Of a stretch of 64,000 nt of DNA, positions 1 through 64,000 are shown in pieces. The translations under genes were made by a program, and so were the position numbers. Within the stretch, counting starts at the first letter, position 1. Each line of letters starts with the position of its first letter. The stretch spans positions 36,518,001 through 36,582,000 of the forward strand of contig OX485806.1 in the NCBI GenBank assembly GCA_950295325.1, in the 5' to 3' direction. The notes under the pieces were generated by a model. That model was not told where the DNA came from. It ran no database searches and saw only the letters and a program-made list of their open reading frames with translations. Origin of the DNA: Polytrichum commune (Eukaryota; Streptophyta; Polytrichopsida; Polytrichales; Polytrichaceae).

Positions 1-2904
1 ACAACTTGGACTTCAACAATGTGGAGCTTTAAAGTCATGGGGTCTTCCAAAGAATCATCCAATATATGTACAAGCTATGGGTCACACACCCGAATCATAG
101 TGGTTATTACTATATTGTCATATAGCAATACATGGTATCACATGTCCACGGTACCTCTCATGAAATGCTATGGGAAACATCTAAAAACACTTTCATCTTT
201 GTGCTTTTGTTATTGAATTTGTTTTGGACATATATTACTACCATGGAACCTTGACAATGTTATATAATTTATTGGTAATATTATCCAAGGTAACATTGTT
301 TGATAACCATGAGGTAGTATGAAATGGGCATGTGCTAACCTCGTCCAACGCGCATGTTTCTAGGTGGACGTAAATGTAATTTAGATTTTGGATAAGACAA
401 AACCTAAGGAAACACCATGGAAGACTTAAAAGATGATTTCTATATCATCAAGGTGTTTCATGTTAGTTTAATTAGGACATACATGGGTTTGTTTCAGGTG
501 ATTTGAGGTTTCAAGCATCAATTCAAACAATTATTCATAATTCAAGGGTTTGGAGTCTCTTGACAACAAAACATGCATTTGTGGCAGTCAAGGAGTGCTA
601 ACATGTGAGCGGTGAGCATGGAGTAGTGAGTGATGAGCAGTAACTTATGAGCAGTGAGGTTGGCAGATTATTTGGAGATGCATTGACTAGTATCCTAAAA
701 AAATGGTATTTTGACATAAGTAGTAACATTTTTTTGAATAATAATATGAGTGGGAAGTTCACACAAACTGCAATCAACCTAATGAATGCCCTACTTTACT
801 TTTAAAATCAACAACTGCAAGCTTGGTATGAGATTTTGGAGATGATCCTTAACATTGTCGTTAGATTCAACATTCAATTTCTTAAGAAGAAAAATGCAAC
901 CACATTCCAAGTATCAAGCATGCTCTAGACTATATTTCTAGAATTCATGTAGGTTTGAGAAATGAATTGATGAAGGCATTGCCAAAAATTTGGAAACTAA
1001 AGTTTTTGGACATAGATGAAAGTACAATAGGAAATTACATGCCCATACCAATGTAGTCAATGTGGAACCATGCATAATGTCGCTCTCTAGCAGCTTGGGC
1101 ACCTTTCTGTCTAATAATTTATTAAAGTGAAAAAGTAAGTTAGGCAACCCAGAAAGTAATATTCTAAAATTGGGTAGATTCAAAAAATTGATTTTTTAAT
1201 AAGTTAGACATTCATTCCCATTCTCTTGTCTCATTCCTATTTTTATGGTAGTGTGTAGGCGTGACTTATGGAGCAAATTCATGCTTGTAATGCTTTTAAA
1301 CAATGAGTGAGATTGATGCCACGTGAAGACATTATTGAAGTTATTTGAAGCTACTTTGTTGGATTCCAGTGAATGTCACTTGCATTATTATGATTTTAGG
1401 CACCTTTTGAATGTATTTTTTTGGACACTCAACAAAATTAATTTCCCAAAAATTTAGGCACCTTCAAAATTAATTATTTTTTGCCCAAGCTGCTAGAGAG
1501 CTATGGTAGAAACTCCGTAACTACCTCGTTTTGTCTTCTATTCCCTTCTCTTTATCACTAACATGTTTAATACACTCCTTCGCCTCAACATCTACAAATG
1601 GCAAGATGTGATGGTCATAACCCAACAACTTACTACAATGTGATGTTGTTGAGGTTGGATCCACAACCTTTGTGACCGCCGTTGCATGTAATGGAATAAT
1701 TATGCAAGTGGGAGGGAACATCACATTTTTCATTTTAAAAAAAAACTCAAATAGTCAGCATTCATTATTGTATAATAACATGTTGAATGATTTCAAAATC
1801 AAACAAACATGAAACAAATGGCAAACTTATGTCCCATGGGGTGCGCCTTTCATTAAAAACTAAGAAGCACATGCATTATCAACTCTAAAATTCCCCTATA
1901 TACAATTTTAATTTTTTTTTAATTAATTGTTTTTGGTTTGGAAGGGAGGGGGGGGGGTAAAATCAAGCAATACACGTACAATTTCAATGATAAAAATACA
2001 AGTGAAAATATGTATACATGAAAATAATTACATTTATATATAGACATCAACATAAGTATACAAATATAGCCATCATTCTTCATAAGGATTTATAAGGATT
2101 TAAGGCTTCATATGCAATATGCCAACCATTGTTATTCTCTTCACTACCCATATTAGCTATCCCTTCTAGTCTACATTAACCTTTTACCTAGACCTTATTA
2201 CTATCACGTTACCAATGATGTTATTCTTGAAGATTGTACTAGTCCTCCCTACCCCCTTGATATTGGTCAAAACTCATAGATACTATACTATACTATACTA
2301 TACTATAGAGAGTGGGTCCCTAGGCGGTAGTAATATTGAGGCGTTGACCAACTTAGTCCTCTTAACTCTAACACTAATGCAGTAGATACTTCTTGTTATT
2401 AGGGGAAATGAAGGTAAGACATACACAAGTCTCGTCTTTCCAAGGCTTCTTGGAACTAATTGCTTACACAATGATCATCCACAAACCACAAACACAAACA
2501 ATTTAGGAATCCCTTCCAACCCAAATACTAAAATTCCAAGGATCAACAATATTACATTCATTAGCAAGGTTGTACACTGCAAAACTTCACCACTTCCTTG
2601 TATTGCTTACCCACTTTTACACTTTCTAAGTAGGTACTAGGTTTTGTGACCTAAGAAACCCTTAGTTAACTATCCTAACCACCACTTATGCGGTCATCCT
2701 AAAGGTTACAAGAACCTCCCTTGTGTTTATCCTTTATAAATCTTCTCATTTTCCAATAGTTGTGGTTACCTCCTCAAAAACAACCTAATTCTACCGTTGG
2801 ATAATTACTTTGGATAAAACACAACTCCTTGCCATAAGAGCCCATATAGAAGTTTTGACAACATCATTTACAAAGCATTTGAGAATAATAAAAGGTGAGC
2901 GATC
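1..2904. other. AT-rich intergenic DNA, no gene seen
   Basis: All frames are closed by stops at short intervals and the small ORFs show no recognisable domain. The only structured sequence is a short ACTAT pentamer microsatellite at about 2280-2306 and a poly-G run near 1948. I see no tRNA or other RNA gene. Confidence 0.6.
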
Positions 2905-3345
2905 TTCAATGATACCCAAATATTGATATTTGTATCCTTGCCACTAAGGACATAAATTTCAATTTTTTTTGAGATTTTTTAAGGTCACTTTGAAAAACCA
3001 TTTGTAAACCATTTGATAAAAATAGAATAAAGTTGTGAGAGTAACTTAAAATCACCCAAATGTTGATATTAGTCATTTTGGCACCGAGATGACTAATTTC
3101 AAAATATTGGAGATTTTTCAAAATCGCTTTGAATGCGTTGGGAAGTGTTACAAGGGCCATTTGTAAACCATTTGAAAAAAAATAAAAAAAAATCATGAGA
3201 GAAACTCAAAGGTACCTAAATGTTGATATTAGTCACCTGGGCATTGAGGTGACAAATTTCTCGTTTTTGAAGATTTTCCAAAATATTTTGGAATGCCTGA
3301 GGAAGCCTTGCAAAGGCCATTTGTAAACCATTTGAGAGAAATTGA
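2905..3345. repeat. Degenerate tandem repeat, three ~150 bp units
   Basis: Three successive copies (about 2905-3054, 3055-3215, 3216-3345) share the order: a phrase like CCAAATGTTGATATTAGTC, a 'gacaaatttc' phrase, an AT-rich block ending near TTTTCAAAAT, then GGCCATTTGTAAACCATTTG. Copies differ by substitutions and small indels, so this is an old duplication. No coding function is apparent. Confidence 0.7.
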
Positions 3346-4162
3346 ATGTATTTGTAACCAAAATCAAATTTCATTTTTTTCCCCTTCAAAACCACTCCTT
3401 ATAGTATTCCAAAAATTGATAGTATTTTTTATTATCTTATGGTTTAAATGATTATTTGTTTGTAAATCTAGATTTTATCATGTCCCTAGCTTCAATGTCA
3501 CATGTTGCATGGTCAAATTTTCATGAGCTACATCATATGAATGGAAAAAATGTCTTAAATCTTTCTTAAATTTGAGAGTGAAAATGAATTGGGGATGAGG
3601 TATTTAACTTGTAAGTGAACCTTGGGATGAGATGTTTAACCTAGAAGATGTTGGTTTCCTACTCCAAAAAATTGGCACAATCCATATACATATGCTGCCA
3701 AACATAGGAACATATGGGGGAGTAGAACAGTTACACCATATTCCACAGTGGGGAAGAAATACCAATGGATTCTACTACAAACACATGTATATCATGTATT
3801 CATGTATCTATATGCAAGGTTGGCTACATGATGGCGAACACCCTTATGTATGCAACTATAACCTTGAACTACAACAAGGTCATGCGCATCATAACCGAAT
3901 CAAACTCAAATCATATATGATTACAACTATTGTCGAGTACTAATAGTCAATAGGTGGGACCATTTTCTGTGCATTAATGTGAGGGGGGGGGGGTTTGGTG
4001 AGAAAGTGTCATTGGGGCAAGTGGTGTGAAGGCATGGTGGTAGTTGGTTTGGGCTTGCATTTCTTGTATTCAGAAGGTGGCAATGTTAATCATTATTTTG
4101 ATTGCCTCTTCGCCTCCCATTGCCTCAAAGCATTGAGATTGAGATTGTTGTAGTCATGGTGG
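3346..4162. other. Intergenic, nothing recognised
   Basis: AT-rich sequence with a poly-G run near 3982-3991. A 103-codon open frame at 3632-3943 (+) has no recognisable domain or coding character and is treated as chance. Confidence 0.5.
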
Positions 4163-4600
4163 AATATGGAGAGAGAGAGAGAGAGAGAGAGATCCTCGGG
4201 GTTCCTTTGTGTAAGCAAATTTAGATTTGATGATTGATGAAAGAATCACATGAGTGGGAGGAGTGGTCCTTGATAAAATAAAATTGTGAGCACCAATAAT
4301 CGCCACATTCTTCACATTTATTTTTACTCCCATTGTCAAAATTTGTGCTGATTGTAGTGAAGTCTTTAAATTATGTGTGTACAATACGGAGAGAGAGAGA
4401 GAGAGAGACTCCTAGCTTTTCGGTGTGAGGGAATCAAGATATGGCAATTGATGAAAGAATATGATGAGCAAGAGGATTGATTTTGGACAAAATAAAATTG
4501 TTAGTGCCGATGATTGCCACAACATTCACATATTTTTACTTCTTTTGTCAAAATTCTTGTTGAATTGTGGTATAATCTTGTTTGTGTATGTTTTCAAAAT
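4163..4600. repeat. Tandem duplication of ~220 bp, each copy led by a (GA)n tract
   Basis: Copy 1 (about 4163-4383) and copy 2 (about 4384-4600) each start with a GA microsatellite. Both continue through 'attgatgaaagaat', 'gataaaataaaattgt' or 'gacaaaataaaattgt', and 'cacatttatttttac' or 'cacatatttttac' in the same order. They are diverged but clearly homologous. Confidence 0.75.
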
Positions 4601-5210
4601 GTGTAAATACATAGGATTTTTGTTGGATTTCAGATGTTGCCAACTTATTTGGACTATTTTCACTCCTTACTTGTATCTCTTGAATCCTAAATTAAAGAAG
4701 TTGCTCGTAGGTAGAATAAAGAAAACATTTCATAAAGTTTGTAATTATCTAGGCAAAGGTACGAGGAAATTTATTGATCTCACTTGAAGGTTGTCTGATC
4801 AACATTGTTTCATGACTTCCGTTGGGAATCTTTGTCTTTTAAACCTAATCTAATTTCAAATGTCATGCACTTCTTGATAATTATTTATGTGGATTGTGAC
4901 AATGGAAGTAAAAATGTTATTTTTCAATAAATTCAATGTAGCTTGTTGAAGACTTGGGACTTTTTAGCTAAAACATATCAATTGTAATTCAACACGTTAC
5001 AAACTTGTGGAATTGAATTAATCCACAAATGTAAAGAGATTGTATGCAATATGAAAGAGAAAATATTTTGTAAAATTTATAATAATTGAGATAGATTTTT
5101 ATGAGCTTCATTGACAATTGAAGATTGTTTGATTACATTGTACTATACAATTTATTCAAAATTTAATGTATTCTAAATGTATCCGATTATCATTGTGCAT
5201 TAAATTTTGA
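4601..5210. other. Intergenic, nothing recognised
   Basis: AT-rich sequence with no long ORF, hairpin or repeat that I can support. Confidence 0.5.
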
Positions 5211-6212
5211 TGTGGTGTGAAGGGGTTGAATTGATTCCTTTATCAATTAACCTAGTAGTGGTGGTTAATAGGAGTTAAATAGTAAAAAATTGGATCGGTT
5301 TGTCGCAATCCTTGCTAGCTCCCTTTAATCATCTTGGCCATTTCTTAATTTTAGCAAGGGTCATGAGCGTTAACCCTTCACATTCCACCATGTGAATGGT
5401 TAGCACCCCATGCCACGGACATCTTTAGTTTATAAGTGAGGGACCAACCCTCCTACACTTGCATTTGAGGCTCTCCCCTTAATCAATGTTCAATGATTAG
5501 ATCTGGACTTCCATCCATGGAAGTCCAATCTTAAGTTGATCATTACATTGCCAGAGCAACACTACAACAATCCAAACCTTATTAAACAACTATGCCCTCA
5601 CATTGGGCCAATGCCCGGGGAGGCCATGCCGTTTGGATAAGGATTGGTCGGCCACGCCGCCTCACCCATATAAGCCTCTAAGACTTTAAGTAGGGCCCCT
5701 ATCCCATTGTCCAAAAACCTTTTGTCTCTCTACTAAGAGTTGGGACCAAGTAGACATTTTTCCTTAGACGCTGGGGTTAGAAACCCAAGCAGCTTCAAAC
5801 CACCATAACTTCTTCTTATGATCTTTAATGCCATCAAACGATCATTCTATTGATATGACTCTTCACGTAGATGCCAATGGACCTCTCCGTTATTTAATTT
5901 AGGCAAGTTTTGAGGAAGTTATGCTTGCTCAAACCTAGGCAGTCATGGGCGCCACTCCTAGATTACTGTTGTCCCAGGGCGTTGTCTCTAGGCAACACCT
6001 CACTCAAATTGCCATATCTCCTAACTCACACCTTTGATTGAAGTCTTCTTGAGCATTCTAGAATACCGACGCTGGAAACTACTCATAGCCTATGGCCTTA
6101 TTCTCGTAACTCCTAGACTCCGTGGGCGGGAGGCGTTTTCAATGTCCGGGGCCCTCACCCACACTAAGATTACTTAGGCCCTTTCACCAATGACACCACA
6201 AGTCTCGGGTGT
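5211..6212. other. Possible decayed solo LTR
   Basis: This ~1 kb block has higher GC than its surroundings, no ORF, and alternating pyrimidine-rich stretches. It starts near TGTGGTGTGAAGGGG and ends near CTCGGGTGTTAC, which resembles the '...GGGTGTTAC' termini of many plant Ty3/gypsy LTRs. I could not find a second copy, a target duplication or a primer-binding site, so this is only a suggestion from composition and terminal motifs. Confidence 0.25.
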
Positions 6213-9200
6213 TACTTTCGAATTAAATGATTATTTTAGAATTGACTAAGTTAAAATAAAACAATAAGTGGTTGAGAGTGACAAAAACTTAAGATATTCT
6301 GATGATCTAATGTAAGTACATGCCAAAATGATCAACTGAGTGAAGTGAATGATGTTGAAAATGTATTCTTATTTAGCCAATTTGCCTCGACAATGTAAGA
6401 TTCATTTTAACAAGTGATTTTTGACATTAGTAAGTAAAAAATAGATAAAACGCTTAGATTAAAAAGATTGATAGTGATTAAGTCTTTGGAAAGATAATCT
6501 AATACAAGTGGGACGTGATTAAGTAATAGTTAATAAAAAGACTCACCCCTGCAGCATGGAACAACCTTATTTAAGGGGTGTTGAGTTTATTCTGAATCAT
6601 ATCTTATTCTCCGATTTCGGTTATTTTCTTAGTCTTGGACTTCCAGACCTCCGGATTATTTATTTATTTTTAATTTATTTTTATAAATTTTAACTCCAAC
6701 TGCTGCTGACCTCAATTGATCCCATCCTTGATTTGAAAGACTTATTTCTTAGTTTATTTAGTAATTTTGATAACAATTATTTTCAAGAGGAAGTGAAGTT
6801 GTTATCTTTGTTTAATAAAATAATTTTTATATAGGTCATTTAATTTTTATTTCTTGTGTTAAGCTTGTACTTTAATTCCTCTTCCTTTGTTGATGAATTA
6901 TAATTCGTTTCTATAAAATGTCGTATTGATTTGTAATCTTTCGTCGAAAGGACAACAAACTACAAAAGTTTACTATATTGTGCTTTTGAGTCCAATCATA
7001 ATATATCTTATATATGTAAATAGATATTAAAGTCTTCTTAAAAAAATTCTTATAAAAATTCTTAAATATGTCAAAAAATTATGATTATTTTTGTGAGATA
7101 TACTCTGTTTTAACATTATTGGCTTTGTAATTTTATTCCAGCTTATTAGAGTGTTCATTTTCTATGAGTTTTATATTCCTAGGAAAATATTGAATTTGCT
7201 TTAGGATAATTAGTTTTGTTTATTCTTAAAATCTCATATAAATTTATAGGTATTATTGTTAAACAACTCACAAAAATTTACTTACCTCATATTTTCTTTA
7301 AAATAATTAGAAATTTGAAAGGGTCATATTGGTTTTTTGGCCGTCTTGGATTGAATAATAATAATAAAATCACATTAAAATGATCAAAGTAACCTACTTC
7401 TCGACAACTAAGCTTGTGTTGGACTAATTAGACATTTTGGAGGACTAAGATATTTTCACTCATAAAGACTTCCGAATGTTAGAATAATTTATTTGTGAAC
7501 TAAAAGTAAGTTTAAACCAATCCTTGATTTAAAAACCTAAAGAATGCTTACTTTAACTCACATGTGGTAATTGCAATAATTTTTTTAGTGATCCAATCTA
7601 AGAATCTACATTCAATCATATCTTGCTAAAATATTTGTGTTTAATTAAAAAAATCAATTAAATTAACTCCACGTATTGTATAATATGAAAAGACACTCAT
7701 AAATCAATGGCAAGACATGTGATATATAATGTTGGTATTGGTCCAATTATACTATGTCCTAAATTTTAAAAGTCACTTTGATTAAGCGGCTGTGATTGGT
7801 GGAAAGCAAAGTTGCTTACTATTTTATTGGTTTTATACCGCGTTCCAAATCCTAAGTCTCAATATCCTACATAGCGGCAAAATATGGCTCCAAAAAGCTG
7901 CCAAAATTTAGCATTGGACTTGTGTCATCTAAAAATGGTGATCCAACCCAATGATAAGTCTTGACTTGGATCTTATTAAAATAAAAATAAAAATAATCAA
8001 TCACTTAAGTCTTAAATGATGAAACAATTTAAAATGAGATTTTCAACTTCAAATGGATAGGTTTTTTTCAAAAAATTAATTTTAGCAAATAAAAAATTCA
8101 CGTGACGTAGCTATAAATTGAGCTTGTCTATCACTACAAAAAGAATCAATGGTTATCCTTAATGCCGCATGAAGTCCTCACATTTGACAACTCATTTTGA
8201 CAAATCTACAACTCAAAGAATGTATATATAAATATGCAACTTCCCATCACTCCATGTCATTAGTGATTCTAGCTGTTTATATAAAAACATTCATCATCAA
8301 AACAATAAAATTCTGGTTTATGATGTACCTTTGAAGTAATCAAATTTTATGGCAAAAAAGAATGAAACAAATATATATCATTTACTTATCATCATTTTTC
8401 TAGTATCTTTTTTGGTTGATTTATGTGTCATTCTATTTAGAAATCGTAGGTTTATAGAAAATAAAGTTCAACAAATTTGGCAACTATACTTTAAAACATT
8501 TTCAAACCACTCATTAAATTTTTTCACCAATTTTTTGATGTGAAGATTTAATTTTACTTTTTTGTGTGTGGTTTCAAATTTGATAAGGTAGTGACCTTCC
8601 CGTGTGATATCATCTTTCAAATCAAGTTTCTATGCGTATCAATGTTTTTGTAGATACATGATATCTACTTTAGACTAGGCCATCATATCTGTATGGATTT
8701 AGTTTTGAAATTGTGTAAATGGTATTTGCCATGGATGAAAAGTACAAACACCAAGATACATACTCTCAAGGAAGACTTACCTAATGTCTCATATATGCAT
8801 TTGTCACATTATTAATCATTAATAGCTATCATTAGTAAGACAAATGATAGCTATTTCACTTTGGAAATGCAATATGCTCCCTCTTGCGACTCATATGAAT
8901 AAACCCATGGGAAAACCAAATAAATAAAAAGCTAGCTTAATTTCGATCAACATCTTTCATTCTTATTTATCTTACAAATTCCTCAATATCTAGTATATTA
9001 TTAAGGATCGTTACTTATCCTTTATTCATCATCTTCAAACGTCGGCTTTAGCCATGAAGTTAATCACAAAGTTCATCTTATCTTTCTTTCTTAACTTTTC
9101 ATAGGCATCAACAATCTTCAAGAAAACTTGGTTCTTTTTTAGGTTAACCCTTTGTCATTTTCTCAGCTTAACATAATCTTCCTCCACATGGTATTTCTCT

Positions 9201-9401
9201 ATCTTAATCATCAATGGACTCTTCCTTTATCACTCTTCCTTTATTATTTAAGTTGTGTGGACCAATTGGCATTAAATCCATAGCCTTGATTAGTGATTCC
9301 AACCGTACGTAATGGGTTTCTTTTCCTAATCTTCAAGACTTCAGCCATTAGCATCTTAAACAAGAATAGTCTTCAAGTTTACAAAACTTTGTAATACCAC
9401 C
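6213..9401. other. AT-rich intergenic DNA
   Basis: No gene seen. A 13-bp perfect stem (AATAGCTATCATT, 8821-8833, with its complement at 8843-8855) forms a small hairpin with a 9 nt loop. The 64-codon frame at 8349-8543 is AT-driven and not supported. Confidence 0.5.
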
Positions 9402-9643
9402 AGAAGAAAACTTGTCTATTACAACCATCCGATGTGAATTGTCCATTGCAACTCATGATGAGAAAATGAATAAATAAATTGATTCGCTTGTCAACCGGAG
9501 GTTTTGCTTGTGAATTGTCTAGAAACTGCAACCAAAAACCTCCGATTGACAACCAAATTCATTTATATGTGCATTTACTTGCCATGAGTTGCAATAAATA
9601 CGTTACAATGAATGGTTGTATTTTGGACAAGTTTTCTTAGAAC
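9402..9643. repeat. Foldback element (~240 bp, imperfect inverted repeat)
   Basis: The left arm starts AGAAGAAAACTTGTC and the right arm ends GACAAGTTTTCTTAGAA. The arms match in order through 'acaacca', 'attgcaactcat' and an inner stem with CGGAGGTTTT. The loop is small, so nearly the whole unit is palindromic, as in a MITE or foldback element. No convincing target duplication was found. Confidence 0.6.
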
Positions 9644-9950
9644 TAATATATTCATTAATCTAGTTTTCCCTAAAAATGTTCATGTATGCTCATGCCCAGG
9701 CTCATACTTAGCCCTCCCTAGAACCCCTACCATTTATCGCCCCCCCCCCTCCAAAAAAAGTGGTACATTATAACATAATATTTTTGAGTAAGGCTAGGAG
9801 AATACTTTGATGTTTTTATCAAAGCATGATGAGGTGGGTGGCTGGTCATGTGCAACAATTCTTGGACGTGGAAAGAGGCCTCCTACTTCTTAGACTCATC
9901 TCAAAGATCCAACATTTAAAGAAGAACCTTGAAATGTTTGATATTAAATA

Positions 9951-10326
9951 CTACACCAAATATGATGTTTAGTGTCATACGGTATTTTATGTCACTATGT
10001 TTTTGGATGACATTGCTTATGAATAAATGAACAAATATTGTCATGGATGATGGATGAGTTCATCCATTGGCCAAAACCCTACCTTCTATTGTCAGTAACT
10101 TGTGATAAAATATTTTCATGGATGATTGAAATTTGGATGAAAAACCACTTGGTAAGTGACAGTTATTGCAACACTGTAAATCTGTAATCCCCATTAAAAA
10201 AATTTACAAGGAATGACAAATAATGTTGGGTTAACATTTAGTGTTGGTAACACTGCACCGCGGTTTAAAATTAGTATTGAGCAAGACAATTAGAATTGAT
10301 GACACTAAATATCATATTTTGTGTAG
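9951..10326. mobile_element. Non-autonomous TIR element (MITE-like), 376 bp
   Basis: The left end (9951-9978) and the reverse complement of the right end (10299-10326) match at 26 of 28 positions, starting CTACAC and ending TTTAGTGTCAT. No ORF lies between them. The flanking bases do not give a clear target duplication, so the superfamily is unassigned. Confidence 0.65.
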
Positions 10327-10454
10327 TTCGTATGTATGGTTTTCCAAAAAAGATTTTGGCTTTATTTGATTTTGAGTACTAAGCCACTTGGATCGTGTGA
10401 GCCATGGGAGTGCTTGCCTACTTTCTAAATTCTTAAGCAACAACTTAATAGTAT

Positions 10455-10726
10455 CACTAGTAGGAAACATGGGCTTTGATTGTACTTATCATTTGACATG
10501 GGTGGTCATTTGCGCACATAATCCAAGTAACTGGAGTTCAGTCAAATCTATGAATTTGATAATGTGTAAGGAAGAAAAGAGGGTCTTTGTGGACACAACC
10601 CATACAACACAATGTCATCTAGGGCATGTCAAAAGCATCGATTTTTGTCAAAGTTAGTTGATTTGCCGTGAAATCGATGTTTTTGACATGTCATAAGTGT
10701 CAAAAGTGCTCTCTTTTCTACTAGTG
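10455..10726. mobile_element. CACTA-like MITE, ~270 bp
   Basis: The ends read CACTAGTAGGAAA on the left and TTTTCTACTAGTG on the right, inverted repeats matching at 12 of 13 positions. CACTAGTAGAAA-type termini are known from CACTA-derived plant MITEs. Inside is a separate hairpin (10625-10644 with 10671-10690, 19 of 20 paired). A 3 bp target duplication is not evident (TAT versus AAA), so the assignment rests on the termini. Confidence 0.5.
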
Positions 10727-10751
10727 AAATATCAAAGTTTCAAATATTAAA

Positions 10752-11570
10752 CTAAAGTGAAAGTGTTCATGGGTGTGTTTCACATGTCATTTACGAATGT
10801 TTGGAAACGGCTGGATGAAAATATGGTAAGGCATTGTACTTTGCTTTTCAAGTGTGAGGTTGTTGCCAGTCACAAGCCGGACCACCGTTTTCACTTTCGA
10901 GACAAAAACATATAATGTTTCTTAGATTTGCTAGGTGTCATATGACACGCATCAAAAAGACCTCTTAATATCCTACTAACATGAGCAGGCCTAAAATGGA
11001 CACTTTCAACTCTACACCCACTTCTCCTAAGATATAAAACATGCGATTAGTGCTCAAGACGGTTAGCATATCCAAATCATGGCCATAAACAATTTCCTCA
11101 TAATTTTCAGAGCTCATACGACTATCTTATTCATCATCAAAGACAAGATCTTTCTTATTAAATGATCATATAACCCCCCCATCCCAAAAAAAACCATGTT
11201 GACTGGGTGTTGACTATGAAACCTATAAAGTTACCAAATTTCGAGCACTTAATGCAACTTCTTTTCAACACTTTTTGTTTACTAGTGTCTATTCTTAGAT
11301 CCATACGGAACCACACACCACTCAAGAATAGGTGTACATTCAAGATGAGTAACCGAATTAGGCCTGCTTATCTTGGCGGAATAACGAAAGCATCAGCTTC
11401 ACCAAACTAAAGTGGGAGTATGTCACATTGACACGTCATTAAGAAATGTTTGAAAAGGACCCGCACGGAGATGATAAGGGAAGGGACTATAGTTTGCTTT
11501 TACGGCGTAGTGATGCTGCCGGGCAGAAGCCGGACCGAACTTTTGAGCTTTAAAATTTCGACGAAAGTGA
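10752..11570. repeat. Direct repeat pair flanking an insert-like block
   Basis: About 155 bp at 10752-10905 recurs in diverged form at about 11410-11570. Shared phrases include GAATGTTTGGAAA / AAATGTTTGAAAA, 'ttgcttttcaagtgt' / 'ttgcttttacggcgt' and CAAGCCGGACC / GAAGCCGGACC. The DNA between them, particularly 11150-11400, resembles 24940-25140, suggesting a repeat landed between the two copies. Confidence 0.5.
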
Positions 11571-11877
11571 AGCTAACTTAGTTCATTCTTTGTATCCATA
11601 CCGGCGACTATAAACTTCGCAGCAGCCAAACTTTTGTCCCAGAGCGCTTTGGATTCCATCGAAGCCAGCTGCATCAATTGCGCTTCGAAGGTTTTTTTCA
11701 TTAGATTGATCTACGTTACTAGCTTCACACGAGAGGCTCCCAAGTTTTCGCACAGGTTTAGCTTCCGCAGAACATTGTTAGATCCGCGGTCTCATGGGGA
11801 GAACGTTGTAGCTTGAGGTTAAAGTATTGCGGAATTGTGTTGGCAAAAGCTGGAGACTCAGTGCGAAGTGAGAAATT
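11571..11877 (+). promoter_or_regulatory. Possible core promoter region of the SAUR gene
   Basis: A CTATAAAC TATA-like stretch near 11608-11615 is followed by GC-richer DNA leading into the repeated leader of the SAUR gene. Placement as a promoter is inferred from the TATA-like motif and orientation only. Confidence 0.25.
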
Positions 11878-12575
11878 TTATTCATCCCTTGGTGATTTCT
11901 TGATTTCAGAGAGTTGTTAGTTGCTGCATCGCTGCAGTTTCAGTGTGAATTACAGGGACTTCCTCTCTGTTATTGCGCTATTAGTATCCGTTGATATTCA
12001 TGCTTTAGGACAATACACTCTCACCCGCAAATGATAGTGAATGCAGTGCAGTTTATTCATCCCTTGATACTCTTGGCTTCTCGATTGAAGGGAGTTGTTC
12101 ATTAGTTGCATCGTTGCAGTTTCAATATGAAGTAAAAGAGTCCTCTCTATTATTGCGCTGTTAGTGTGTGTCGACATTCGTGATTCAGGATTAATATACT
12201 CTCAACTGCAAATGATACTAGTGGGTGGAGTGCAATTCTTCTGGACAGTTTTCTTGATAACTCATTTTCCGGTTCGAGCTAGGTTTAGTCTCAATCTTTA
12301 AGTATTCGTCCAGTGTTTGCTGTGAGAAATCTATTCATACCTTTGATTCTTGAACGAAGAGATTACTTGCTAGTTGCGTCGTTGCAGTTTCATTTTGAAG
12401 TATAAGAGTCCTCTCTGTCACTGCGCTGTATCTCTCGACATTCAAGAATTAGGATTGATACACTCTCAACTGCAAATGATAGTAGATGGAGAGTGTTTCT
12501 TCTTGACAGTCTTCTTGGTAGCTTAATTTCGATTCGGGCTTGAGTCTCACTCTTTGAGTATTCGTCCAGTGTTTG
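11878..12575 (+). repeat. Threefold duplicated leader upstream of the SAUR gene
   Basis: Three diverged copies start near 11878, 12052 and 12329. Each runs through 'attcatccctt(t)g', a GTTGCATCGTTGCAGTTTCA-type phrase, 'tcctctct.ttattgcgct', a 'gacattc' phrase, ACACTCTCAACTGCAAATGA, and in copies 2 and 3 'ttcgtccagtgtttgc'. Together they occupy most of the ~900 bp before the start codon. They may be repeated 5'-UTR or cis-regulatory sequence; which of these is not shown. Confidence 0.75.
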
Positions 12576-12767
12576 CCTCTAGTTTGTAGACACACTGTAG
12601 CTAACGAGGAGCCATGTCCATTGCCTTGTTGCACTTGCATGATAGACCATCAGCAGCTCCTTTCGAATGATTTTCCCCCTTCAAGAACTTTAAACATTTA
12701 ACCTTATCTTAGAGTTTTCAGTTGAGCACATCTTAGAGCCACACAAATCGTCCTGCTGCGAACGACA

Positions 12768-13265
12768 ATGATGTCTCCACGAAAGATACTGAAATCGTTG
12801 AAGAAGTATAAAACAGGAAAGGCGGCGCCTCTTGAAGATACAATGGAGAACTCTCACAGCAACTTGAGCACGAGACGCTGGTCAGGAAGACTCTCATACT
12901 CATCTTCTTCAGGAGGATCGTCCCGTGGCAGCCCCCACTCCAGCTGCAGCTCACTGCAATATGAAGAGAGCCATGATGACAACGGTTCTACTATTGATAA
13001 GCTTCAGATGCCCTTGGATGTTCCCGAAGGTTGTCTAGCTGTCTATGTTGGAGTGGAGAGGAGAAGATTCGTTATTCACACCGAATTTCTGCACAGTCAA
13101 GTGTTTCGTGTTTTGCTGAAACGAAGTGAAGAGGAATTCGGGTACGAACACCAAGGCGGTCTACGGATTTCATGTGAGGTTGATCTGTTCGAGAACTTGC
13201 TGTGGCAGCTGAAGAGTGGACTGGAAAGGGAAGAAAGTATATTATTAAGCCCCGAAGCCTACTGA
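12768..13265 (+). CDS. SAUR family auxin-responsive protein
   Basis: This 165-codon single-exon gene encodes a SAUR (small auxin-up RNA) protein. In characterised plants these proteins inhibit PP2C.D phosphatases and so promote plasma-membrane H+-ATPase activity and cell expansion. The SAUR core spans about residues 82-150. It has the family signature DVPEGCLAVYVG, then RRFVI, a hydrophobic HSQVFRVLLKRSEEEFGY helix, and GGLRISCEVDLFENLLWQL. The N-terminal ~80 residues are basic at first (MMSPRKILKSLKKYKTG) and then Ser-rich, a longer leader than in most angiosperm SAURs. The first ATG of a tandem ATGATG is taken as start. The gene lacks introns, as is usual for the family. A decayed copy lies 1.4 kb downstream and a second intact gene at 22.2-22.7 kb. 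Confidence 0.93.
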   Translation: MMSPRKILKSLKKYKTGKAAPLEDTMENSHSNLSTRRWSGRLSYSSSSGGSSRGSPHSSCSSLQYEESHDDNGSTIDKLQMPLDVPEGCLAVYVGVERRRFVIHTEFLHSQVFRVLLKRSEEEFGYEHQGGLRISCEVDLFENLLWQLKSGLEREESILLSPEAY

Positions 13266-14696
13266 ACAGACATCATGGTGTAACTATGATTCAGTTCCCT
13301 TGAAGTACTGTGCAGATGATCGAAGTTGTTCTTTACAGATATATTGTAGTGCACCCCGGTAGATTTGAGAACAGGAGCTAGCAAGAGAAGGTGATTGTCT
13401 TTTAGTACATCGGTACTTATCAGACGACGATCCGTCTCTAAGTTAGTGCTGAAGCTAGCGTTGCTTTTTCTCAAGTCTCTCAAGATCGCAACAATTACGT
13501 AAGAATGGAGGCAATGGCCATTTCAGATGATACCTTCGATCCGATCGCTGTAATATATGTCAAGAGACTCGATCGGAATCATCAACTGTCTCATGGCGTG
13601 AACATGTACGACCATTGGAGACTCATGAAAGACTCATCTGAGTCTCAATTTGGCATCGATACAAGTAATGCTTGTCCAGTGTCTTCCACGATATGAATCT
13701 TCAACGTAGCAAGACGTAGCCTGGCGATCCTACGTCTCCAAGAAAAAGTCAATTGCCGCCAAGGAGGCTCTAAATTCAAAATGGATGCTTTTGTTGCTGG
13801 AAGATCAGGAAGCCGAAGATGATTTAGAGGCCTCAAATGATACATCAAGACACCAGAATACCGTCTTCAACAGGCATTTAGATGATTCTGAATTCTTTTT
13901 AATGCTCGGGGATTGTTATGCCGATTAGGCAAGAATTTGGAATTGAGGTTGTTTTCTGATGAAATGTCCATGAAAAGATCTTATAAACAATTATGCCGAG
14001 CTGATTTCTCAGCAGGTCTTCACTTACTGCATTGTAAGAAAACCTGTGCTAGTGTTGCGCGTTACATAATACATTGTCAGTCAAGTTTCGCTCATATTTT
14101 TATTAAATGTTCATTACTCTTAGTCACCATGATGGATACAAACGAATGTGTAGCTGTGTGCTGAATCTTCATCCCCGTTGACGCCCCGTTGAAGCCTCTT
14201 TCTTGGTATGAACCACATCAGTGTTAGCTAGAATTTGTTGCAAGCATGACTGTAGATCTGTAACTAGGATGAGGATTCAGAAATTATGACCATTAGAAAG
14301 AATGATAATGTTTACCTGCGGTTGTTCAGAATATTCCGTTTGCAGCGAGCGATGAGGATGCCAGGGTTCAGAATAGTTCCGATGTTAGAGTATTCTGTCT
14401 GGGCTTTTAGAAATCAATGGAAATTTTAACCTCTACCTCAGCCCTCAAGCTTGAAATGGAAGCAACTGCCAGTTTGCAATTTGTCTCGGTAGCTGTACTC
14501 AATCTCGGAGGATGTGAACAATGTACAGCTTAAATACGGTCCAACCTGTCTAAACATTTTCGTTATTACTTGCATTTTGCAAATTCCTCTCTTGTGATGA
14601 TTCTCGATTTTGTCTTATAAGAGGTCCTGCAAGTTCTCTTGCGTTTTGTCTCCTGCGTGACGATTTTTCTCCTAACTCCGTCTGAAGGCCATTATC
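13266..14696. other. SAUR 3' flank and intergenic DNA
   Basis: No further gene is supported. Short frames at 13505-13696 and 13913-14164 have no recognisable domain. A TGTCTC auxin-response-like hexamer lies near 14648, about 45 bp before the decayed SAUR copy. Confidence 0.45.
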
Positions 14697-15068
14697 ATGA
14701 GGTCTCCAAGAGAGCTAATGAAAAACTACTGCAAGAACATCTTGGAGAGGCACCGGGACAACTCGAGCATGAGGCGCGGAACCGGTAGATTGCACAGCTG
14801 CCTCTCTTCAGAAAGATCGAATCGCATTTCTATCCGGAGGTCACGGCAATCTGTTGATGACGACGTGATTGCTTGAGACGTCCCTATCGGTCTGTCTGTC
14901 TATTTTGCCTGCTCGAAAAAAGTAGTGCAGAGGGAATACGAGTTACATCCAACTATAAACCGGGGTATCCGGATCGCGTGTGATTTGGAAGAGTTCGAGG
15001 AGTTGCTGCAGGGCTGGAGACCGGACGTGCGAACGAGTAAGTGCACTTTTCCATTCTTCCCGAGTTAG
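14697..15068 (+). pseudogene. Decayed SAUR copy with internal deletion and stop
   Basis: Reading from ATG 14697 gives MRSPRELMKNYCKN, similar to the start of the intact SAUR upstream (MMSPRKILKSLKKYK). A Ser/Arg-rich stretch follows, then an in-frame TGA after DDDVIA, then DVPIGLSVYFA, equivalent to DVPEGCLAVYVG. The middle of the domain (the RRFVI strand and the F-x-LL helix) is largely missing. The end of the domain returns as GIRIACDLEEFEELLQG. The combination of stop, deletion and weak conservation marks it as a pseudogene from a local tandem duplication. Confidence 0.8.
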
Positions 15069-15195
15069 TGTCAACCTCCTTGAATCCTGTGCTGCAAGAA
15101 CATTTTTTCGGTGTAACTATGGCTTAATACGTTGCAGATTTCTAGATTGATTACAAGTCGTATTAATCCAGGATTCTGAGTTACGTTCGAGCCTT

Positions 15196-15590
15196 CGACT
15201 AAAATGAATGGATTTATACAACATACTTTATGAGAAGAATTAAGTGGCAGCGATTTCAATGTGGATTTCTTAGTACGTCATGAGTGTAGCGGCTCCCTAT
15301 GTCTGTCTGGATAAGAAAATTCTATGTATTATGTAAATATTGCACGCAGGTTATGGATCTCTTCGGCAGGGATTTAGCCGATACTCAACCTTTAATTCGA
15401 CTTGAATGAATGAACGTTTACAACATGCTTCATGAGAAGAATAAAGCCGTAGCGGATTATATGTGGATTGCTCACCATGTCACGGTGTAGCGGCTGCCTA
15501 TGTTTATGTAGATAAAATATGTATGTATGTCTTGCGTAAATATCGCATACCGGAGATCACGTCTTCGGCAGGAAATTCAGTCGATACTCT
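15196..15590. repeat. Tandem duplication (~195 bp x2) in the SAUR pseudogene 3' flank
   Basis: Copy 1 (about 15196-15390) and copy 2 (about 15402-15590) share 'gaatg.a..tttacaacat', CATGAGAAGAAT(A)AA, GTGTAGCGGCT.CCTATGT, TGTAAATAT.GCA / CGTAAATATCGCA and TCTTCGGCAGG in the same order. They are non-coding in all frames. Confidence 0.7.
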
Positions 15591-15837
15591 TATAAGCCTT
15601 TTAAGGTGTTGGATCTGTGAAGCATAGTCCTCTGTAATTAATGTCGTTTGCAAATGAGGGACGCTAGCTTAACCCGCGTCAACTGCTTAGTTACTCCTCA
15701 ACAGTGGTCATCGACAGCACTGATCTACTGAGTAAGGTACGTGGGTGTTATTATGTTCGTTTTTCATGTTCTCTAACTTCTACCGATTACGTTTACACAA
15801 CGAGCCTTGTGTTACTTTAGCAAACCTACGATGAAGC

Positions 15838-16088
15838 ATCAACAAAAACCAGATGAAACATTGGACGTCCTCTGATATAGTAATGGAACTAAAACCAGAT
15901 AAAAAAAATCGGGCCTACCTCCATTGATATAGTAATGGAACAAAAACGAGATTAAACATTGGACCTACCTCCATTGATATAGTAATGGAACAAAAACCAG
16001 ATTAAACATCGGACCTACCTCCATTGATATAGTAATGGAACAAAAACCAGATTAAACATCGGACCTACCTCCATTGATATAGTAATGG
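15838..16088. repeat. Tandem array of ~50 bp units next to the Harbinger insertion
   Basis: About five units carry the phrases GATATAGTAATGGAAC, AAAAACCAGATTAAACAT and GGACCTACCTCCATT. The later units are nearly identical and the first two diverged. The last unit breaks at GTAATGG, exactly before the TTA target of the Harbinger element. Confidence 0.85.
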
Positions 16089-16297
16089 TTAGAGCATCTT
16101 CAATGCAACGCAAGAAACGCCGCAAGGCCGTTGCGTCTCCTGCGGGAAGCTTCCCAACGGCTCTGAACGGGCTCCAATGCATACACGGCACCGCATAAAG
16201 CGGACCTGGCCCCGCCAAAGACCCTCCGTTGGCCGGCAAGTTGGCAGTGTTCCTTGCGCCCGCTACCCCAAGCCTTTCCTCGAGTCAAACTGCCACG

Positions 16298-17590
16298 ATG
16301 GCGACGACCGGAGTATCCAAGGCAAAAAAGGGGAAGAATTTTTCCTCGGAGGAGGAGCGCCAACTCTGTCGATCCTTCCTGCATGTATCGCAGGACCCGA
16401 TTGCAGGCAACGGCCAGCGTGCGGGTGCGTTTTGGGAACGAATTGCAAGACACTACCAAGAACACAAGCCGCAGGGGAGGGAGGATAGGCCAGCGAGGAG
16501 TTTGGAGACCAAATGGGGGGCGATAAAACACGATGTTGCGAAATTTGTTGCCGTGCATTCGCAGGTGTTGAATTTGAACGAGAGTGGGGCATCGCTAGAG
16601 GACGTTCTTCAACGAGCGCTGGAGCTCTACCGTGTGAAGCACCCTAAGCAACAGGGCTTCCTCTACCTGCATTGTTGGACAATCCTGAAGGACATCCCGC
16701 GGTGGTTTGATTCCGCTGTCGAGGTGCGAGTGCGTCAAGCGATGAAGACTCCACCGCCACAGCCGCTGAAGAGGAGGCGCCTGAGCTTGGAGGGAGCAGA
16801 CGCGTCGGAGCCTACCACAGTCGATGACGACGGAGAGGAGTGCGTCGAGGTGGAGGCTGCCCCAGCTTCTCGGCGGCCGCAACGTCCAACAGGCAACAAG
16901 GCAGCCAAAGAAGAATTGAACCGCGCTCGGGTGAAGGAGAGCACAATGCGTGCACAGGCGAAAGCCACTGCGGAGATGGCAGCTGCACATGCCGAGAAAG
17001 TTGCTGTAATGCGGGATCAAGCCGCCCTGCAACTTTTTTCTATTCCAGATGATTCGGCCATGAGCGACATGGCCAGAGAGTACCTGCAGTTGCGACGCGA
17101 GGAGGAGCTGAGCAAGGTGAAGAGGCGAATTCAAGCGTCGAAGGCGGATTTTGTGTGCAGGTCGCCTGATGATGTCGAGCCGGCAGTTGTTGTCGAGCCT
17201 GCTGCCGTTCGCTTTGAGCCGGCTTCTGTTCGCTTTGAGCCGCCTGCTGTTGTCGACTTCACGGGAGGGGATTCAGCCCGCAGTTGCTCGGAGGGAGCAG
17301 GCAGACAGACAAGACAATCCCGTGACACGGCTCCGTTCTCGGTGCGGGCGTCGGAATTCGTCGGAGGTTCTCAGGATACAAGAGAAGATGTCGTTGGGCA
17401 GGATGCAGGAGTGCATGGCGTCGACATTCACCGCCCCCCAATACCGTTTCCTTTTTTTCCTCCAAATTTTCAGAATGTTTGGGGATCGTCCGTAGGCTTG
17501 GGCGTCGGGTTAGGGTTGAGAGAGGGGTGTGATCCTGTGTATGCTCCGACGAGCCCTAGCCTGGACAATTTCCATGGCAGTGGGCATTGA
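16298..17590 (+). CDS. Harbinger ORF1, Myb/SANT-like DNA-binding protein
   Basis: This 430-codon intact ORF is the accessory protein of PIF/Harbinger elements. In studied members it binds the element ends and partners with the transposase in the nucleus. The N-terminal part has a Lys-rich segment (KAKKGKNF) followed by a Myb/SANT-like helical region with SSEEERQLCRSFL and FWERIARHY, and SLETKWGAIKHDV. A basic stretch (PLKRRRLS) and a Lys/Glu/Arg-rich coiled-coil-like region (AKEELNRARVKESTMR through LQLRREEELSKVKRR) follow, as in plant ORF1 proteins. The reading frame is open further upstream, but the first ATG with a plausible context is 16298. The C-terminal ~100 residues include a short repeat (FEPASVRFEPPAV) and look unconstrained. 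Confidence 0.85.
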   Translation: MATTGVSKAKKGKNFSSEEERQLCRSFLHVSQDPIAGNGQRAGAFWERIARHYQEHKPQGREDRPARSLETKWGAIKHDVAKFVAVHSQVLNLNESGASLEDVLQRALELYRVKHPKQQGFLYLHCWTILKDIPRWFDSAVEVRVRQAMKTPPPQPLKRRRLSLEGADASEPTTVDDDGEECVEVEAAPASRRPQRPTGNKAAKEELNRARVKESTMRAQAKATAEMAAAHAEKVAVMRDQAALQLFSIPDDSAMSDMAREYLQLRREEELSKVKRRIQASKADFVCRSPDDVEPAVVVEPAAVRFEPASVRFEPPAVVDFTGGDSARSCSEGAGRQTRQSRDTAPFSVRASEFVGGSQDTREDVVGQDAGVHGVDIHRPPIPFPFFPPNFQNVWGSSVGLGVGLGLREGCDPVYAPTSPSLDNFHGSGH

Positions 17591-19072
17591 ATTTGAAATA
17601 AAATTTTAGTTTCGCAATCAGTTTGAGTGTAAATGCTCGTCGCCTGGAGCATTCGGAGGAGTGCTTGTGGGAGTTATCTGATTCACTTTAGGGTTGAATA
17701 TAATGTGTTGTCTGTCTCAATTTCAATTGGGCTTGTTTTCTGGCTCAGTTTGAATGGAATCAGTTTGAATGGCTCAGTTTTCTGGCTCAATTCGGATGTG
17801 TGCTTGTGGGTTATGGCATTTCATTGAGCATCATGTGTGTTCATAGAGCTTCACAATTCCACCAAGAATAAGAATGTACTGATTACAATTTGTGGCTGCC
17901 GCTGTTGTAAACTTCGAGAAATCTAGACATTTGGCGTTGTGGGTTCTCGGTGTATCTCTTGTGAGGATGGGCTTTGGGTTCTGTTGGTTCGACAGCCTAG
18001 ATTTTGTGCATTCAGGAATTCAGAGGTCACTCAAAGTGTGTCTCTCGAGCTGATGAGTCCTGCATCTGTGATTTGACCTAGAATCATCTGGGTTGTGCAT
18101 TGTTTGTAATCTCAAGAGGTTTTTGCAGGGGTTTAGTGAAGCCAATACATGTAGAAGATGCTGCAACTCTGCCTCTTGCCATGGAAATTGAGGACCTCAA
18201 TGTCCGAAATTCTAGTCAATCGATTGGCCCTTTCTTGTGCCTCCATTCAACCAGGCGCTACTGGAATTTCAGACAGTAGATTCATAAACAACGAGTTGGT
18301 ATGGTCTTTAGAGAAGAGGGAGACGGTTAGTTACAGAAATGAGTTTCGGCCCCTGCGCTCCGTAGCTTGCATTGATGTGCAACCGCCAATAACCAAGCTT
18401 CTGAAGGTATGTCATGTGGGTCAATTGGAGATTGAATTGTTTCGTGCATTCACAGTCTGAGTGAACGCAGTTCACAGTTTGTTCAACACTTGAAAATTTG
18501 GTGACTAAATTTTGTTTGGCAGGTGCGGCGGACGAAGACGGTGGTCTTATGACGCCTGAGAACGAGTTACTTATTTCGAAATCGAGATACAACATCATCC
18601 TCCCCTGGTGACGGCTCTGATGGCAGCAGCTCCAGTGAAGATGGAGCTTCAGATGTTGAGAGAATCTCTGATTTGGAAGTAGATGAATCTGTTCTTGAAT
18701 TCGAAACACTTGGGATCATCAACACTGCAGATTCAGTTTAGGTTCGAATGTGGTTTAAGTTTTCAGTTTCAGCTTGAATGTGGTATCAGTTTCATATCGA
18801 ATGTGGAATGAGTTTCAGTTCAGTTCGAATCTGTTGGGAGTTATCTGTTTCAGTTTAGCATTCGGAGGTGTCTTTGTTGGGATATCTGCATGTGGGGGTT
18901 TCAGATTGAATGGAATTTCGAGTCTCTACATTTCAGTTGCAATTCATTGCAATTAGTTAATCGATTGAAGCATTTCAATTCAGGCACTGCAATTCAGGGA
19001 ATTCAATCCAGGCACTGCAAACTTTTATTGATTGTCTGATGTGCATACAATAGGCTCAAACATACAGGTATC
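17591..19072. other. Harbinger interior between the two genes
   Basis: No long ORF is supported. Two related segments (about 17615-17830 and 18720-18960) share 'gcattcggagg', 'gggagttatctg' and repeated 'cagtttgaat'-type phrases. The block between them carries one intron-like signal: CTTCTGAAG followed by GTATGT near 18407, and a pyrimidine-rich TTGTTTGGCAG ending near 18522. The frames on either side (ATANNQASEG before, AADEDGGLMTPENELL after) join in phase. This may be a captured host-gene fragment or a diverged accessory exon; I do not recognise it. Confidence 0.35.
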
Positions 19073-20395
19073 TCACATGTAAGATTCCCCTCTCTTTTGC
19101 CACAAATGCTCGATCAAGTCATTCCGCAAAGAGAAGTGACTGTCTGCGTTCTCTATTTCCCTAGTCCCTTCCCGGAGCTCCACGAATGACAATCCTCCAC
19201 CCATACGGCCTCCCATGAGTCCCACATCAAAGTAAGGTTCCAAGTCTAAACCACTCTCGTCCTGTATTATCATGTTGTGCATGATAACACATGCTTGAAT
19301 GATGTCGGTCATAGCCTCAATGTCCCACTGTCGACAAGGGTTGCGCAAGATCTCCCATCGTGCCTGAAGGACACCGAATGCCCTCTCCACGTCCTTTCTT
19401 GCCCCTTCTTGCATCTTCGCAAAATGTTTTTTCTTCTCTTCTTGAGCCTCATGGATCGTTTGAACAAAACAAGACCATGGGGGGTATATCCCATCCGTGA
19501 GGAGGTAATAACGGGGGTAAACATTACCATTCACCGTGAAGTTCAAGTGTTGACCGTCACCACTGAGCATGTCTCTCACAATGGGAGACCGATCCAATAC
19601 GTTGATGTCATTGTTTCCTCCGGGAAGGCCAAAAAAAGAATGCCAAATCCATAGGGATTGATCTGCAATTGCCTCCAGAATCACAGAGCGCTTCTTATCT
19701 TTGTCTTGGAATTGCCCTTGCCATGCAACGGGGCAGTTCTTCCACTGTCAATGCATGCAATCCAGTGAAGCAAACATGCCAGGGAATCCTCTGTGGGTGT
19801 TAATTTGTAATTGTGTTTGAAGATCCGATTCTGTGGGAATGCGAAGGTATTCACTCTCAAAGCAGTGGCGAATGGCATTCACAAAGCGACGCATTGCTTC
19901 AGTTGCAGTACTCTCTCCTAAACGACAATATTCATCGGTTGCATCAGCAGCAACACCATACGCTAGCATCCTAATAGCTGCTGTGCACTTTTGAAGAGAA
20001 GACAATCCTAGTCTCCCCAAGCCATCGCGTTTTTGGACAAAGTATGAATCAAAAGCAGTCACGGAGTCTACAATCCTCAGAAACAAATCCCTGCGCATCC
20101 TGAACCGACGACGGAACTTGACATTGTCGAAAACAGGAATAGGAGCAAAGTAATCTCGAACCAAGTGTTCATGCCACAACTCCCTGTCTCTGTGCACAAA
20201 CGCCCTCCCCATGCAGCTCCCTCTTCTTGGCCTCTGCCTCATCTCTTCATCAGATTCACTTGAATCTTGGTGGATTGCTGCAAGAAAATGCTCCTGGAGC
20301 TCGTCATCGGAATCATCCAGAGCTTGTTGAATAGCACCTGCAAGTTCAGCCCGCCATTGATCCATGAATGTGCGTTCTCTATAATCTGCAACCAC
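19073..20395 (-). pseudogene. PIF/Harbinger DDE transposase, one premature stop
   Basis: Read on the minus strand from ATG 20395, this is one continuous frame of 440 codons broken only by a TGA at codon 216 (19748-19750). The break lies in the motif ASLDCMH*, where harbinger transposases normally have Trp after MH, so a TGG to TGA change is the simplest reading. All three catalytic acids are present: D212 (SLDC), D301 (LLTDG) and E337 (KDVERAFG). D301 and E337 are separated by 35 residues. Other family marks are KNCPVAWQGQ, FFGLPGGNNDINVL and IMHNMIIQDE. The stop removes everything after the first Asp, so an active enzyme would need readthrough. A telobox lies about 150 bp upstream of the start. 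Confidence 0.9.
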
Positions 20396-20547
20396 TTCGA
20401 ACTTCGGAGGAGCAGATGAATCCTGAGTTCACTGCGGCGTCGAAGTCCCTGGAGCAGCGGCGACACCTTCCTGGAGCAGCGGCGTCGAAGCCCCTGGAGC
20501 ACAGACAGAAGGTTGACGTGGCCAGCCCGATGGTTGACGTGGCACAT

Positions 20548-20560
20548 TTAGGGTTTAGGG
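20548..20560 (-). promoter_or_regulatory. Telobox-like motif upstream of the Harbinger transposase
   Basis: TTAGGGTTTAGGG on the plus strand reads CCCTAAACCCTAA on the transposase strand, about 150 bp before its ATG. AAACCCTAA teloboxes are established plant promoter elements of genes active in dividing cells and are bound by telobox-binding factors. A promoter role here is inferred from position. Confidence 0.5.
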
Positions 20561-20683
20561 TAAAGAGCCAGCGTTGGCTCCCGATGCGCAGAACTGGGGA
20601 CGCTGTTCTTGCGAGTCCAGAAGACAGACGTGACATATAGGATGCCGGGCCCATTTGGCGTGTATGGATTGAAGATGCTCTTA

Positions 20684-22172
20684 GTTGATTCCTTAACCGA
20701 ACACATAAACTCTTTTAATTCCGTACACTATTGAGTGCAGAATGATTGAAAAAACTTGAAGACGTAGTTCAATCATTTTTCACCAAGTGTCTTTATGGTG
20801 TTGGTTCTTTGATCCTCACGTGACCCCACACCAATTAGATAAAGGGATCCGATTAAAATAAAGTAACCTAAAAATACCCACATATCTTAGTATCTTATCA
20901 GTGTCTGTAGCTACGTTGCCGATGACCTAAGGTAGAAGGGTGTACATCATCACTTTAAGCATTGAGGACAGATAACATTGTCAGATGTGTGTGTATATAT
21001 ATATATATTTGATAGATGCTTAAATCATCATGAGAACCTATTGTTATGATGGTGGACATTTGCAAAATCATTATGTACTACTTGTGCAAGGTTCTAGGGT
21101 GTTGGTTTTGGTTCAACAACTTCTAACTGGAGGGAATTATTGTGTACTAGAGTATCTCTTATCTGTCCAACATGAAAAATATACTCTCTTTCAGATTGTG
21201 GATTTCATCTAAAGCGAGCTTAGGTAAACTAATTCAGTGTATTTGAAGCTTATTCCAGTGTCAAATCTACTACAAAAAGTAATCTCCAGACTGCGTATTA
21301 CATACTATTTCAGGACTTTGACATTGGATGAATGAGAGGGACGGTCACATACGATAATTCCTTCTCTCCAATCTACCTTAGATAGTTATGTCATGCATTT
21401 GAGAACTAAGTTCAATATGTGCTTAGGAAGAATCTTTCATGGTGATCATACCCTATCAGGCTATCACACTAGCATAAGGATTCCCGTGGGTGGACATCGT
21501 AGGGGTGCGAGATTGCCCAACTCAGATTGTCATCCTAATCATTTGCTCAAGTACATTGTGTGGCCCGAAATACATTAAGAATATGGCCAAAAGTGGAAGA
21601 CAATTAGCGAGGAGAGTACACGATCACATTCGAGCAAACACTTTATCCCCCAATTATCTTGAGAAGCGAGTAGGATTTCGCTATTGTCACCATGGTCGCT
21701 GTTGATCACCGTATGTTATTGCACCTTATCAAGGTTATTCCAAATCAGGCAAATCACGGAGACGGTTCAATTATTAAACGAGTTAGCTCATGACAGCATT
21801 TTTCACGAGTTAAGCGATCACTTTATCAGGCACACTTCAGCATGTGAGAGACGACATGTCCAGCCCTCTACCTTGCAAAGTTTGGTGTTCTTTGATCATT
21901 TCCCAGTAGTGTACAAGAAGTGACAAATCCACTATGAAAGTACCCTAAACCGACACATACAGATTATTCCTGTCCGTGTTGCCAGAGCAAGGTCAGACAA
22001 GACTGCTCTTAGGGGATTTCCCAGACCTAAGCTTCATCTTCATCATGTTGGATACTAACAGCCCACATCTTAAACAAGAGCTGGACCCAGATCTTGTAAT
22101 GCAAGGGCTTAGTTTCTATACCTTCTTCCTGAATGCAACGAAGGCCTACTAAAATAAGTTGCATAACTGCTT
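20684..22172. other. Intergenic, 3' side of the second SAUR gene
   Basis: No gene is supported. A (TA)n microsatellite follows TGTGTG at about 20988-21008. Several short frames around 21030-21920 lack domains and overlap each other in different frames, and are treated as chance. Confidence 0.5.
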
Positions 22173-22700
22173 TCAATGTTGTTGAAAAGCGATACGTGCA
22201 TGTGAGGGAGGCGCAAAGCAAGAACAACTAGTGTTCATGTCTAGATTCCGACGCACAGAATCCTTCGCCTCGATGGTCCACAGGAGGTGTTTGAAATGTG
22301 TCACCTCGCAAGCAATAGGCAAGCCTCCCGTGTGCTCAAACCCATACTCTTCGGCCGACTTTTCCAGCAACACCTTAAACAGCTGGTGCCTCAAGTAGCT
22401 CGCACTAATAACAAACCGCTCCCTCTCTCGTCCGACGTACACCGCCAAGAAACCTTCCGGTACGTCCGCGGGAGGAGAGTCCGGAATCTCGTCATCCGAG
22501 TCTAGCTCGGAGCCTAATACAGACCGGCCAGACCGCGACAGACTTGTCGGTTTTCGCAGGTAGCTCCCTCCGCTCTGGGGAGAGGATTCATCGGAGCTCA
22601 GATTCTGGTAACCTTGGTTAGGAGAGTTTCCGATCCGGCTCTGAATCCTCCGCACTGCACGCTGCATCTTCTCCGACACCTTCACCTTCGCCATTGTCAT
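22173..22700 (-). CDS. SAUR family auxin-responsive protein
   Basis: This single-exon gene of 175 codons encodes a second SAUR protein, with the role described for the gene at 12.8 kb. The core spans about residues 75-145: DVPEGFLAVYVGRERERFVI, then LRHQLFKVLLEKSAEEYGF and GGLPIACEVTHFKHLLW. The N-terminal extension starts MTMAKVKVSEKMQRAVRRI and is Ser-rich. ATG 22700 is the first ATG in frame; ATG 22694 (MAKVKV) is an equally plausible start. It is more like a canonical SAUR than the 12.8 kb gene and is not its recent duplicate, because the N-termini differ. It lies 1.5 kb beyond the Harbinger element, on the opposite strand to the first SAUR gene. Confidence 0.93.
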   Translation of the reverse strand: MTMAKVKVSEKMQRAVRRIQSRIGNSPNQGYQNLSSDESSPQSGGSYLRKPTSLSRSGRSVLGSELDSDDEIPDSPPADVPEGFLAVYVGRERERFVISASYLRHQLFKVLLEKSAEEYGFEHTGGLPIACEVTHFKHLLWTIEAKDSVRRNLDMNTSCSCFAPPSHARIAFQQH

Positions 22701-24225
22701 GACCAACCTCGAGGAGGAAGCTTCCTTGCTCCTTCTAATAGACCTCAGAGGTAATGATCCCTGTGACTATTGAAGTGTAGGGAGCCTTCTGCCCACGTAC
22801 TGCTCGAGATCCCAAACTCCCGTCCTTGCAACTCCCATTCTCACAAGAACAAAGGATACAAATACAAACTCCACAGCTAATCTTTGTCAATCCCTCAGAG
22901 CAACTCTTGAATTAATTGCACCTGGCAGACCCGACCTTTTAGACACTGCGGCGGACTACAGTGTGGTCAGATTGCGTGAGCGCAAAATTACAAAGACGAG
23001 GTGGTAGTGTGATGGGAAGGCGGAGAGAAATTGCAACGTGGGAGGAGGAGAACTGAAAATCGACTCCATAGAAACTGTAGGCGTTGTGATGACCGTCCAA
23101 GAAGCCCAAAAAACCACGATCAAACAACTCTCAACAAAATTGTACAAAAAGCCCGCTGTCTCTGAAGGTTTGTGCACTTGTGAGCAGCACAACACTCAAC
23201 AGAGACGGAAGCTAACGTCAGTCTGAGTAAAGAACGAGGGAGTTTGGGAAAAAGAGAAGAAAGTTGGCTCGTCGCAACATCATGAACCTCGACAACTTAA
23301 ACAACTTTACAATTCAGAAGGAACAGAAAAAACAGCACAAGATACCGGTCGCGACTATTAAAAAATTCGAAGTAAAAAATAAAATCAAACAAAGATCATG
23401 CTACTTCAAAAGAAACGCAAGAGCGGTGCGTGAAAGTCACACTACCTACAAATCCACCGGCTCGCTACGTCTCTAAGACCGGACAAGCAAGCCAAGTACA
23501 CACCAGACGAAGCAATTGTATACACTTCAGGAAGAATGACTGCAACGAAAAAACTAATTTAACCTCCGTCCTCTCAAGAAACAGTTTCCTTGCTGCAAAG
23601 AGAAAGAAATTCTCCCAACAGAACCTCCTCAAGCAACAACAGTCTCTAGGAAAAACTCGTTGCCACTTCAGAAACTTCAAAAATCCGTAGTCTTTCACAC
23701 TCTTAACCTCATGAACTTCAAGAGAGCCGTGCAACTTCAGCAGCCTCCAAGAATCTCACTCCTCCACACTCCGCCTGATGACTTGACTCCTCCAGAAATT
23801 GGCAACAACGTCTCACGAACTTCTCCCTCCACACAACTTATTTACGAAACCTTTGCAAGCCAATCCCGGAAATATCTGGTTGCATGCGTAGGTATGCAGT
23901 ACGTAGCCCTCAGGAGCCCTATCCGCAAATCTCTGGAGTCTGGCTCCAACAAACAAACTGTGCACAGGCTTGAGTCGCAAAATTTGCCGAGTTTAGCGAG
24001 CACTTGGCGCTCTGTTCGCGCTCTCTCTCTATAGATCGACTGTGACACACTAGCTCCTCACTCCAAACTAGATTTCGGTCGATCGATGATCGTGAGGCTG
24101 GCGAATGGCGATGGCTCTTCCAAGTTCCGGAGGAGCAGACAGGCGAAGAAGGAAGGATTCGGTGACGGTGTGAGGGCCGGAGCATTTGTAGAGAAATGGC
24201 TTAAATGCCCCTCGTGTGTGTGAAC
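22701..24225 (-). promoter_or_regulatory. Upstream region of the second SAUR gene
   Basis: This region of about 1.5 kb has balanced base composition and lies 5' of the SAUR gene. It holds no supported ORF. A TGTCTC hexamer, the core of the auxin response element, is at 23157-23162, about 460 bp before the start codon. A CT-rich tract is present near 24020-24032. The regulatory role is inferred from position; a single hexamer can occur by chance. Confidence 0.35.
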
Positions 24226-25490
24226 GGGGATCTCGCCTCCCGCATTCTCTCGTCGATTCTGGGCCGCTGGATGCGCTCCCTGCTTCGTTTCTGCTAAGTG
24301 ACAAGGCCATTACTACTACTAGCCCTGGGAAGTTGGCAGCCCTCCTTTTTGTCTCCATTCTCATGTAACTCACTATATTCCATGCCATTTTGTTTGTTTT
24401 TTAGAATGGTTTATCCAACCATTTTTGGTTTTGGGGGGGTGGGGGGGGGGGGGAGTTTGGAACATAGCAAAAAAATACTTCCTTAAGGTAAGGGGGTCTT
24501 AAAAGAATCGAGATACTCTTAGCCTTGCACCCACTTTCTTTTAGTACATGAAACATGCAATTAGTGTGAGATGATTAAACTGACATTGAAGTACATTTGG
24601 ACAAACCACTCCACATTCAAAACCAATAAGGGATGTGCATTTGTGGGGACAAAAATATCAAACAACAACAACAACAACAATAAACAACAAACAATCACAA
24701 CTTTGAATGCTTGTATTTCTTGTTCACCAACCATCATATTTGTGTAGTTTTGCAATCTAGTGTACATCATTTTGGTTATTGGAATCGCCCAAATTCATGC
24801 ATAAATCCAATTATGCTTAAATCCTAGTTATTAACGCATTCAAACCATGCCCAGAGCCATTTTCCTCATAATGTTTGGAACCCATGTGAACATCTTATGT
24901 ATTATCAAACCAAAGATTCTCTTTATGATACAATATTCATATAACTCCCCCAAATTTTGTTAATTATGAAACCTAGATCCGCTTACAAAATTCGAACACG
25001 TAACCCAATCTATTTTAAAGACATATCTTTTTGGTATCCATTCTTAAATCCGCACCTAACCACATATCACTCAACTAACTTATCGGTGTCCGTTTAAGAT
25101 GAGTACATGACTTAGGCCCACCTACCTCATTAGAAAACACACCCCCATGCACCTAGATCATGAAATGTGGGGTACATGCAAAAAAAGAAACATTTACTCA
25201 CGTGTTCTCAAGACACCATGGTCTCAAAAGCTCCCATTGAAGGGTGATCTCACCTCTCACATTCTCCCATTCTATCGGTATTGAGCCGTGGAATGCGCTC
25301 TATGTGTAAGGGACAAGCTCCCTTGACTACTAGCCTAGCCCTCCTTTTTGCCTTGGTTTCATGGAAATCATTATATTCCATGTTGAATAAACATTGTGTG
25401 GTCTTTTAGATATTCCACTGTTTATTTTATTCAATCGTGTTTTGGGGAGAGGTTTGGAACTTCGGATCATATATACCCGCAATATGAAAC
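24226..25490. repeat. Diverged tandem duplication of ~1 kb
   Basis: About 24226-24500 recurs at about 25245-25490. Shared phrases in the same order are GATCTCGCC / GATCTCACC, 'attctc.c...tcgattctgggccg' / 'attctcccattctatcggtattgagccg', 'tggaatgcgctc', AGCCCTCCTTTTTG, 'tatattccatg', and 'gagtttggaac' / 'gaggtttggaac'. A third trace begins near 25614. The interval contains poly-G (24425-24452) and AAC microsatellites, and its 24940-25140 part resembles 11150-11400. Confidence 0.6.
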
Positions 25491-26292
25491 TTCCTTATTA
25501 GAGAACACACCCCTTGCACTTAGCCTATCAAAAGTGAGGTGCAATGCATAGAATACACGTACTCGAGACACCACTAGGTTTGAATGCCTCCCCTACTACC
25601 GGTATGAAAGGTGATCTCGCCTTCTAAATCCTCCATTGATTATGGGCCCTTGTGTATGGATGGAAAGTAAGGCTCTTATTAAACTAGATTGTGAGTGGAA
25701 AATTAACATGGGTCGCTTTAATTGACTACATTAATTATACCCCTTAGTGAGGGTGGGCATGCGTGTGGGAAATTAGTGAGGGTGATCCTAGTTTTTTTTT
25801 TTTTCTAGTATGAATTTAGTACCACCAAAAGATCTAGGGTTTCGGCAGCCCAAAGTGTCAAAGTGCCGGAAATTGTCAATGCAAGTTCTCTTTAGTTTAT
25901 GCCTTGGAAGTGAGTGGCACCGACTGCAAAGAAGTAGAAGTCTCTTCAAGCTCAACAAAAAAAAATATGCACTCTACAAATACCTTAGAGCGTGCACTGA
26001 TTTTCTTGAAATGGATGGTAAATGTGCATGTACTCATGTATCACGCGGTAAAATTTCAATCCTCACTAATTTTGAGATTTGGCAAAATAGAGCTTGTCTC
26101 AAGAATTAGCAACACACACACTAAATGGGATAATTAGTGTAGTGAGGGTGTAAATAATGTGGATCTAAGACCCAAGGTTGTTCCCTCAATCTCCTTTAAA
26201 ACCTCCAATCAACACCTTACATCATTAATTTGTACTATTCACCCACCTCGAGTTCCCAAAAAACAAATCTAGTGTGACCCACATTAATTATA
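25491..26292. other. Intergenic, nothing recognised
   Basis: AT-rich DNA with a poly-T run near 25791-25803. Overlapping short frames at 25810-26137 have no domain and are not supported as genes. Confidence 0.5.
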
Positions 26293-27241
26293 GGGGGTTG
26301 TTAAATCGACCATGTAGTTTGTTAAAATGACCACAGAGACGCACCACACTGCCACATGACCTGTCAAACTTTAATTTTTCATCACACACATGAAGAAAAG
26401 AAAAGTATTTGCTATGCTCCTTCTTTCTTTACGTTTCAACCTTGAGGGGCGGACTCTTCATACCACATACAAACTAATGTGAGTGCAAGAAGGGGTATTA
26501 TTTGAGGCATTAGTGTACATAGTATACATAAGGGAGAGGTGTTATTCTGTTCTAGTGTGTACATTTGGAAAGGACATTCAAAATTTTTAAGTAAAGGCAG
26601 ATGTACAAAAGGGGCCTTATGGTTTAGAGGGAAAATTAACAAAAGATGTGTTAGTTTCATCCAATTCACATTTTCAATCTTTGTTGTTGTGTGGTAATAG
26701 TCCTCAATGACTACCATGTCCATTTTTGTTAGAGTTTGCATTTGGGTTCTAGGTTTATACAAATTGGAGGCTTTGGACAACATAGGCTCCCTTGAGATTT
26801 TCTCTCCGGATTGTGGCTAAGTTATTGCACTCTAGTCTTTGTTTATATGGCGCAAGTATTGAGTTACAAGCTATGGACGAAATTTTTCTCAATGACTTTC
26901 TCATTGGAAAGTGAAAATGGATTTTATATGTGATAAGGGCCTATTTAAGTCACGATTTATATTTTGTTTATGTAGTGGAGGCATTTATCACATTCACTTG
27001 AAAAACTTAGTATAAATACTTCCTATTTTCTAGCCTACCATTAGTACGTAAACGTTTGTTTTTCTCCATAAATTTTCATAGTGACCCACGCATGCCATTT
27101 AGGTATCCAATGAAGAGTCCACCCCCCCCCCCCAAGTTTTCAGCTAACAACTAGAATTGATCAGAAATTAACAGGTCATGTAACCATGCGACATGTCTTT
27201 GTGGTCGTCTTCACCAATGTGTGGTCAATTTAATAATCCCC
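26293..27241. mobile_element. Non-autonomous TIR element, ~950 bp
   Basis: About 75-80 bp at the left end (26293-26370) are mirrored at the right end (27166-27241). Left: GGGGGTTGTTAAATCGACCA, then TGACCACAGAGAC and CACATGACCTGT. Right, reverse complement: GGGGATTATTAAATTGACCA, then CGACCACAAAGAC and TACATGACCTGT. Both ends are preceded by TA, which would fit a TA target, but the short match is not decisive. No transposase is present. Confidence 0.7.
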
Positions 27242-28077
27242 TATTTATAAACTAGAGTTTTGACTTGGTTGAGAATTAAAGAGGCCCACATTAATTCTTG
27301 AGGCTCTAGAAAGAAAATAAGTAGCCTTTTCTAAATGAAATTTTCTTTACATTATGTCATTGAACGTAGCACATTGAGATACTTGAGATGGTAGTTTTAC
27401 ATATTACTATGTAAGGGGAAGGTATTCTTGAGCATACTAATGCCAAGACTTAGTGTCATTTGCATAAACTTTAGTCAACTTGTAGACCACTGTGTAACAT
27501 AAGGATACACATCGACATAACATTATTGAACATACTCATGCCAAGATATCAGTAAACTCACTTAAACGACAAGTGTCATGAGATGACACTAGTGGTGAAG
27601 TTGATGATCATTAGTGGAACCTTGCATACACCTCAAATTAGGGTAACTGACACTATTACGCATGTGACACCAATTACCACCAATGTATAGTGGGGCAATG
27701 ATGCAATCATTTTAATCATATGTTCTTGTGATTCAAACAATCTAATTAATAGCCCATGTATATACAAAACAATACATGCTTCCATACGGTCCTTCCTTGC
27801 CAAAATTGGAATCTCAGATTCGAATGTATTTTCAAAACTAGACTTCAACAAACTTGAAAATCATTGTTTTTTTTCAGTTTCAAGAAATAATATTTCCGTA
27901 AAAATTGGTATTATAATTTACATCAAAGTTGCCTAGGTAGGATCTTTTTTTATATAAAAATAAAAATTCAAGACATCATGTCAAACTACCTCATCATATT
28001 AGGCACTTTTAAATACTCACAATATTTTATTTTTATTTTTATTTTTTAACTAGTAAAAACAATTTATGCCAACATAG
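27242..28077. other. Intergenic, nothing recognised
   Basis: AT-rich DNA without a supported ORF, RNA gene or repeat. Confidence 0.5.
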
Positions 28078-28234
28078 CATTATTCAGATTCATAACAAGG
28101 TTCTATGGGACTGATAGTATTCTACGTAGTATTCCTAGATATTCCCCACATTTAGACTGAGTGTGGGGAATATCCGAGAATACTACGTGGAATATTGTCA
28201 ATCCCACATAACAGTGTTATGGATCTGAATAATG
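28078..28234. repeat. Near-perfect 157 bp palindrome (MITE or miRNA-like foldback)
   Basis: Two arms of about 73 nt (28078-28150 and 28162-28234) pair around an 11 nt loop. The left arm starts CATTATTCAGAT and ends TATTCCCCACA. The right arm starts TGTGGGGAATA and ends ATCTGAATAATG. A few mismatches are scattered along the stem. A transcript would fold into a single long hairpin. Length and shape fit a young MITE or a proto-miRNA hairpin; no target duplication is clear. Confidence 0.8.
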
Positions 28235-29682
28235 TGATGAAATTTGATATGCAACTCCCGTTGGGTTTTGGCCATGAATGTTGAGTGACCCTCTGTCGTG
28301 ACTAGCGTTCAATCTTAGTTGTGCATAATTTTATTGTCTAATCGGGGTTAAAATGCACTAGATACTCTTCAGAGGTCTATGTAGTGATTTTTACGTATTT
28401 GTTCCACTGTGAGGTAAACAACCCTTATTCGGTTATTTTTCTTGTTAAGACACCTAAATTTGAATGATATATGGTTTAGTGTGGCTCCAAGAACGGGTAC
28501 CAAAAGGACATGTGTTTTGAAGAGATTGGACTTTGTGCTCAAAACATGATAACCATTTTAAGTTCAATTATCAACATAATTGGGGGACCTACACAATAAT
28601 CTTCACTTTGACATCACATGAACTTTGAAAATTATGAGAAAAATGGCTACAACCTTGATTTGGATTTGCTAACCACCTTGTACTAATCTCAGGTCTCATA
28701 CACTAGGAGAAGTGAGCTACTGTAGTTGGAAAGAGTAAGAAATTAAGACCCGTCTACCTTATGGCACATATATTAACATATCTTGGATGAATTTTTTGTC
28801 ATTTTCATGACTACGCTAGATATTGTATTCGGTGTCACCAATTTTCTCTTCGTCTTGGTCAATACCAACTATAAACTGCATGTGTACTGTGAACTGTGTT
28901 AGCTAAGTAGGGTTCACACTACCGTCTTTATCTAGTGCCAAGCTTATGTGGAAGGATGACCTGGCCACCTTAAAATTAGTTTACCACCTCCTCAGCCACC
29001 GAACCTGGTTAATGTTACTATAAATTCGGCACACTTTCTGGGCACCTAAATACGCAACGGCAATGGCCCCGGATTGGCTGCAGCGGGTTTTAGCTATCAT
29101 GGGGCCAACTACCATATTTACAAAAAAAAAACGAATCTATAAGAGCAACTCTAAAACGCAGACCAGGTGGGGAACCAAGGTAAAGTGTTGTCACCGAAAT
29201 AGTAGGTTTGACACGAAAAGTTCCTCCGACCCTGAGTGCAGTGTGGACAGGGTAACCTCCAAGGTGACCTCTGGGTTTTAGGGTACCCCACCTAGAATTA
29301 GCTAGAGCCAGGTGGGAAGGGGACATAAGTACAATATATAGTGTGTAGTATTCAATGAAAAAAATCCACAATTCACTTTAATAAAATAAAATAAAATAAA
29401 AACCCCAAAACCCCAAAACCGACTCATGCGGATTACTAAAGAAAAGGTCCATAGATGCATCATTGCCAGAATCTGCAGGATCCAGTGACGAGTCTGCGGC
29501 GAGCCCTCGCACGTTTGAATTTGTCACAGGGTGGACGGTGATCGTGCCTCCGCACACTCCCACAATGATTTGGGGCCCTTGGATGTGCTTTTGGCCACGC
29601 CACTGAGATTCGGGCTGCCCGCAACTTAAGTGAAATATACTGTATGCTATGCGGAAGTAAGTTAAAGGCCGGAAATCAAGTG
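28235..29682. other. Intergenic, nothing recognised
   Basis: No gene is supported. An AAAAT-type microsatellite followed by CCCCAAAA repeats lies at about 29376-29418. Open frames at 29063-29851 overlap on both strands and show no domain. Confidence 0.45.
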
Positions 29683-30507
29683 GGCCGTGGCTTGTGGATA
29701 CATGTCTTGCTCTTTCAACTGGGCCCCCACCAATCTTACCAAAGGTGGTTAACCCATGACGAGTCCGTACACTGGTTGCCACCAATCTAGGCTGGGGTGA
29801 ACTAACCCGTACACTGGTTCCTTGGAGGCAAGGGTTTAGGAATCCCGACAAGGAACGAGTGTATGGGTTGGTGGTTCGCCCAAATCCCCTTGACTATAAA
29901 GGGTTTTTTTGGTTACCTTTGCCCCACCATGGGGGTGGGTGAAAACGTTGAGATCTATGTAGGATCTAGGGTTTGTTATTTTGAGTCAAATTGACACTTG
30001 AATCGGGGCTGGAGATCCTGAATTAGTCTATACCATTTATGGTGTTTGGCGTCACTTACTATGCGGGGTTATGGAGTGCTATAACTTTTTGCTAAGAGCA
30101 TAAGTTATTAAGTGGGCCATGGCTTGATAGATACATGTCTTGCTCTTTGAATTGGGCCCCCAACCAATCTTACCAAAGGTGGTTAACCCTGAACTAGGCT
30201 AGGGGGAACCAACCTGTACACTGGTTCCTTGGAGGCAAGGGTTTAGGCATCCGACAAGGAATGAGTGTATGGGTTGGTGGTTCGCCCAAATCCCCCTAAC
30301 TATCAAGGGTTTTTTTGGTCACCTTTGCCCTACCATGGGGGAGGGTGAAAACGTTGAGATCTATGTAGGATCCGGGGTTTGTTATTTTGAGTCAAATTGA
30401 CACTTGAATCGGGGATGGAGACCTTGAATTAGTCTACACCATTTGTGGTGTTGGGTGTCACTTACTTTGCGGAGTTACGGAGTGCTATAACTTTTTGCTA
30501 AGAGCGT
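29683..30507. repeat. Tandem pair of ~410 bp repeats with internal foldbacks
   Basis: Copy 1 (29683-30105) and copy 2 (30112-30507) are highly similar throughout, sharing for example CTTACCAAAGGTGGTTAACC, GAAAACGTTGAGATCTATGT and TATAACTTTTTGCTAAGAGC. Each contains an internal inverted repeat (29794-29880 and 30202-30287) in which a GTACACTGGTTCCTTGG arm pairs with a CAAGGAA(C/T)GAGTGTATGGG arm. A related stand-alone foldback is at 34764-34847. Confidence 0.85.
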
Positions 30508-33500
30508 ACTAAGTTTTTACCTCTGAAGTTATTAATGTTGTATGTTGTCCGTATAGCCTATGTAATCTTTGTTGGTAACAAATGAGATTTATAGCGAGGA
30601 GTTATAGCCTTGTGTAATTCCAAATAGTAAGTGACACTACATACCATAAACAATGCAGTGAGATTTATGTAGCTTGAATGAACAGTAGATTGATGGGGGA
30701 GTGTTTTTACTAAACCCTCGATGGTAGGTGTTGGGAAACGAAATCCATCCATATCAATGTACATGTAAATGCTATAATCTTTGAATTGGGATATGTGGAT
30801 GGTTGAAACTTTGTGTGAATCATTGTAACTGTTTAAATATTTCACCTGTATAGTCAAATTGATTGTTAAAGGCACACAATTTTTTATATTAAGTTATTGA
30901 ATTGGGATGATGGATTTTAGACAATGTGTAGGACATTTGGGGCTTGGGCTTGAAGGGATAAATAGTAGAAATTTGCTCCCCATAGCGCATGTGGTTTATT
31001 CATCCCAAGTAGACCCTAGTAAACTAATTTGAACCAAGCTAGATCAAATTTATAGCACCTACCAAGGTGGATGAAAATTGATAACTATGTAGAGCCTAGG
31101 GATTATTGTTTATGCCATTTACCCTTACATTGAGGTTAGAGACTCCAAATTGAGGTGAGGTTAGGGATGCATCAACATCAAACCTATAGGGGGCAGGTTT
31201 GGACCACTTGGCTTTGCCAGGTATTTTTAAATGGAAATGCAAGCTAGAACCCCATCAATCATATTGAGGTAAAGAGGTTCTAGTAAAAAAAATGCTCCCC
31301 AAGATCCCACTGAACTAACTCGGGGTCTTTGATGCTAATCGTGGAGTCAAAGCACATAAAGAGGTAAATATTGTGTTATGATGTACTTGATTTGCTCTTA
31401 GAGTTGGGTCCCCCACCAATCTTACTATGGTAAACTTAGGTCTAGTAAGAACTTGCTCCCCATAGGTTTATGAATAATTCACATGGCTACACTAATCATG
31501 TGATTTAGTGTGACCCACACTAGATCATCATCAACCCATGTTAAATATCTTGCACTCGTTGGATGGCACCTAACAAGCGTGTCACATGACACTTGGTGCT
31601 ACATGACAAGTCTAATTAGTGCAAGCCACTTTAATTACCGTGGCACACGTAAGTGCCACAGTAAATAAGATATTGGTTGTAAATATCTTGGTCTTTGAGT
31701 TAGTCCCCACCCAAGCTTATCGGGATAAAAAATATCTAGTGACAACATGCCCCCCATAGGTTTGTGATTGAATCATCCAAATTAGATCCAACTACAATGT
31801 CATGTACACTATTAGCAAATGGTCTAAACTAGGTAGCTAGAGGCCTAGAAGTGTAACATCTCATTGTCAACATAAGAACTATTTGAATTGAATATTTATT
31901 TATGGTATGATATTTTATGTAGCACATTGGAGGCTTGAGATGATAGTTTTACATTCTAGTATGCAACTTAGAGGAAGATATTCAATGAGCATAGTAATGT
32001 CTTTAATGTATCATGTCTTTACACTTATAGGCAACTTGTTGATCATTGCGATTATAACCTAAGCAACCCTAAGCAATCCAACCCTACCTTACCCAACGTG
32101 TCCCATCATCAAGTGCACAAACATACACTTCTGATAACCATAACTAGATCAAAGGAGGTCCAATCTTCAAATTGATTCTCATATTGATGTTCACCATAGG
32201 TTTGCTAATGCAACACCAATTCGAAGACGTAAATAGGAGATGGAGAACATGAGAAACAAACCGAATACCGCCCGCGTACTTTAAACAATAAGATTGGTGG
32301 GGGGCCCATCTCAATGAAAAAGACATCCATTCCACCCAAACCGTGGCCCCTCATCGTCAAGTGGATGCCGAAGTGGGCAGTGTGCAATGTATACTCAAGT
32401 TCTTAATTACAAACACGCAGGGGAAAAAGGCATGTGAAGCCAATCACAAAGCAGATGCCGGTTTGGGATATGTCAAATATCCTCATCCCTCGTGGCTTCT
32501 CCTTTCGTTCCCAACTGTTTCGAGGCTCGACTCCAATGCCCGGGTCCACGTGAGTCGGTGGTACGCTAAATAGCCTTATTGATGTGGGCCACACTAATTC
32601 TCACAATGGGAATCAATGTGGGCCATGTTAATTTGCAACCTACGTCATATCTCTAGTGTCCTATTAGTGTGGGCCATGGTAAATTTTTTTCTGGAAAATT
32701 ATCGTGGTTATTATCTGTAAGGTGGTTGTTTTATTTTATGTGAGATGTTGGTTGGAAATCTCAAAGAAAGACTGAAGGGAAGACCCTAGATCTTGGACTC
32801 ACGTTAACTCCACCCCAGCAAGAAAATAAGAGGTGTCCACGCTCACACTAAGTTTCCACCCACACTAATAGGACTAGTTAGTGTAGTGGTCATGCCATTC
32901 GGTATAAAACGAGATAATTTGAACGTGGGTAAATTATGCAACATCTTTCGGCTTATGAAGCTTGCTTGTTCTTTGTAGAACCTACATCTAACTTACTTTG
33001 AGAGACATCTACTACCTCACCTCCATCCACAAGTTCGGGGTTCAGACTGAACTCGAATCAGGACTTTGATTCTAGAATCCAGATGCAACCAACCATGTTA
33101 GTTTTCTCAGGCAAACAGAACATGCTGTGACGTCAACTCATTATGCGATGACGTCGAGATACTTTGACCATTTTTGAACCTTCATGATTGTGAAGAAGTT
33201 CGAGATTCGCGGTTTCGAGAAGGAATCTTTAAACTTTTGGAGATATTTCAGTTTTTTCGCAGCTCAGATAACAGTATATATCGATCATGGGAGTGCCATT
33301 CTGCACAAGAAAGTTATATACCAGAATCTGGCCCGAAATGTAATATAAATGTCGAGTCGAGGAAGAGATTTCCCCGCCCCCTGGTTTCGGTCCCTGAATA
33401 ATGTATTATAAATGCTTGGATAATCATGTTGAAAGCCTCAATGCTACAACACAAATATCTCCCGTTGATGTGGGATTTGGAATACATGTATTGTAGAGAG

Positions 33501-33821
33501 AAACCGTCAAATTTGAGTCGAGTGAGTGGCTCTAAATCACAGAGTACACACAATGGATTATTCCAAAACATATACCTATATTACCTACCTAATCTTCAAA
33601 TTTAAACCGCGTGTGAGACAAAATCACATAATCTATTCTCAGTGGTCCCATGCACCACACAGTACGGATATTAGTGTGGGTTATCGTAAGTGAACGTAAC
33701 GTGTTCCACACTAATTGGAGAATTCTGGATAGCCTTGAGGAGAAACCCAATTGCAACAAATGAGAGCCAAGCCTACTAGTTGTCGGAATTGGCGGTATAC
33801 TGAAGATGATGCCGGTTCTTA
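30508..33821. other. Repeat-derived intergenic DNA, no gene seen
   Basis: Phrases such as 'ttgggtcccccaccaatctta', 'gctccccataggttt' and 'tagtgtgggcca' recur in diverged form around 31395, 31690, 32585 and 32665, so much of this appears to be old repeat. No ORF with a recognisable domain is present on either strand. Confidence 0.45.
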
Positions 33822-34467
33822 TATCGTAGACATGCTACTAACCGTGCAGCACCACTTACCGTGCATGTCACGATACTCCACCATGCCACTTACCGTGTAC
33901 TTATAATCTCGGCCGTCAAATTATATCACATGCAATCTCAACCGTCTGATGTCTCTCAAACTCAATCATGACCGCGCCAATGACCTAAAACATCATTGTC
34001 AACTTACACTCATCATGAAGTTTCCTTCAGTCGAATCACATAGCAAGGTGTAGATGTAGCAATTTGATGAAGATGAAAAGAGCAGACCTTGCCAGGGCCA
34101 AAAAAGAAGCAAAAATTTCAACAACAACTTGAGAAGAAAATGGCTACACAAGTCAAAAGGACAATATCAAAACCTCATCAATTTCCTATGCCTACAAAGA
34201 AGAGGGCAACATTTGTAGCTCCTTTAGTGAAACCTAACATGCACGGTTAGTGAATGGCACATTGATCACACATTGATGCATATAGTTGTGAACTTGATTG
34301 TAGAAAGGTTACAACTTTTCAAATACAATTGTCATTTCATTTTACCACAATACTCTCATCTCATTTACTAATTACAAATTTTTTTTAAAAATTAAAAAAG
34401 GTTTAACCCACCTTGTGGAAAACCATTTGAAACCCAAATATGCACGGTTAGTAGCATGTCTACGATA
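33822..34467. mobile_element. Non-autonomous element with perfect 27 bp TIRs, 646 bp
   Basis: The left end (33822-33848) begins TATCGTAGACATGCTACTAA and the right end (34441-34467) is its exact reverse complement over 27 bp. Subterminal repeats of ACTTACCGTG and CACGGTTAGTG type occur several times inside the left end and near 34240. There is no transposase ORF. The flanks (GTTCTTA on the left, GCAGCCC on the right) give no obvious target duplication, so the superfamily is open. Confidence 0.75.
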
Positions 34468-34763
34468 GCAGCCCATTGCTTTAAGAAAAAATAAACAATA
34501 AACATGACGCTTTGCATGTAGAAGTGGATAATGTTGGTCACGATGACTTCATTTTGTAGTTAGTTAATTGATTAATTAGCGGATTTCTATTGCTTTAAGA
34601 AATACAATGATACCAAGGAAGAGTGATGCTCAAAGGTGATGGAGATTCGGACCAAATCGGAGAGAGTTCCAAGTGATCAAGTCACCACATAGACTTGTAG
34701 CCAAAACAACTAAGAATTGAAGTATCCTAGTATGCAAACAACCATACCCCTCGTGACCGATTT

Positions 34764-34847
34764 GGGCGAACCAACCCATACACTCGTTCCTTGTTGGATG
34801 CCTAAACCCTTGCCTCCAAGGAACCAGTGTACGGGTTGGTTCGCCCC
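34764..34847. repeat. 84 bp foldback related to the 29.7-30.5 kb repeats
   Basis: The arm starting GGGCGAACCAACCCATACAC (34764-34792) pairs with the arm ending GGGTTGGTTCGCCCC (34818-34847) around a ~25 nt loop. The same sequence, in inverted orientation, forms the internal foldback of each 29.7-30.5 kb repeat copy. Confidence 0.75.
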
Positions 34848-37800
34848 AGCCCTCATGACCATTGAGTCACAAACAAGTGACGTCACTGCGGTTTAGAAAT
34901 CACGGCAATTGGTAAGATAATATTTGTTGGTAGATAGGGTGTCAAACCATCACTAATGTGCCCCTTCAATGAGATAGCGGTGTTTTTGCTAAATTGTTCC
35001 TTATCATTGCATGTGCACACAATGTCTTGTAACTTCTTCAGCTTTTATCAAAACTCTCAAGTTGTGTAACCTCACCAGCTGATGTGTTCTTGGTGGTTTG
35101 AAGATTTTTTTGCCATGCCAATCAAATATAATGTTGGAGATGATACCACACAATCGTTTCCAACTTTGGGGTATGCCAAAATACGCCATTGAAGACTTTG
35201 TCATTCCTACGAACCTAAATGGTTTGCAAGGCAATGCCACAAGAGAGGTGTCAAATAAATTTGAGTTTGGTCATTGTAGTCTTTAGCTATTCCTTGTACT
35301 TTTACTGGATAAAAAAATAAAAGCACAGCTTGGTAAATTGCCTTAAGAATTAATTTTGTATTGGCAATTTAGAGAATTGCTATATGGTTATAGTCCACCC
35401 TCGATGTTTGTTAGGACATTGGAGCAAGGAAACTTGTGACACTTATGTGGTATTAACAATTTTAACACTTATCGGGATAGCATAGACAATTTGTAACGCT
35501 TATGTGACTTTGGAATCGAAAGCAGTAACACTTGTATAAATAAAGGATGAAAATATACAAGATATGATTGTCATCATACATCTAAGTGTAATAAAAAAAT
35601 CAACCTAACGTAGGTTGATAAGATTCTCGTGCATGCCAAGATCTTATTTCCTTTTGAAGTGTTTGATTGTTTTGGATCAAAGATGTACATCGACATGTTT
35701 TTGTTCCAAATATTGGTTCAAGGTCACTAATGCACTTTCAATATCCTTGAATCCTACTCTATCTACCACCACATCACCAATTTGCACATTGTCAACTTCT
35801 TCAATGGTTTTATTATTAGTTGCATCATTTTTTTCCACAAGCACACTTATAATTCCCTCCTCAATAGGTATGTAGGGATTGTTTAGATCAAATTCTAGTT
35901 CATAATCAATAAACTCATGTGCATTCATAGTGGGTCTTGTTTCACTCTTTGCATAATCAAGTACATGATGGACCTTATTTAATTTCATCCAAGTTATAAA
36001 ATTACATAACCTCACCTCCATCCAAATTAACACATATCAAGGTGAATGCATTGAAGAGGGGAGCATACCTTTCTTTATAAAATCTCTTAATCGTTAACAA
36101 TCAACACTTATTAGTGTATTTTTGGATTTTTGGGGGGAGTGCAATTTTCCTTAACACATATGCAAATTTAACGCTCATCGGGGTAGCACATATTGAGGGT
36201 GATTTGTACACTAAATTGTCTTATTAGTGCGGGCCACAATATTTTTCAAGAGCTCACATGCATTCTCATAATGAGAATAATTTGTGCCACATTAATTTTA
36301 AACCACACCAAATTTATAGTTTAAAATTAGTGTGGCCATAATTAATTTAGTTGTCTAGGAGATTAATGTAGATGAATAATGTTTTTTTGCTATTTCTTGT
36401 GTAAGGTCACTATTTTATTTTATTGTAGGTGTTATGTAGAAGTCTCAAGGAAGAGTAAGGGGAAGACCCCGGGCCTTGGACCCACGGTATTTTTCCACCC
36501 AACCAGGCAGTTGGACAGTGGCTTCTGCCAATTAATTCCACGTTAATTTTCCACCCAGACTAACATGACTACGTATATAGTGTAGTTGTTGGATCTCCTT
36601 ATCCATCAAAAGGGAGTCTATGTGATCCCACTGTGGGTTTACACATCATGGCATGCTATCCTCGTTGGGGAAACGTCTCCCTCTTTGCACCAAACATACT
36701 CTACCATAGCGATTATAACTGAACTATCATGGCAAGGCATGAGATCACTTTGCCCATGCTCCCCCTTGGAAAGGAGCCATGGATAAACACAAATACCATG
36801 CTTTGTGCTTGGAGTTGCGCAAGGGCTCCAAATTGAAGCCAATGACTATGCGCCAAATACATGTAGAATTTGCCAAAGACAACTTGGCATGTATTGCAAC
36901 TGGGGAAAATGATGTCAAGAATGGAAATGAAGTTGAAGATGGAGATGGGGACAAATAATGTAGTCATGGTTATTGGTAAAAATAAACGCATTTTATAGAC
37001 TTGTTCTTTTTAGGTTGTCAATGTTATATATAGGTTTGGGATGCGTCATGTAAATCAATAAAGCCCTTATGTTTGGGATCCTCACCCAATAATCTATAAT
37101 AATGTAAAGCCAAAGCTTGTTTTTGGATTTGTTAATTAGTTTTGGCACAACCCCAACAAGATAGTTTTGTATCATTGAAATATCGTGTGTAGTTTATGTT
37201 TGATTACAATTTAATGTCATGGAAAACACCAAAATACATTCTCACCTTGTTCTTTGTCACTGAGAACATTATATGGGAATCTAAACCATTATTATAATAC
37301 AAAATTTTCACATTGCTTCATTCTTAGAGTAACATTAATATACAATGAATCCATGCCAGTGTTATAATTCCTGGGGAAGTAATATTACCTAGGTAATACC
37401 ATGCACTAACCCCAAGGTGGCATGGATGTGCATGCGAAAACACACCTATTTAAAGGTGGGCGCTTTAACAAAAACCATGGTAAGTTATGTTTGGCCAACT
37501 TTCTATATGAGATTATGAATGATGAAACACTATCAATTTAAATTTGTAAGCCTCACAAGTCAATTGGCATTCCGGTATTTTGAAAGCCTCACTCTTCAAG
37601 AAGAACCTCAAACAAGATAAGTATAAGTCACATATTGTACATGGGATTTTTACTTATTATGCAAGAGGCTATAGCACATCTAAATCTCACCCTTAGACAA
37701 GTTAGGGCATACTTCCATGTGCCATCCAAGTCAGAGAACTTGATGACAAATACAAATATAACTTGATGTGAACAGTAGTACCCCAGGTACACAACTCCCA

Positions 37801-39387
37801 TATTATACGTAGGAGGCATCAACATTAAAACAACTTAGAGGACGGCCTTTGTAAAAGTTATATCAAATTATACAAAAATAAAAGGACCAACAAGTTGGTT
37901 GAAGATTAAATTAAATTAAATAAGATGTAGAAAAAGTTGGGTTTCATATATATTTATTTATTTATTTAAAATTCCACAACATATATAATTTTTTTGAAAA
38001 ACCTATTTGTTTAACCATTGCCTATGCATAATTTAAAAAGATTCACACGAGTAGTTGCCTCCAATTAAATTTAAAATTCATTGGCAATGTTTTATTTATA
38101 ATAGAAAATATTTTCTTAATTTAAAAATCCAACAATTTGGGTAGTTTGGCCTATGGTACTTGTATTAAAAAAACTCATATAACTTAGTTTGTAATGGAAT
38201 TATATCCTTCAAGGAATATTAATTTCCTATATATAATTACATTTTTGGATTCCTTGTTAGAAGGGGTACAAGATTTTCCTACATTAAAAAAAATTATATC
38301 ACTTGAAATTGGACTAACATGCATCATAAGTGTTTATAATCATGGCCATATAATACGGGATTTGCATACCGGGGGTAGTAAGGGTCACAAGTTTAGTTAA
38401 TGGTTGCAGTTTTGTATCCAAAAATTGATCAAAATTTACATAAAAGTATAGAAATTTACTTTTAAATAATTACAAGGTATGAAAATATTTATGTTCGAAC
38501 CATTTGTAAAGATTGGTGGGGTCCCAAAATACCTACTCTTAGAAAAGTACATAATTTAAGCGTGCTATAAATCTCCTCAAGAAATATGTCACCCCCCAAT
38601 AATTACTCCACTTCTGCACATGACCCCTTAAATTACATAAGACTTACCCTGCCCCCCTTCCCCCATGATTTGGATGTTGAAAACCTCTCTCCATTGTAAT
38701 AAAATTAAAATAATTTGTTCCACTCCCCCACCCACAACACACACACAAGAGAGATACGTAGAATGAAATTCAATTTAAAGTGGTCACAATTATTTAGAAC
38801 ATAGCACGGTTACTTGTTTTAGAACCATAACACTACTCAGCTAATGAGTTGTGTTCAGTTGCATGACTTCATTGTCAATATGGTTGGAGTGGATTCCGAC
38901 ATCTGGAGTCTTTATTCTCAAATCTATTACCAAGCCCACGAACAAGGCAACAAGACAGAAGGCCTGAGGAACGTTGTGCATGATAACATTGGGAAATCGT
39001 CTAGAAAAACGTTCATCTTGTGTATCCCAAGCCCCAAGTTCAAAGACGTTGATGTCAACTTGGTTCAATACTTGAAGAAGTACATGCTTGATATTCAAGT
39101 CAAGTGGCCTACTAGTAGTTGTGTAAATTGGTTGCACTTTTTAAAGTTTCCCATCATGTTGCCACATCTACAAAATAATCAAGTGCACGGGTATGTGCAA
39201 ATTAGCTTGACCCATGCTAATTTGTCGACATCTTGCACTATTTTCAAATATGTATGATCACATTAACAAAATACATGAAACATGTTATATTGTGATATGG
39301 TTTTGACCCAAGGTGATTTGCATGGGTAAAGAGTCAACTTATTCACGAGTTCAACTTAAATTGCACATATCAAAGGTGTTGAAGAAT
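34848..39387. other. AT-rich intergenic DNA with weak coding-like traces
   Basis: No gene can be supported. Frames at 35004-35240 (-), 35677-36033 (-) and 38844-39257 (+) have somewhat protein-like composition but no recognised domain. The rest is AT-rich with phrases shared with the 31-33 kb region, such as 'agtgcgggccaca' near 36226. Confidence 0.4.
35677..36033 (-). other. Unrecognised 118-codon frame, possible transposase remnant
   Basis: The translated frame includes DYELEFDLNNPYIPIEEG and VDRVGFKDIESALVTLNQYL, an acidic stretch followed by a helical segment. Pogo/Tc1-type plant transposases can end with acidic tails of this kind, but no catalytic motif is visible here. There is no upstream coding continuation. 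I do not assign a function; chance remains possible. Confidence 0.2.
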
Positions 39388-39829
39388 GTCCGGGGAGATT
39401 ATTGGGCATAATTGACCTAAATCTTAGTGTTTCCAAGTCAAACATGTTACATGTTGATATCTTTCGGGTTTTCTTTAATAAGTTGAGGTGTTATCCAAAG
39501 ATTCCTCTAAAGGATAGGTAACTTCCCAAAGTTTTGAACTTCAACCGGTACTTTTCAAAATTGACCGGTTCATTTGTAACTAGCAGTTGGTTCTCCCCGG
39601 CAGTGATCGGGGAGATTTTTGGGCATAATCGGTTGAGATCCTAGTGTTTGCAAGTCCAACCGGTTACATGCTCACGACATCCTCCGGTTTTCCTTTATTA
39701 AATTGGGGTATATTCCATAAATTCCTCTAAAATGATTAGTAATTCTCCTGCAGTCTTGAACTTTAACCGGTTATTTTTCAAACTCCACCGGTTCATTTGT
39801 AACTAACTGCCGGTTCTCCCCGATCATAG
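39388..39829. repeat. Tandem pair of ~220 bp repeats beside the MULE insertion site
   Basis: Copy 1 (about 39390-39604) and copy 2 (about 39608-39829) share CGGGGAGATT.TTGGGCATAA, 'cctagtgttt.caagtc', ATTCCTCTAAA, 'cttgaactt.aaccgg', and GGTTCATTTGTAACTA followed by GGTTCTCCCCG. The MULE target site lies about 18 bp beyond copy 2. Confidence 0.85.
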
Positions 39830-39855
39830 CTCCCCGGTCATTGGTGTCGAAGGTG

Positions 39856-40352
39856 CCCTAACATTACCAAACCCAATGGAGGTAATTGCGGCCCACTTAC
39901 CGATGCCTGCCAGAGGCCTTGCAGGCCACCAGACCCTCCGCAGCCGGGACCCGCCCTTGCCCGCAACCCGCCCTCCGCCGGCCCGGGCCTCAGTGAAACC
40001 GGGATGCTGCCAGGCTGGCCGGGCAGGCGCCACTCACCCACCGAGGCCACGGTGGAGCGCCACGCTGTCAGCTCCCGACGCTCACTCACCTTCGAGGCCA
40101 CATTATGGGATGTGGCCCTTGTTACAGTCACATGGCATGTGCTTCCATCATGGCCAGATGGAAACCATGGCCGGCATCTCCCTCGTCCATTTGAACTTTT
40201 TGAGTCATGCATTTCAAACACCTCCTTCCAGCGATGGCGGCTCTTTCTTTGTAACCTGCAAGTGAGGATCTCTGCCGCAATGGAGTGCAACAGTTCGATT
40301 GCGACAATGAAGCAGGGATAGGGATTGCGGGTAGGGTTAGGATTAGGGGCGA
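39856..40352 (+). repeat. MULE left terminal inverted repeat
   Basis: The outer ~320 bp are GC-rich and almost identical to the right end in inverse orientation. The inner ~170 bp are diverged but collinear, including CTCTTTCTTTGTAACCTGCA, GGAGTGCAACA and GGTTAGGAT. Overlapping open frames on both strands are a by-product of GC content and are not genes. In MuDR the TIR contains the gene promoter; the same may hold here. Confidence 0.9.
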
Positions 40353-40769
40353 TTGCCGCACTACAATCTTTTGAAAACCGAAACCACACTTTGGATCGCA
40401 TCATTCTTTGGTTTCGGATTTCATCTTTCGGTGCAGCAGTCCATTCAACCCTCCCTCTTCATTCTACACAAACCCAATCAGTAGGTGCACTATAGTGTCC
40501 TCCACTTCCTGGTGGGTTTAGGGCCAGTAGGGAAGAAGTAAGGGAACAACACCGGCCCCTGCGCTCTTTCCACAAACAGTGCCGTGCGCTCTTCCCACAA
40601 GCTTTTGATACATATTTCCAGATCTGGTTTCACAGTTCTTCAGTTATTGCAGGGGTCGTATTTGAGCCGCAATTCGGTATCTTCCATAGAAGTATATAGA
40701 GGTAAAAACGGATTTCAGTCAGATTTGTCGCAAGTGTGTCAAAATGTGGGTTACAGATAAAGGGCTTCA
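40353..40769 (+). promoter_or_regulatory. MULE transposase upstream region
   Basis: About 420 bp separate the recognisable TIR from the transposase ATG. I see no ORF or strong core promoter motif, so transcription may start within the TIR as in MuDR; this is inference from architecture. Confidence 0.3.
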
Positions 40770-43607
40770 ATGGGTGACTGTATTTGTGACGCCGTTGTTG
40801 AGTCATCTACTGCATTGCATACCGACGCACAACTTCTTGCACATGAGCATGTTGCCTCCCAATGGCCACCTCGTATGCCGCGTGGCCTAGAGCCTTCCTA
40901 TGCGTCCACATACCAGGAGGTGCACAAGTCGGAGCTTGAGCGGCTCCGTGGTTTAGTTCAGACACCCTAGCAAGGCACTTTCATGCACAAGGATCTGACT
41001 TGGGCAATCCAGATCCGCGCGAAAGGGAGGAGGGACGGTCCCAGGACTCAAGGTCCAGTTTTGGTAGCTTACATACCATGGGTAAGAGTGCATGATTTCG
41101 TGAAAGGTGAGGAGGCTCGCATTGATGGACCGTGCAAGTTTGTTTGCCAGGGCACTCTGTCGAACCAACAGGGGAAACTTACGTCCCCCCGTTGGAACAG
41201 CTACTCCGTTGTCATGAGGTGTGTTTGAAACATGTATTTTGAATTCCATTGTCCATGATTTCATGTTACAGGTTTTAAAATGAACAGTTCCAAATTATAT
41301 GTAGATTGCACTCCCATCACATGTTTTTGACTCCATGCCCAACTACCAGGTATCATTGTCAGTACGGGCCAAATGACAATGCCTCGCACATACCAGTCGT
41401 TACGAAGGACATATACAAGAAGAAACAAAAACTTGACGTGAATGACAAATATGTTCCAAACGGAAAAGGTCACACAGGGCCACGCACATCAGCGAGGATG
41501 CGTGGATCATGTCAGCGAAGGGGGTGCCAGTGTGGATTTGTTGTGAAACAATTGTACCTGGAGCCCTCAGTTGCAGAAATAACATACCATCAGATGTTAC
41601 ATGTGAACCAAAATGGGATATTCTGCCATGGGTCTACAAAGATTGGCCATAAGAGCAGATTCTCCAGCCATCTGTCGGAGCAAGTCCGGGAATTCATCAT
41701 GTGTCATCTGCAGCTGGGTTTGTCTATCCCCCAAATAATGGGAAAACACAAAAAACGCTTCATGAAAGTGTGCGAGCGTGGGGAGGAGCTCACCAGAGAC
41801 CTCTTCATTTCGGAACAAGACATCCGTAACGTCGCTGGCCGCCTAGTAATAGAAACATACAAACGTGACAACAATGACGCAAAATCTGTGCGCATGTGGA
41901 TGCAGGAACATCCCGCTCTTGTGTTCTACTACAAGGAGTCAGGCGTACATGTTCGGGGAGCTATTACACGTAACAACATTCCATTCACAATTGACATCCA
42001 GATATCTTGGCAAGAGGAGATGATGTTGAAGCACGGGCACAAAAAAACCGTCTCCATTGACGCCACATTTGCAACTAATGAGAACAAGGTTTGTTGTTAC
42101 CATGGACCCGTTGTCAGCATGTTACACACCATGTCCATGCTAACTGGTTTGTTGCAACACATGTTGGGGAGTATTTCTGGAAAAACGTAACATGCCATTT
42201 TTTTGCTCCATTGCCGTTTCCATTGTACATCTTGATGGTGTTTGATGACTGGCTGAATGGAGTGCCCGTGGCGTATATTATTACTTCTAGTTCCAAGCAA
42301 CCTGATCTTGAGCCATGGATGAAGGCACTCACACAAAAGTTGGCCTCCCTGCAACATGATTAGGCGCCGAATGCGTTCATCACAGATTGTACGCAAGCTG
42401 AGATTGGAGGGCTATAATCCGTCTGGCCCGGAGTTAAAGTATTCATGTGCTTGTGGCATGTTCGTCGTGCATGGTTGAAGCAAGCGGTAGCCAAAATTAA
42501 AGACCATGCAATACGGGCTGCAATGCTAAAGGAATTGGGACGTATTATGTACGACACAAAGTGTCCCCGAGGAGATGCAATGGGGCCTTGGGCCATTCGC
42601 CAATTGAATGCTCTTAGAGATAGCATCCCCATTGTGAGCAATTTTTGGGCTTACTTTGACAAACAATGGGCATACAAGACTCATATGTGGGTTGTTGGAC
42701 ATCGTAACCTCCCATATGCTGGATAGGACACAAATGCAGCAATTGAAAGCTACCACTCTAACCTGAAAGTCACCTTGCCTGCATCAAAAGGTAGAGCGCA
42801 TGGACATCGCTTGGATTGGGTCATATACGAGTTGACAGAGGAAATTATCTCCCATTACTGGTACCAGACAATGAGGAAACAACACGGGTTCGTCCCAAAC
42901 TTGAAACAAGAACAATTTGTTATAAATGCAGTGCTGAAAGCGAGAGAAATTCCTGATAGTTGTGTCACTCTCCCCATTGCAGATGACGGACCAGCATTGG
43001 TAACATCGAAGAGCAATCCAACTAAATTGTACTCTGTCTACAGCCCAGATTATGAGTGGGGTTGTTGTGATTGCGTGTGGGCGCTAAAGGGGAACATATG
43101 TAAACATCAAATTAAACTCCTGATGATACTTCATCCCGAACTAGCTGAAGGAACAATTACACGTTACTGTGGGTCCCTTGCAGGCACATGTGAGGGAGGA
43201 CGTGCCAACATGTTGGATCCTATCGTTCATTTCCCAGAGGATTGTGAGGATACGGAACCATCTTCCACTCCCACAACGGGTCACCGTGGCACTAATGGCG
43301 AACGCATCGCCCCATATGGGGAGGATCTGGAAACCAGTGTCCGAAACCTAGCAACTGAATTCATGGATGCAGCCAGAGGCAATACTTTCTTGCTAAAACA
43401 TCTTCTAGCCAACTTCCACATCGTCCGGGGAAAACAACAAACCCTGTTGGCTCAAATGAAACATGGTTTGGTGGAGCCATCGCAAGTGGAACTGCATTTC
43501 AGCCCCAACGAGGGTGGTTGTAACATGTCTCTGAAGCGAAGGAAGGACTTCCTGGAGCGTCACAGGTAGACACAGGGTTGTCTATTGTGTCGTGACGGAG
43601 GGTAATC

Positions 43608-43659
43608 CCGGCATAATGTCGTGCCGTCACGACACGTATCCGTCACGACATTATGCCGG
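43608..43659. repeat. Subterminal 16 bp perfect hairpin of the hAT-like element
   Basis: CCGGCATAATGTCGTG (43608-43623) pairs perfectly with CACGACATTATGCCGG (43644-43659) around a 20 nt loop that itself carries CGTCACGACACG. It lies 35 bp inside the left end. Confidence 0.85.
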
Positions 43660-43799
43660 ATGCTGTCTTTATCCTGACGGACTTGAATTTTACCGATTTT
43701 TTTGTGTAATTACATTAACCCAATTCAGACACGTAGGATTTACAATGTCCACGTGTGATGACATGTCAGCAAAGTAAAGGTAAAGTGGGGAAAAATTTA

Positions 43800-44925
43800 C
43801 TAGAGCCCGTCCGCCCCCCCGTCCGCCCCTGTTCCCGACCCCGTCCGCTCCGTTCCCAACCCCGTACGCCCCGTTCCCCCCCCGTCCGCGCCCCGTTCCC
43901 CCCCGTCCGCCCCAGTTTTTTTTTTTTTTTCCCCCCCCCCCCTTCCCCGTCCGCCCCATTTAAAAAAAAAAAATTTCCCCCCCCTCCGTCCACCCCCGTT
44001 CCCGACCCCGTCCGCCCCATTCCCGACCCCGTCCGCCCCGTTCCCAACCCCGTCCGCCCCGTTCCCAACCCCGTCCGCCCCGTCCGCCCCGTTCCCAACC
44101 CCGTCCGCCCCGTCCGCCCCGTCCGCCCCGTCCGCCCCGTCCGCCCCGTCCGCGCCCCGTCCGCCCCATTCCCCCCCGTCCGCTCCCCCGTCCGCCCCAG
44201 TTTTTTTTTTTTTTTTTTCCCCCCCCCCCTTTCCCCGTCCGCCCCATTTTAAAAAAAAAATTTCCCCCCCCTCCGTCCGCTCCCATTCCCCCCCGTCCGC
44301 CCCTCCGTCCGCTCCCATTCCCCCCCGTCCGCCCCTCCGTCCGCTCCCCCGTCCGCCCCAGTTTTTTTTTTTTTTTTTTTTCGCCCCCCCCCCTTCCCCG
44401 TCCGCCCCATTTTTTTTAAAAAAATTTCCCCCCCCTCCGTCCGCTCCCGTTCCCCCCCGTCCGCCCCGTTCCCAACCCCGTCCGCCCCGTTCCCCCCCGT
44501 CCGCGCCCCGTTCCCCCCGTCCGCCCCTCCGTCCGCTCCCCCGTCCGCCCCAGTTTGTTTTTCCCCCCCCCCTTCCCCGTCCGCCCCATTTAAAAAATAA
44601 AATAAAATTTCCCCCCCCTCCGTCCGCTCCCGTTCCCCCCCGTCCGCCCCCGTTCCCGGCCCCATCCGCTCCGTTCCCCCCCCCTCCGTCCGCTCCCGTT
44701 CCCCCCCGTCCGCCCCCGTTCCCGGCCCCATCCGCTCCGTTCCCCCCCCCCCCGTCCGCTCCCGTTCCCCCCGTCCGCCCCCGTTCCCAACTCCCTCCGC
44801 TCCGTTCCCCCCCCCCCGTCCGCTCCGTTCCCGCCCCCGTTCCCGACCCCGTCCGCTCCGTTCCCCCCCCACCCCCGTCCGCCCCACCCTCGTCCCCCGT
44901 CCGCCCCACACCCTCCTTAGCCGTT
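43800..44925. repeat. C-rich (CCGTCCGCCCC) array with poly-T/poly-C/poly-A blocks
   Basis: The plus strand consists of CCCCGTCCGCCCC and CCCGTTCCC variants. A larger module recurs four times (near 43912, 44197, 44361 and 44551): a poly-T run, a poly-C run, TTCCCCGTCCGCCCCATTT, a poly-A run, then TTTCCCCCCC. The minus strand is therefore dense in G runs and could form G-quadruplexes. Frames up to 369 codons on the minus strand encode only Gly/Arg/Ala/Asp and Lys repeats and are not considered genes. Confidence 0.9.
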
Positions 44926-45737
44926 TTTTACTACTTTGATTTTAACAAAATGGTAAACAAAATGGCAAAATGATTTACCTGGCGCTAGGCATATCCACGA
45001 CCACGTCGGCGTTTTCTGCCACATAGGACTCCACCTTGGCAAGAAGGTAAGTATTTTACCCACCCTAGTCCGTTCCCCCTATGTTGACCCTACGTGGACC
45101 CTATTGTGTCGTGACGGAGGGGTCCGTCACGACACGACACGACATGACGGCACGACACCGTCATGACGTCGCGATAGACAACCCTGGGTAGACAGATAAT
45201 GTTCTCAGACTTGTTTTGTAACATGCACTTGTTACGAGCGAGGGGCCCATGTTACAGCACTCTGCGCATATGTGAGCCTTTCCCACGTGCGTCAAGAACT
45301 TCCCACATTACCTATATAAAGGGCGTGATCATCGTGGAGCATGTCTATGTTGTTTCACTCTCCCAATGGCGCCCCTTCACGTAGCCCGCATAAGTGCAGC
45401 TGTTTGGAAATGGTTTTGCAGATGCCCTGATGTCATTGGACCAGAGCACGACATTTCGAGCGATGAGGAGTTCTACACGCCGCCAACAACTCCTCCGCGC
45501 GTTGCCGATGAGCAGCCCACAACCAATGTTCCCGCCTGCACTGCTGACTCCATGTTCCACAAACTTCAGGTGCCTGGGCCACTATCACCAGTGCAAAGCG
45601 CCCGACTGAGGCGACGATATGCTCAGGCGGTCCGGCAGCTCATAACCCCACCTCTTGCCGTCACGCCTTCTCCACACAGCCCGTTGTTGGCATACCAACG
45701 ACCAATGAAGGTGTATAGGCCAAGTTGGGCTCCCTAG

Positions 45738-46267
45738 TTTGCATTTCAGGGACTCTATCATGTTACATTGCGAGCAACGTTTTGAAATGAATGATACAAT
45801 TTTGATTTTTGTGGGTATTCTTTCTAGTGTTCCATATGTAACGAGGGTCTTCCATTCTTTGCATTGCACATAGCATTTGTACCAACACTCCAATGTCGTT
45901 AACACAAAATTTGTTGGGCACGACTGTGTAAACTAGTAACATGTATCTAACTTGCACATGGTTAGCTAACCATAACTAGCATGTAACTAGCGCGTATCTA
46001 GCAGTGCATAGTCATAAACCAACACCAAAACCAATGCTAAACACATTGGACACATGTTACAGGTGTTTCACTTGTTACAGAGTTCGCAGTTCATCCCTGT
46101 GTGCACTACAACAGTTTTCAGTGACGACAATCATTCTCAGGCTGAATGGAATCAGTTCTTTGCGGTCTTCCTATCAGTATTGCAAACCCAAATAGGGTTT
46201 CCCTGCAAGTCCATGAATGCACTAACAATTATTCAACTTGTAACGTGTATGTCACATGTAATCTAGA
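45738..46267. other. Spacer between the two convergent MULE genes
   Basis: This spacer of 530 bp probably contains both 3' ends. It is notable for repeated CATGTTAC and its complement GTAACATG and close variants (for example near 45770, 45940, 45970, 46053, 46070 and 46240). No ORF is supported. Confidence 0.5.
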
Positions 46268-49200
46268 CTACAATGCATGTAACGGCTCCTCCATGAGCTC
46301 TGGACGACTGCCACTAGCATCCGTGACAGCCTCTTGTGCAATCAATGATACTTCTGCAAATGTGTCCACGGGCATTACTACAGCCGTGTCGACAACTGGA
46401 GATGACCCGACCACTTCAAGGTCCTCCCCCAAATTGCGAGTTGCGGCAAGCGAGGGCATCGGAGAAGGTGTCACCGACTCTAGCCAGTCCAAATCCAATT
46501 GACTTGGCAAGTCCTGCAACGATCTCTCTTCAGTCATAGGTATATGCCATGCACGTCCAACATTCACGCCTGGATCTGTGGAGGGGGAGTTCCGCGCGTT
46601 CTGTCCAGAATCAGAATCCACTAGGGGGTGCGCAACTTCCGCAGCTTGTGTTGTGCCGTGGGTGCAAACGTTGTCGGAGTTGCTGACATTCGTAACCTCG
46701 ACCTCACGAACATCCGCATCCACTTCGCGTTGGGCAGCTTTTGGAGGATGTACTTCCCACTGTTCACAACGTTCTTTGCTGACATTTTCTGCAACGGCCC
46801 TCATGTCATACAAAAACTCCGCTGGTTCCGGCACAGGGACCATAACATCTGTGAAACAATACACACATGGGCACTGTTATAATCGGCCCATCCTCCATGG
46901 ACTTGTTACGGACAATGCATCATGTTACGACTGAAAGGGCACAATGTTACCTGGGTTGGCAAGGACATATCCAATGTCCATGTCCTCTCAAATTTGCAAC
47001 CACCGTTCGTAACGTGCAAGTGAGGGTGCAGGCTCACTGGGAGGATCCCGAATCACCCAGGCTTGGATCCACATCTGCTTGTCATGGTTCGCCATATCTT
47101 GAACAACTCTAAACTGAGTTGCGTTGCACCAATGCTGCAACTCTGCCCACCATTGACGACTGGGATTTCTTAAATCCCTCCAAGCACCTTCTACATCAGC
47201 AACCCACTGTTGTTGCGAGTCCACTGGCCGGGCCCCCGCATACAACACGAAGCCTTCTTCTTTCAAGTACGACTTGGCCTGTTGCCACGTATGTGGGCCT
47301 TCTCCATCAGATTCTTGCGTGACCTTCAGCCATTTCGTGATGTTGGCTCCAGTGAGGCCATTCTGAGGGTGTAACAGTGCAGGCGGCAAGAGGCTGTAAT
47401 ACTTAAGAAAACATTGAAGCAACAGGACGGACCAAGGCACCGGGTACACCCGCTTCACCTGGGTTTGTTGCAATACGACCTCGTGCGCATCCCAACCCTC
47501 CACAGCTGAATGAGACAAAGAGTATGTGGGAATGAAGTTGACGCATAGAGGATTGGCAAGGAAAGATGAATAGAAAGGGTGCCATCCCCAAGTTGTTTGT
47601 AACAAGCGCGGGTAATGCTCGTCATCCCACTGTTTCATGGCTTTGGCAATGACTTCGCTAACCTTCTTTTGGCGGTTGTCCTCCCATTCCTTTCGTTCCT
47701 TCACCACATCCCGCATGACAAAGATGTGTTGAACGTAAGTGGTTAGAGCCTGAATCTCAACGTCCACAGTGGTGGCGGCATCATCTATCTTGTTGACGAC
47801 CCCCACCACAGCCTGCGTGATTGGCGGTGTAACTCCTGCTTTGGCCTGCATCCACAAATACAGGTGTTGTTACGACGACAGTAACATCCCTGAACACATG
47901 TTACGACTTCAACAACACCTATTTAACCATGTTACGTGACCAAACAGACAGTATATGCATAATATATGAAATTTCAAAGAATTTCAAAGAACTTCAAGGA
48001 GAGCACGGAGGCATGGAAAGAACATATAGTCATTACCTGATGTGATGCAGAATGAAATTTGCCGTATGCAGCAAACAACCTGTCCATGAAATTCCGTGCG
48101 GATTTCCATTCCTGAATCTGAGCCTCGAAGTCTTCATATTTGCCGCGCTCCAAATCAAACTGCAGCAACCCACAAGAAATCAAATAAAACAAGGGAGGGG
48201 TTGGATTGAGGGCCTCAAAGGTGGTTTTGGGACGTCCATTGTCACGGTCCCGCATGCTGCACTTGCGGCTCTGAGGTAGAATGCTTGACGCTCCTTTCGA
48301 AGGCCCAACGCCAAATCCTGCTCGTCTCTTGGGGTCTCAGGTGTAACAGGTGGCGGTGGCGGATCGGGCTGGACATGCGGATGCGAAGAGGGTGAAGCAG
48401 GTGGGGGCGGCGCAGGCTCTTCGTGCGGCACATCCACGGGAGGCGCCAAAATGGCAACCCTCTCTGGCAAGGGGTTGCGACTCTGTAGCGGTGTAACTCG
48501 AATGGGGTGGGGTGGAGGTACCGAAAAGCCACCAGCCGAGGGTTGTGGAGGTCGTGGATGGTTTGGTGGGCGTTGATCTCCACCAACACTTTGTTTTCGA
48601 TGCTTGGCTCTGAACTGTCGGCTCGAATAGGAGGGGCGGTGGCTGGCGTCCATTTCCGAATGCCTCCGCTTGTTCGGCCAGGGAGGGGGAGGGGGCGCTT
48701 GAACCTCATCGATGTCGTCATCGGGAATGTCCACATAAGCAGGAGGCACGGGCGGGGCAGATTTTTGCCTGGGAGGGACTGCCGCTTTGCTCCGTGCTTG
48801 CGGCCGCATTTGTTGAGGGCTAAAATCTGTGCTTCGTGCGGGTTGGGCCGCCAAGGTCTCCACAGTCGCCTCCATAAACCAACGCTCTTGCACGCGTGCT
48901 CCGGGGGGGGGGGTTTGTGACATTGAGGAGCTCATGGTTTAGACTAAACCAAACCTCTTTGTCTTGCAGGTTGTCCCACACATCACCGCGCTGCAAAGCC
49001 AATTTAAGATCCTTCCCCTGTTTTGTTGTCTTCAAATTTGGATACACATGGAGTTGCCACTTTAACCCTCTAGAGTTCACTGGTCCACAGGGGCAGCCTC
49101 CACACCGGTGATCTGTCAGCCGCAGTTTACTTGGAAAGGATCCTCTGCAATACAGGCACACCCAATCGTCCTTGGCCTTGTGTTCATTCCGAATGCGGTT

Positions 49201-49305
49201 GCGAGTACACTCCAACTTCAACTCGATGTAGACATGGCGCCTAACGTGTTGCTCCACCCACCCCGCCAAATCCTTGTTCACGTAGTAGACCACCTCGTCG
49301 TCCAT
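46268..49305 (-). pseudogene. Second MULE gene, unknown function, four exons
   Basis: I do not recognise this gene. On the minus strand the exons are 49305-48246, 48159-48037, 47845-46951 and 46848-46268; all three introns (86, 191 and 102 bp) are GT-AG and in phase. The product is about 885 residues. Residues ~45-75 hold a zinc-finger-like CLYC...DHRCGGC pattern. Pro-rich, Arg-containing sequence follows (from PPPGARVQERW to PPPPPVTPETPRDEQ). Exon 2 is helical (FDLERGKYEDFEAQIQEW). Exon 3 is Trp-rich, with TTWGWHPFYSSFL and SRQWWAELQHW. Exon 4 is acidic. Two faults exist: an 11-G run (48903-48913) with one base too many for the frame, and a TGA at 46988-46990 near the end of exon 3. Its position, convergent with the transposase, matches mudrB of MuDR, but I see no sequence similarity to state. 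A captured host gene is the alternative. Confidence 0.75.
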
Positions 49306-49769
49306 ATCCTACAAACGGCACTGTGAGTCTATGGCCAGGAACAAGGCACTCAGAGGCCCAAAGAAGAATGAGGAAGGATTAGGGTTTGCGGCACATGGAA
49401 TATGGCGCAAGATGCCCTGATGCGGGTCGCCGAAGCCCTCCAAAGGAGGGCATGCACCAACCGCCATACTCAGACACTGTCTGCAAGCACATTCACCTAC
49501 ACACCCTAAACCCTAATGTCTGAAACTAGATGAATTGAACTGAAGTGAGTAGAACACATGGACCTCAAAAACCAGAAACCCCAAAACATAAGAGAAGTAT
49601 GTGGCCTCCCATGAGTGAGGAGGAAACCGGGAAAAAAAAGGCCGCGAATCCAGCGGAATTTGCTTCCATGTTACAAGCGTGCACGATTGTGAGATGGAAC
49701 ACACCTGTTGTAACCACCTTGTGCGGTGTGGTCGTGCGACGGCCAAGCGCGTTCGCCAAAATGCAGGGG
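49306..49769 (-). promoter_or_regulatory. Upstream region of the second MULE gene, with telobox
   Basis: CCCTAAACCCTAA at 49504-49516 is a telobox, about 200 bp before the ATG of the second gene. GGATTAGGGTTTG near 49377 is a related copy. CATGTTAC also occurs near 49668. The Ty3/gypsy element inserted about 460 bp upstream of the ATG and may separate the gene from its distal promoter and the right TIR. Confidence 0.45.
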
Positions 49770-50470
49770 TGTGAGCCCAAAAGGGTGCCCACATTTAGTC
49801 TTAGACCCTTGAAACGTTAGTTGATGCACTTTGAAGTAGCATGTTACTTCACAAAAATATAAAAAGAGTGAAATGTTAGTCTTAGAAGTACCATGTTGTA
49901 AGAGGCTAGGATGTGAGTTGTTATTGTGTTTTTACCTTCGGAAGGATTTGAGTGAATGAGGATAGGTAAGGAGAACTTGGATTGAGTAGTTAGTGAGTAG
50001 GCTAGTACAAATGGATGGAGACAACCAAAGTGACTCAAGAGGCAAGTGCATTCGAATTGGGATGAATGGAGGATCACATGGAGCGCACAAGTGGACCACC
50101 TCATCATGGCCACTTAATGGGGAAGGCCCAAGGAAGAATGCAAGGTGGAGGATAAGCAAATTCTCAAAGCACCAATCAAATCACGAGTTAAGCATCGTGG
50201 TTTGAATTAAGTGGTGAGCGACGATTTGGGAAAGTAAGGGGAGAAAGTTATGGCGGCGGAAAGCGAAGGAGGCTAAGTTTGGGTTGAAGCATCCCAAGTT
50301 TGGTAAAGTGTGGTAGGTAGAAAGCCAAGGCTAGTTAAATGTTCGAATTAGGATCCTTGTTGATCATTTGAGGGAGGAAGGCTTAGAAGATAGGATTGGC
50401 GCCTACTAAGTAGGAGGAAATCTCAAGGGCTTATCGTGAGCCTTGAGGGTGCTCACCCCCTCAAGCTTAC

Positions 50471-50478
50471 TATATAAT
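50471..50478 (+). promoter_or_regulatory. LTR TATA box
   Basis: TATATAAT in the sequence CTTACTATATAATCCCTC, about 700 bp into the LTR, followed by a CT-rich stretch. The matching copy in the 3' LTR is at 59649-59656. Confidence 0.6.
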
Positions 50479-50983
50479 CCCTCATTCTTCCCTCACTCAT
50501 CCTCTCTTTCCTTTGTGCTCCAAGGCACCCCACGAGTTATAAGTGTGGGTGTGGGAAGCCATATTGGAGCACATGTGTGTGCTTAGTTTTTAGTTTGAGA
50601 GCCAAGGCTTGTTAGCCTTGAAGAGGGCTTGACCTCTTGGTAGAATTAGTGTTGACGTGAAGGATTTTAAAGTTAATTCATGATTCCAATTTGTGGTACT
50701 TAAAGTTCATGTTTTGAATACACGTGGTTGCAAGTTCCATGTTTAAGAGTTGAGCACTTGATGTTGTGATGAGTGCAAAAATATACTTGTGTGGATTAGT
50801 TAGTCTTAGTGAAGTTAGGAAATTCTCTCTCCCCCTCTCCTCTCTAGGATTTTAGGATTTTAGGATTAGAGAAGAATTGTGTGATTAGAAAGGGGTTGTT
50901 AGTAGAATTAGGGAAATTAGGTAGGAAGATTAGTTAAGGGCTTGAATAATTAGTGAGGTAGTTGGGGATTACAACTACAAAGT

Positions 50984-51370
50984 TGTGGGTTCATGAAGGA
51001 GCTGGGTTTGTTTAGTTAGAAAGTAAAGAGCTGGGTTTATGAAGGACCTGGGTTTGTTTAGTTAGAAGCTAAGGAGCTGGGTTCATGAAGGAGCTGGGTT
51101 TATGAAGGAGCTGGGTTTGTTTAGTTAGAAAGTAAAGAGCTGGGTTTATGAAGGACCTGGGTTTGTTTAGTTAGAAGCTAAGGAGCTGGGTTCATGAAGG
51201 AGCTGGGTTTATGAAGGAGCTGGGTTTGTTTAGTTAGAAGCTAAGAAGCTGGGTTTATGAAGGACCTGGGTTCATGAAGGACCTGGGTTTGTTTAGTTAG
51301 AAGCTAAGGAGCTGGGTTTATGAAGGAGCTAGGTTTATGTAATTAGAAAGTAAAGAGATGGGTTCATGAA
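50984..51370 (+). repeat. Tandem repeats inside the LTR
   Basis: Units of GAGCTGGGTTTATGAAGGA and 'cctgggtttgtttagttagaagctaag' alternate about eight times in the 3' part of the LTR. The same array is at 60162-60548 in the other LTR. Confidence 0.9.
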
Positions 51371-51737
51371 GGAGCTTAGTAGATAGCCTACCTAATTAGC
51401 TCATAGACAAGTAGTTAGTTACATTATGCTAGTTAGTGTTATGTGTGGCTTTCACAAGTAAATGTATTTGAGATTGACTATAGAGAATAGTGTTTTTTTT
51501 AACACTTGCATCCTCTCTTTAAAAATAAACCACGTGCACAACTTAATGGAGAATGTGGAGCACTCTCGCGATGGCAAGACAAAGGAAGCAAAGACCAAAG
51601 TTAAATCCAAGACCACTTGAAGGGTGAACCTTGTACTATGGACTCATCCAAGTCCAAATCCAATACCGCGGAGGAATGTGAGCCCAAACCCACTACTCGG
51701 ACTACGGACGCTTAAGGGTGGGGGGTTTGGCCTCACA

Positions 51738-52949
51738 TAATTGGTGCGTCCGCCGGGAGCGAAGCGGAAGGTAGTTACAAGACTTGGAGGCGACTAGGAG
51801 ACTTGGAGGCAACTAGGAAAAATTGGAGACACAAACTTGAGAGAAGGGAAGGAGCACCCGAAACTCGGTAAGTATTCTCTCTTTGGGTTACATTTGAATT
51901 CATTGTATTTCAACTATTCCTTGGAATGAATTGCATTGTCAATTACGCAAATTCATTTTTGAGGAAGGAGCGCGGCGAAGGTACGTCCTCAACCTTTTTG
52001 GAGATTTGCTAAGAACTTAAAAGGAACCTATAACCGAGTAGCTCATTAAAACATTAGAGGGTAAATTCACCTTAGGACATTGAACTTTGACACTCACCTC
52101 GGGGTGAGTCTCAAAGTTTTGGGAGTTGTCATTTCATGCTCTAGATTAAATTAATATTTCACAAAGTTTATGGTGTTGTTACATTGAGTCACGATTGAGG
52201 GGAGTGCTAACTCACAGGGGGATGCGATTGCTCAAGGTATGTTTATTTCTTCAAAGTGAACTCATTAACTAATTAAGGAATGCCTTTTATACTCGTGATT
52301 GTTGTTATCCGTTGTAGAGGGTAATTCCCGAATTGTGGATGGTGTGAGAAGTTAAAGGGTGAAGCCTCGATTTTTAACATAATCTACTCGGAAGGTCACC
52401 CCCTCACAATCGGTATTGTGGTGAGTGTTAATTTGCGGGAAGGTGCGGAGGTGATGCTCCGACTTAACCAAAAAATTAACATGAACATGCCTATCCCCTA
52501 TTGGGATTCTTTCACCTAAGTGGGCTTGCAGGTTCTTTTCCTCACCTCCTAAAAAAATTATAACCACACCAAGACAAGTGAAAATATTAAGAGGGGAATT
52601 GCTAGGATTATGTGTGGTCAAGTGAGGGTCGATCGATTCTTATGGAATGCAAGGTAGGACTCGCTCACAAAAACCAAGTTTGATAGTAGGACTAGAGAAA
52701 TCTACTTGAAAGAGGCGGTCCTCTAAAATCAGTGATAGATTAGAACAAGATAATGTTAAAATAGAGAGTTGTTTGAACGTCGAACCTAGGACTAGGTCAA
52801 TTCTAGACACCTTAGAACTTGAAGCTCAACTTGAAGAGGAGATCACTCCCTCCAAATTGAGTGGTGAAACTTCTTCGGAAAATTACACACTTAGAAAAGA
52901 ATTCCCGGTAGAAGTTGATAGGGGATTGTTGAATAGTTCACCGGTCACC
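51738..52949 (+). other. Retrotransposon leader with candidate primer-binding site
   Basis: Four bases after the LTR, TGGTGCGTCCGCCGGGAG (51742-51759) starts with the TGG expected to pair with a tRNA CCA end; an acceptor stem of GCGTCCG type is implied, but I cannot name the tRNA. The rest of the ~1.2 kb leader has no supported ORF. Confidence 0.6.
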
Positions 52950-55900
52950 ATGGCCGAGGAACGGGGGATGGATCCACCACCCATACCCCCAATTCCGCCC
53001 ATACCTCCTATACCTCCAATAGACCCATTGGTTAGGCCAAGAGGCCTACCAATTGTGGTTCCACAAAATTTAGCGGCGATGGATATGCCATCTCATCTCC
53101 CTAAATTTTATGGGACCAAGGATGAGGACCCCTCTCGGCACATGGAACGGTATATCGAACGGTTGGCTAGCTTCCTCATAACCGACCCGGGTTATTGGTT
53201 AGTGTGGTTTCCTACCACTCTAGAGGGGGAAGCCTATGAATGGTATCGGGATCATGCCGAGGGACATTTTAGGGGATGGGAACAATTACAAAGGGAGTTT
53301 CTTAACGAATTTAGGCCGGAAGTGGGTCAAAGTACCGCATTAAGGGCATTGTCGTCATTGAAGCAAGGAAGGGAGGAAGAAATTTCGGCTTACATTAGGA
53401 GGTTTGATTTAGTGTGCACTAGATTTGTGGGTACCATGCACAACGACGACACGCTAAAGCAATTTTTCATTCAAGGGTTTTTTAAGTCCGGAACTATTAG
53501 GGGTGTTCTAGAAAGGAATCCCTTGACCTTGGCGGATGCCAAGCGTGCGGCTAGAGATATTGAAAACTTGGATAAAGATCACGAAAGGCTATGGAGAAGG
53601 GAGGATGAATTGATCCCACAATTCATCCCCATACGCCCTAGGGTGGTAGCGGTAGAACCCGCTAAGTATGAGAACCAAATTCCATATGCCATTGTGGACA
53701 CCGGTCCCCGACCTTTAGCGGTTAGGGAACCGGCACCTCTTTTGGCACTACCGGCCCCTAGAACGGATCCACACTTGGAGGAGGTTGAGAGAAGACTAGG
53801 TGCTAGCCAACTAGGATTCCAAGAGGCTATGATAAAACAAATGCAAAGCCTCACGGATCAAATGTCATTAATGATCCGGAGTCAACAACCGGGGCCTCCA
53901 CCCCCGGTTGAGTCGGGTAGGCATTCTTCCGGATTATGGTGTGTCCAATGTGGCCAACCGGGCCACACGCGTCAATTTTGTAGAAGTGGACAAAACCGTG
54001 ACCAAAGAGGAAACGGTAACCCACCTCAACAAAATCAACGAGGTCAAGCGCCACCTCACTATGGAAATGGAAGCAATAGAGGACCACAACCTAGAGGGCA
54101 AGGTGGCCAAAATTTAGAGAAGAAGGAATTTCATCCCTTTTGTGGAAGGTGGCACGCTCAAGGACAATGTTGGTCCGAAGGTCAAGAGTTTAATTGTAGC
54201 AATTGTGGAGGAAGTCATCCCTCGGATACGTGTCGCCAACCGGACAAAATAATTAATGTCCCTTACCCGGTGGCTAATCCACAACAACAAGCAAGGGATA
54301 ATATGCGAGGTGCTAGGCCACAAGGAGTACCGGCCAATGAACTTAGGCCACCTAACTTATACTATGACCATAGTAATGCTAGGCAAACTTTTCATCCACC
54401 GGCGGGCTTGCAAACTACAACCGGTTACATTCCAATACAAAATAGACAAGGAGTTCCACCTAATGGTAGTAACGGGAGACAAGCGCCTCCAACGGATCCG
54501 GGACCATCTAACTCCCAAGATGTTAGGTTCATGGATGGAGTGTTGGAGGCCACATGTGATGACATGCTTCCTCTCCCAACGAGAATTGGAGAGGAGCAAA
54601 GTCAATGGCCTCCTCACACCAATGCTATTACATATGAGTTAGTGAAGGGTAAGGGTGTGGTTGAAGAAGCACCTGCACTAGCGGTAACTACTAGGGCTAG
54701 GAGAGGGGATGCCCCGTTGGAGGTAGGAATAGGAGAGCAAGGAAATTACTCTTCGGATGAAGAGATTAATCTCTCCGAGTTGGATAGGGTAGCTAGAAGA
54801 GCTACTAAGGATGTGGAGAGGGAAAATATAATTTTACAAGATAGGGAGAGGACTAATGCGGTACATGACTTGGATAATAGCGATGTGGGTGAATGGGAAG
54901 GACCGGGGGTTCCCGTAGACGAATTCGACGTAGTGGGTAATTCTAAGGTGGAAAGATCTACCGGGTACGACTTGTGGGCGGACCTTAGTACACTCAAGGC
55001 GGATATTACTTTCGGCCAACTATTGGAAATTTCACCCACGGCAAGGAAAACATTAAAGGAGGGAATGCCGGTACACAAGAGGATGAGGAAGGTGAAAGCT
55101 AAAATAGCCGCTAGGATCCAATCACAAGGTGGAAGAGACGTGAAAGCTATAGAAATAGAAGTTGTTATAGTAGATAAGGTGGTTCCTAATGTGCTAGTCG
55201 ACGGAGGGAGTAGTCTAAATATACTACCGGAGGATACTATGAAAAAATTGGGACTTGGACTCACGGGGCCTTCACCTTTGGTCATAAATATGGCAAATCA
55301 AAGTTCGACTACGCCTTTGGGGATGATCAAGGATTGTAGAATGACTACGGGAGGTGAGGAGTACTTGGTCACCTTCCATGTCATTAAAATGCACTCCAAC
55401 AAGGACACCTTCCCCATTTTGCTAGGTAGGCCTTGGTTGCGGATGGCGAATGCTATGGTCAATTGGGGTGGACCTAAACCATCCATCACTTATGGTCCGG
55501 AGGGTAATAGGGTCATAGTGTCCATTGGTTCATTAGAAGGATGGATGAAGAAGGAGATGTATTTGCCATTGGAGAAGGAAATTGATGACTTAAACGAGAA
55601 TGAGATTGGCAAGGCATTGGTGGGAGTCGTCCATCCCGAAGGTCAAAGGGTTGTTATAGATTCGGGCTCGGGAAGTCTAGATCCTAATTTTTACAATTAT
55701 GGGGATAATGGGGATTATGCCCAATGGCTAAGGGAGTACCCCGAGTCCGAGGTTGATGTAATGGTTACATTTCACCAAGTAGGCTTAGGGAGTGAATTTC
55801 CTAGTGTTAGTTTAGGAGAGGGCTCATTGTTGGAGCCATGTGAGGTGCTCACCGAGGAAGAGTGGGTTAGCGGTGGGTTAACACCTTGGGTAGATGACGT

Positions 55901-56348
55901 GGAAGAGGGTGAGGTTAGTTTAATTCATGTAGATGGGACTCAAGAGGAGGATGTGATTATTGAGTCATCGAAATTGGAGGAGCCTTTACATTTCAAGACC
56001 ACGTCTACGGGGATAGTTGTAGGTCAAGATGTCAAAGATTACCCCAATGTGCCTTCCGATTGGTATCGGAACAAAGAGGAACAAGCACATGTGTCGGAAG
56101 CGGATTGGCGGTACGTGGATGTGAAATTAAAGAATGGAAAAACCCGACAAATGAAGATGGGCTCCAAATTGGGGGAGAAAGAGGTTAGGGAGTATAGCAA
56201 TTTGGTGGATGAGTTTAGTGATACTTTTGCATGGTCCTACGATGAGCTTAAGGGAATTCCTAGGGAAATGGTAGAGCACCGGATTCCTTTAATTCCGGGG
56301 GCGAGGCCAATTAGACAAAAGGAGAGGAGGATGAATCCTCAATTGTAA
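52950..56348 (+). CDS. Ty3/gypsy Gag-protease and start of reverse transcriptase
   Basis: This 1,132-residue open frame is the first part of the polyprotein. Gag occupies the N-terminal half. It starts at MAEERGMDPP with a repeated Pro-Ile stretch, then a retrotransposon Gag core with WYRDHAEGHFRGWEQLQREF. A CCHC zinc knuckle follows (C331, C334, H339, C344), with further Cys/His pairs behind it. The aspartic protease active site is D751 in VLVDGGSSLNILP, with a downstream ILLGRPWLR flap-side motif near residue 825. The frame stays open upstream to 52773 without an ATG; ATG 52950 is preferred because of its CACCATGG context. The frame ends at TAA 56346-56348, inside the N-terminal part of reverse transcriptase (after IPREMVEHRIPL), not at a normal Gag/Pol border. 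Confidence 0.93.
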   Translation: MAEERGMDPPPIPPIPPIPPIPPIDPLVRPRGLPIVVPQNLAAMDMPSHLPKFYGTKDEDPSRHMERYIERLASFLITDPGYWLVWFPTTLEGEAYEWYRDHAEGHFRGWEQLQREFLNEFRPEVGQSTALRALSSLKQGREEEISAYIRRFDLVCTRFVGTMHNDDTLKQFFIQGFFKSGTIRGVLERNPLTLADAKRAARDIENLDKDHERLWRREDELIPQFIPIRPRVVAVEPAKYENQIPYAIVDTGPRPLAVREPAPLLALPAPRTDPHLEEVERRLGASQLGFQEAMIKQMQSLTDQMSLMIRSQQPGPPPPVESGRHSSGLWCVQCGQPGHTRQFCRSGQNRDQRGNGNPPQQNQRGQAPPHYGNGSNRGPQPRGQGGQNLEKKEFHPFCGRWHAQGQCWSEGQEFNCSNCGGSHPSDTCRQPDKIINVPYPVANPQQQARDNMRGARPQGVPANELRPPNLYYDHSNARQTFHPPAGLQTTTGYIPIQNRQGVPPNGSNGRQAPPTDPGPSNSQDVRFMDGVLEATCDDMLPLPTRIGEEQSQWPPHTNAITYELVKGKGVVEEAPALAVTTRARRGDAPLEVGIGEQGNYSSDEEINLSELDRVARRATKDVERENIILQDRERTNAVHDLDNSDVGEWEGPGVPVDEFDVVGNSKVERSTGYDLWADLSTLKADITFGQLLEISPTARKTLKEGMPVHKRMRKVKAKIAARIQSQGGRDVKAIEIEVVIVDKVVPNVLVDGGSSLNILPEDTMKKLGLGLTGPSPLVINMANQSSTTPLGMIKDCRMTTGGEEYLVTFHVIKMHSNKDTFPILLGRPWLRMANAMVNWGGPKPSITYGPEGNRVIVSIGSLEGWMKKEMYLPLEKEIDDLNENEIGKALVGVVHPEGQRVVIDSGSGSLDPNFYNYGDNGDYAQWLREYPESEVDVMVTFHQVGLGSEFPSVSLGEGSLLEPCEVLTEEEWVSGGLTPWVDDVEEGEVSLIHVDGTQEEDVIIESSKLEEPLHFKTTSTGIVVGQDVKDYPNVPSDWYRNKEEQAHVSEADWRYVDVKLKNGKTRQMKMGSKLGEKEVREYSNLVDEFSDTFAWSYDELKGIPREMVEHRIPLIPGARPIRQKERRMNPQL

Positions 56349-58886
56349 TTGTTGGTGAAAGCGGAATTGGAAAGGTTATTGAAGGCCGGGTTTATCAAGC
56401 CGGTGGAAATCACGGATTGGGTTTCTCCTATGGTCTTAGTAAAGAAAAAAAATGGGAAATTAAGGGTTTGTGTCGACTATAGGAAATTGAATTCGTGCAC
56501 ACAAAAGGATCACTTCCCCTTACCTTTTATCACCTTGTTGCTTGAGGAGGTTGGAGGTCATTCGCGATATACCTTTATGGATGGGTATGCGGGTTATAAT
56601 CAAATTTCCATAGCCCTCCAAGATATCCATAAAACGGCTTTTACTACACCTTGGGGTACTTTTGTGTGGGTAGTGATGCCATTTGGGTTATGTAATGCCC
56701 CGGCTACTTTCCAACGATTAGTAATGTATATCTTCACCGACTTGTTGTTCAAATCCATGACCGTCTTTGTGGACGATTTTAGCACACAAAGTAATGTGGA
56801 TGATCACCTACATTGTGTTAGGGAGGCATTGGTTAGGTGTAGGAAGATGAGGTTAGCATTGAACCCGGATAAGACATTTTTGGGAGTGAATAAGGGAGTG
56901 TTGTTGGGTTATGTTGTTAGTGAGAAAGGTAGAGAACCCGATCCGGATAAGATTGCGGCCATAAGCGACTTGGCAACTCCAACCAATTCCAAGGGGATCT
57001 CTAAGTTGTTAGGACATGCGGGATGGTACCGGGAACTTATTCCTAATTTTTCAAAGATAGCGGTGCCCATTACCCATTTGCTAAAAAAGGATGTCAAATT
57101 CGAGTGGACGGATGCTTGTCAAAAAGCCTTTGAGGAATTGCGGGATAGGTTGAGCACCTATCCGGTGTTGATACCACCCAATTGGGGTAAACCTTTTCAC
57201 GTCTATTGTGATGCTAGTAATGTGGCAATAGGGAGTGCGCTTTGTCAAGCAACGGGAGAAAAAGAGAAGGATCAACCTATAGCTTATGCGAGTAAGCAAT
57301 TGACCCCCGCCGAAAGAAACTACTCTACAACGGAGAGGGAGTGCCTAGCCATGGTGTTTTCCGTTAAAAAGTTTAGGCATTACCTCATGTGCAACCCGGT
57401 TGTATTTTTTGTTGACCACATGGCTATCAAGTATCTAATTAACAAGGCGGAGTTAAGTGGTAGGTTAGCTAGGTGGGTTTTGTTATTAGAAGAATTCGAC
57501 TACACGGTGGAATATAAACCGGGTCGTATGCATTTACAAGCGGACCACTTGTCTAGGTTGTCGGAGGAGATAGGAAAAAATCCGGTAAATGATATGTTAG
57601 TAGATGATAGCCTCTTTGTGGTCACTTCTACACCGGAGTGGTATGCGGGCATAGTGGAATTTCTAACAACCCACAAGTTGCCCAAAGAGTGGACAAAAGA
57701 AGAGAGAAGGAAGGTGAGGGTAAATAGTAGGCAATTTGTTGTAGTGGGCCATAGGTTGTTTAGAAGGGGGTCCGATGGTATTTTACGACGATGCGTGTCA
57801 AAAACGGAGGTTGAAGCGATTTTAATCGCTTGCCACGATAGCGCTTGCGGCGGTCACTTCTCGGGTCAACTCACCGGGCAAAAAATACTTAGAGCGGGCT
57901 ACTTTTGGCCTACACTATTTAAGGACGCCCATGACTATGTAAGGAAATGCGACGCTTGCCAACGGTATGCCCGAGACGACCTTAGAATGGAGATGCCTTT
58001 ACATGTATCATTACCCTTAATTCCTTTCGAAAAATGGGGCATCGACTATGTGGGTGAGGTCCATCCCCAATCTTCAAAAGGAATGAAATATATTGTGGTG
58101 GCAACCGAGTACCTCACCAAGTGGGCGGAAGCCAAAGCGGTGAAGACCAACACGGCGGAACACGCGGCAACATTTATGTACGAAAACATAATTTCGCGGT
58201 TCGGGGTGCCGAAGATCCTAGTAAGCGATAGGGGTACTCACTTTTTGAATGACTTGATTCGAGAGATGACAGAGAAATTTAAAATTGATCACCGGAAGAC
58301 TACTCCCTACCACCCACAAACCAATGGACAAACGGAAAGGGTTAACAGAATTTTGGTGAGTATACTACGCAAGACGGTTATAGACTCGAAGCGGGATTGG
58401 GATACGAAACTAACGGCGGCACTTTGGGCATACCGTACAACCTATAAGGTAACTACGCGTGCTACACCATTTTCCTTAGTCTATGGTCTTGAAGCGACAC
58501 TACCAATCGAATATGAAGTCGAGTCACTTAGGGTGGCCGTGAGTACGAGACTTACCGAAAGTCAATCCTTACGAAATCGACTAACCGATTTGGAAGCACT
58601 TGACGAAGGGAGGAGAATGGCGGCTCAACAAATTGAGGCAATCCAAAGAAGGAGAAAGATTACTTTCGACAAACGACATAAGAGAAGGGCCCTAACACCG
58701 GGAATGATGGTCATGATTCAAGACGCACGAAAGCTTGAATTTCCGGCGAAATTCAATGCGGTATGGTTAGGACCTTACCTTGTCTATGAGGTCTTTCCTA
58801 ATAAATCAATTCAATTGGAAACGTTGAATGGTGAGCTCTTTCCTACCCGTACATCGGGAAGTAGATGTAAGGAGTACCGAGCTTGA
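56349..58886 (+). CDS. Ty3/gypsy reverse transcriptase, RNase H, integrase
   Basis: This frame continues directly after the TAA with no frame change and has no ATG at its start, so it needs stop readthrough or is silenced by the mutation. Numbering from 56349: reverse transcriptase has LRVCVDYRKLN and the active site FVDDF (D142, D143). RNase H has HVYCDAS with D288 and later TTERECLA. Integrase has the HHCC zinc region around CHDSACGGH and CDACQRYA. Its DDE triad is D566 (GIDYVG), D627 (VSDRGTHF) and E663 (TERVNR), with 35 residues between the last two. A GPY-type module (WLGPYLVYEV) follows and there is no chromodomain. All catalytic residues are intact. The frame ends 61 bp before the 3' LTR. 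Confidence 0.95.
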   Translation: MLVKAELERLLKAGFIKPVEITDWVSPMVLVKKKNGKLRVCVDYRKLNSCTQKDHFPLPFITLLLEEVGGHSRYTFMDGYAGYNQISIALQDIHKTAFTTPWGTFVWVVMPFGLCNAPATFQRLVMYIFTDLLFKSMTVFVDDFSTQSNVDDHLHCVREALVRCRKMRLALNPDKTFLGVNKGVLLGYVVSEKGREPDPDKIAAISDLATPTNSKGISKLLGHAGWYRELIPNFSKIAVPITHLLKKDVKFEWTDACQKAFEELRDRLSTYPVLIPPNWGKPFHVYCDASNVAIGSALCQATGEKEKDQPIAYASKQLTPAERNYSTTERECLAMVFSVKKFRHYLMCNPVVFFVDHMAIKYLINKAELSGRLARWVLLLEEFDYTVEYKPGRMHLQADHLSRLSEEIGKNPVNDMLVDDSLFVVTSTPEWYAGIVEFLTTHKLPKEWTKEERRKVRVNSRQFVVVGHRLFRRGSDGILRRCVSKTEVEAILIACHDSACGGHFSGQLTGQKILRAGYFWPTLFKDAHDYVRKCDACQRYARDDLRMEMPLHVSLPLIPFEKWGIDYVGEVHPQSSKGMKYIVVATEYLTKWAEAKAVKTNTAEHAATFMYENIISRFGVPKILVSDRGTHFLNDLIREMTEKFKIDHRKTTPYHPQTNGQTERVNRILVSILRKTVIDSKRDWDTKLTAALWAYRTTYKVTTRATPFSLVYGLEATLPIEYEVESLRVAVSTRLTESQSLRNRLTDLEALDEGRRMAAQQIEAIQRRRKITFDKRHKRRALTPGMMVMIQDARKLEFPAKFNAVWLGPYLVYEVFPNKSIQLETLNGELFPTRTSGSRCKEYRA

Positions 58887-58927
58887 CTAGGCAACTTACC
58901 CTTGGAGCAAGAGATGTTTGGATTCAT

Positions 58928-58947
58928 CCCCCGATGGTCGCCAATTA
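58928..58947 (-). other. Inverted primer-binding-site-like sequence before the 3' LTR
   Basis: On the minus strand, directly inside the 3' LTR, the sequence reads TAATTGGCGACCATCGGGGG. The 5' LTR is followed by TAATTGGTGCGTCCGCCGGG. Both share TAATTGG and a related GC-rich tail. A purine-rich tract for plus-strand priming, normally here, is absent; the nearest purine-rich stretch (58904-58915) is over 30 bp away. Confidence 0.7.
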
Positions 58948-60915
58948 TGTGAGCCCAAAAGGGTGCCCACATTTAGTCTTAGACCCTTGAAACGTTAGTT
59001 GATGCACTTTGAAGTAGCATGTTACTTCACAAAAATATAAAAAGAGTGAAATGTTAGTCTTAGAAGTACCATGTTGTAAGAGGCTAGGATGTGAGTTGTT
59101 ATTGTGTTTTTACCTTCGGAAGGATTTGAGTGAATGAGGATAGGTAAGGAGAACTTGGATTGAGTAGTTAGTGAGTAGGCTAGTACAAATGGATGGAGAC
59201 AACCAAAGTGACTCAAGAGGCAAGTGCATTCGAATTGGGATGAATGGAGGATCACATGGAGCGCACAAGTGGACCACCTCATCATGGCCACTTAATGGGG
59301 AAGGCCCAAGGAAGAATGCAAGGTGGAGGATAAGCAAATTCTCAAAGCACCAATCAAATCACGAGTTAAGCATCGTGGTTTGAATTAAGTGGTGAGCGAC
59401 GATTTGGGAAAGTAAGGGGAGAAAGTTATGGCGGCGGAAAGCGAAGGAGGCTAAGTTTGGGTTGAAGCATCCCAAGTTTGGTAAAGTGTGGTAGGTAGAA
59501 AGCCAAGGCTAGTTAAATGTTCGAATTAGGATCCTTGTTGATCATTTGAGGGAGGAAGGCTTAGAAGATAGGATTGGCGCCTACTAAGTAGGAGGAAATC
59601 TCAAGGGCTTATCGTGAGCCTTGAGGGTGCTCACCCCCTCAAGCTTACTATATAATCCCTCATTCTTCCCTCACTCATCCTCTCTTTCCTTTGTGCTCCA
59701 AGGCACCCCACGAGTTATAAGTGTGGGTGTGGGAAGCCATATTGGAGCACATGTGTGTGCTTAGTTTTTAGTTTGAGAGCCAAGGCTTGTTAGCCTTGAA
59801 GAGGGCTTGACCTCTTGGTAGAATTAGTGTTGACGTGAAGGATTTTAAAGTTAATTCATGATTCCAATTTGTGGTACTTAAAGTTCATGTTTTGAATACA
59901 CGTGGTTGCAAGTTCCATGTTTAAGAGTTGAGCACTTGATGTTGTGATGAGTGCAAAAATATACTTGTGTGGATTAGTTAGTCTTAGTGAAGTTAGGAAA
60001 TTCTCTCTCCCCCTCTCCTCTCTAGGATTTTAGGATTTTAGGATTAGAGAAGAATTGTGTGATTAGAAAGGGGTTGTTAGTAGAATTAGGGAAATTAGGT
60101 AGGAAGATTAGTTAAGGGCTTGAATAATTAGTGAGGTAGTTGGGGATTACAACTACAAAGTTGTGGGTTCATGAAGGAGCTGGGTTTGTTTAGTTAGAAA
60201 GTAAAGAGCTGGGTTTATGAAGGACCTGGGTTTGTTTAGTTAGAAGCTAAGGAGCTGGGTTCATGAAGGAGCTGGGTTTATGAAGGAGCTGGGTTTGTTT
60301 AGTTAGAAAGTAAAGAGCTGGGTTTATGAAGGACCTGGGTTTGTTTAGTTAGAAGCTAAGGAGCTGGGTTCATGAAGGAGCTGGGTTTATGAAGGAGCTG
60401 GGTTTGTTTAGTTAGAAGCTAAGAAGCTGGGTTTATGAAGGACCTGGGTTCATGAAGGACCTGGGTTTGTTTAGTTAGAAGCTAAGGAGCTGGGTTTATG
60501 AAGGAGCTAGGTTTATGTAATTAGAAAGTAAAGAGATGGGTTCATGAAGGAGCTTAGTAGATAGCCTACCTAATTAGCTCATAGACAAGTAGTTAGTTAC
60601 ATTATGCTAGTTAGTGTTATGTGTGGCTTTCACAAGTAAATGTATTTGAGATTGACTATAGAGAATAGTGTTTTTTTTAACACTTGCATCCTCTCTTTAA
60701 AAATAAACCACGTGCACAACTTAATGGAGAATGTGGAGCACTCTCGCGATGGCAAGACAAAGGAAGCAAAGACCAAAGTTAAATCCAAGACCACTTGAAG
60801 GGTGAACCTTGTACTATGGACTCATCCAAGTCCAAATCCAATACCGCGGAGGAATGTGAGCCCAAACCCACTACTCGGACTACGGACGCTTAAGGGTGGG
60901 GGGTTTGGCCTCACA
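58948..60915 (+). repeat. Ty3/gypsy 3' LTR
   Basis: A 1,968 bp direct copy of the 5' LTR, the same length and with no difference seen by eye. It ends CTCACA and is followed by the AGGGG target duplication. Confidence 0.96.
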
Positions 60916-60920
60916 AGGGG

Positions 60921-62081
60921 CGTTGGTGAAGTACTAGAATTGAAACCCTCGCCCTGTTGAGATAGAGTACAGAAATTACAAGACAGGAATTACAAGTTAG
61001 GAATTACAAGTCAGGAATTACAACCCTTATTGCCCAAATTCAGCCATGAACCCTAGTGAAACCCAAATTCAGAGTTCTCATGAAACCGAAACCCTCGTGA
61101 AACCCAAATTCAGACTTCCCATGAAACCCTCATGAAACCCAAACCCTCGTGGAACCCAAATTTAGACTTCTAAGCAATTTAACCCTAAACCAAGTAGGAA
61201 GTGGACTGTAGGGCAAGTAAGGATTATGCTACAATAAAAGGGGAGGGAAGGTATCAAAGACTATTGCAAAAAATGATGAAACATGCAATCAGGCTTTAGT
61301 CATCGAATGTTGTAAACCAGGCAGGAAGTGGACTGTGGTGTAAGCCAGGATTATGTTACAATAAAATAGGAGGCAAGGTTCAGAAGAGTAATCCAAAGAA
61401 TGATGAAACATGAAAACAGGAAGTGAAGTGTGGTGCAAGTAAGGATTATGTCACAATAAATGAGGGAAGGTTGAGAAGACTATTGCAAAGAATGATAAAA
61501 AAATATAATGACCGTTTACCATATCATTACTCTAAACCAGCAGGAAGTAGACAAGAGTGTAGTGCAAAGAGGTGATTAGGTTACAATAAAAGAGGAGGGA
61601 AGATTGAATGACTGTTGCAAAGAATTAGCCTAAACCCACAAAGAGGGAGACATGATTACCCTAAACCCACACAAAATGAGACAAAACTGTAGTGCAACTA
61701 ATCATTATGTTACAGTAAAAAAGGAGGGAACCATGAATGGAATGTTGCAATGAATTACCCTAAAACGAAGCCACCCCTTAGCAAATCAATGTTTCAGGCC
61801 CATCAGAAGAGATTGTAGTGCGGCAACAATGGAAGTTCTAAGGCAAATCGTTATGTTACAATCATTCAGAAACTATGACTTCAATAGACAGTTGCAAGAA
61901 ATACCCTAAAGAATCCATCATTGTTGCCTTCTTAATAGTTCGTGGGAATGATCCAAGGTGTGCAAGAAACAATTAGCTTGCAATCGATCAGAAAAGATGT
62001 TGTATTGGACATTTGCAAACAAACATGAAGAGGTCAGTCACTTACCTTGACCCTAAACCAACATGTTGGAAAGGAAGCTGA
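60921..62081. repeat. MULE right subterminal region with tandem repeats
   Basis: First come about four AGGAATTACAAGTC units (60970-61023), then CATGAAACCC and CCCAAATTCAGA phrases (61045-61170). Then about six diverged ~110 bp units (61183-61900) carry GGAAGTGGACTGTGGTG, 'ggattatgttacaataaaa', 'ggagggaaggtt' and 'tgcaaagaatgatgaaac'. No ORF is supported. Subterminal repeats of this kind often hold transposase-binding sites. Confidence 0.75.
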
Positions 62082-62591
62082 TGATCCTAACCCTGCCCGC
62101 AATCCCGCGCGTGCATCATTCTTGCAATCGAAGTGTTGCACTCCACTGCGGCAAAGAAAGCAGCGTGCAGGTTACAAAGAAAGAGCAGCCATCACTGCAT
62201 GGAGGCAACAGAAACCGTAAACCCTAAACGTTGAAATGGAAGAGGGAGATCCCTTCACCGAGGTGGGAAGATGCCGGCCATGGTTTCCATCTGGCCATGA
62301 TGGAAGCACATGCCATGTGACTGTAACAAGGCCACATCCCATGATGTGGCCTCGAAGGTGAGTGAGCGCCGGGAGCTGACAGCGTGGCGCTCCACTGTGG
62401 CCTCGGTGGGTGAGTGGCGCCTGCCCGGCCAGCCTGGCAGCATCCCGGTTTCACTGAGGCCCGGGCCGGCGGAGGGCGGGTTGCGGGCAAGGGCGGGTCC
62501 CGGCTGCGGAGGGTCTAGTGGCCTGCAAGGCCTCTGGCAGGCATCGGTAAGTGGGCCGCAATTACCTCCATTGGGTTTGGTAATGTTAGGG
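62082..62591 (-). repeat. MULE right terminal inverted repeat
   Basis: Inverse copy of 39856-40352, ending GGTAATGTTAGGG and followed by the 9 bp duplication TCGAAGGTG. It has an extra ~45 bp near 62222-62268 relative to the left end. Confidence 0.9.
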
Positions 62592-62600
62592 TCGAAGGTG

Positions 62601-63192
62601 TTGTTGAAGGTGAGGTCAAAGAGTTGGATGTACCTTAAACCTTAAACACTATATTCGTTAAATTGAGACTTTTTGGGCATTTTGAGACATTCACATAAAT
62701 AAGAGCAAGGATAAATGGAACACATATTGGAGAAAGTTGTAAGATGCGAACACTTTGAAGCAGGTGTTTAGACCAAGAACCCCATAAATAACTCATATTT
62801 GTGATGGTTTAGGGTGGGCAATCCAAATCTTAGACCACATTTAAGGGGAAACCTTAAAACATTCATATTATTGCACACAAAATATTAGAGCTTGTATGAA
62901 TATGGTTTAGGTAGGGCAATCCAAACCATAGATCTTATTGAAGGGTTAATATGTTAACCAATATAATATTGCATACAAAATATTCCAAACTCATATTTGT
63001 GATGGTTTAGGTAGGGCAATCCAAACCTTAGACCATATGGAAGGGGAAATCATGTCTAACTTGTATTATTGCAAAAAAAAACATACAAAGTGTGGCATGT
63101 AAAATGCATATCATGCTAACACCACACATGCATTGGATAGTGCGACCCAAAATGTTCTTGCCTATGGCCCAAAACCCTACGCCTACTATGGC
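62601..63192. other. Spacer with three ~100 bp tandem units
   Basis: Units at about 62797-62895, 62896-62996 and 62997-63085 share ATGGTTTAGGTAGGGCAATC, 'caaacc.tagacc', AAGGGGAAA and 'attattgca...aaatat'. The sequence lies in the 3' flank of the minus-strand gene that follows and may include its 3' UTR. Confidence 0.65.
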
Positions 63193-64000
63193 CTATCTAG
63201 CCTCGGATACTACCTCTTTTTCTTTTGCTTCATTTTCTTTTGCTTTTTTTTCTTTTGCCTCTTTTTCTTTTGCTGCAGCTTCTTTTGCTCGCATTGCTTC
63301 AACATTCCTGAAAATCTCCGCCCCGCGACTATAGCCAATCTTGGGGTGAACGCCATCAATAACACATTTTGTATTCCGTCGGCCGCCCGAATTATACGAC
63401 GAAGAATTCGAATACGATGAAGTGGACTGTCTTGCATTTCTGGTCATGGAGTAGAAACGCTCCAACTCGATGGACGCACTAGACCGCATAGGTTTACGGG
63501 TGGGAGCAACCTGCAACGCGTCAACGCAAGAACACATGTGTTAGTTTAGGGAGGAAGACCCAAACGTGTCACACGTTCATTTTTTAAGTGCAAAATGATT
63601 GTAATGCGCGGATAACCATGTTTTTTGGGGGGGTTGGGGGGGGTTCACCTTGTCACCGGGGGCGTTCCCGTCGGAGTTGGCGAGGAGGGGCAAGGCATCC
63701 CGCAAAGGAATAGGAAGGGTTCCACTCTTCGTAGGCCGAGCGTCCATCCGCAGCCGCCGTTGAGGTGTACTACTGCCGCCGGGCCGAGAGGGGGATGTCC
63801 GGACGCATTTGCGATTTATGCCTTTGAGCGGTGACGGGGACGCAGATCGCCGGAAGATTTGCTTGGGTGGGGGGCTATCGACGACGCCGGCGTCAAGAGG
63901 CTCCTTGGAGTAGTCGATGGTTGACGCGGCGTCGTAAACGGTTTCGTAGAAGAAGCTCCCCAAGTCTGACTCGCTGACGACGTCAATCGAGGGCTCCAAA
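63193..64000 (-). CDS. Partial two-exon gene, unrecognised protein, cut by window edge
   Basis: On the minus strand an exon enters from the right edge with no start codon and ends at 63649 with APGDK followed by GTGAAC. A 138 bp GT-AG intron (63511-63648) follows. The last exon runs 63510-63193 and starts VAPTRKPMRSSASIELERF. The phase is 0 on both sides. About 222 residues are visible. Exon 1 has an acidic, aromatic start (SDLGSFFYETVYDAASTIDY) and a Ser/Pro/Arg-rich middle. The last exon has a Ser/Asn/Tyr-rich stretch, then KIGYSRGAEIFRNVEAMRAK and a Lys/Glu/Ala-rich helical tail (KEKEAKEKKAKE). I do not recognise the family. The low repetition and clean splice phase suggest a host gene. 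The MULE inserted about 600 bp beyond its stop codon. Confidence 0.7.

Follow-up and report, generated by a model that had tools for sequence, protein, structure and literature searches.

The window, that is the whole stretch of 64,000 nucleotides analysed, contains a single Mutator-like element (MULE) with two genes at positions 39856-62591, buried under later insertions. Its terminal inverted repeats (TIRs), delimited by repeat search and arm alignment, occupy 39856-40343 on the plus strand and 62084-62591 on the minus strand, and their alignment bears out the inverted repeats of about 500 bp reported in the initial annotation. The outer 330 bp of the TIRs are 98% alike, and the arms pair as 39856-40117 with 62330-62591 (262 nt, 98%), 40117-40182 with 62266-62331 (66 nt, 98%) and 40221-40314 with 62112-62205 (94 nt, 82%). 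Directly outside the left and the right TIR, at 39847-39855 and 62592-62600, lie the two copies of the target-site duplication (TSD) TCGAAGGTG, perfect over 9 bp as previously claimed; by simple arithmetic, the probability of a chance match between two given 9-mers is about 4e-6. Three criteria of the Mutator superfamily, long TIRs, a TSD of about 9 bp and a MULE-type domain, are found here.

The full span of 22.7 kb could be taken to mean that the TIRs come from two different elements and that the genes lie together by accident, an outcome that the initial annotation had itself named as fatal to its proposal. This is hardly credible, since the perfect TSD at both outer ends and the likeness of the outer TIRs speak for one element, and two recognisable insertions account for the length. 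The larger insertion, at 49770-60915 on the plus strand, is a Ty3-type LTR retrotransposon recognised by its LTRs, a 5-bp duplication (AGGGG) and a Pfam run on its ORFs. Its LTRs (49770-51737 and 58948-60915, 1968 bp each) are identical and the insertion is therefore recent. The smaller one, at 43573-45186 on the plus strand, is hAT-like with an 8-bp TSD, GGTAGACA, and a C-rich minisatellite, and no transposase was seen inside it. Removal of both leaves 9963 bp, confirming that the insertions roughly double the length of the element.

The two genes face each other, as had been described, with the transposase on the plus strand (40770-43569) and its partner on the minus strand (49305 or 49467 to 46268). 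The transposase gene is composed of exon 1 (40770-41218, one in-frame stop), exon 2 (41350-42088) and exon 3 (42217-43569, three in-frame stops), the last of which holds most of PF10551 and a SWIM-like motif and is preceded by an acceptor that is not AG. The MULE domain PF10551 is detected in the joined protein with an E-value of 2.5e-13 and is precomputed for 25 of 43 hits at 74-87% identity. The part of the joined protein that aligns with annotated plant relatives ranges from residues 50-596 to 63-844; the nearest of these relatives is from the moss Ceratodon, so that a host among the non-seed plants is plausible. The SWIM-like CxC...CxH was recognised by eye in the window transposase, where the Pfam SWIM model gave no match; that model matched four of seven more distant relatives scanned, two above and two just below its cut-off.

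The partner is a protein of about 900 aa. Its exon 1 (48037-49467, minus strand, with a start at 49305 or 49467) encodes a C2HC-like zinc finger and a Pro-rich linker, exon 2 (46951-47845, minus strand) a conserved all-helical domain with one in-frame stop, and exon 3 (46268-46848, minus strand) is supported by the relatives P0078 and P0061, which continue into it. Exon 1 has two frame breaks, one of which lies in a run of 11 C and may be a sequencing error instead, and one stop besides if the upstream start is used. An intron at 48160-48245 was considered and rejected, since this segment is coding in the relatives P0184-P0186, and it is treated as coding with a frame break. The partner has 110 hits at 50-85% identity and 21 invariant alignment columns in 77 sequences, window included. 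No convincing match was obtained in Pfam or among solved structures, nor any clear fold match, the window partner reaching MATH_2 alone, below its cut-off. The family is apparently undescribed, and the earlier view of one MULE transposase and one unrelated gene is upheld. Loci related to either gene could not be confirmed in the viral contig and genome contig collections. Both genes are broken: stops and frame breaks have disabled this copy, now inactive, which was struck also by the hAT-like element and, recently, by the Ty3 element. In a working copy the transposase would cut and paste the element at its TIRs.

The designation MuDR-like given in the initial annotation suits the plan of the element only. 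The maize element, with mudrA and mudrB, has long TIRs, a 9-bp TSD and two convergent genes in common with the one described here. MURA carries PF03108, and MURB is about 207 aa long. In a Pfam scan of the window transposase PF03108 gave no match at E-values up to 1, and the partner, which was set apart from MURB by description only, is far longer and is accompanied by a motif array. Within the sensitivity of Pfam, PMD was matched neither in the window partner nor among the best 25 families over 77 partner proteins, and the same was the case for the VANC domains DUF1985 and DUF287.

A second gene in a MULE may be a captured fragment of a host gene, a passenger as in Pack-MULEs, and capture is common in MULEs according to the sections of PMC6446971 and PMC9168764 that deal with it. 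We consider this very improbable for the partner, whose ORFs are conserved in many relatives and which co-diverges with the transposase, and a search for full-length partner relatives gave four matches within its length and word limits. Five contig sizes above 5 kb are common to the hit lists of both genes (12429 bases, P0129; 9820, P0121; 9792, P0115; 7741, P0117; 5577, P0136) where 0.11 were expected (Poisson 1.4e-7), the putative linkage being read from equal sizes and not from contig sequence. The comparison covered 113 partner rows (110 hits and P0184-P0186) and 61 of 73 transposase rows, the 12 set aside (P0170, P0171 and P0174-P0183) either standing for named chromosomes or lacking contigs. 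The outcome that no other copy would link the two genes, which the initial annotation had held to be decisive against it, was thus not observed. A further match of 2181 bases (P0132/P0104) was rejected, being too short to accommodate the two genes as arranged here; over all sizes, 0.84 coincidences of this kind are expected.

The trees of the two genes are in agreement with this linkage. For six taxa, the five linked copies and the window, both genes yield the identical unrooted topology with a distance correlation of 0.82, and of 720 label permutations none but the observed one agrees as well. The linked copies are spread over four separate well-supported parts of a clade of 37 rows, the deepest-placed copy (P0121) having weak support (83/43). 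The tree holding this clade comprised the window and 57 of 63 hits, those longer than 330 aa, and the partner tree the window and 47 of 110 hits. The shared contig sizes and the agreeing trees strongly indicate that partner and transposase have been inherited jointly within a clade of elements; the partner therefore appears to be an old companion rather than a recent capture. The part of the initial annotation that proposed a lineage of its own for this two-component MULE is supported.

The non-coding DNA of the element is packed with a motif of consensus C(A/T)TGTTAC(A/G), here referred to as CATGTTACR. Word counts identify it as dense in the intergenic region (45187-46267) and in the introns (41219-41349, 42089-42216, 46849-46950 and 47846-48036), where density is highest. 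In the 3528 bp of internal non-coding DNA TGTTAC occurs 22 times against 2.7 expected, and the top 6-mer score is 25.7 while 60 shuffles gave at most 8.5. GTTAC is found at 7.9 per kb in internal non-coding DNA, 4.1 in the TIRs, 2.9 in coding parts, 1.5 in the flanks, 1.2 in Ty3 and 0 in the hAT-like insertion; the internal non-coding value differs from that of the coding parts (Fisher p 1.6e-3) and of the flanks (1e-10), and the coding parts are themselves mildly enriched (p 0.02 vs flanks). The motif is present at two places in each TIR, with one site only in the left subterminal region, and its orientation is mixed except in the right array. This degenerate tandem array (61195-61928, plus strand) has six units of about 127 bp starting at 61195, 61322, 61417, 61546, 61676 and 61802, one spacing being 95. 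Three of the six units have ATGTTAC and three a one-mismatch form, at offsets of 31, 31, 31, 32, 31 and 51.

The enrichment might be a by-product, arising from a splicing, promoter or telomere-type signal of the host or from old repeats copied inside the transposon. In line with this, other words also exceed the shuffle maximum, mainly the telo-box-like AAACCC, GAAACC, AACCCT and ACCCTA, plus GTTTCA; one motif overlaps the partner splice donor (46945), and the 127-bp array supplies part of the motif count. Such an origin is nevertheless unlikely, as 48 contexts vary around the common core, which occurs on either strand and in each of the four introns as well as between the genes, and neither flanks nor Ty3 have an excess. 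It would also have to account for the relatives, in whose supposed intron translations GTAACATG readings number 15 against 2.5 expected among 66 non-redundant tails, and 34 against 4.9 over all 95; none of 1679 letter permutations scored as high. These tails are taken as intronic only from their position and are related by ancestry, VTC was noticed in some of them ahead of testing, and the set of 95 leaves out P0127, which held exon sequence. One expected reading of the motif, [SPTA]CY, was not enriched (0 vs 0.57 in 96 tails, P0127 included). Taken as they stand, the readings strongly indicate that the introns of the relatives carry the motif too.

The binder of the motif may be the partner, the transposase or a host protein. 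We lean, by a narrow measure, towards the reading that this inactive MULE carries a co-inherited partner whose C2HC-like finger and long-helix domain would make it a sequence-specific helper recognising the motif array, where it would either keep the element expressed or assemble it for transposition. One may also consider, at distinctly lower probability, a pure transposition helper that is needed for integration or end pairing, as MURB is said to be in maize, and takes no part in silencing, the array serving assembly of the partner or of the transposase on the element. The convergent plan shared with MuDR, the sites in the TIRs and the long joint descent with the transposase are consistent with this, and a passage of PMC9168764 calls MURB crucial for insertion. 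Yet GTTAC is nearly twice as dense in internal non-coding DNA as in the TIRs and the motif is densest in introns, and this distribution suits silencing control better than end recognition.

In the motif-recognising reading that we favour, the partner would resemble in action the anti-silencing VANC of Arabidopsis VANDAL elements, without recognisable relationship. The portion of PMC5735166 on VANC21 describes its binding to a motif dense in non-coding DNA and often in tandem repeats, and VANDAL21/Hiun shares with the window element an extra MULE gene, motif-packed introns and non-coding DNA, and tandem repeats; the window element differs in its motif, in mixed orientation and in a partner without a DUF1985/DUF287 hit, and its function is proposed by analogy. 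It is tentatively conceivable, if on balance doubtful, that a MULE lineage outside flowering plants evolved its own anti-silencing, independent of VANDALs, with a C2HC partner and a matching CATGTTACR array in introns, spacer and subterminal tandem repeats, the two having stayed together for as long as the clade has existed. If the motif is the target of the partner, motif-array control evolved in MULEs on two occasions or more, and this would point to host silencing, rather than transposition chemistry, as what selects for partner genes. Since mudrB it has been a standing question why certain MULEs retain a second gene, and a partner family that appears to be a clade-long companion of the transposase, with a defined candidate target motif, makes function directly testable.

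Antisense partner genes as such are already in print as PMD genes and Abermu ORFR, and the remark in the initial annotation that mudrB-type partners are rarely reported outside Zea is not borne out by PMC6446971 and PMC9168764. New here are the dense occurrence of the motif in introns, between the genes and in a 127-bp tandem array, and its recurrence in the supposed introns of relatives. In the literature searched by title and start of abstract, no two-gene MULE of a non-seed plant was found. In Table 1 of PMC6446971, most members of several plant groups on the MUDR side have a PMD gene, frequently in antisense; the MUDR and MUDRAVI2 groups, MULEs of SWIM type, share an antisense second gene with the window element, whose SWIM-like motif was recognised by eye, while the hosts given in that table are flowering plants, with Phytophthora for one sub-group, and the window partner has no PMD hit. 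PMC9168764, which reports ORFR on the opposite strand of such elements in several grasses, places Abermu in flowering plants only and permits a comparison by description. Hvu_Abermu (ORF1, ORF2 and ORFR) has long TIRs (138-145 bp) and a 9-bp TSD like the window element, and measures 8.2 kb against 10.0 kb. In both, the opposite-strand partner evolves faster than the transposase, but ORFR is described there as lacking similarity between distant grasses, whereas the window partner is recognisable across its clade. Both perhaps also have a small same-strand ORF, in the window a putative one of 123 aa (45366-45737, plus strand) that gave no Pfam match and has a TATA-like box at 45313.

The window contains a single Mutator-like element (39856-62591), whose terminal inverted repeats (TIRs) of about 490-510 bp share 98% identity across the outer 330 bp, falling to about 82% in the best-matching inner part, and the 9-mer TCGAAGGTG abuts both outer ends as a target-site duplication. 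The initial annotation, which proposed one MULE with TIRs of about 500 bp and a 9-bp duplication, is thereby corroborated, and its two opposed genes were likewise recovered: gene 1 on the forward strand, encoding a MULE transposase with PF10551, and gene 2, here called the partner, on the reverse strand. Two insertions are later than the element they sit in, namely a Ty3-type element (49770-60915) with identical 1968-bp LTRs, an AGGGG duplication and gag, protease, RT, RNase H and integrase domains (Pfam), and a hAT-like element (43573-45186) with an 8-bp duplication, in which no transposase was seen. Without them the element measures 9963 bp against the full span of 39856-62591, in agreement with the earlier estimate that they roughly double its length. 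The bulk of the hAT-like element is a C-rich minisatellite built from CCCCGTCCG units, along with runs of poly-T and poly-A. TCGAAGGTG is also found within both TIRs (40087-40095 and 62352-62360); by our arithmetic a given 9-mer is expected in one 330-bp TIR with a chance of about 0.25%, and these copies perhaps reflect either coincidence or a target preference for TIR-like sequence.

Gene 1 comprises three forward-strand exons (40770-41218, 41350-42088 and 42217-43569), and Pfam places the MULE domain PF10551 in the joined protein (E 2.5e-13), which aligns along nearly its entire length with annotated proteins of plants; for one from Adiantum the alignment covers residues 63-844. Four in-frame stops interrupt the gene, the splice acceptor preceding exon 3 is not AG, and the window copy of the element is dead. 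The nearest relatives in the protein search were 43 of 73 matches at 74-87% identity, and in the gene 1 tree 37 of 58 rows, the window included, form one clade (support 100/100), whose sister group holds the sole annotated close kin, a Ceratodon (moss) protein matching at 41% across 552 residues. From this nearest annotated relative, a non-seed plant is a plausible host of the element. Adiantum, Riccia, entry Gb_01440 (possibly Ginkgo) and conserved angiosperm SWIM proteins lie further away, placed on long branches. Angiosperm SWIM proteins of 690 aa (hits P0176-P0178) align over much of the transposase and by eye appear to have lost catalytic residues; they probably represent a domesticated MULE from a related lineage.

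Gene 2 runs on the reverse strand from 49467 or 49305 to 48037, followed by exons at 47845-46951 and 46848-46268, and both introns are GT-AG. Two frame breaks were recognised in exon 1 because the frame is open in relatives, and one of them, within an 11-C homopolymer, may be a sequencing error; a single in-frame stop interrupts exon 2. Pfam gave no convincing family: the best for the window protein was MATH_2, below cut-off (E 0.0098 and 0.059), the best among 77 members including the window was HSA (E 0.0066, in 8), and three exon-1 relatives had zero matches at E 0.1. An N-terminal C-x2-C-x3-F-x5-L-x2-H-x4-C, present in the window, is invariant in all three relatives found and is read here as a putative C2HC-type finger; zf-C2H2_4 matched this part at E 0.31 only. 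The exon 2 product is a conserved helical domain with 110 matches at 50-85% identity and a structure model of pLDDT 85.6.

Linkage of the two genes was assessed by comparing the lengths of the longest contig per protein cluster between 113 partner rows and 61 of the 73 transposase rows. The two sets have five lengths of more than 5 kb in common, to the base (12429, 9820, 9792, 7741 and 5577), where 0.11 were expected from near misses (Poisson 1.4e-7); a sixth, 2181, is within chance. As a control of the method, two exons of one partner gene (P0186 and P0078) likewise agree in length, at 7901. For the six pairs made up of the five contigs and the window, the unrooted topology is identical for both genes and no fork has local support below 0.94; the correlation between the two distance matrices is 0.82, a value that only the observed labelling attains among 720 permutations. 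The larger gene trees concur, with weak forks joining P0117 and P0129 (83/20) and placing P0121 deepest (83/43). The partner evolves faster, with 53-82% identity to the window compared to 79-86% for the transposase. The identical lengths and concordant trees suggest that transposase and partner have co-descended across most, perhaps all, of the clade, and the genes are inferred to be convergent on each of the five contigs.

The non-coding DNA of the element is rich in a short motif. TGTTAC or its complement was observed 22 times versus 2.7 expected in the internal non-coding DNA (3528 bp), and its score of 25.7 exceeds the top 6-mer score across 60 dinucleotide shuffles (8.5), as do overlapping motif words and several telo-box-like words (9.4-17.3). 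GTTAC reaches 7.9 sites per kb in internal non-coding DNA, compared to 4.1 for the TIRs, 2.9 for coding DNA and 1.5 for the flanks (41 kb); the Ty3-type element has 1.2 per kb and the hAT-like element none. Alignment of the element's 48 GTTAC sites yielded C(A/T)TGTTAC(A/G) in otherwise unlike contexts. Density is highest in introns, and a single site falls in the left subterminal region. On the right, the subterminal region consists of a degenerate array in which three of the six units, each about 127 bp long, carry ATGTTAC and the other three a variant with one mismatch. Words resembling the telo-box (CCCTAAA, AAACCC) are likewise more frequent than expected in non-coding DNA of the element, visibly so at 61036-61760 in this right-hand region. 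Since predicted ORFs of relatives overrun exon ends into presumed introns, the motif could be sought there: 66 non-redundant tails hold 15 readings of GTAACATG versus 2.5 expected, although these are not independent events given the common ancestry of the tails. None of 1679 letter permutations of GTAACATG scored as high; one of the six motif readings, tested singly, was absent from the tails.

According to PMC5735166, VANC21 of Arabidopsis VANDAL21 binds YAGTATTAY, which is dense in VANDAL21 non-coding DNA and often in tandem repeats, and VANC causes methylation loss throughout VANDAL elements. Because the arrangement here is alike, a short motif dense in non-coding DNA together with tandem repeats, we propose that the partner may be a motif-binding helper, most likely keeping the element expressed; a role in integration would be less likely. 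Pfam showed no domain common to VANC and the partner. Among the papers listed by the literature searches (judged by titles and abstract openings, with most subscription journals outside coverage), none reports this partner family, or such an array for any MULE other than those of Arabidopsis.

An antisense partner as such is already known, and the earlier view that mudrB-type partners are rarely reported outside Zea is not supported. PMC6446971 describes several MULEs with additional ORFs; in its plant groups on the MUDR side, most members have a PMD gene, frequently in antisense orientation, and every land-plant group that it covers is of flowering plants. PMC9168764 describes ORFR on the opposite strand of Abermu, with a third ORF in barley. 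The latter, a same-strand ORF, may be compared with a small putative forward ORF here (45366-45737, 123 aa), located between genes 1 and 2 and preceded, at a distance of 53 bp, by a TATA-like box.

Elsewhere in the window, 16199-20428 holds a Plant_tran (PF04827) transposase in two adjoining reverse-strand ORFs and a forward NAM-associated ORF (Pfam), which we read as the remains of a PIF/Harbinger-type element. It is flanked on either side by SAUR-type auxin-responsive genes (PF02519, Pfam), at 12726-13262 on the forward and 22176-22766 on the reverse strand.
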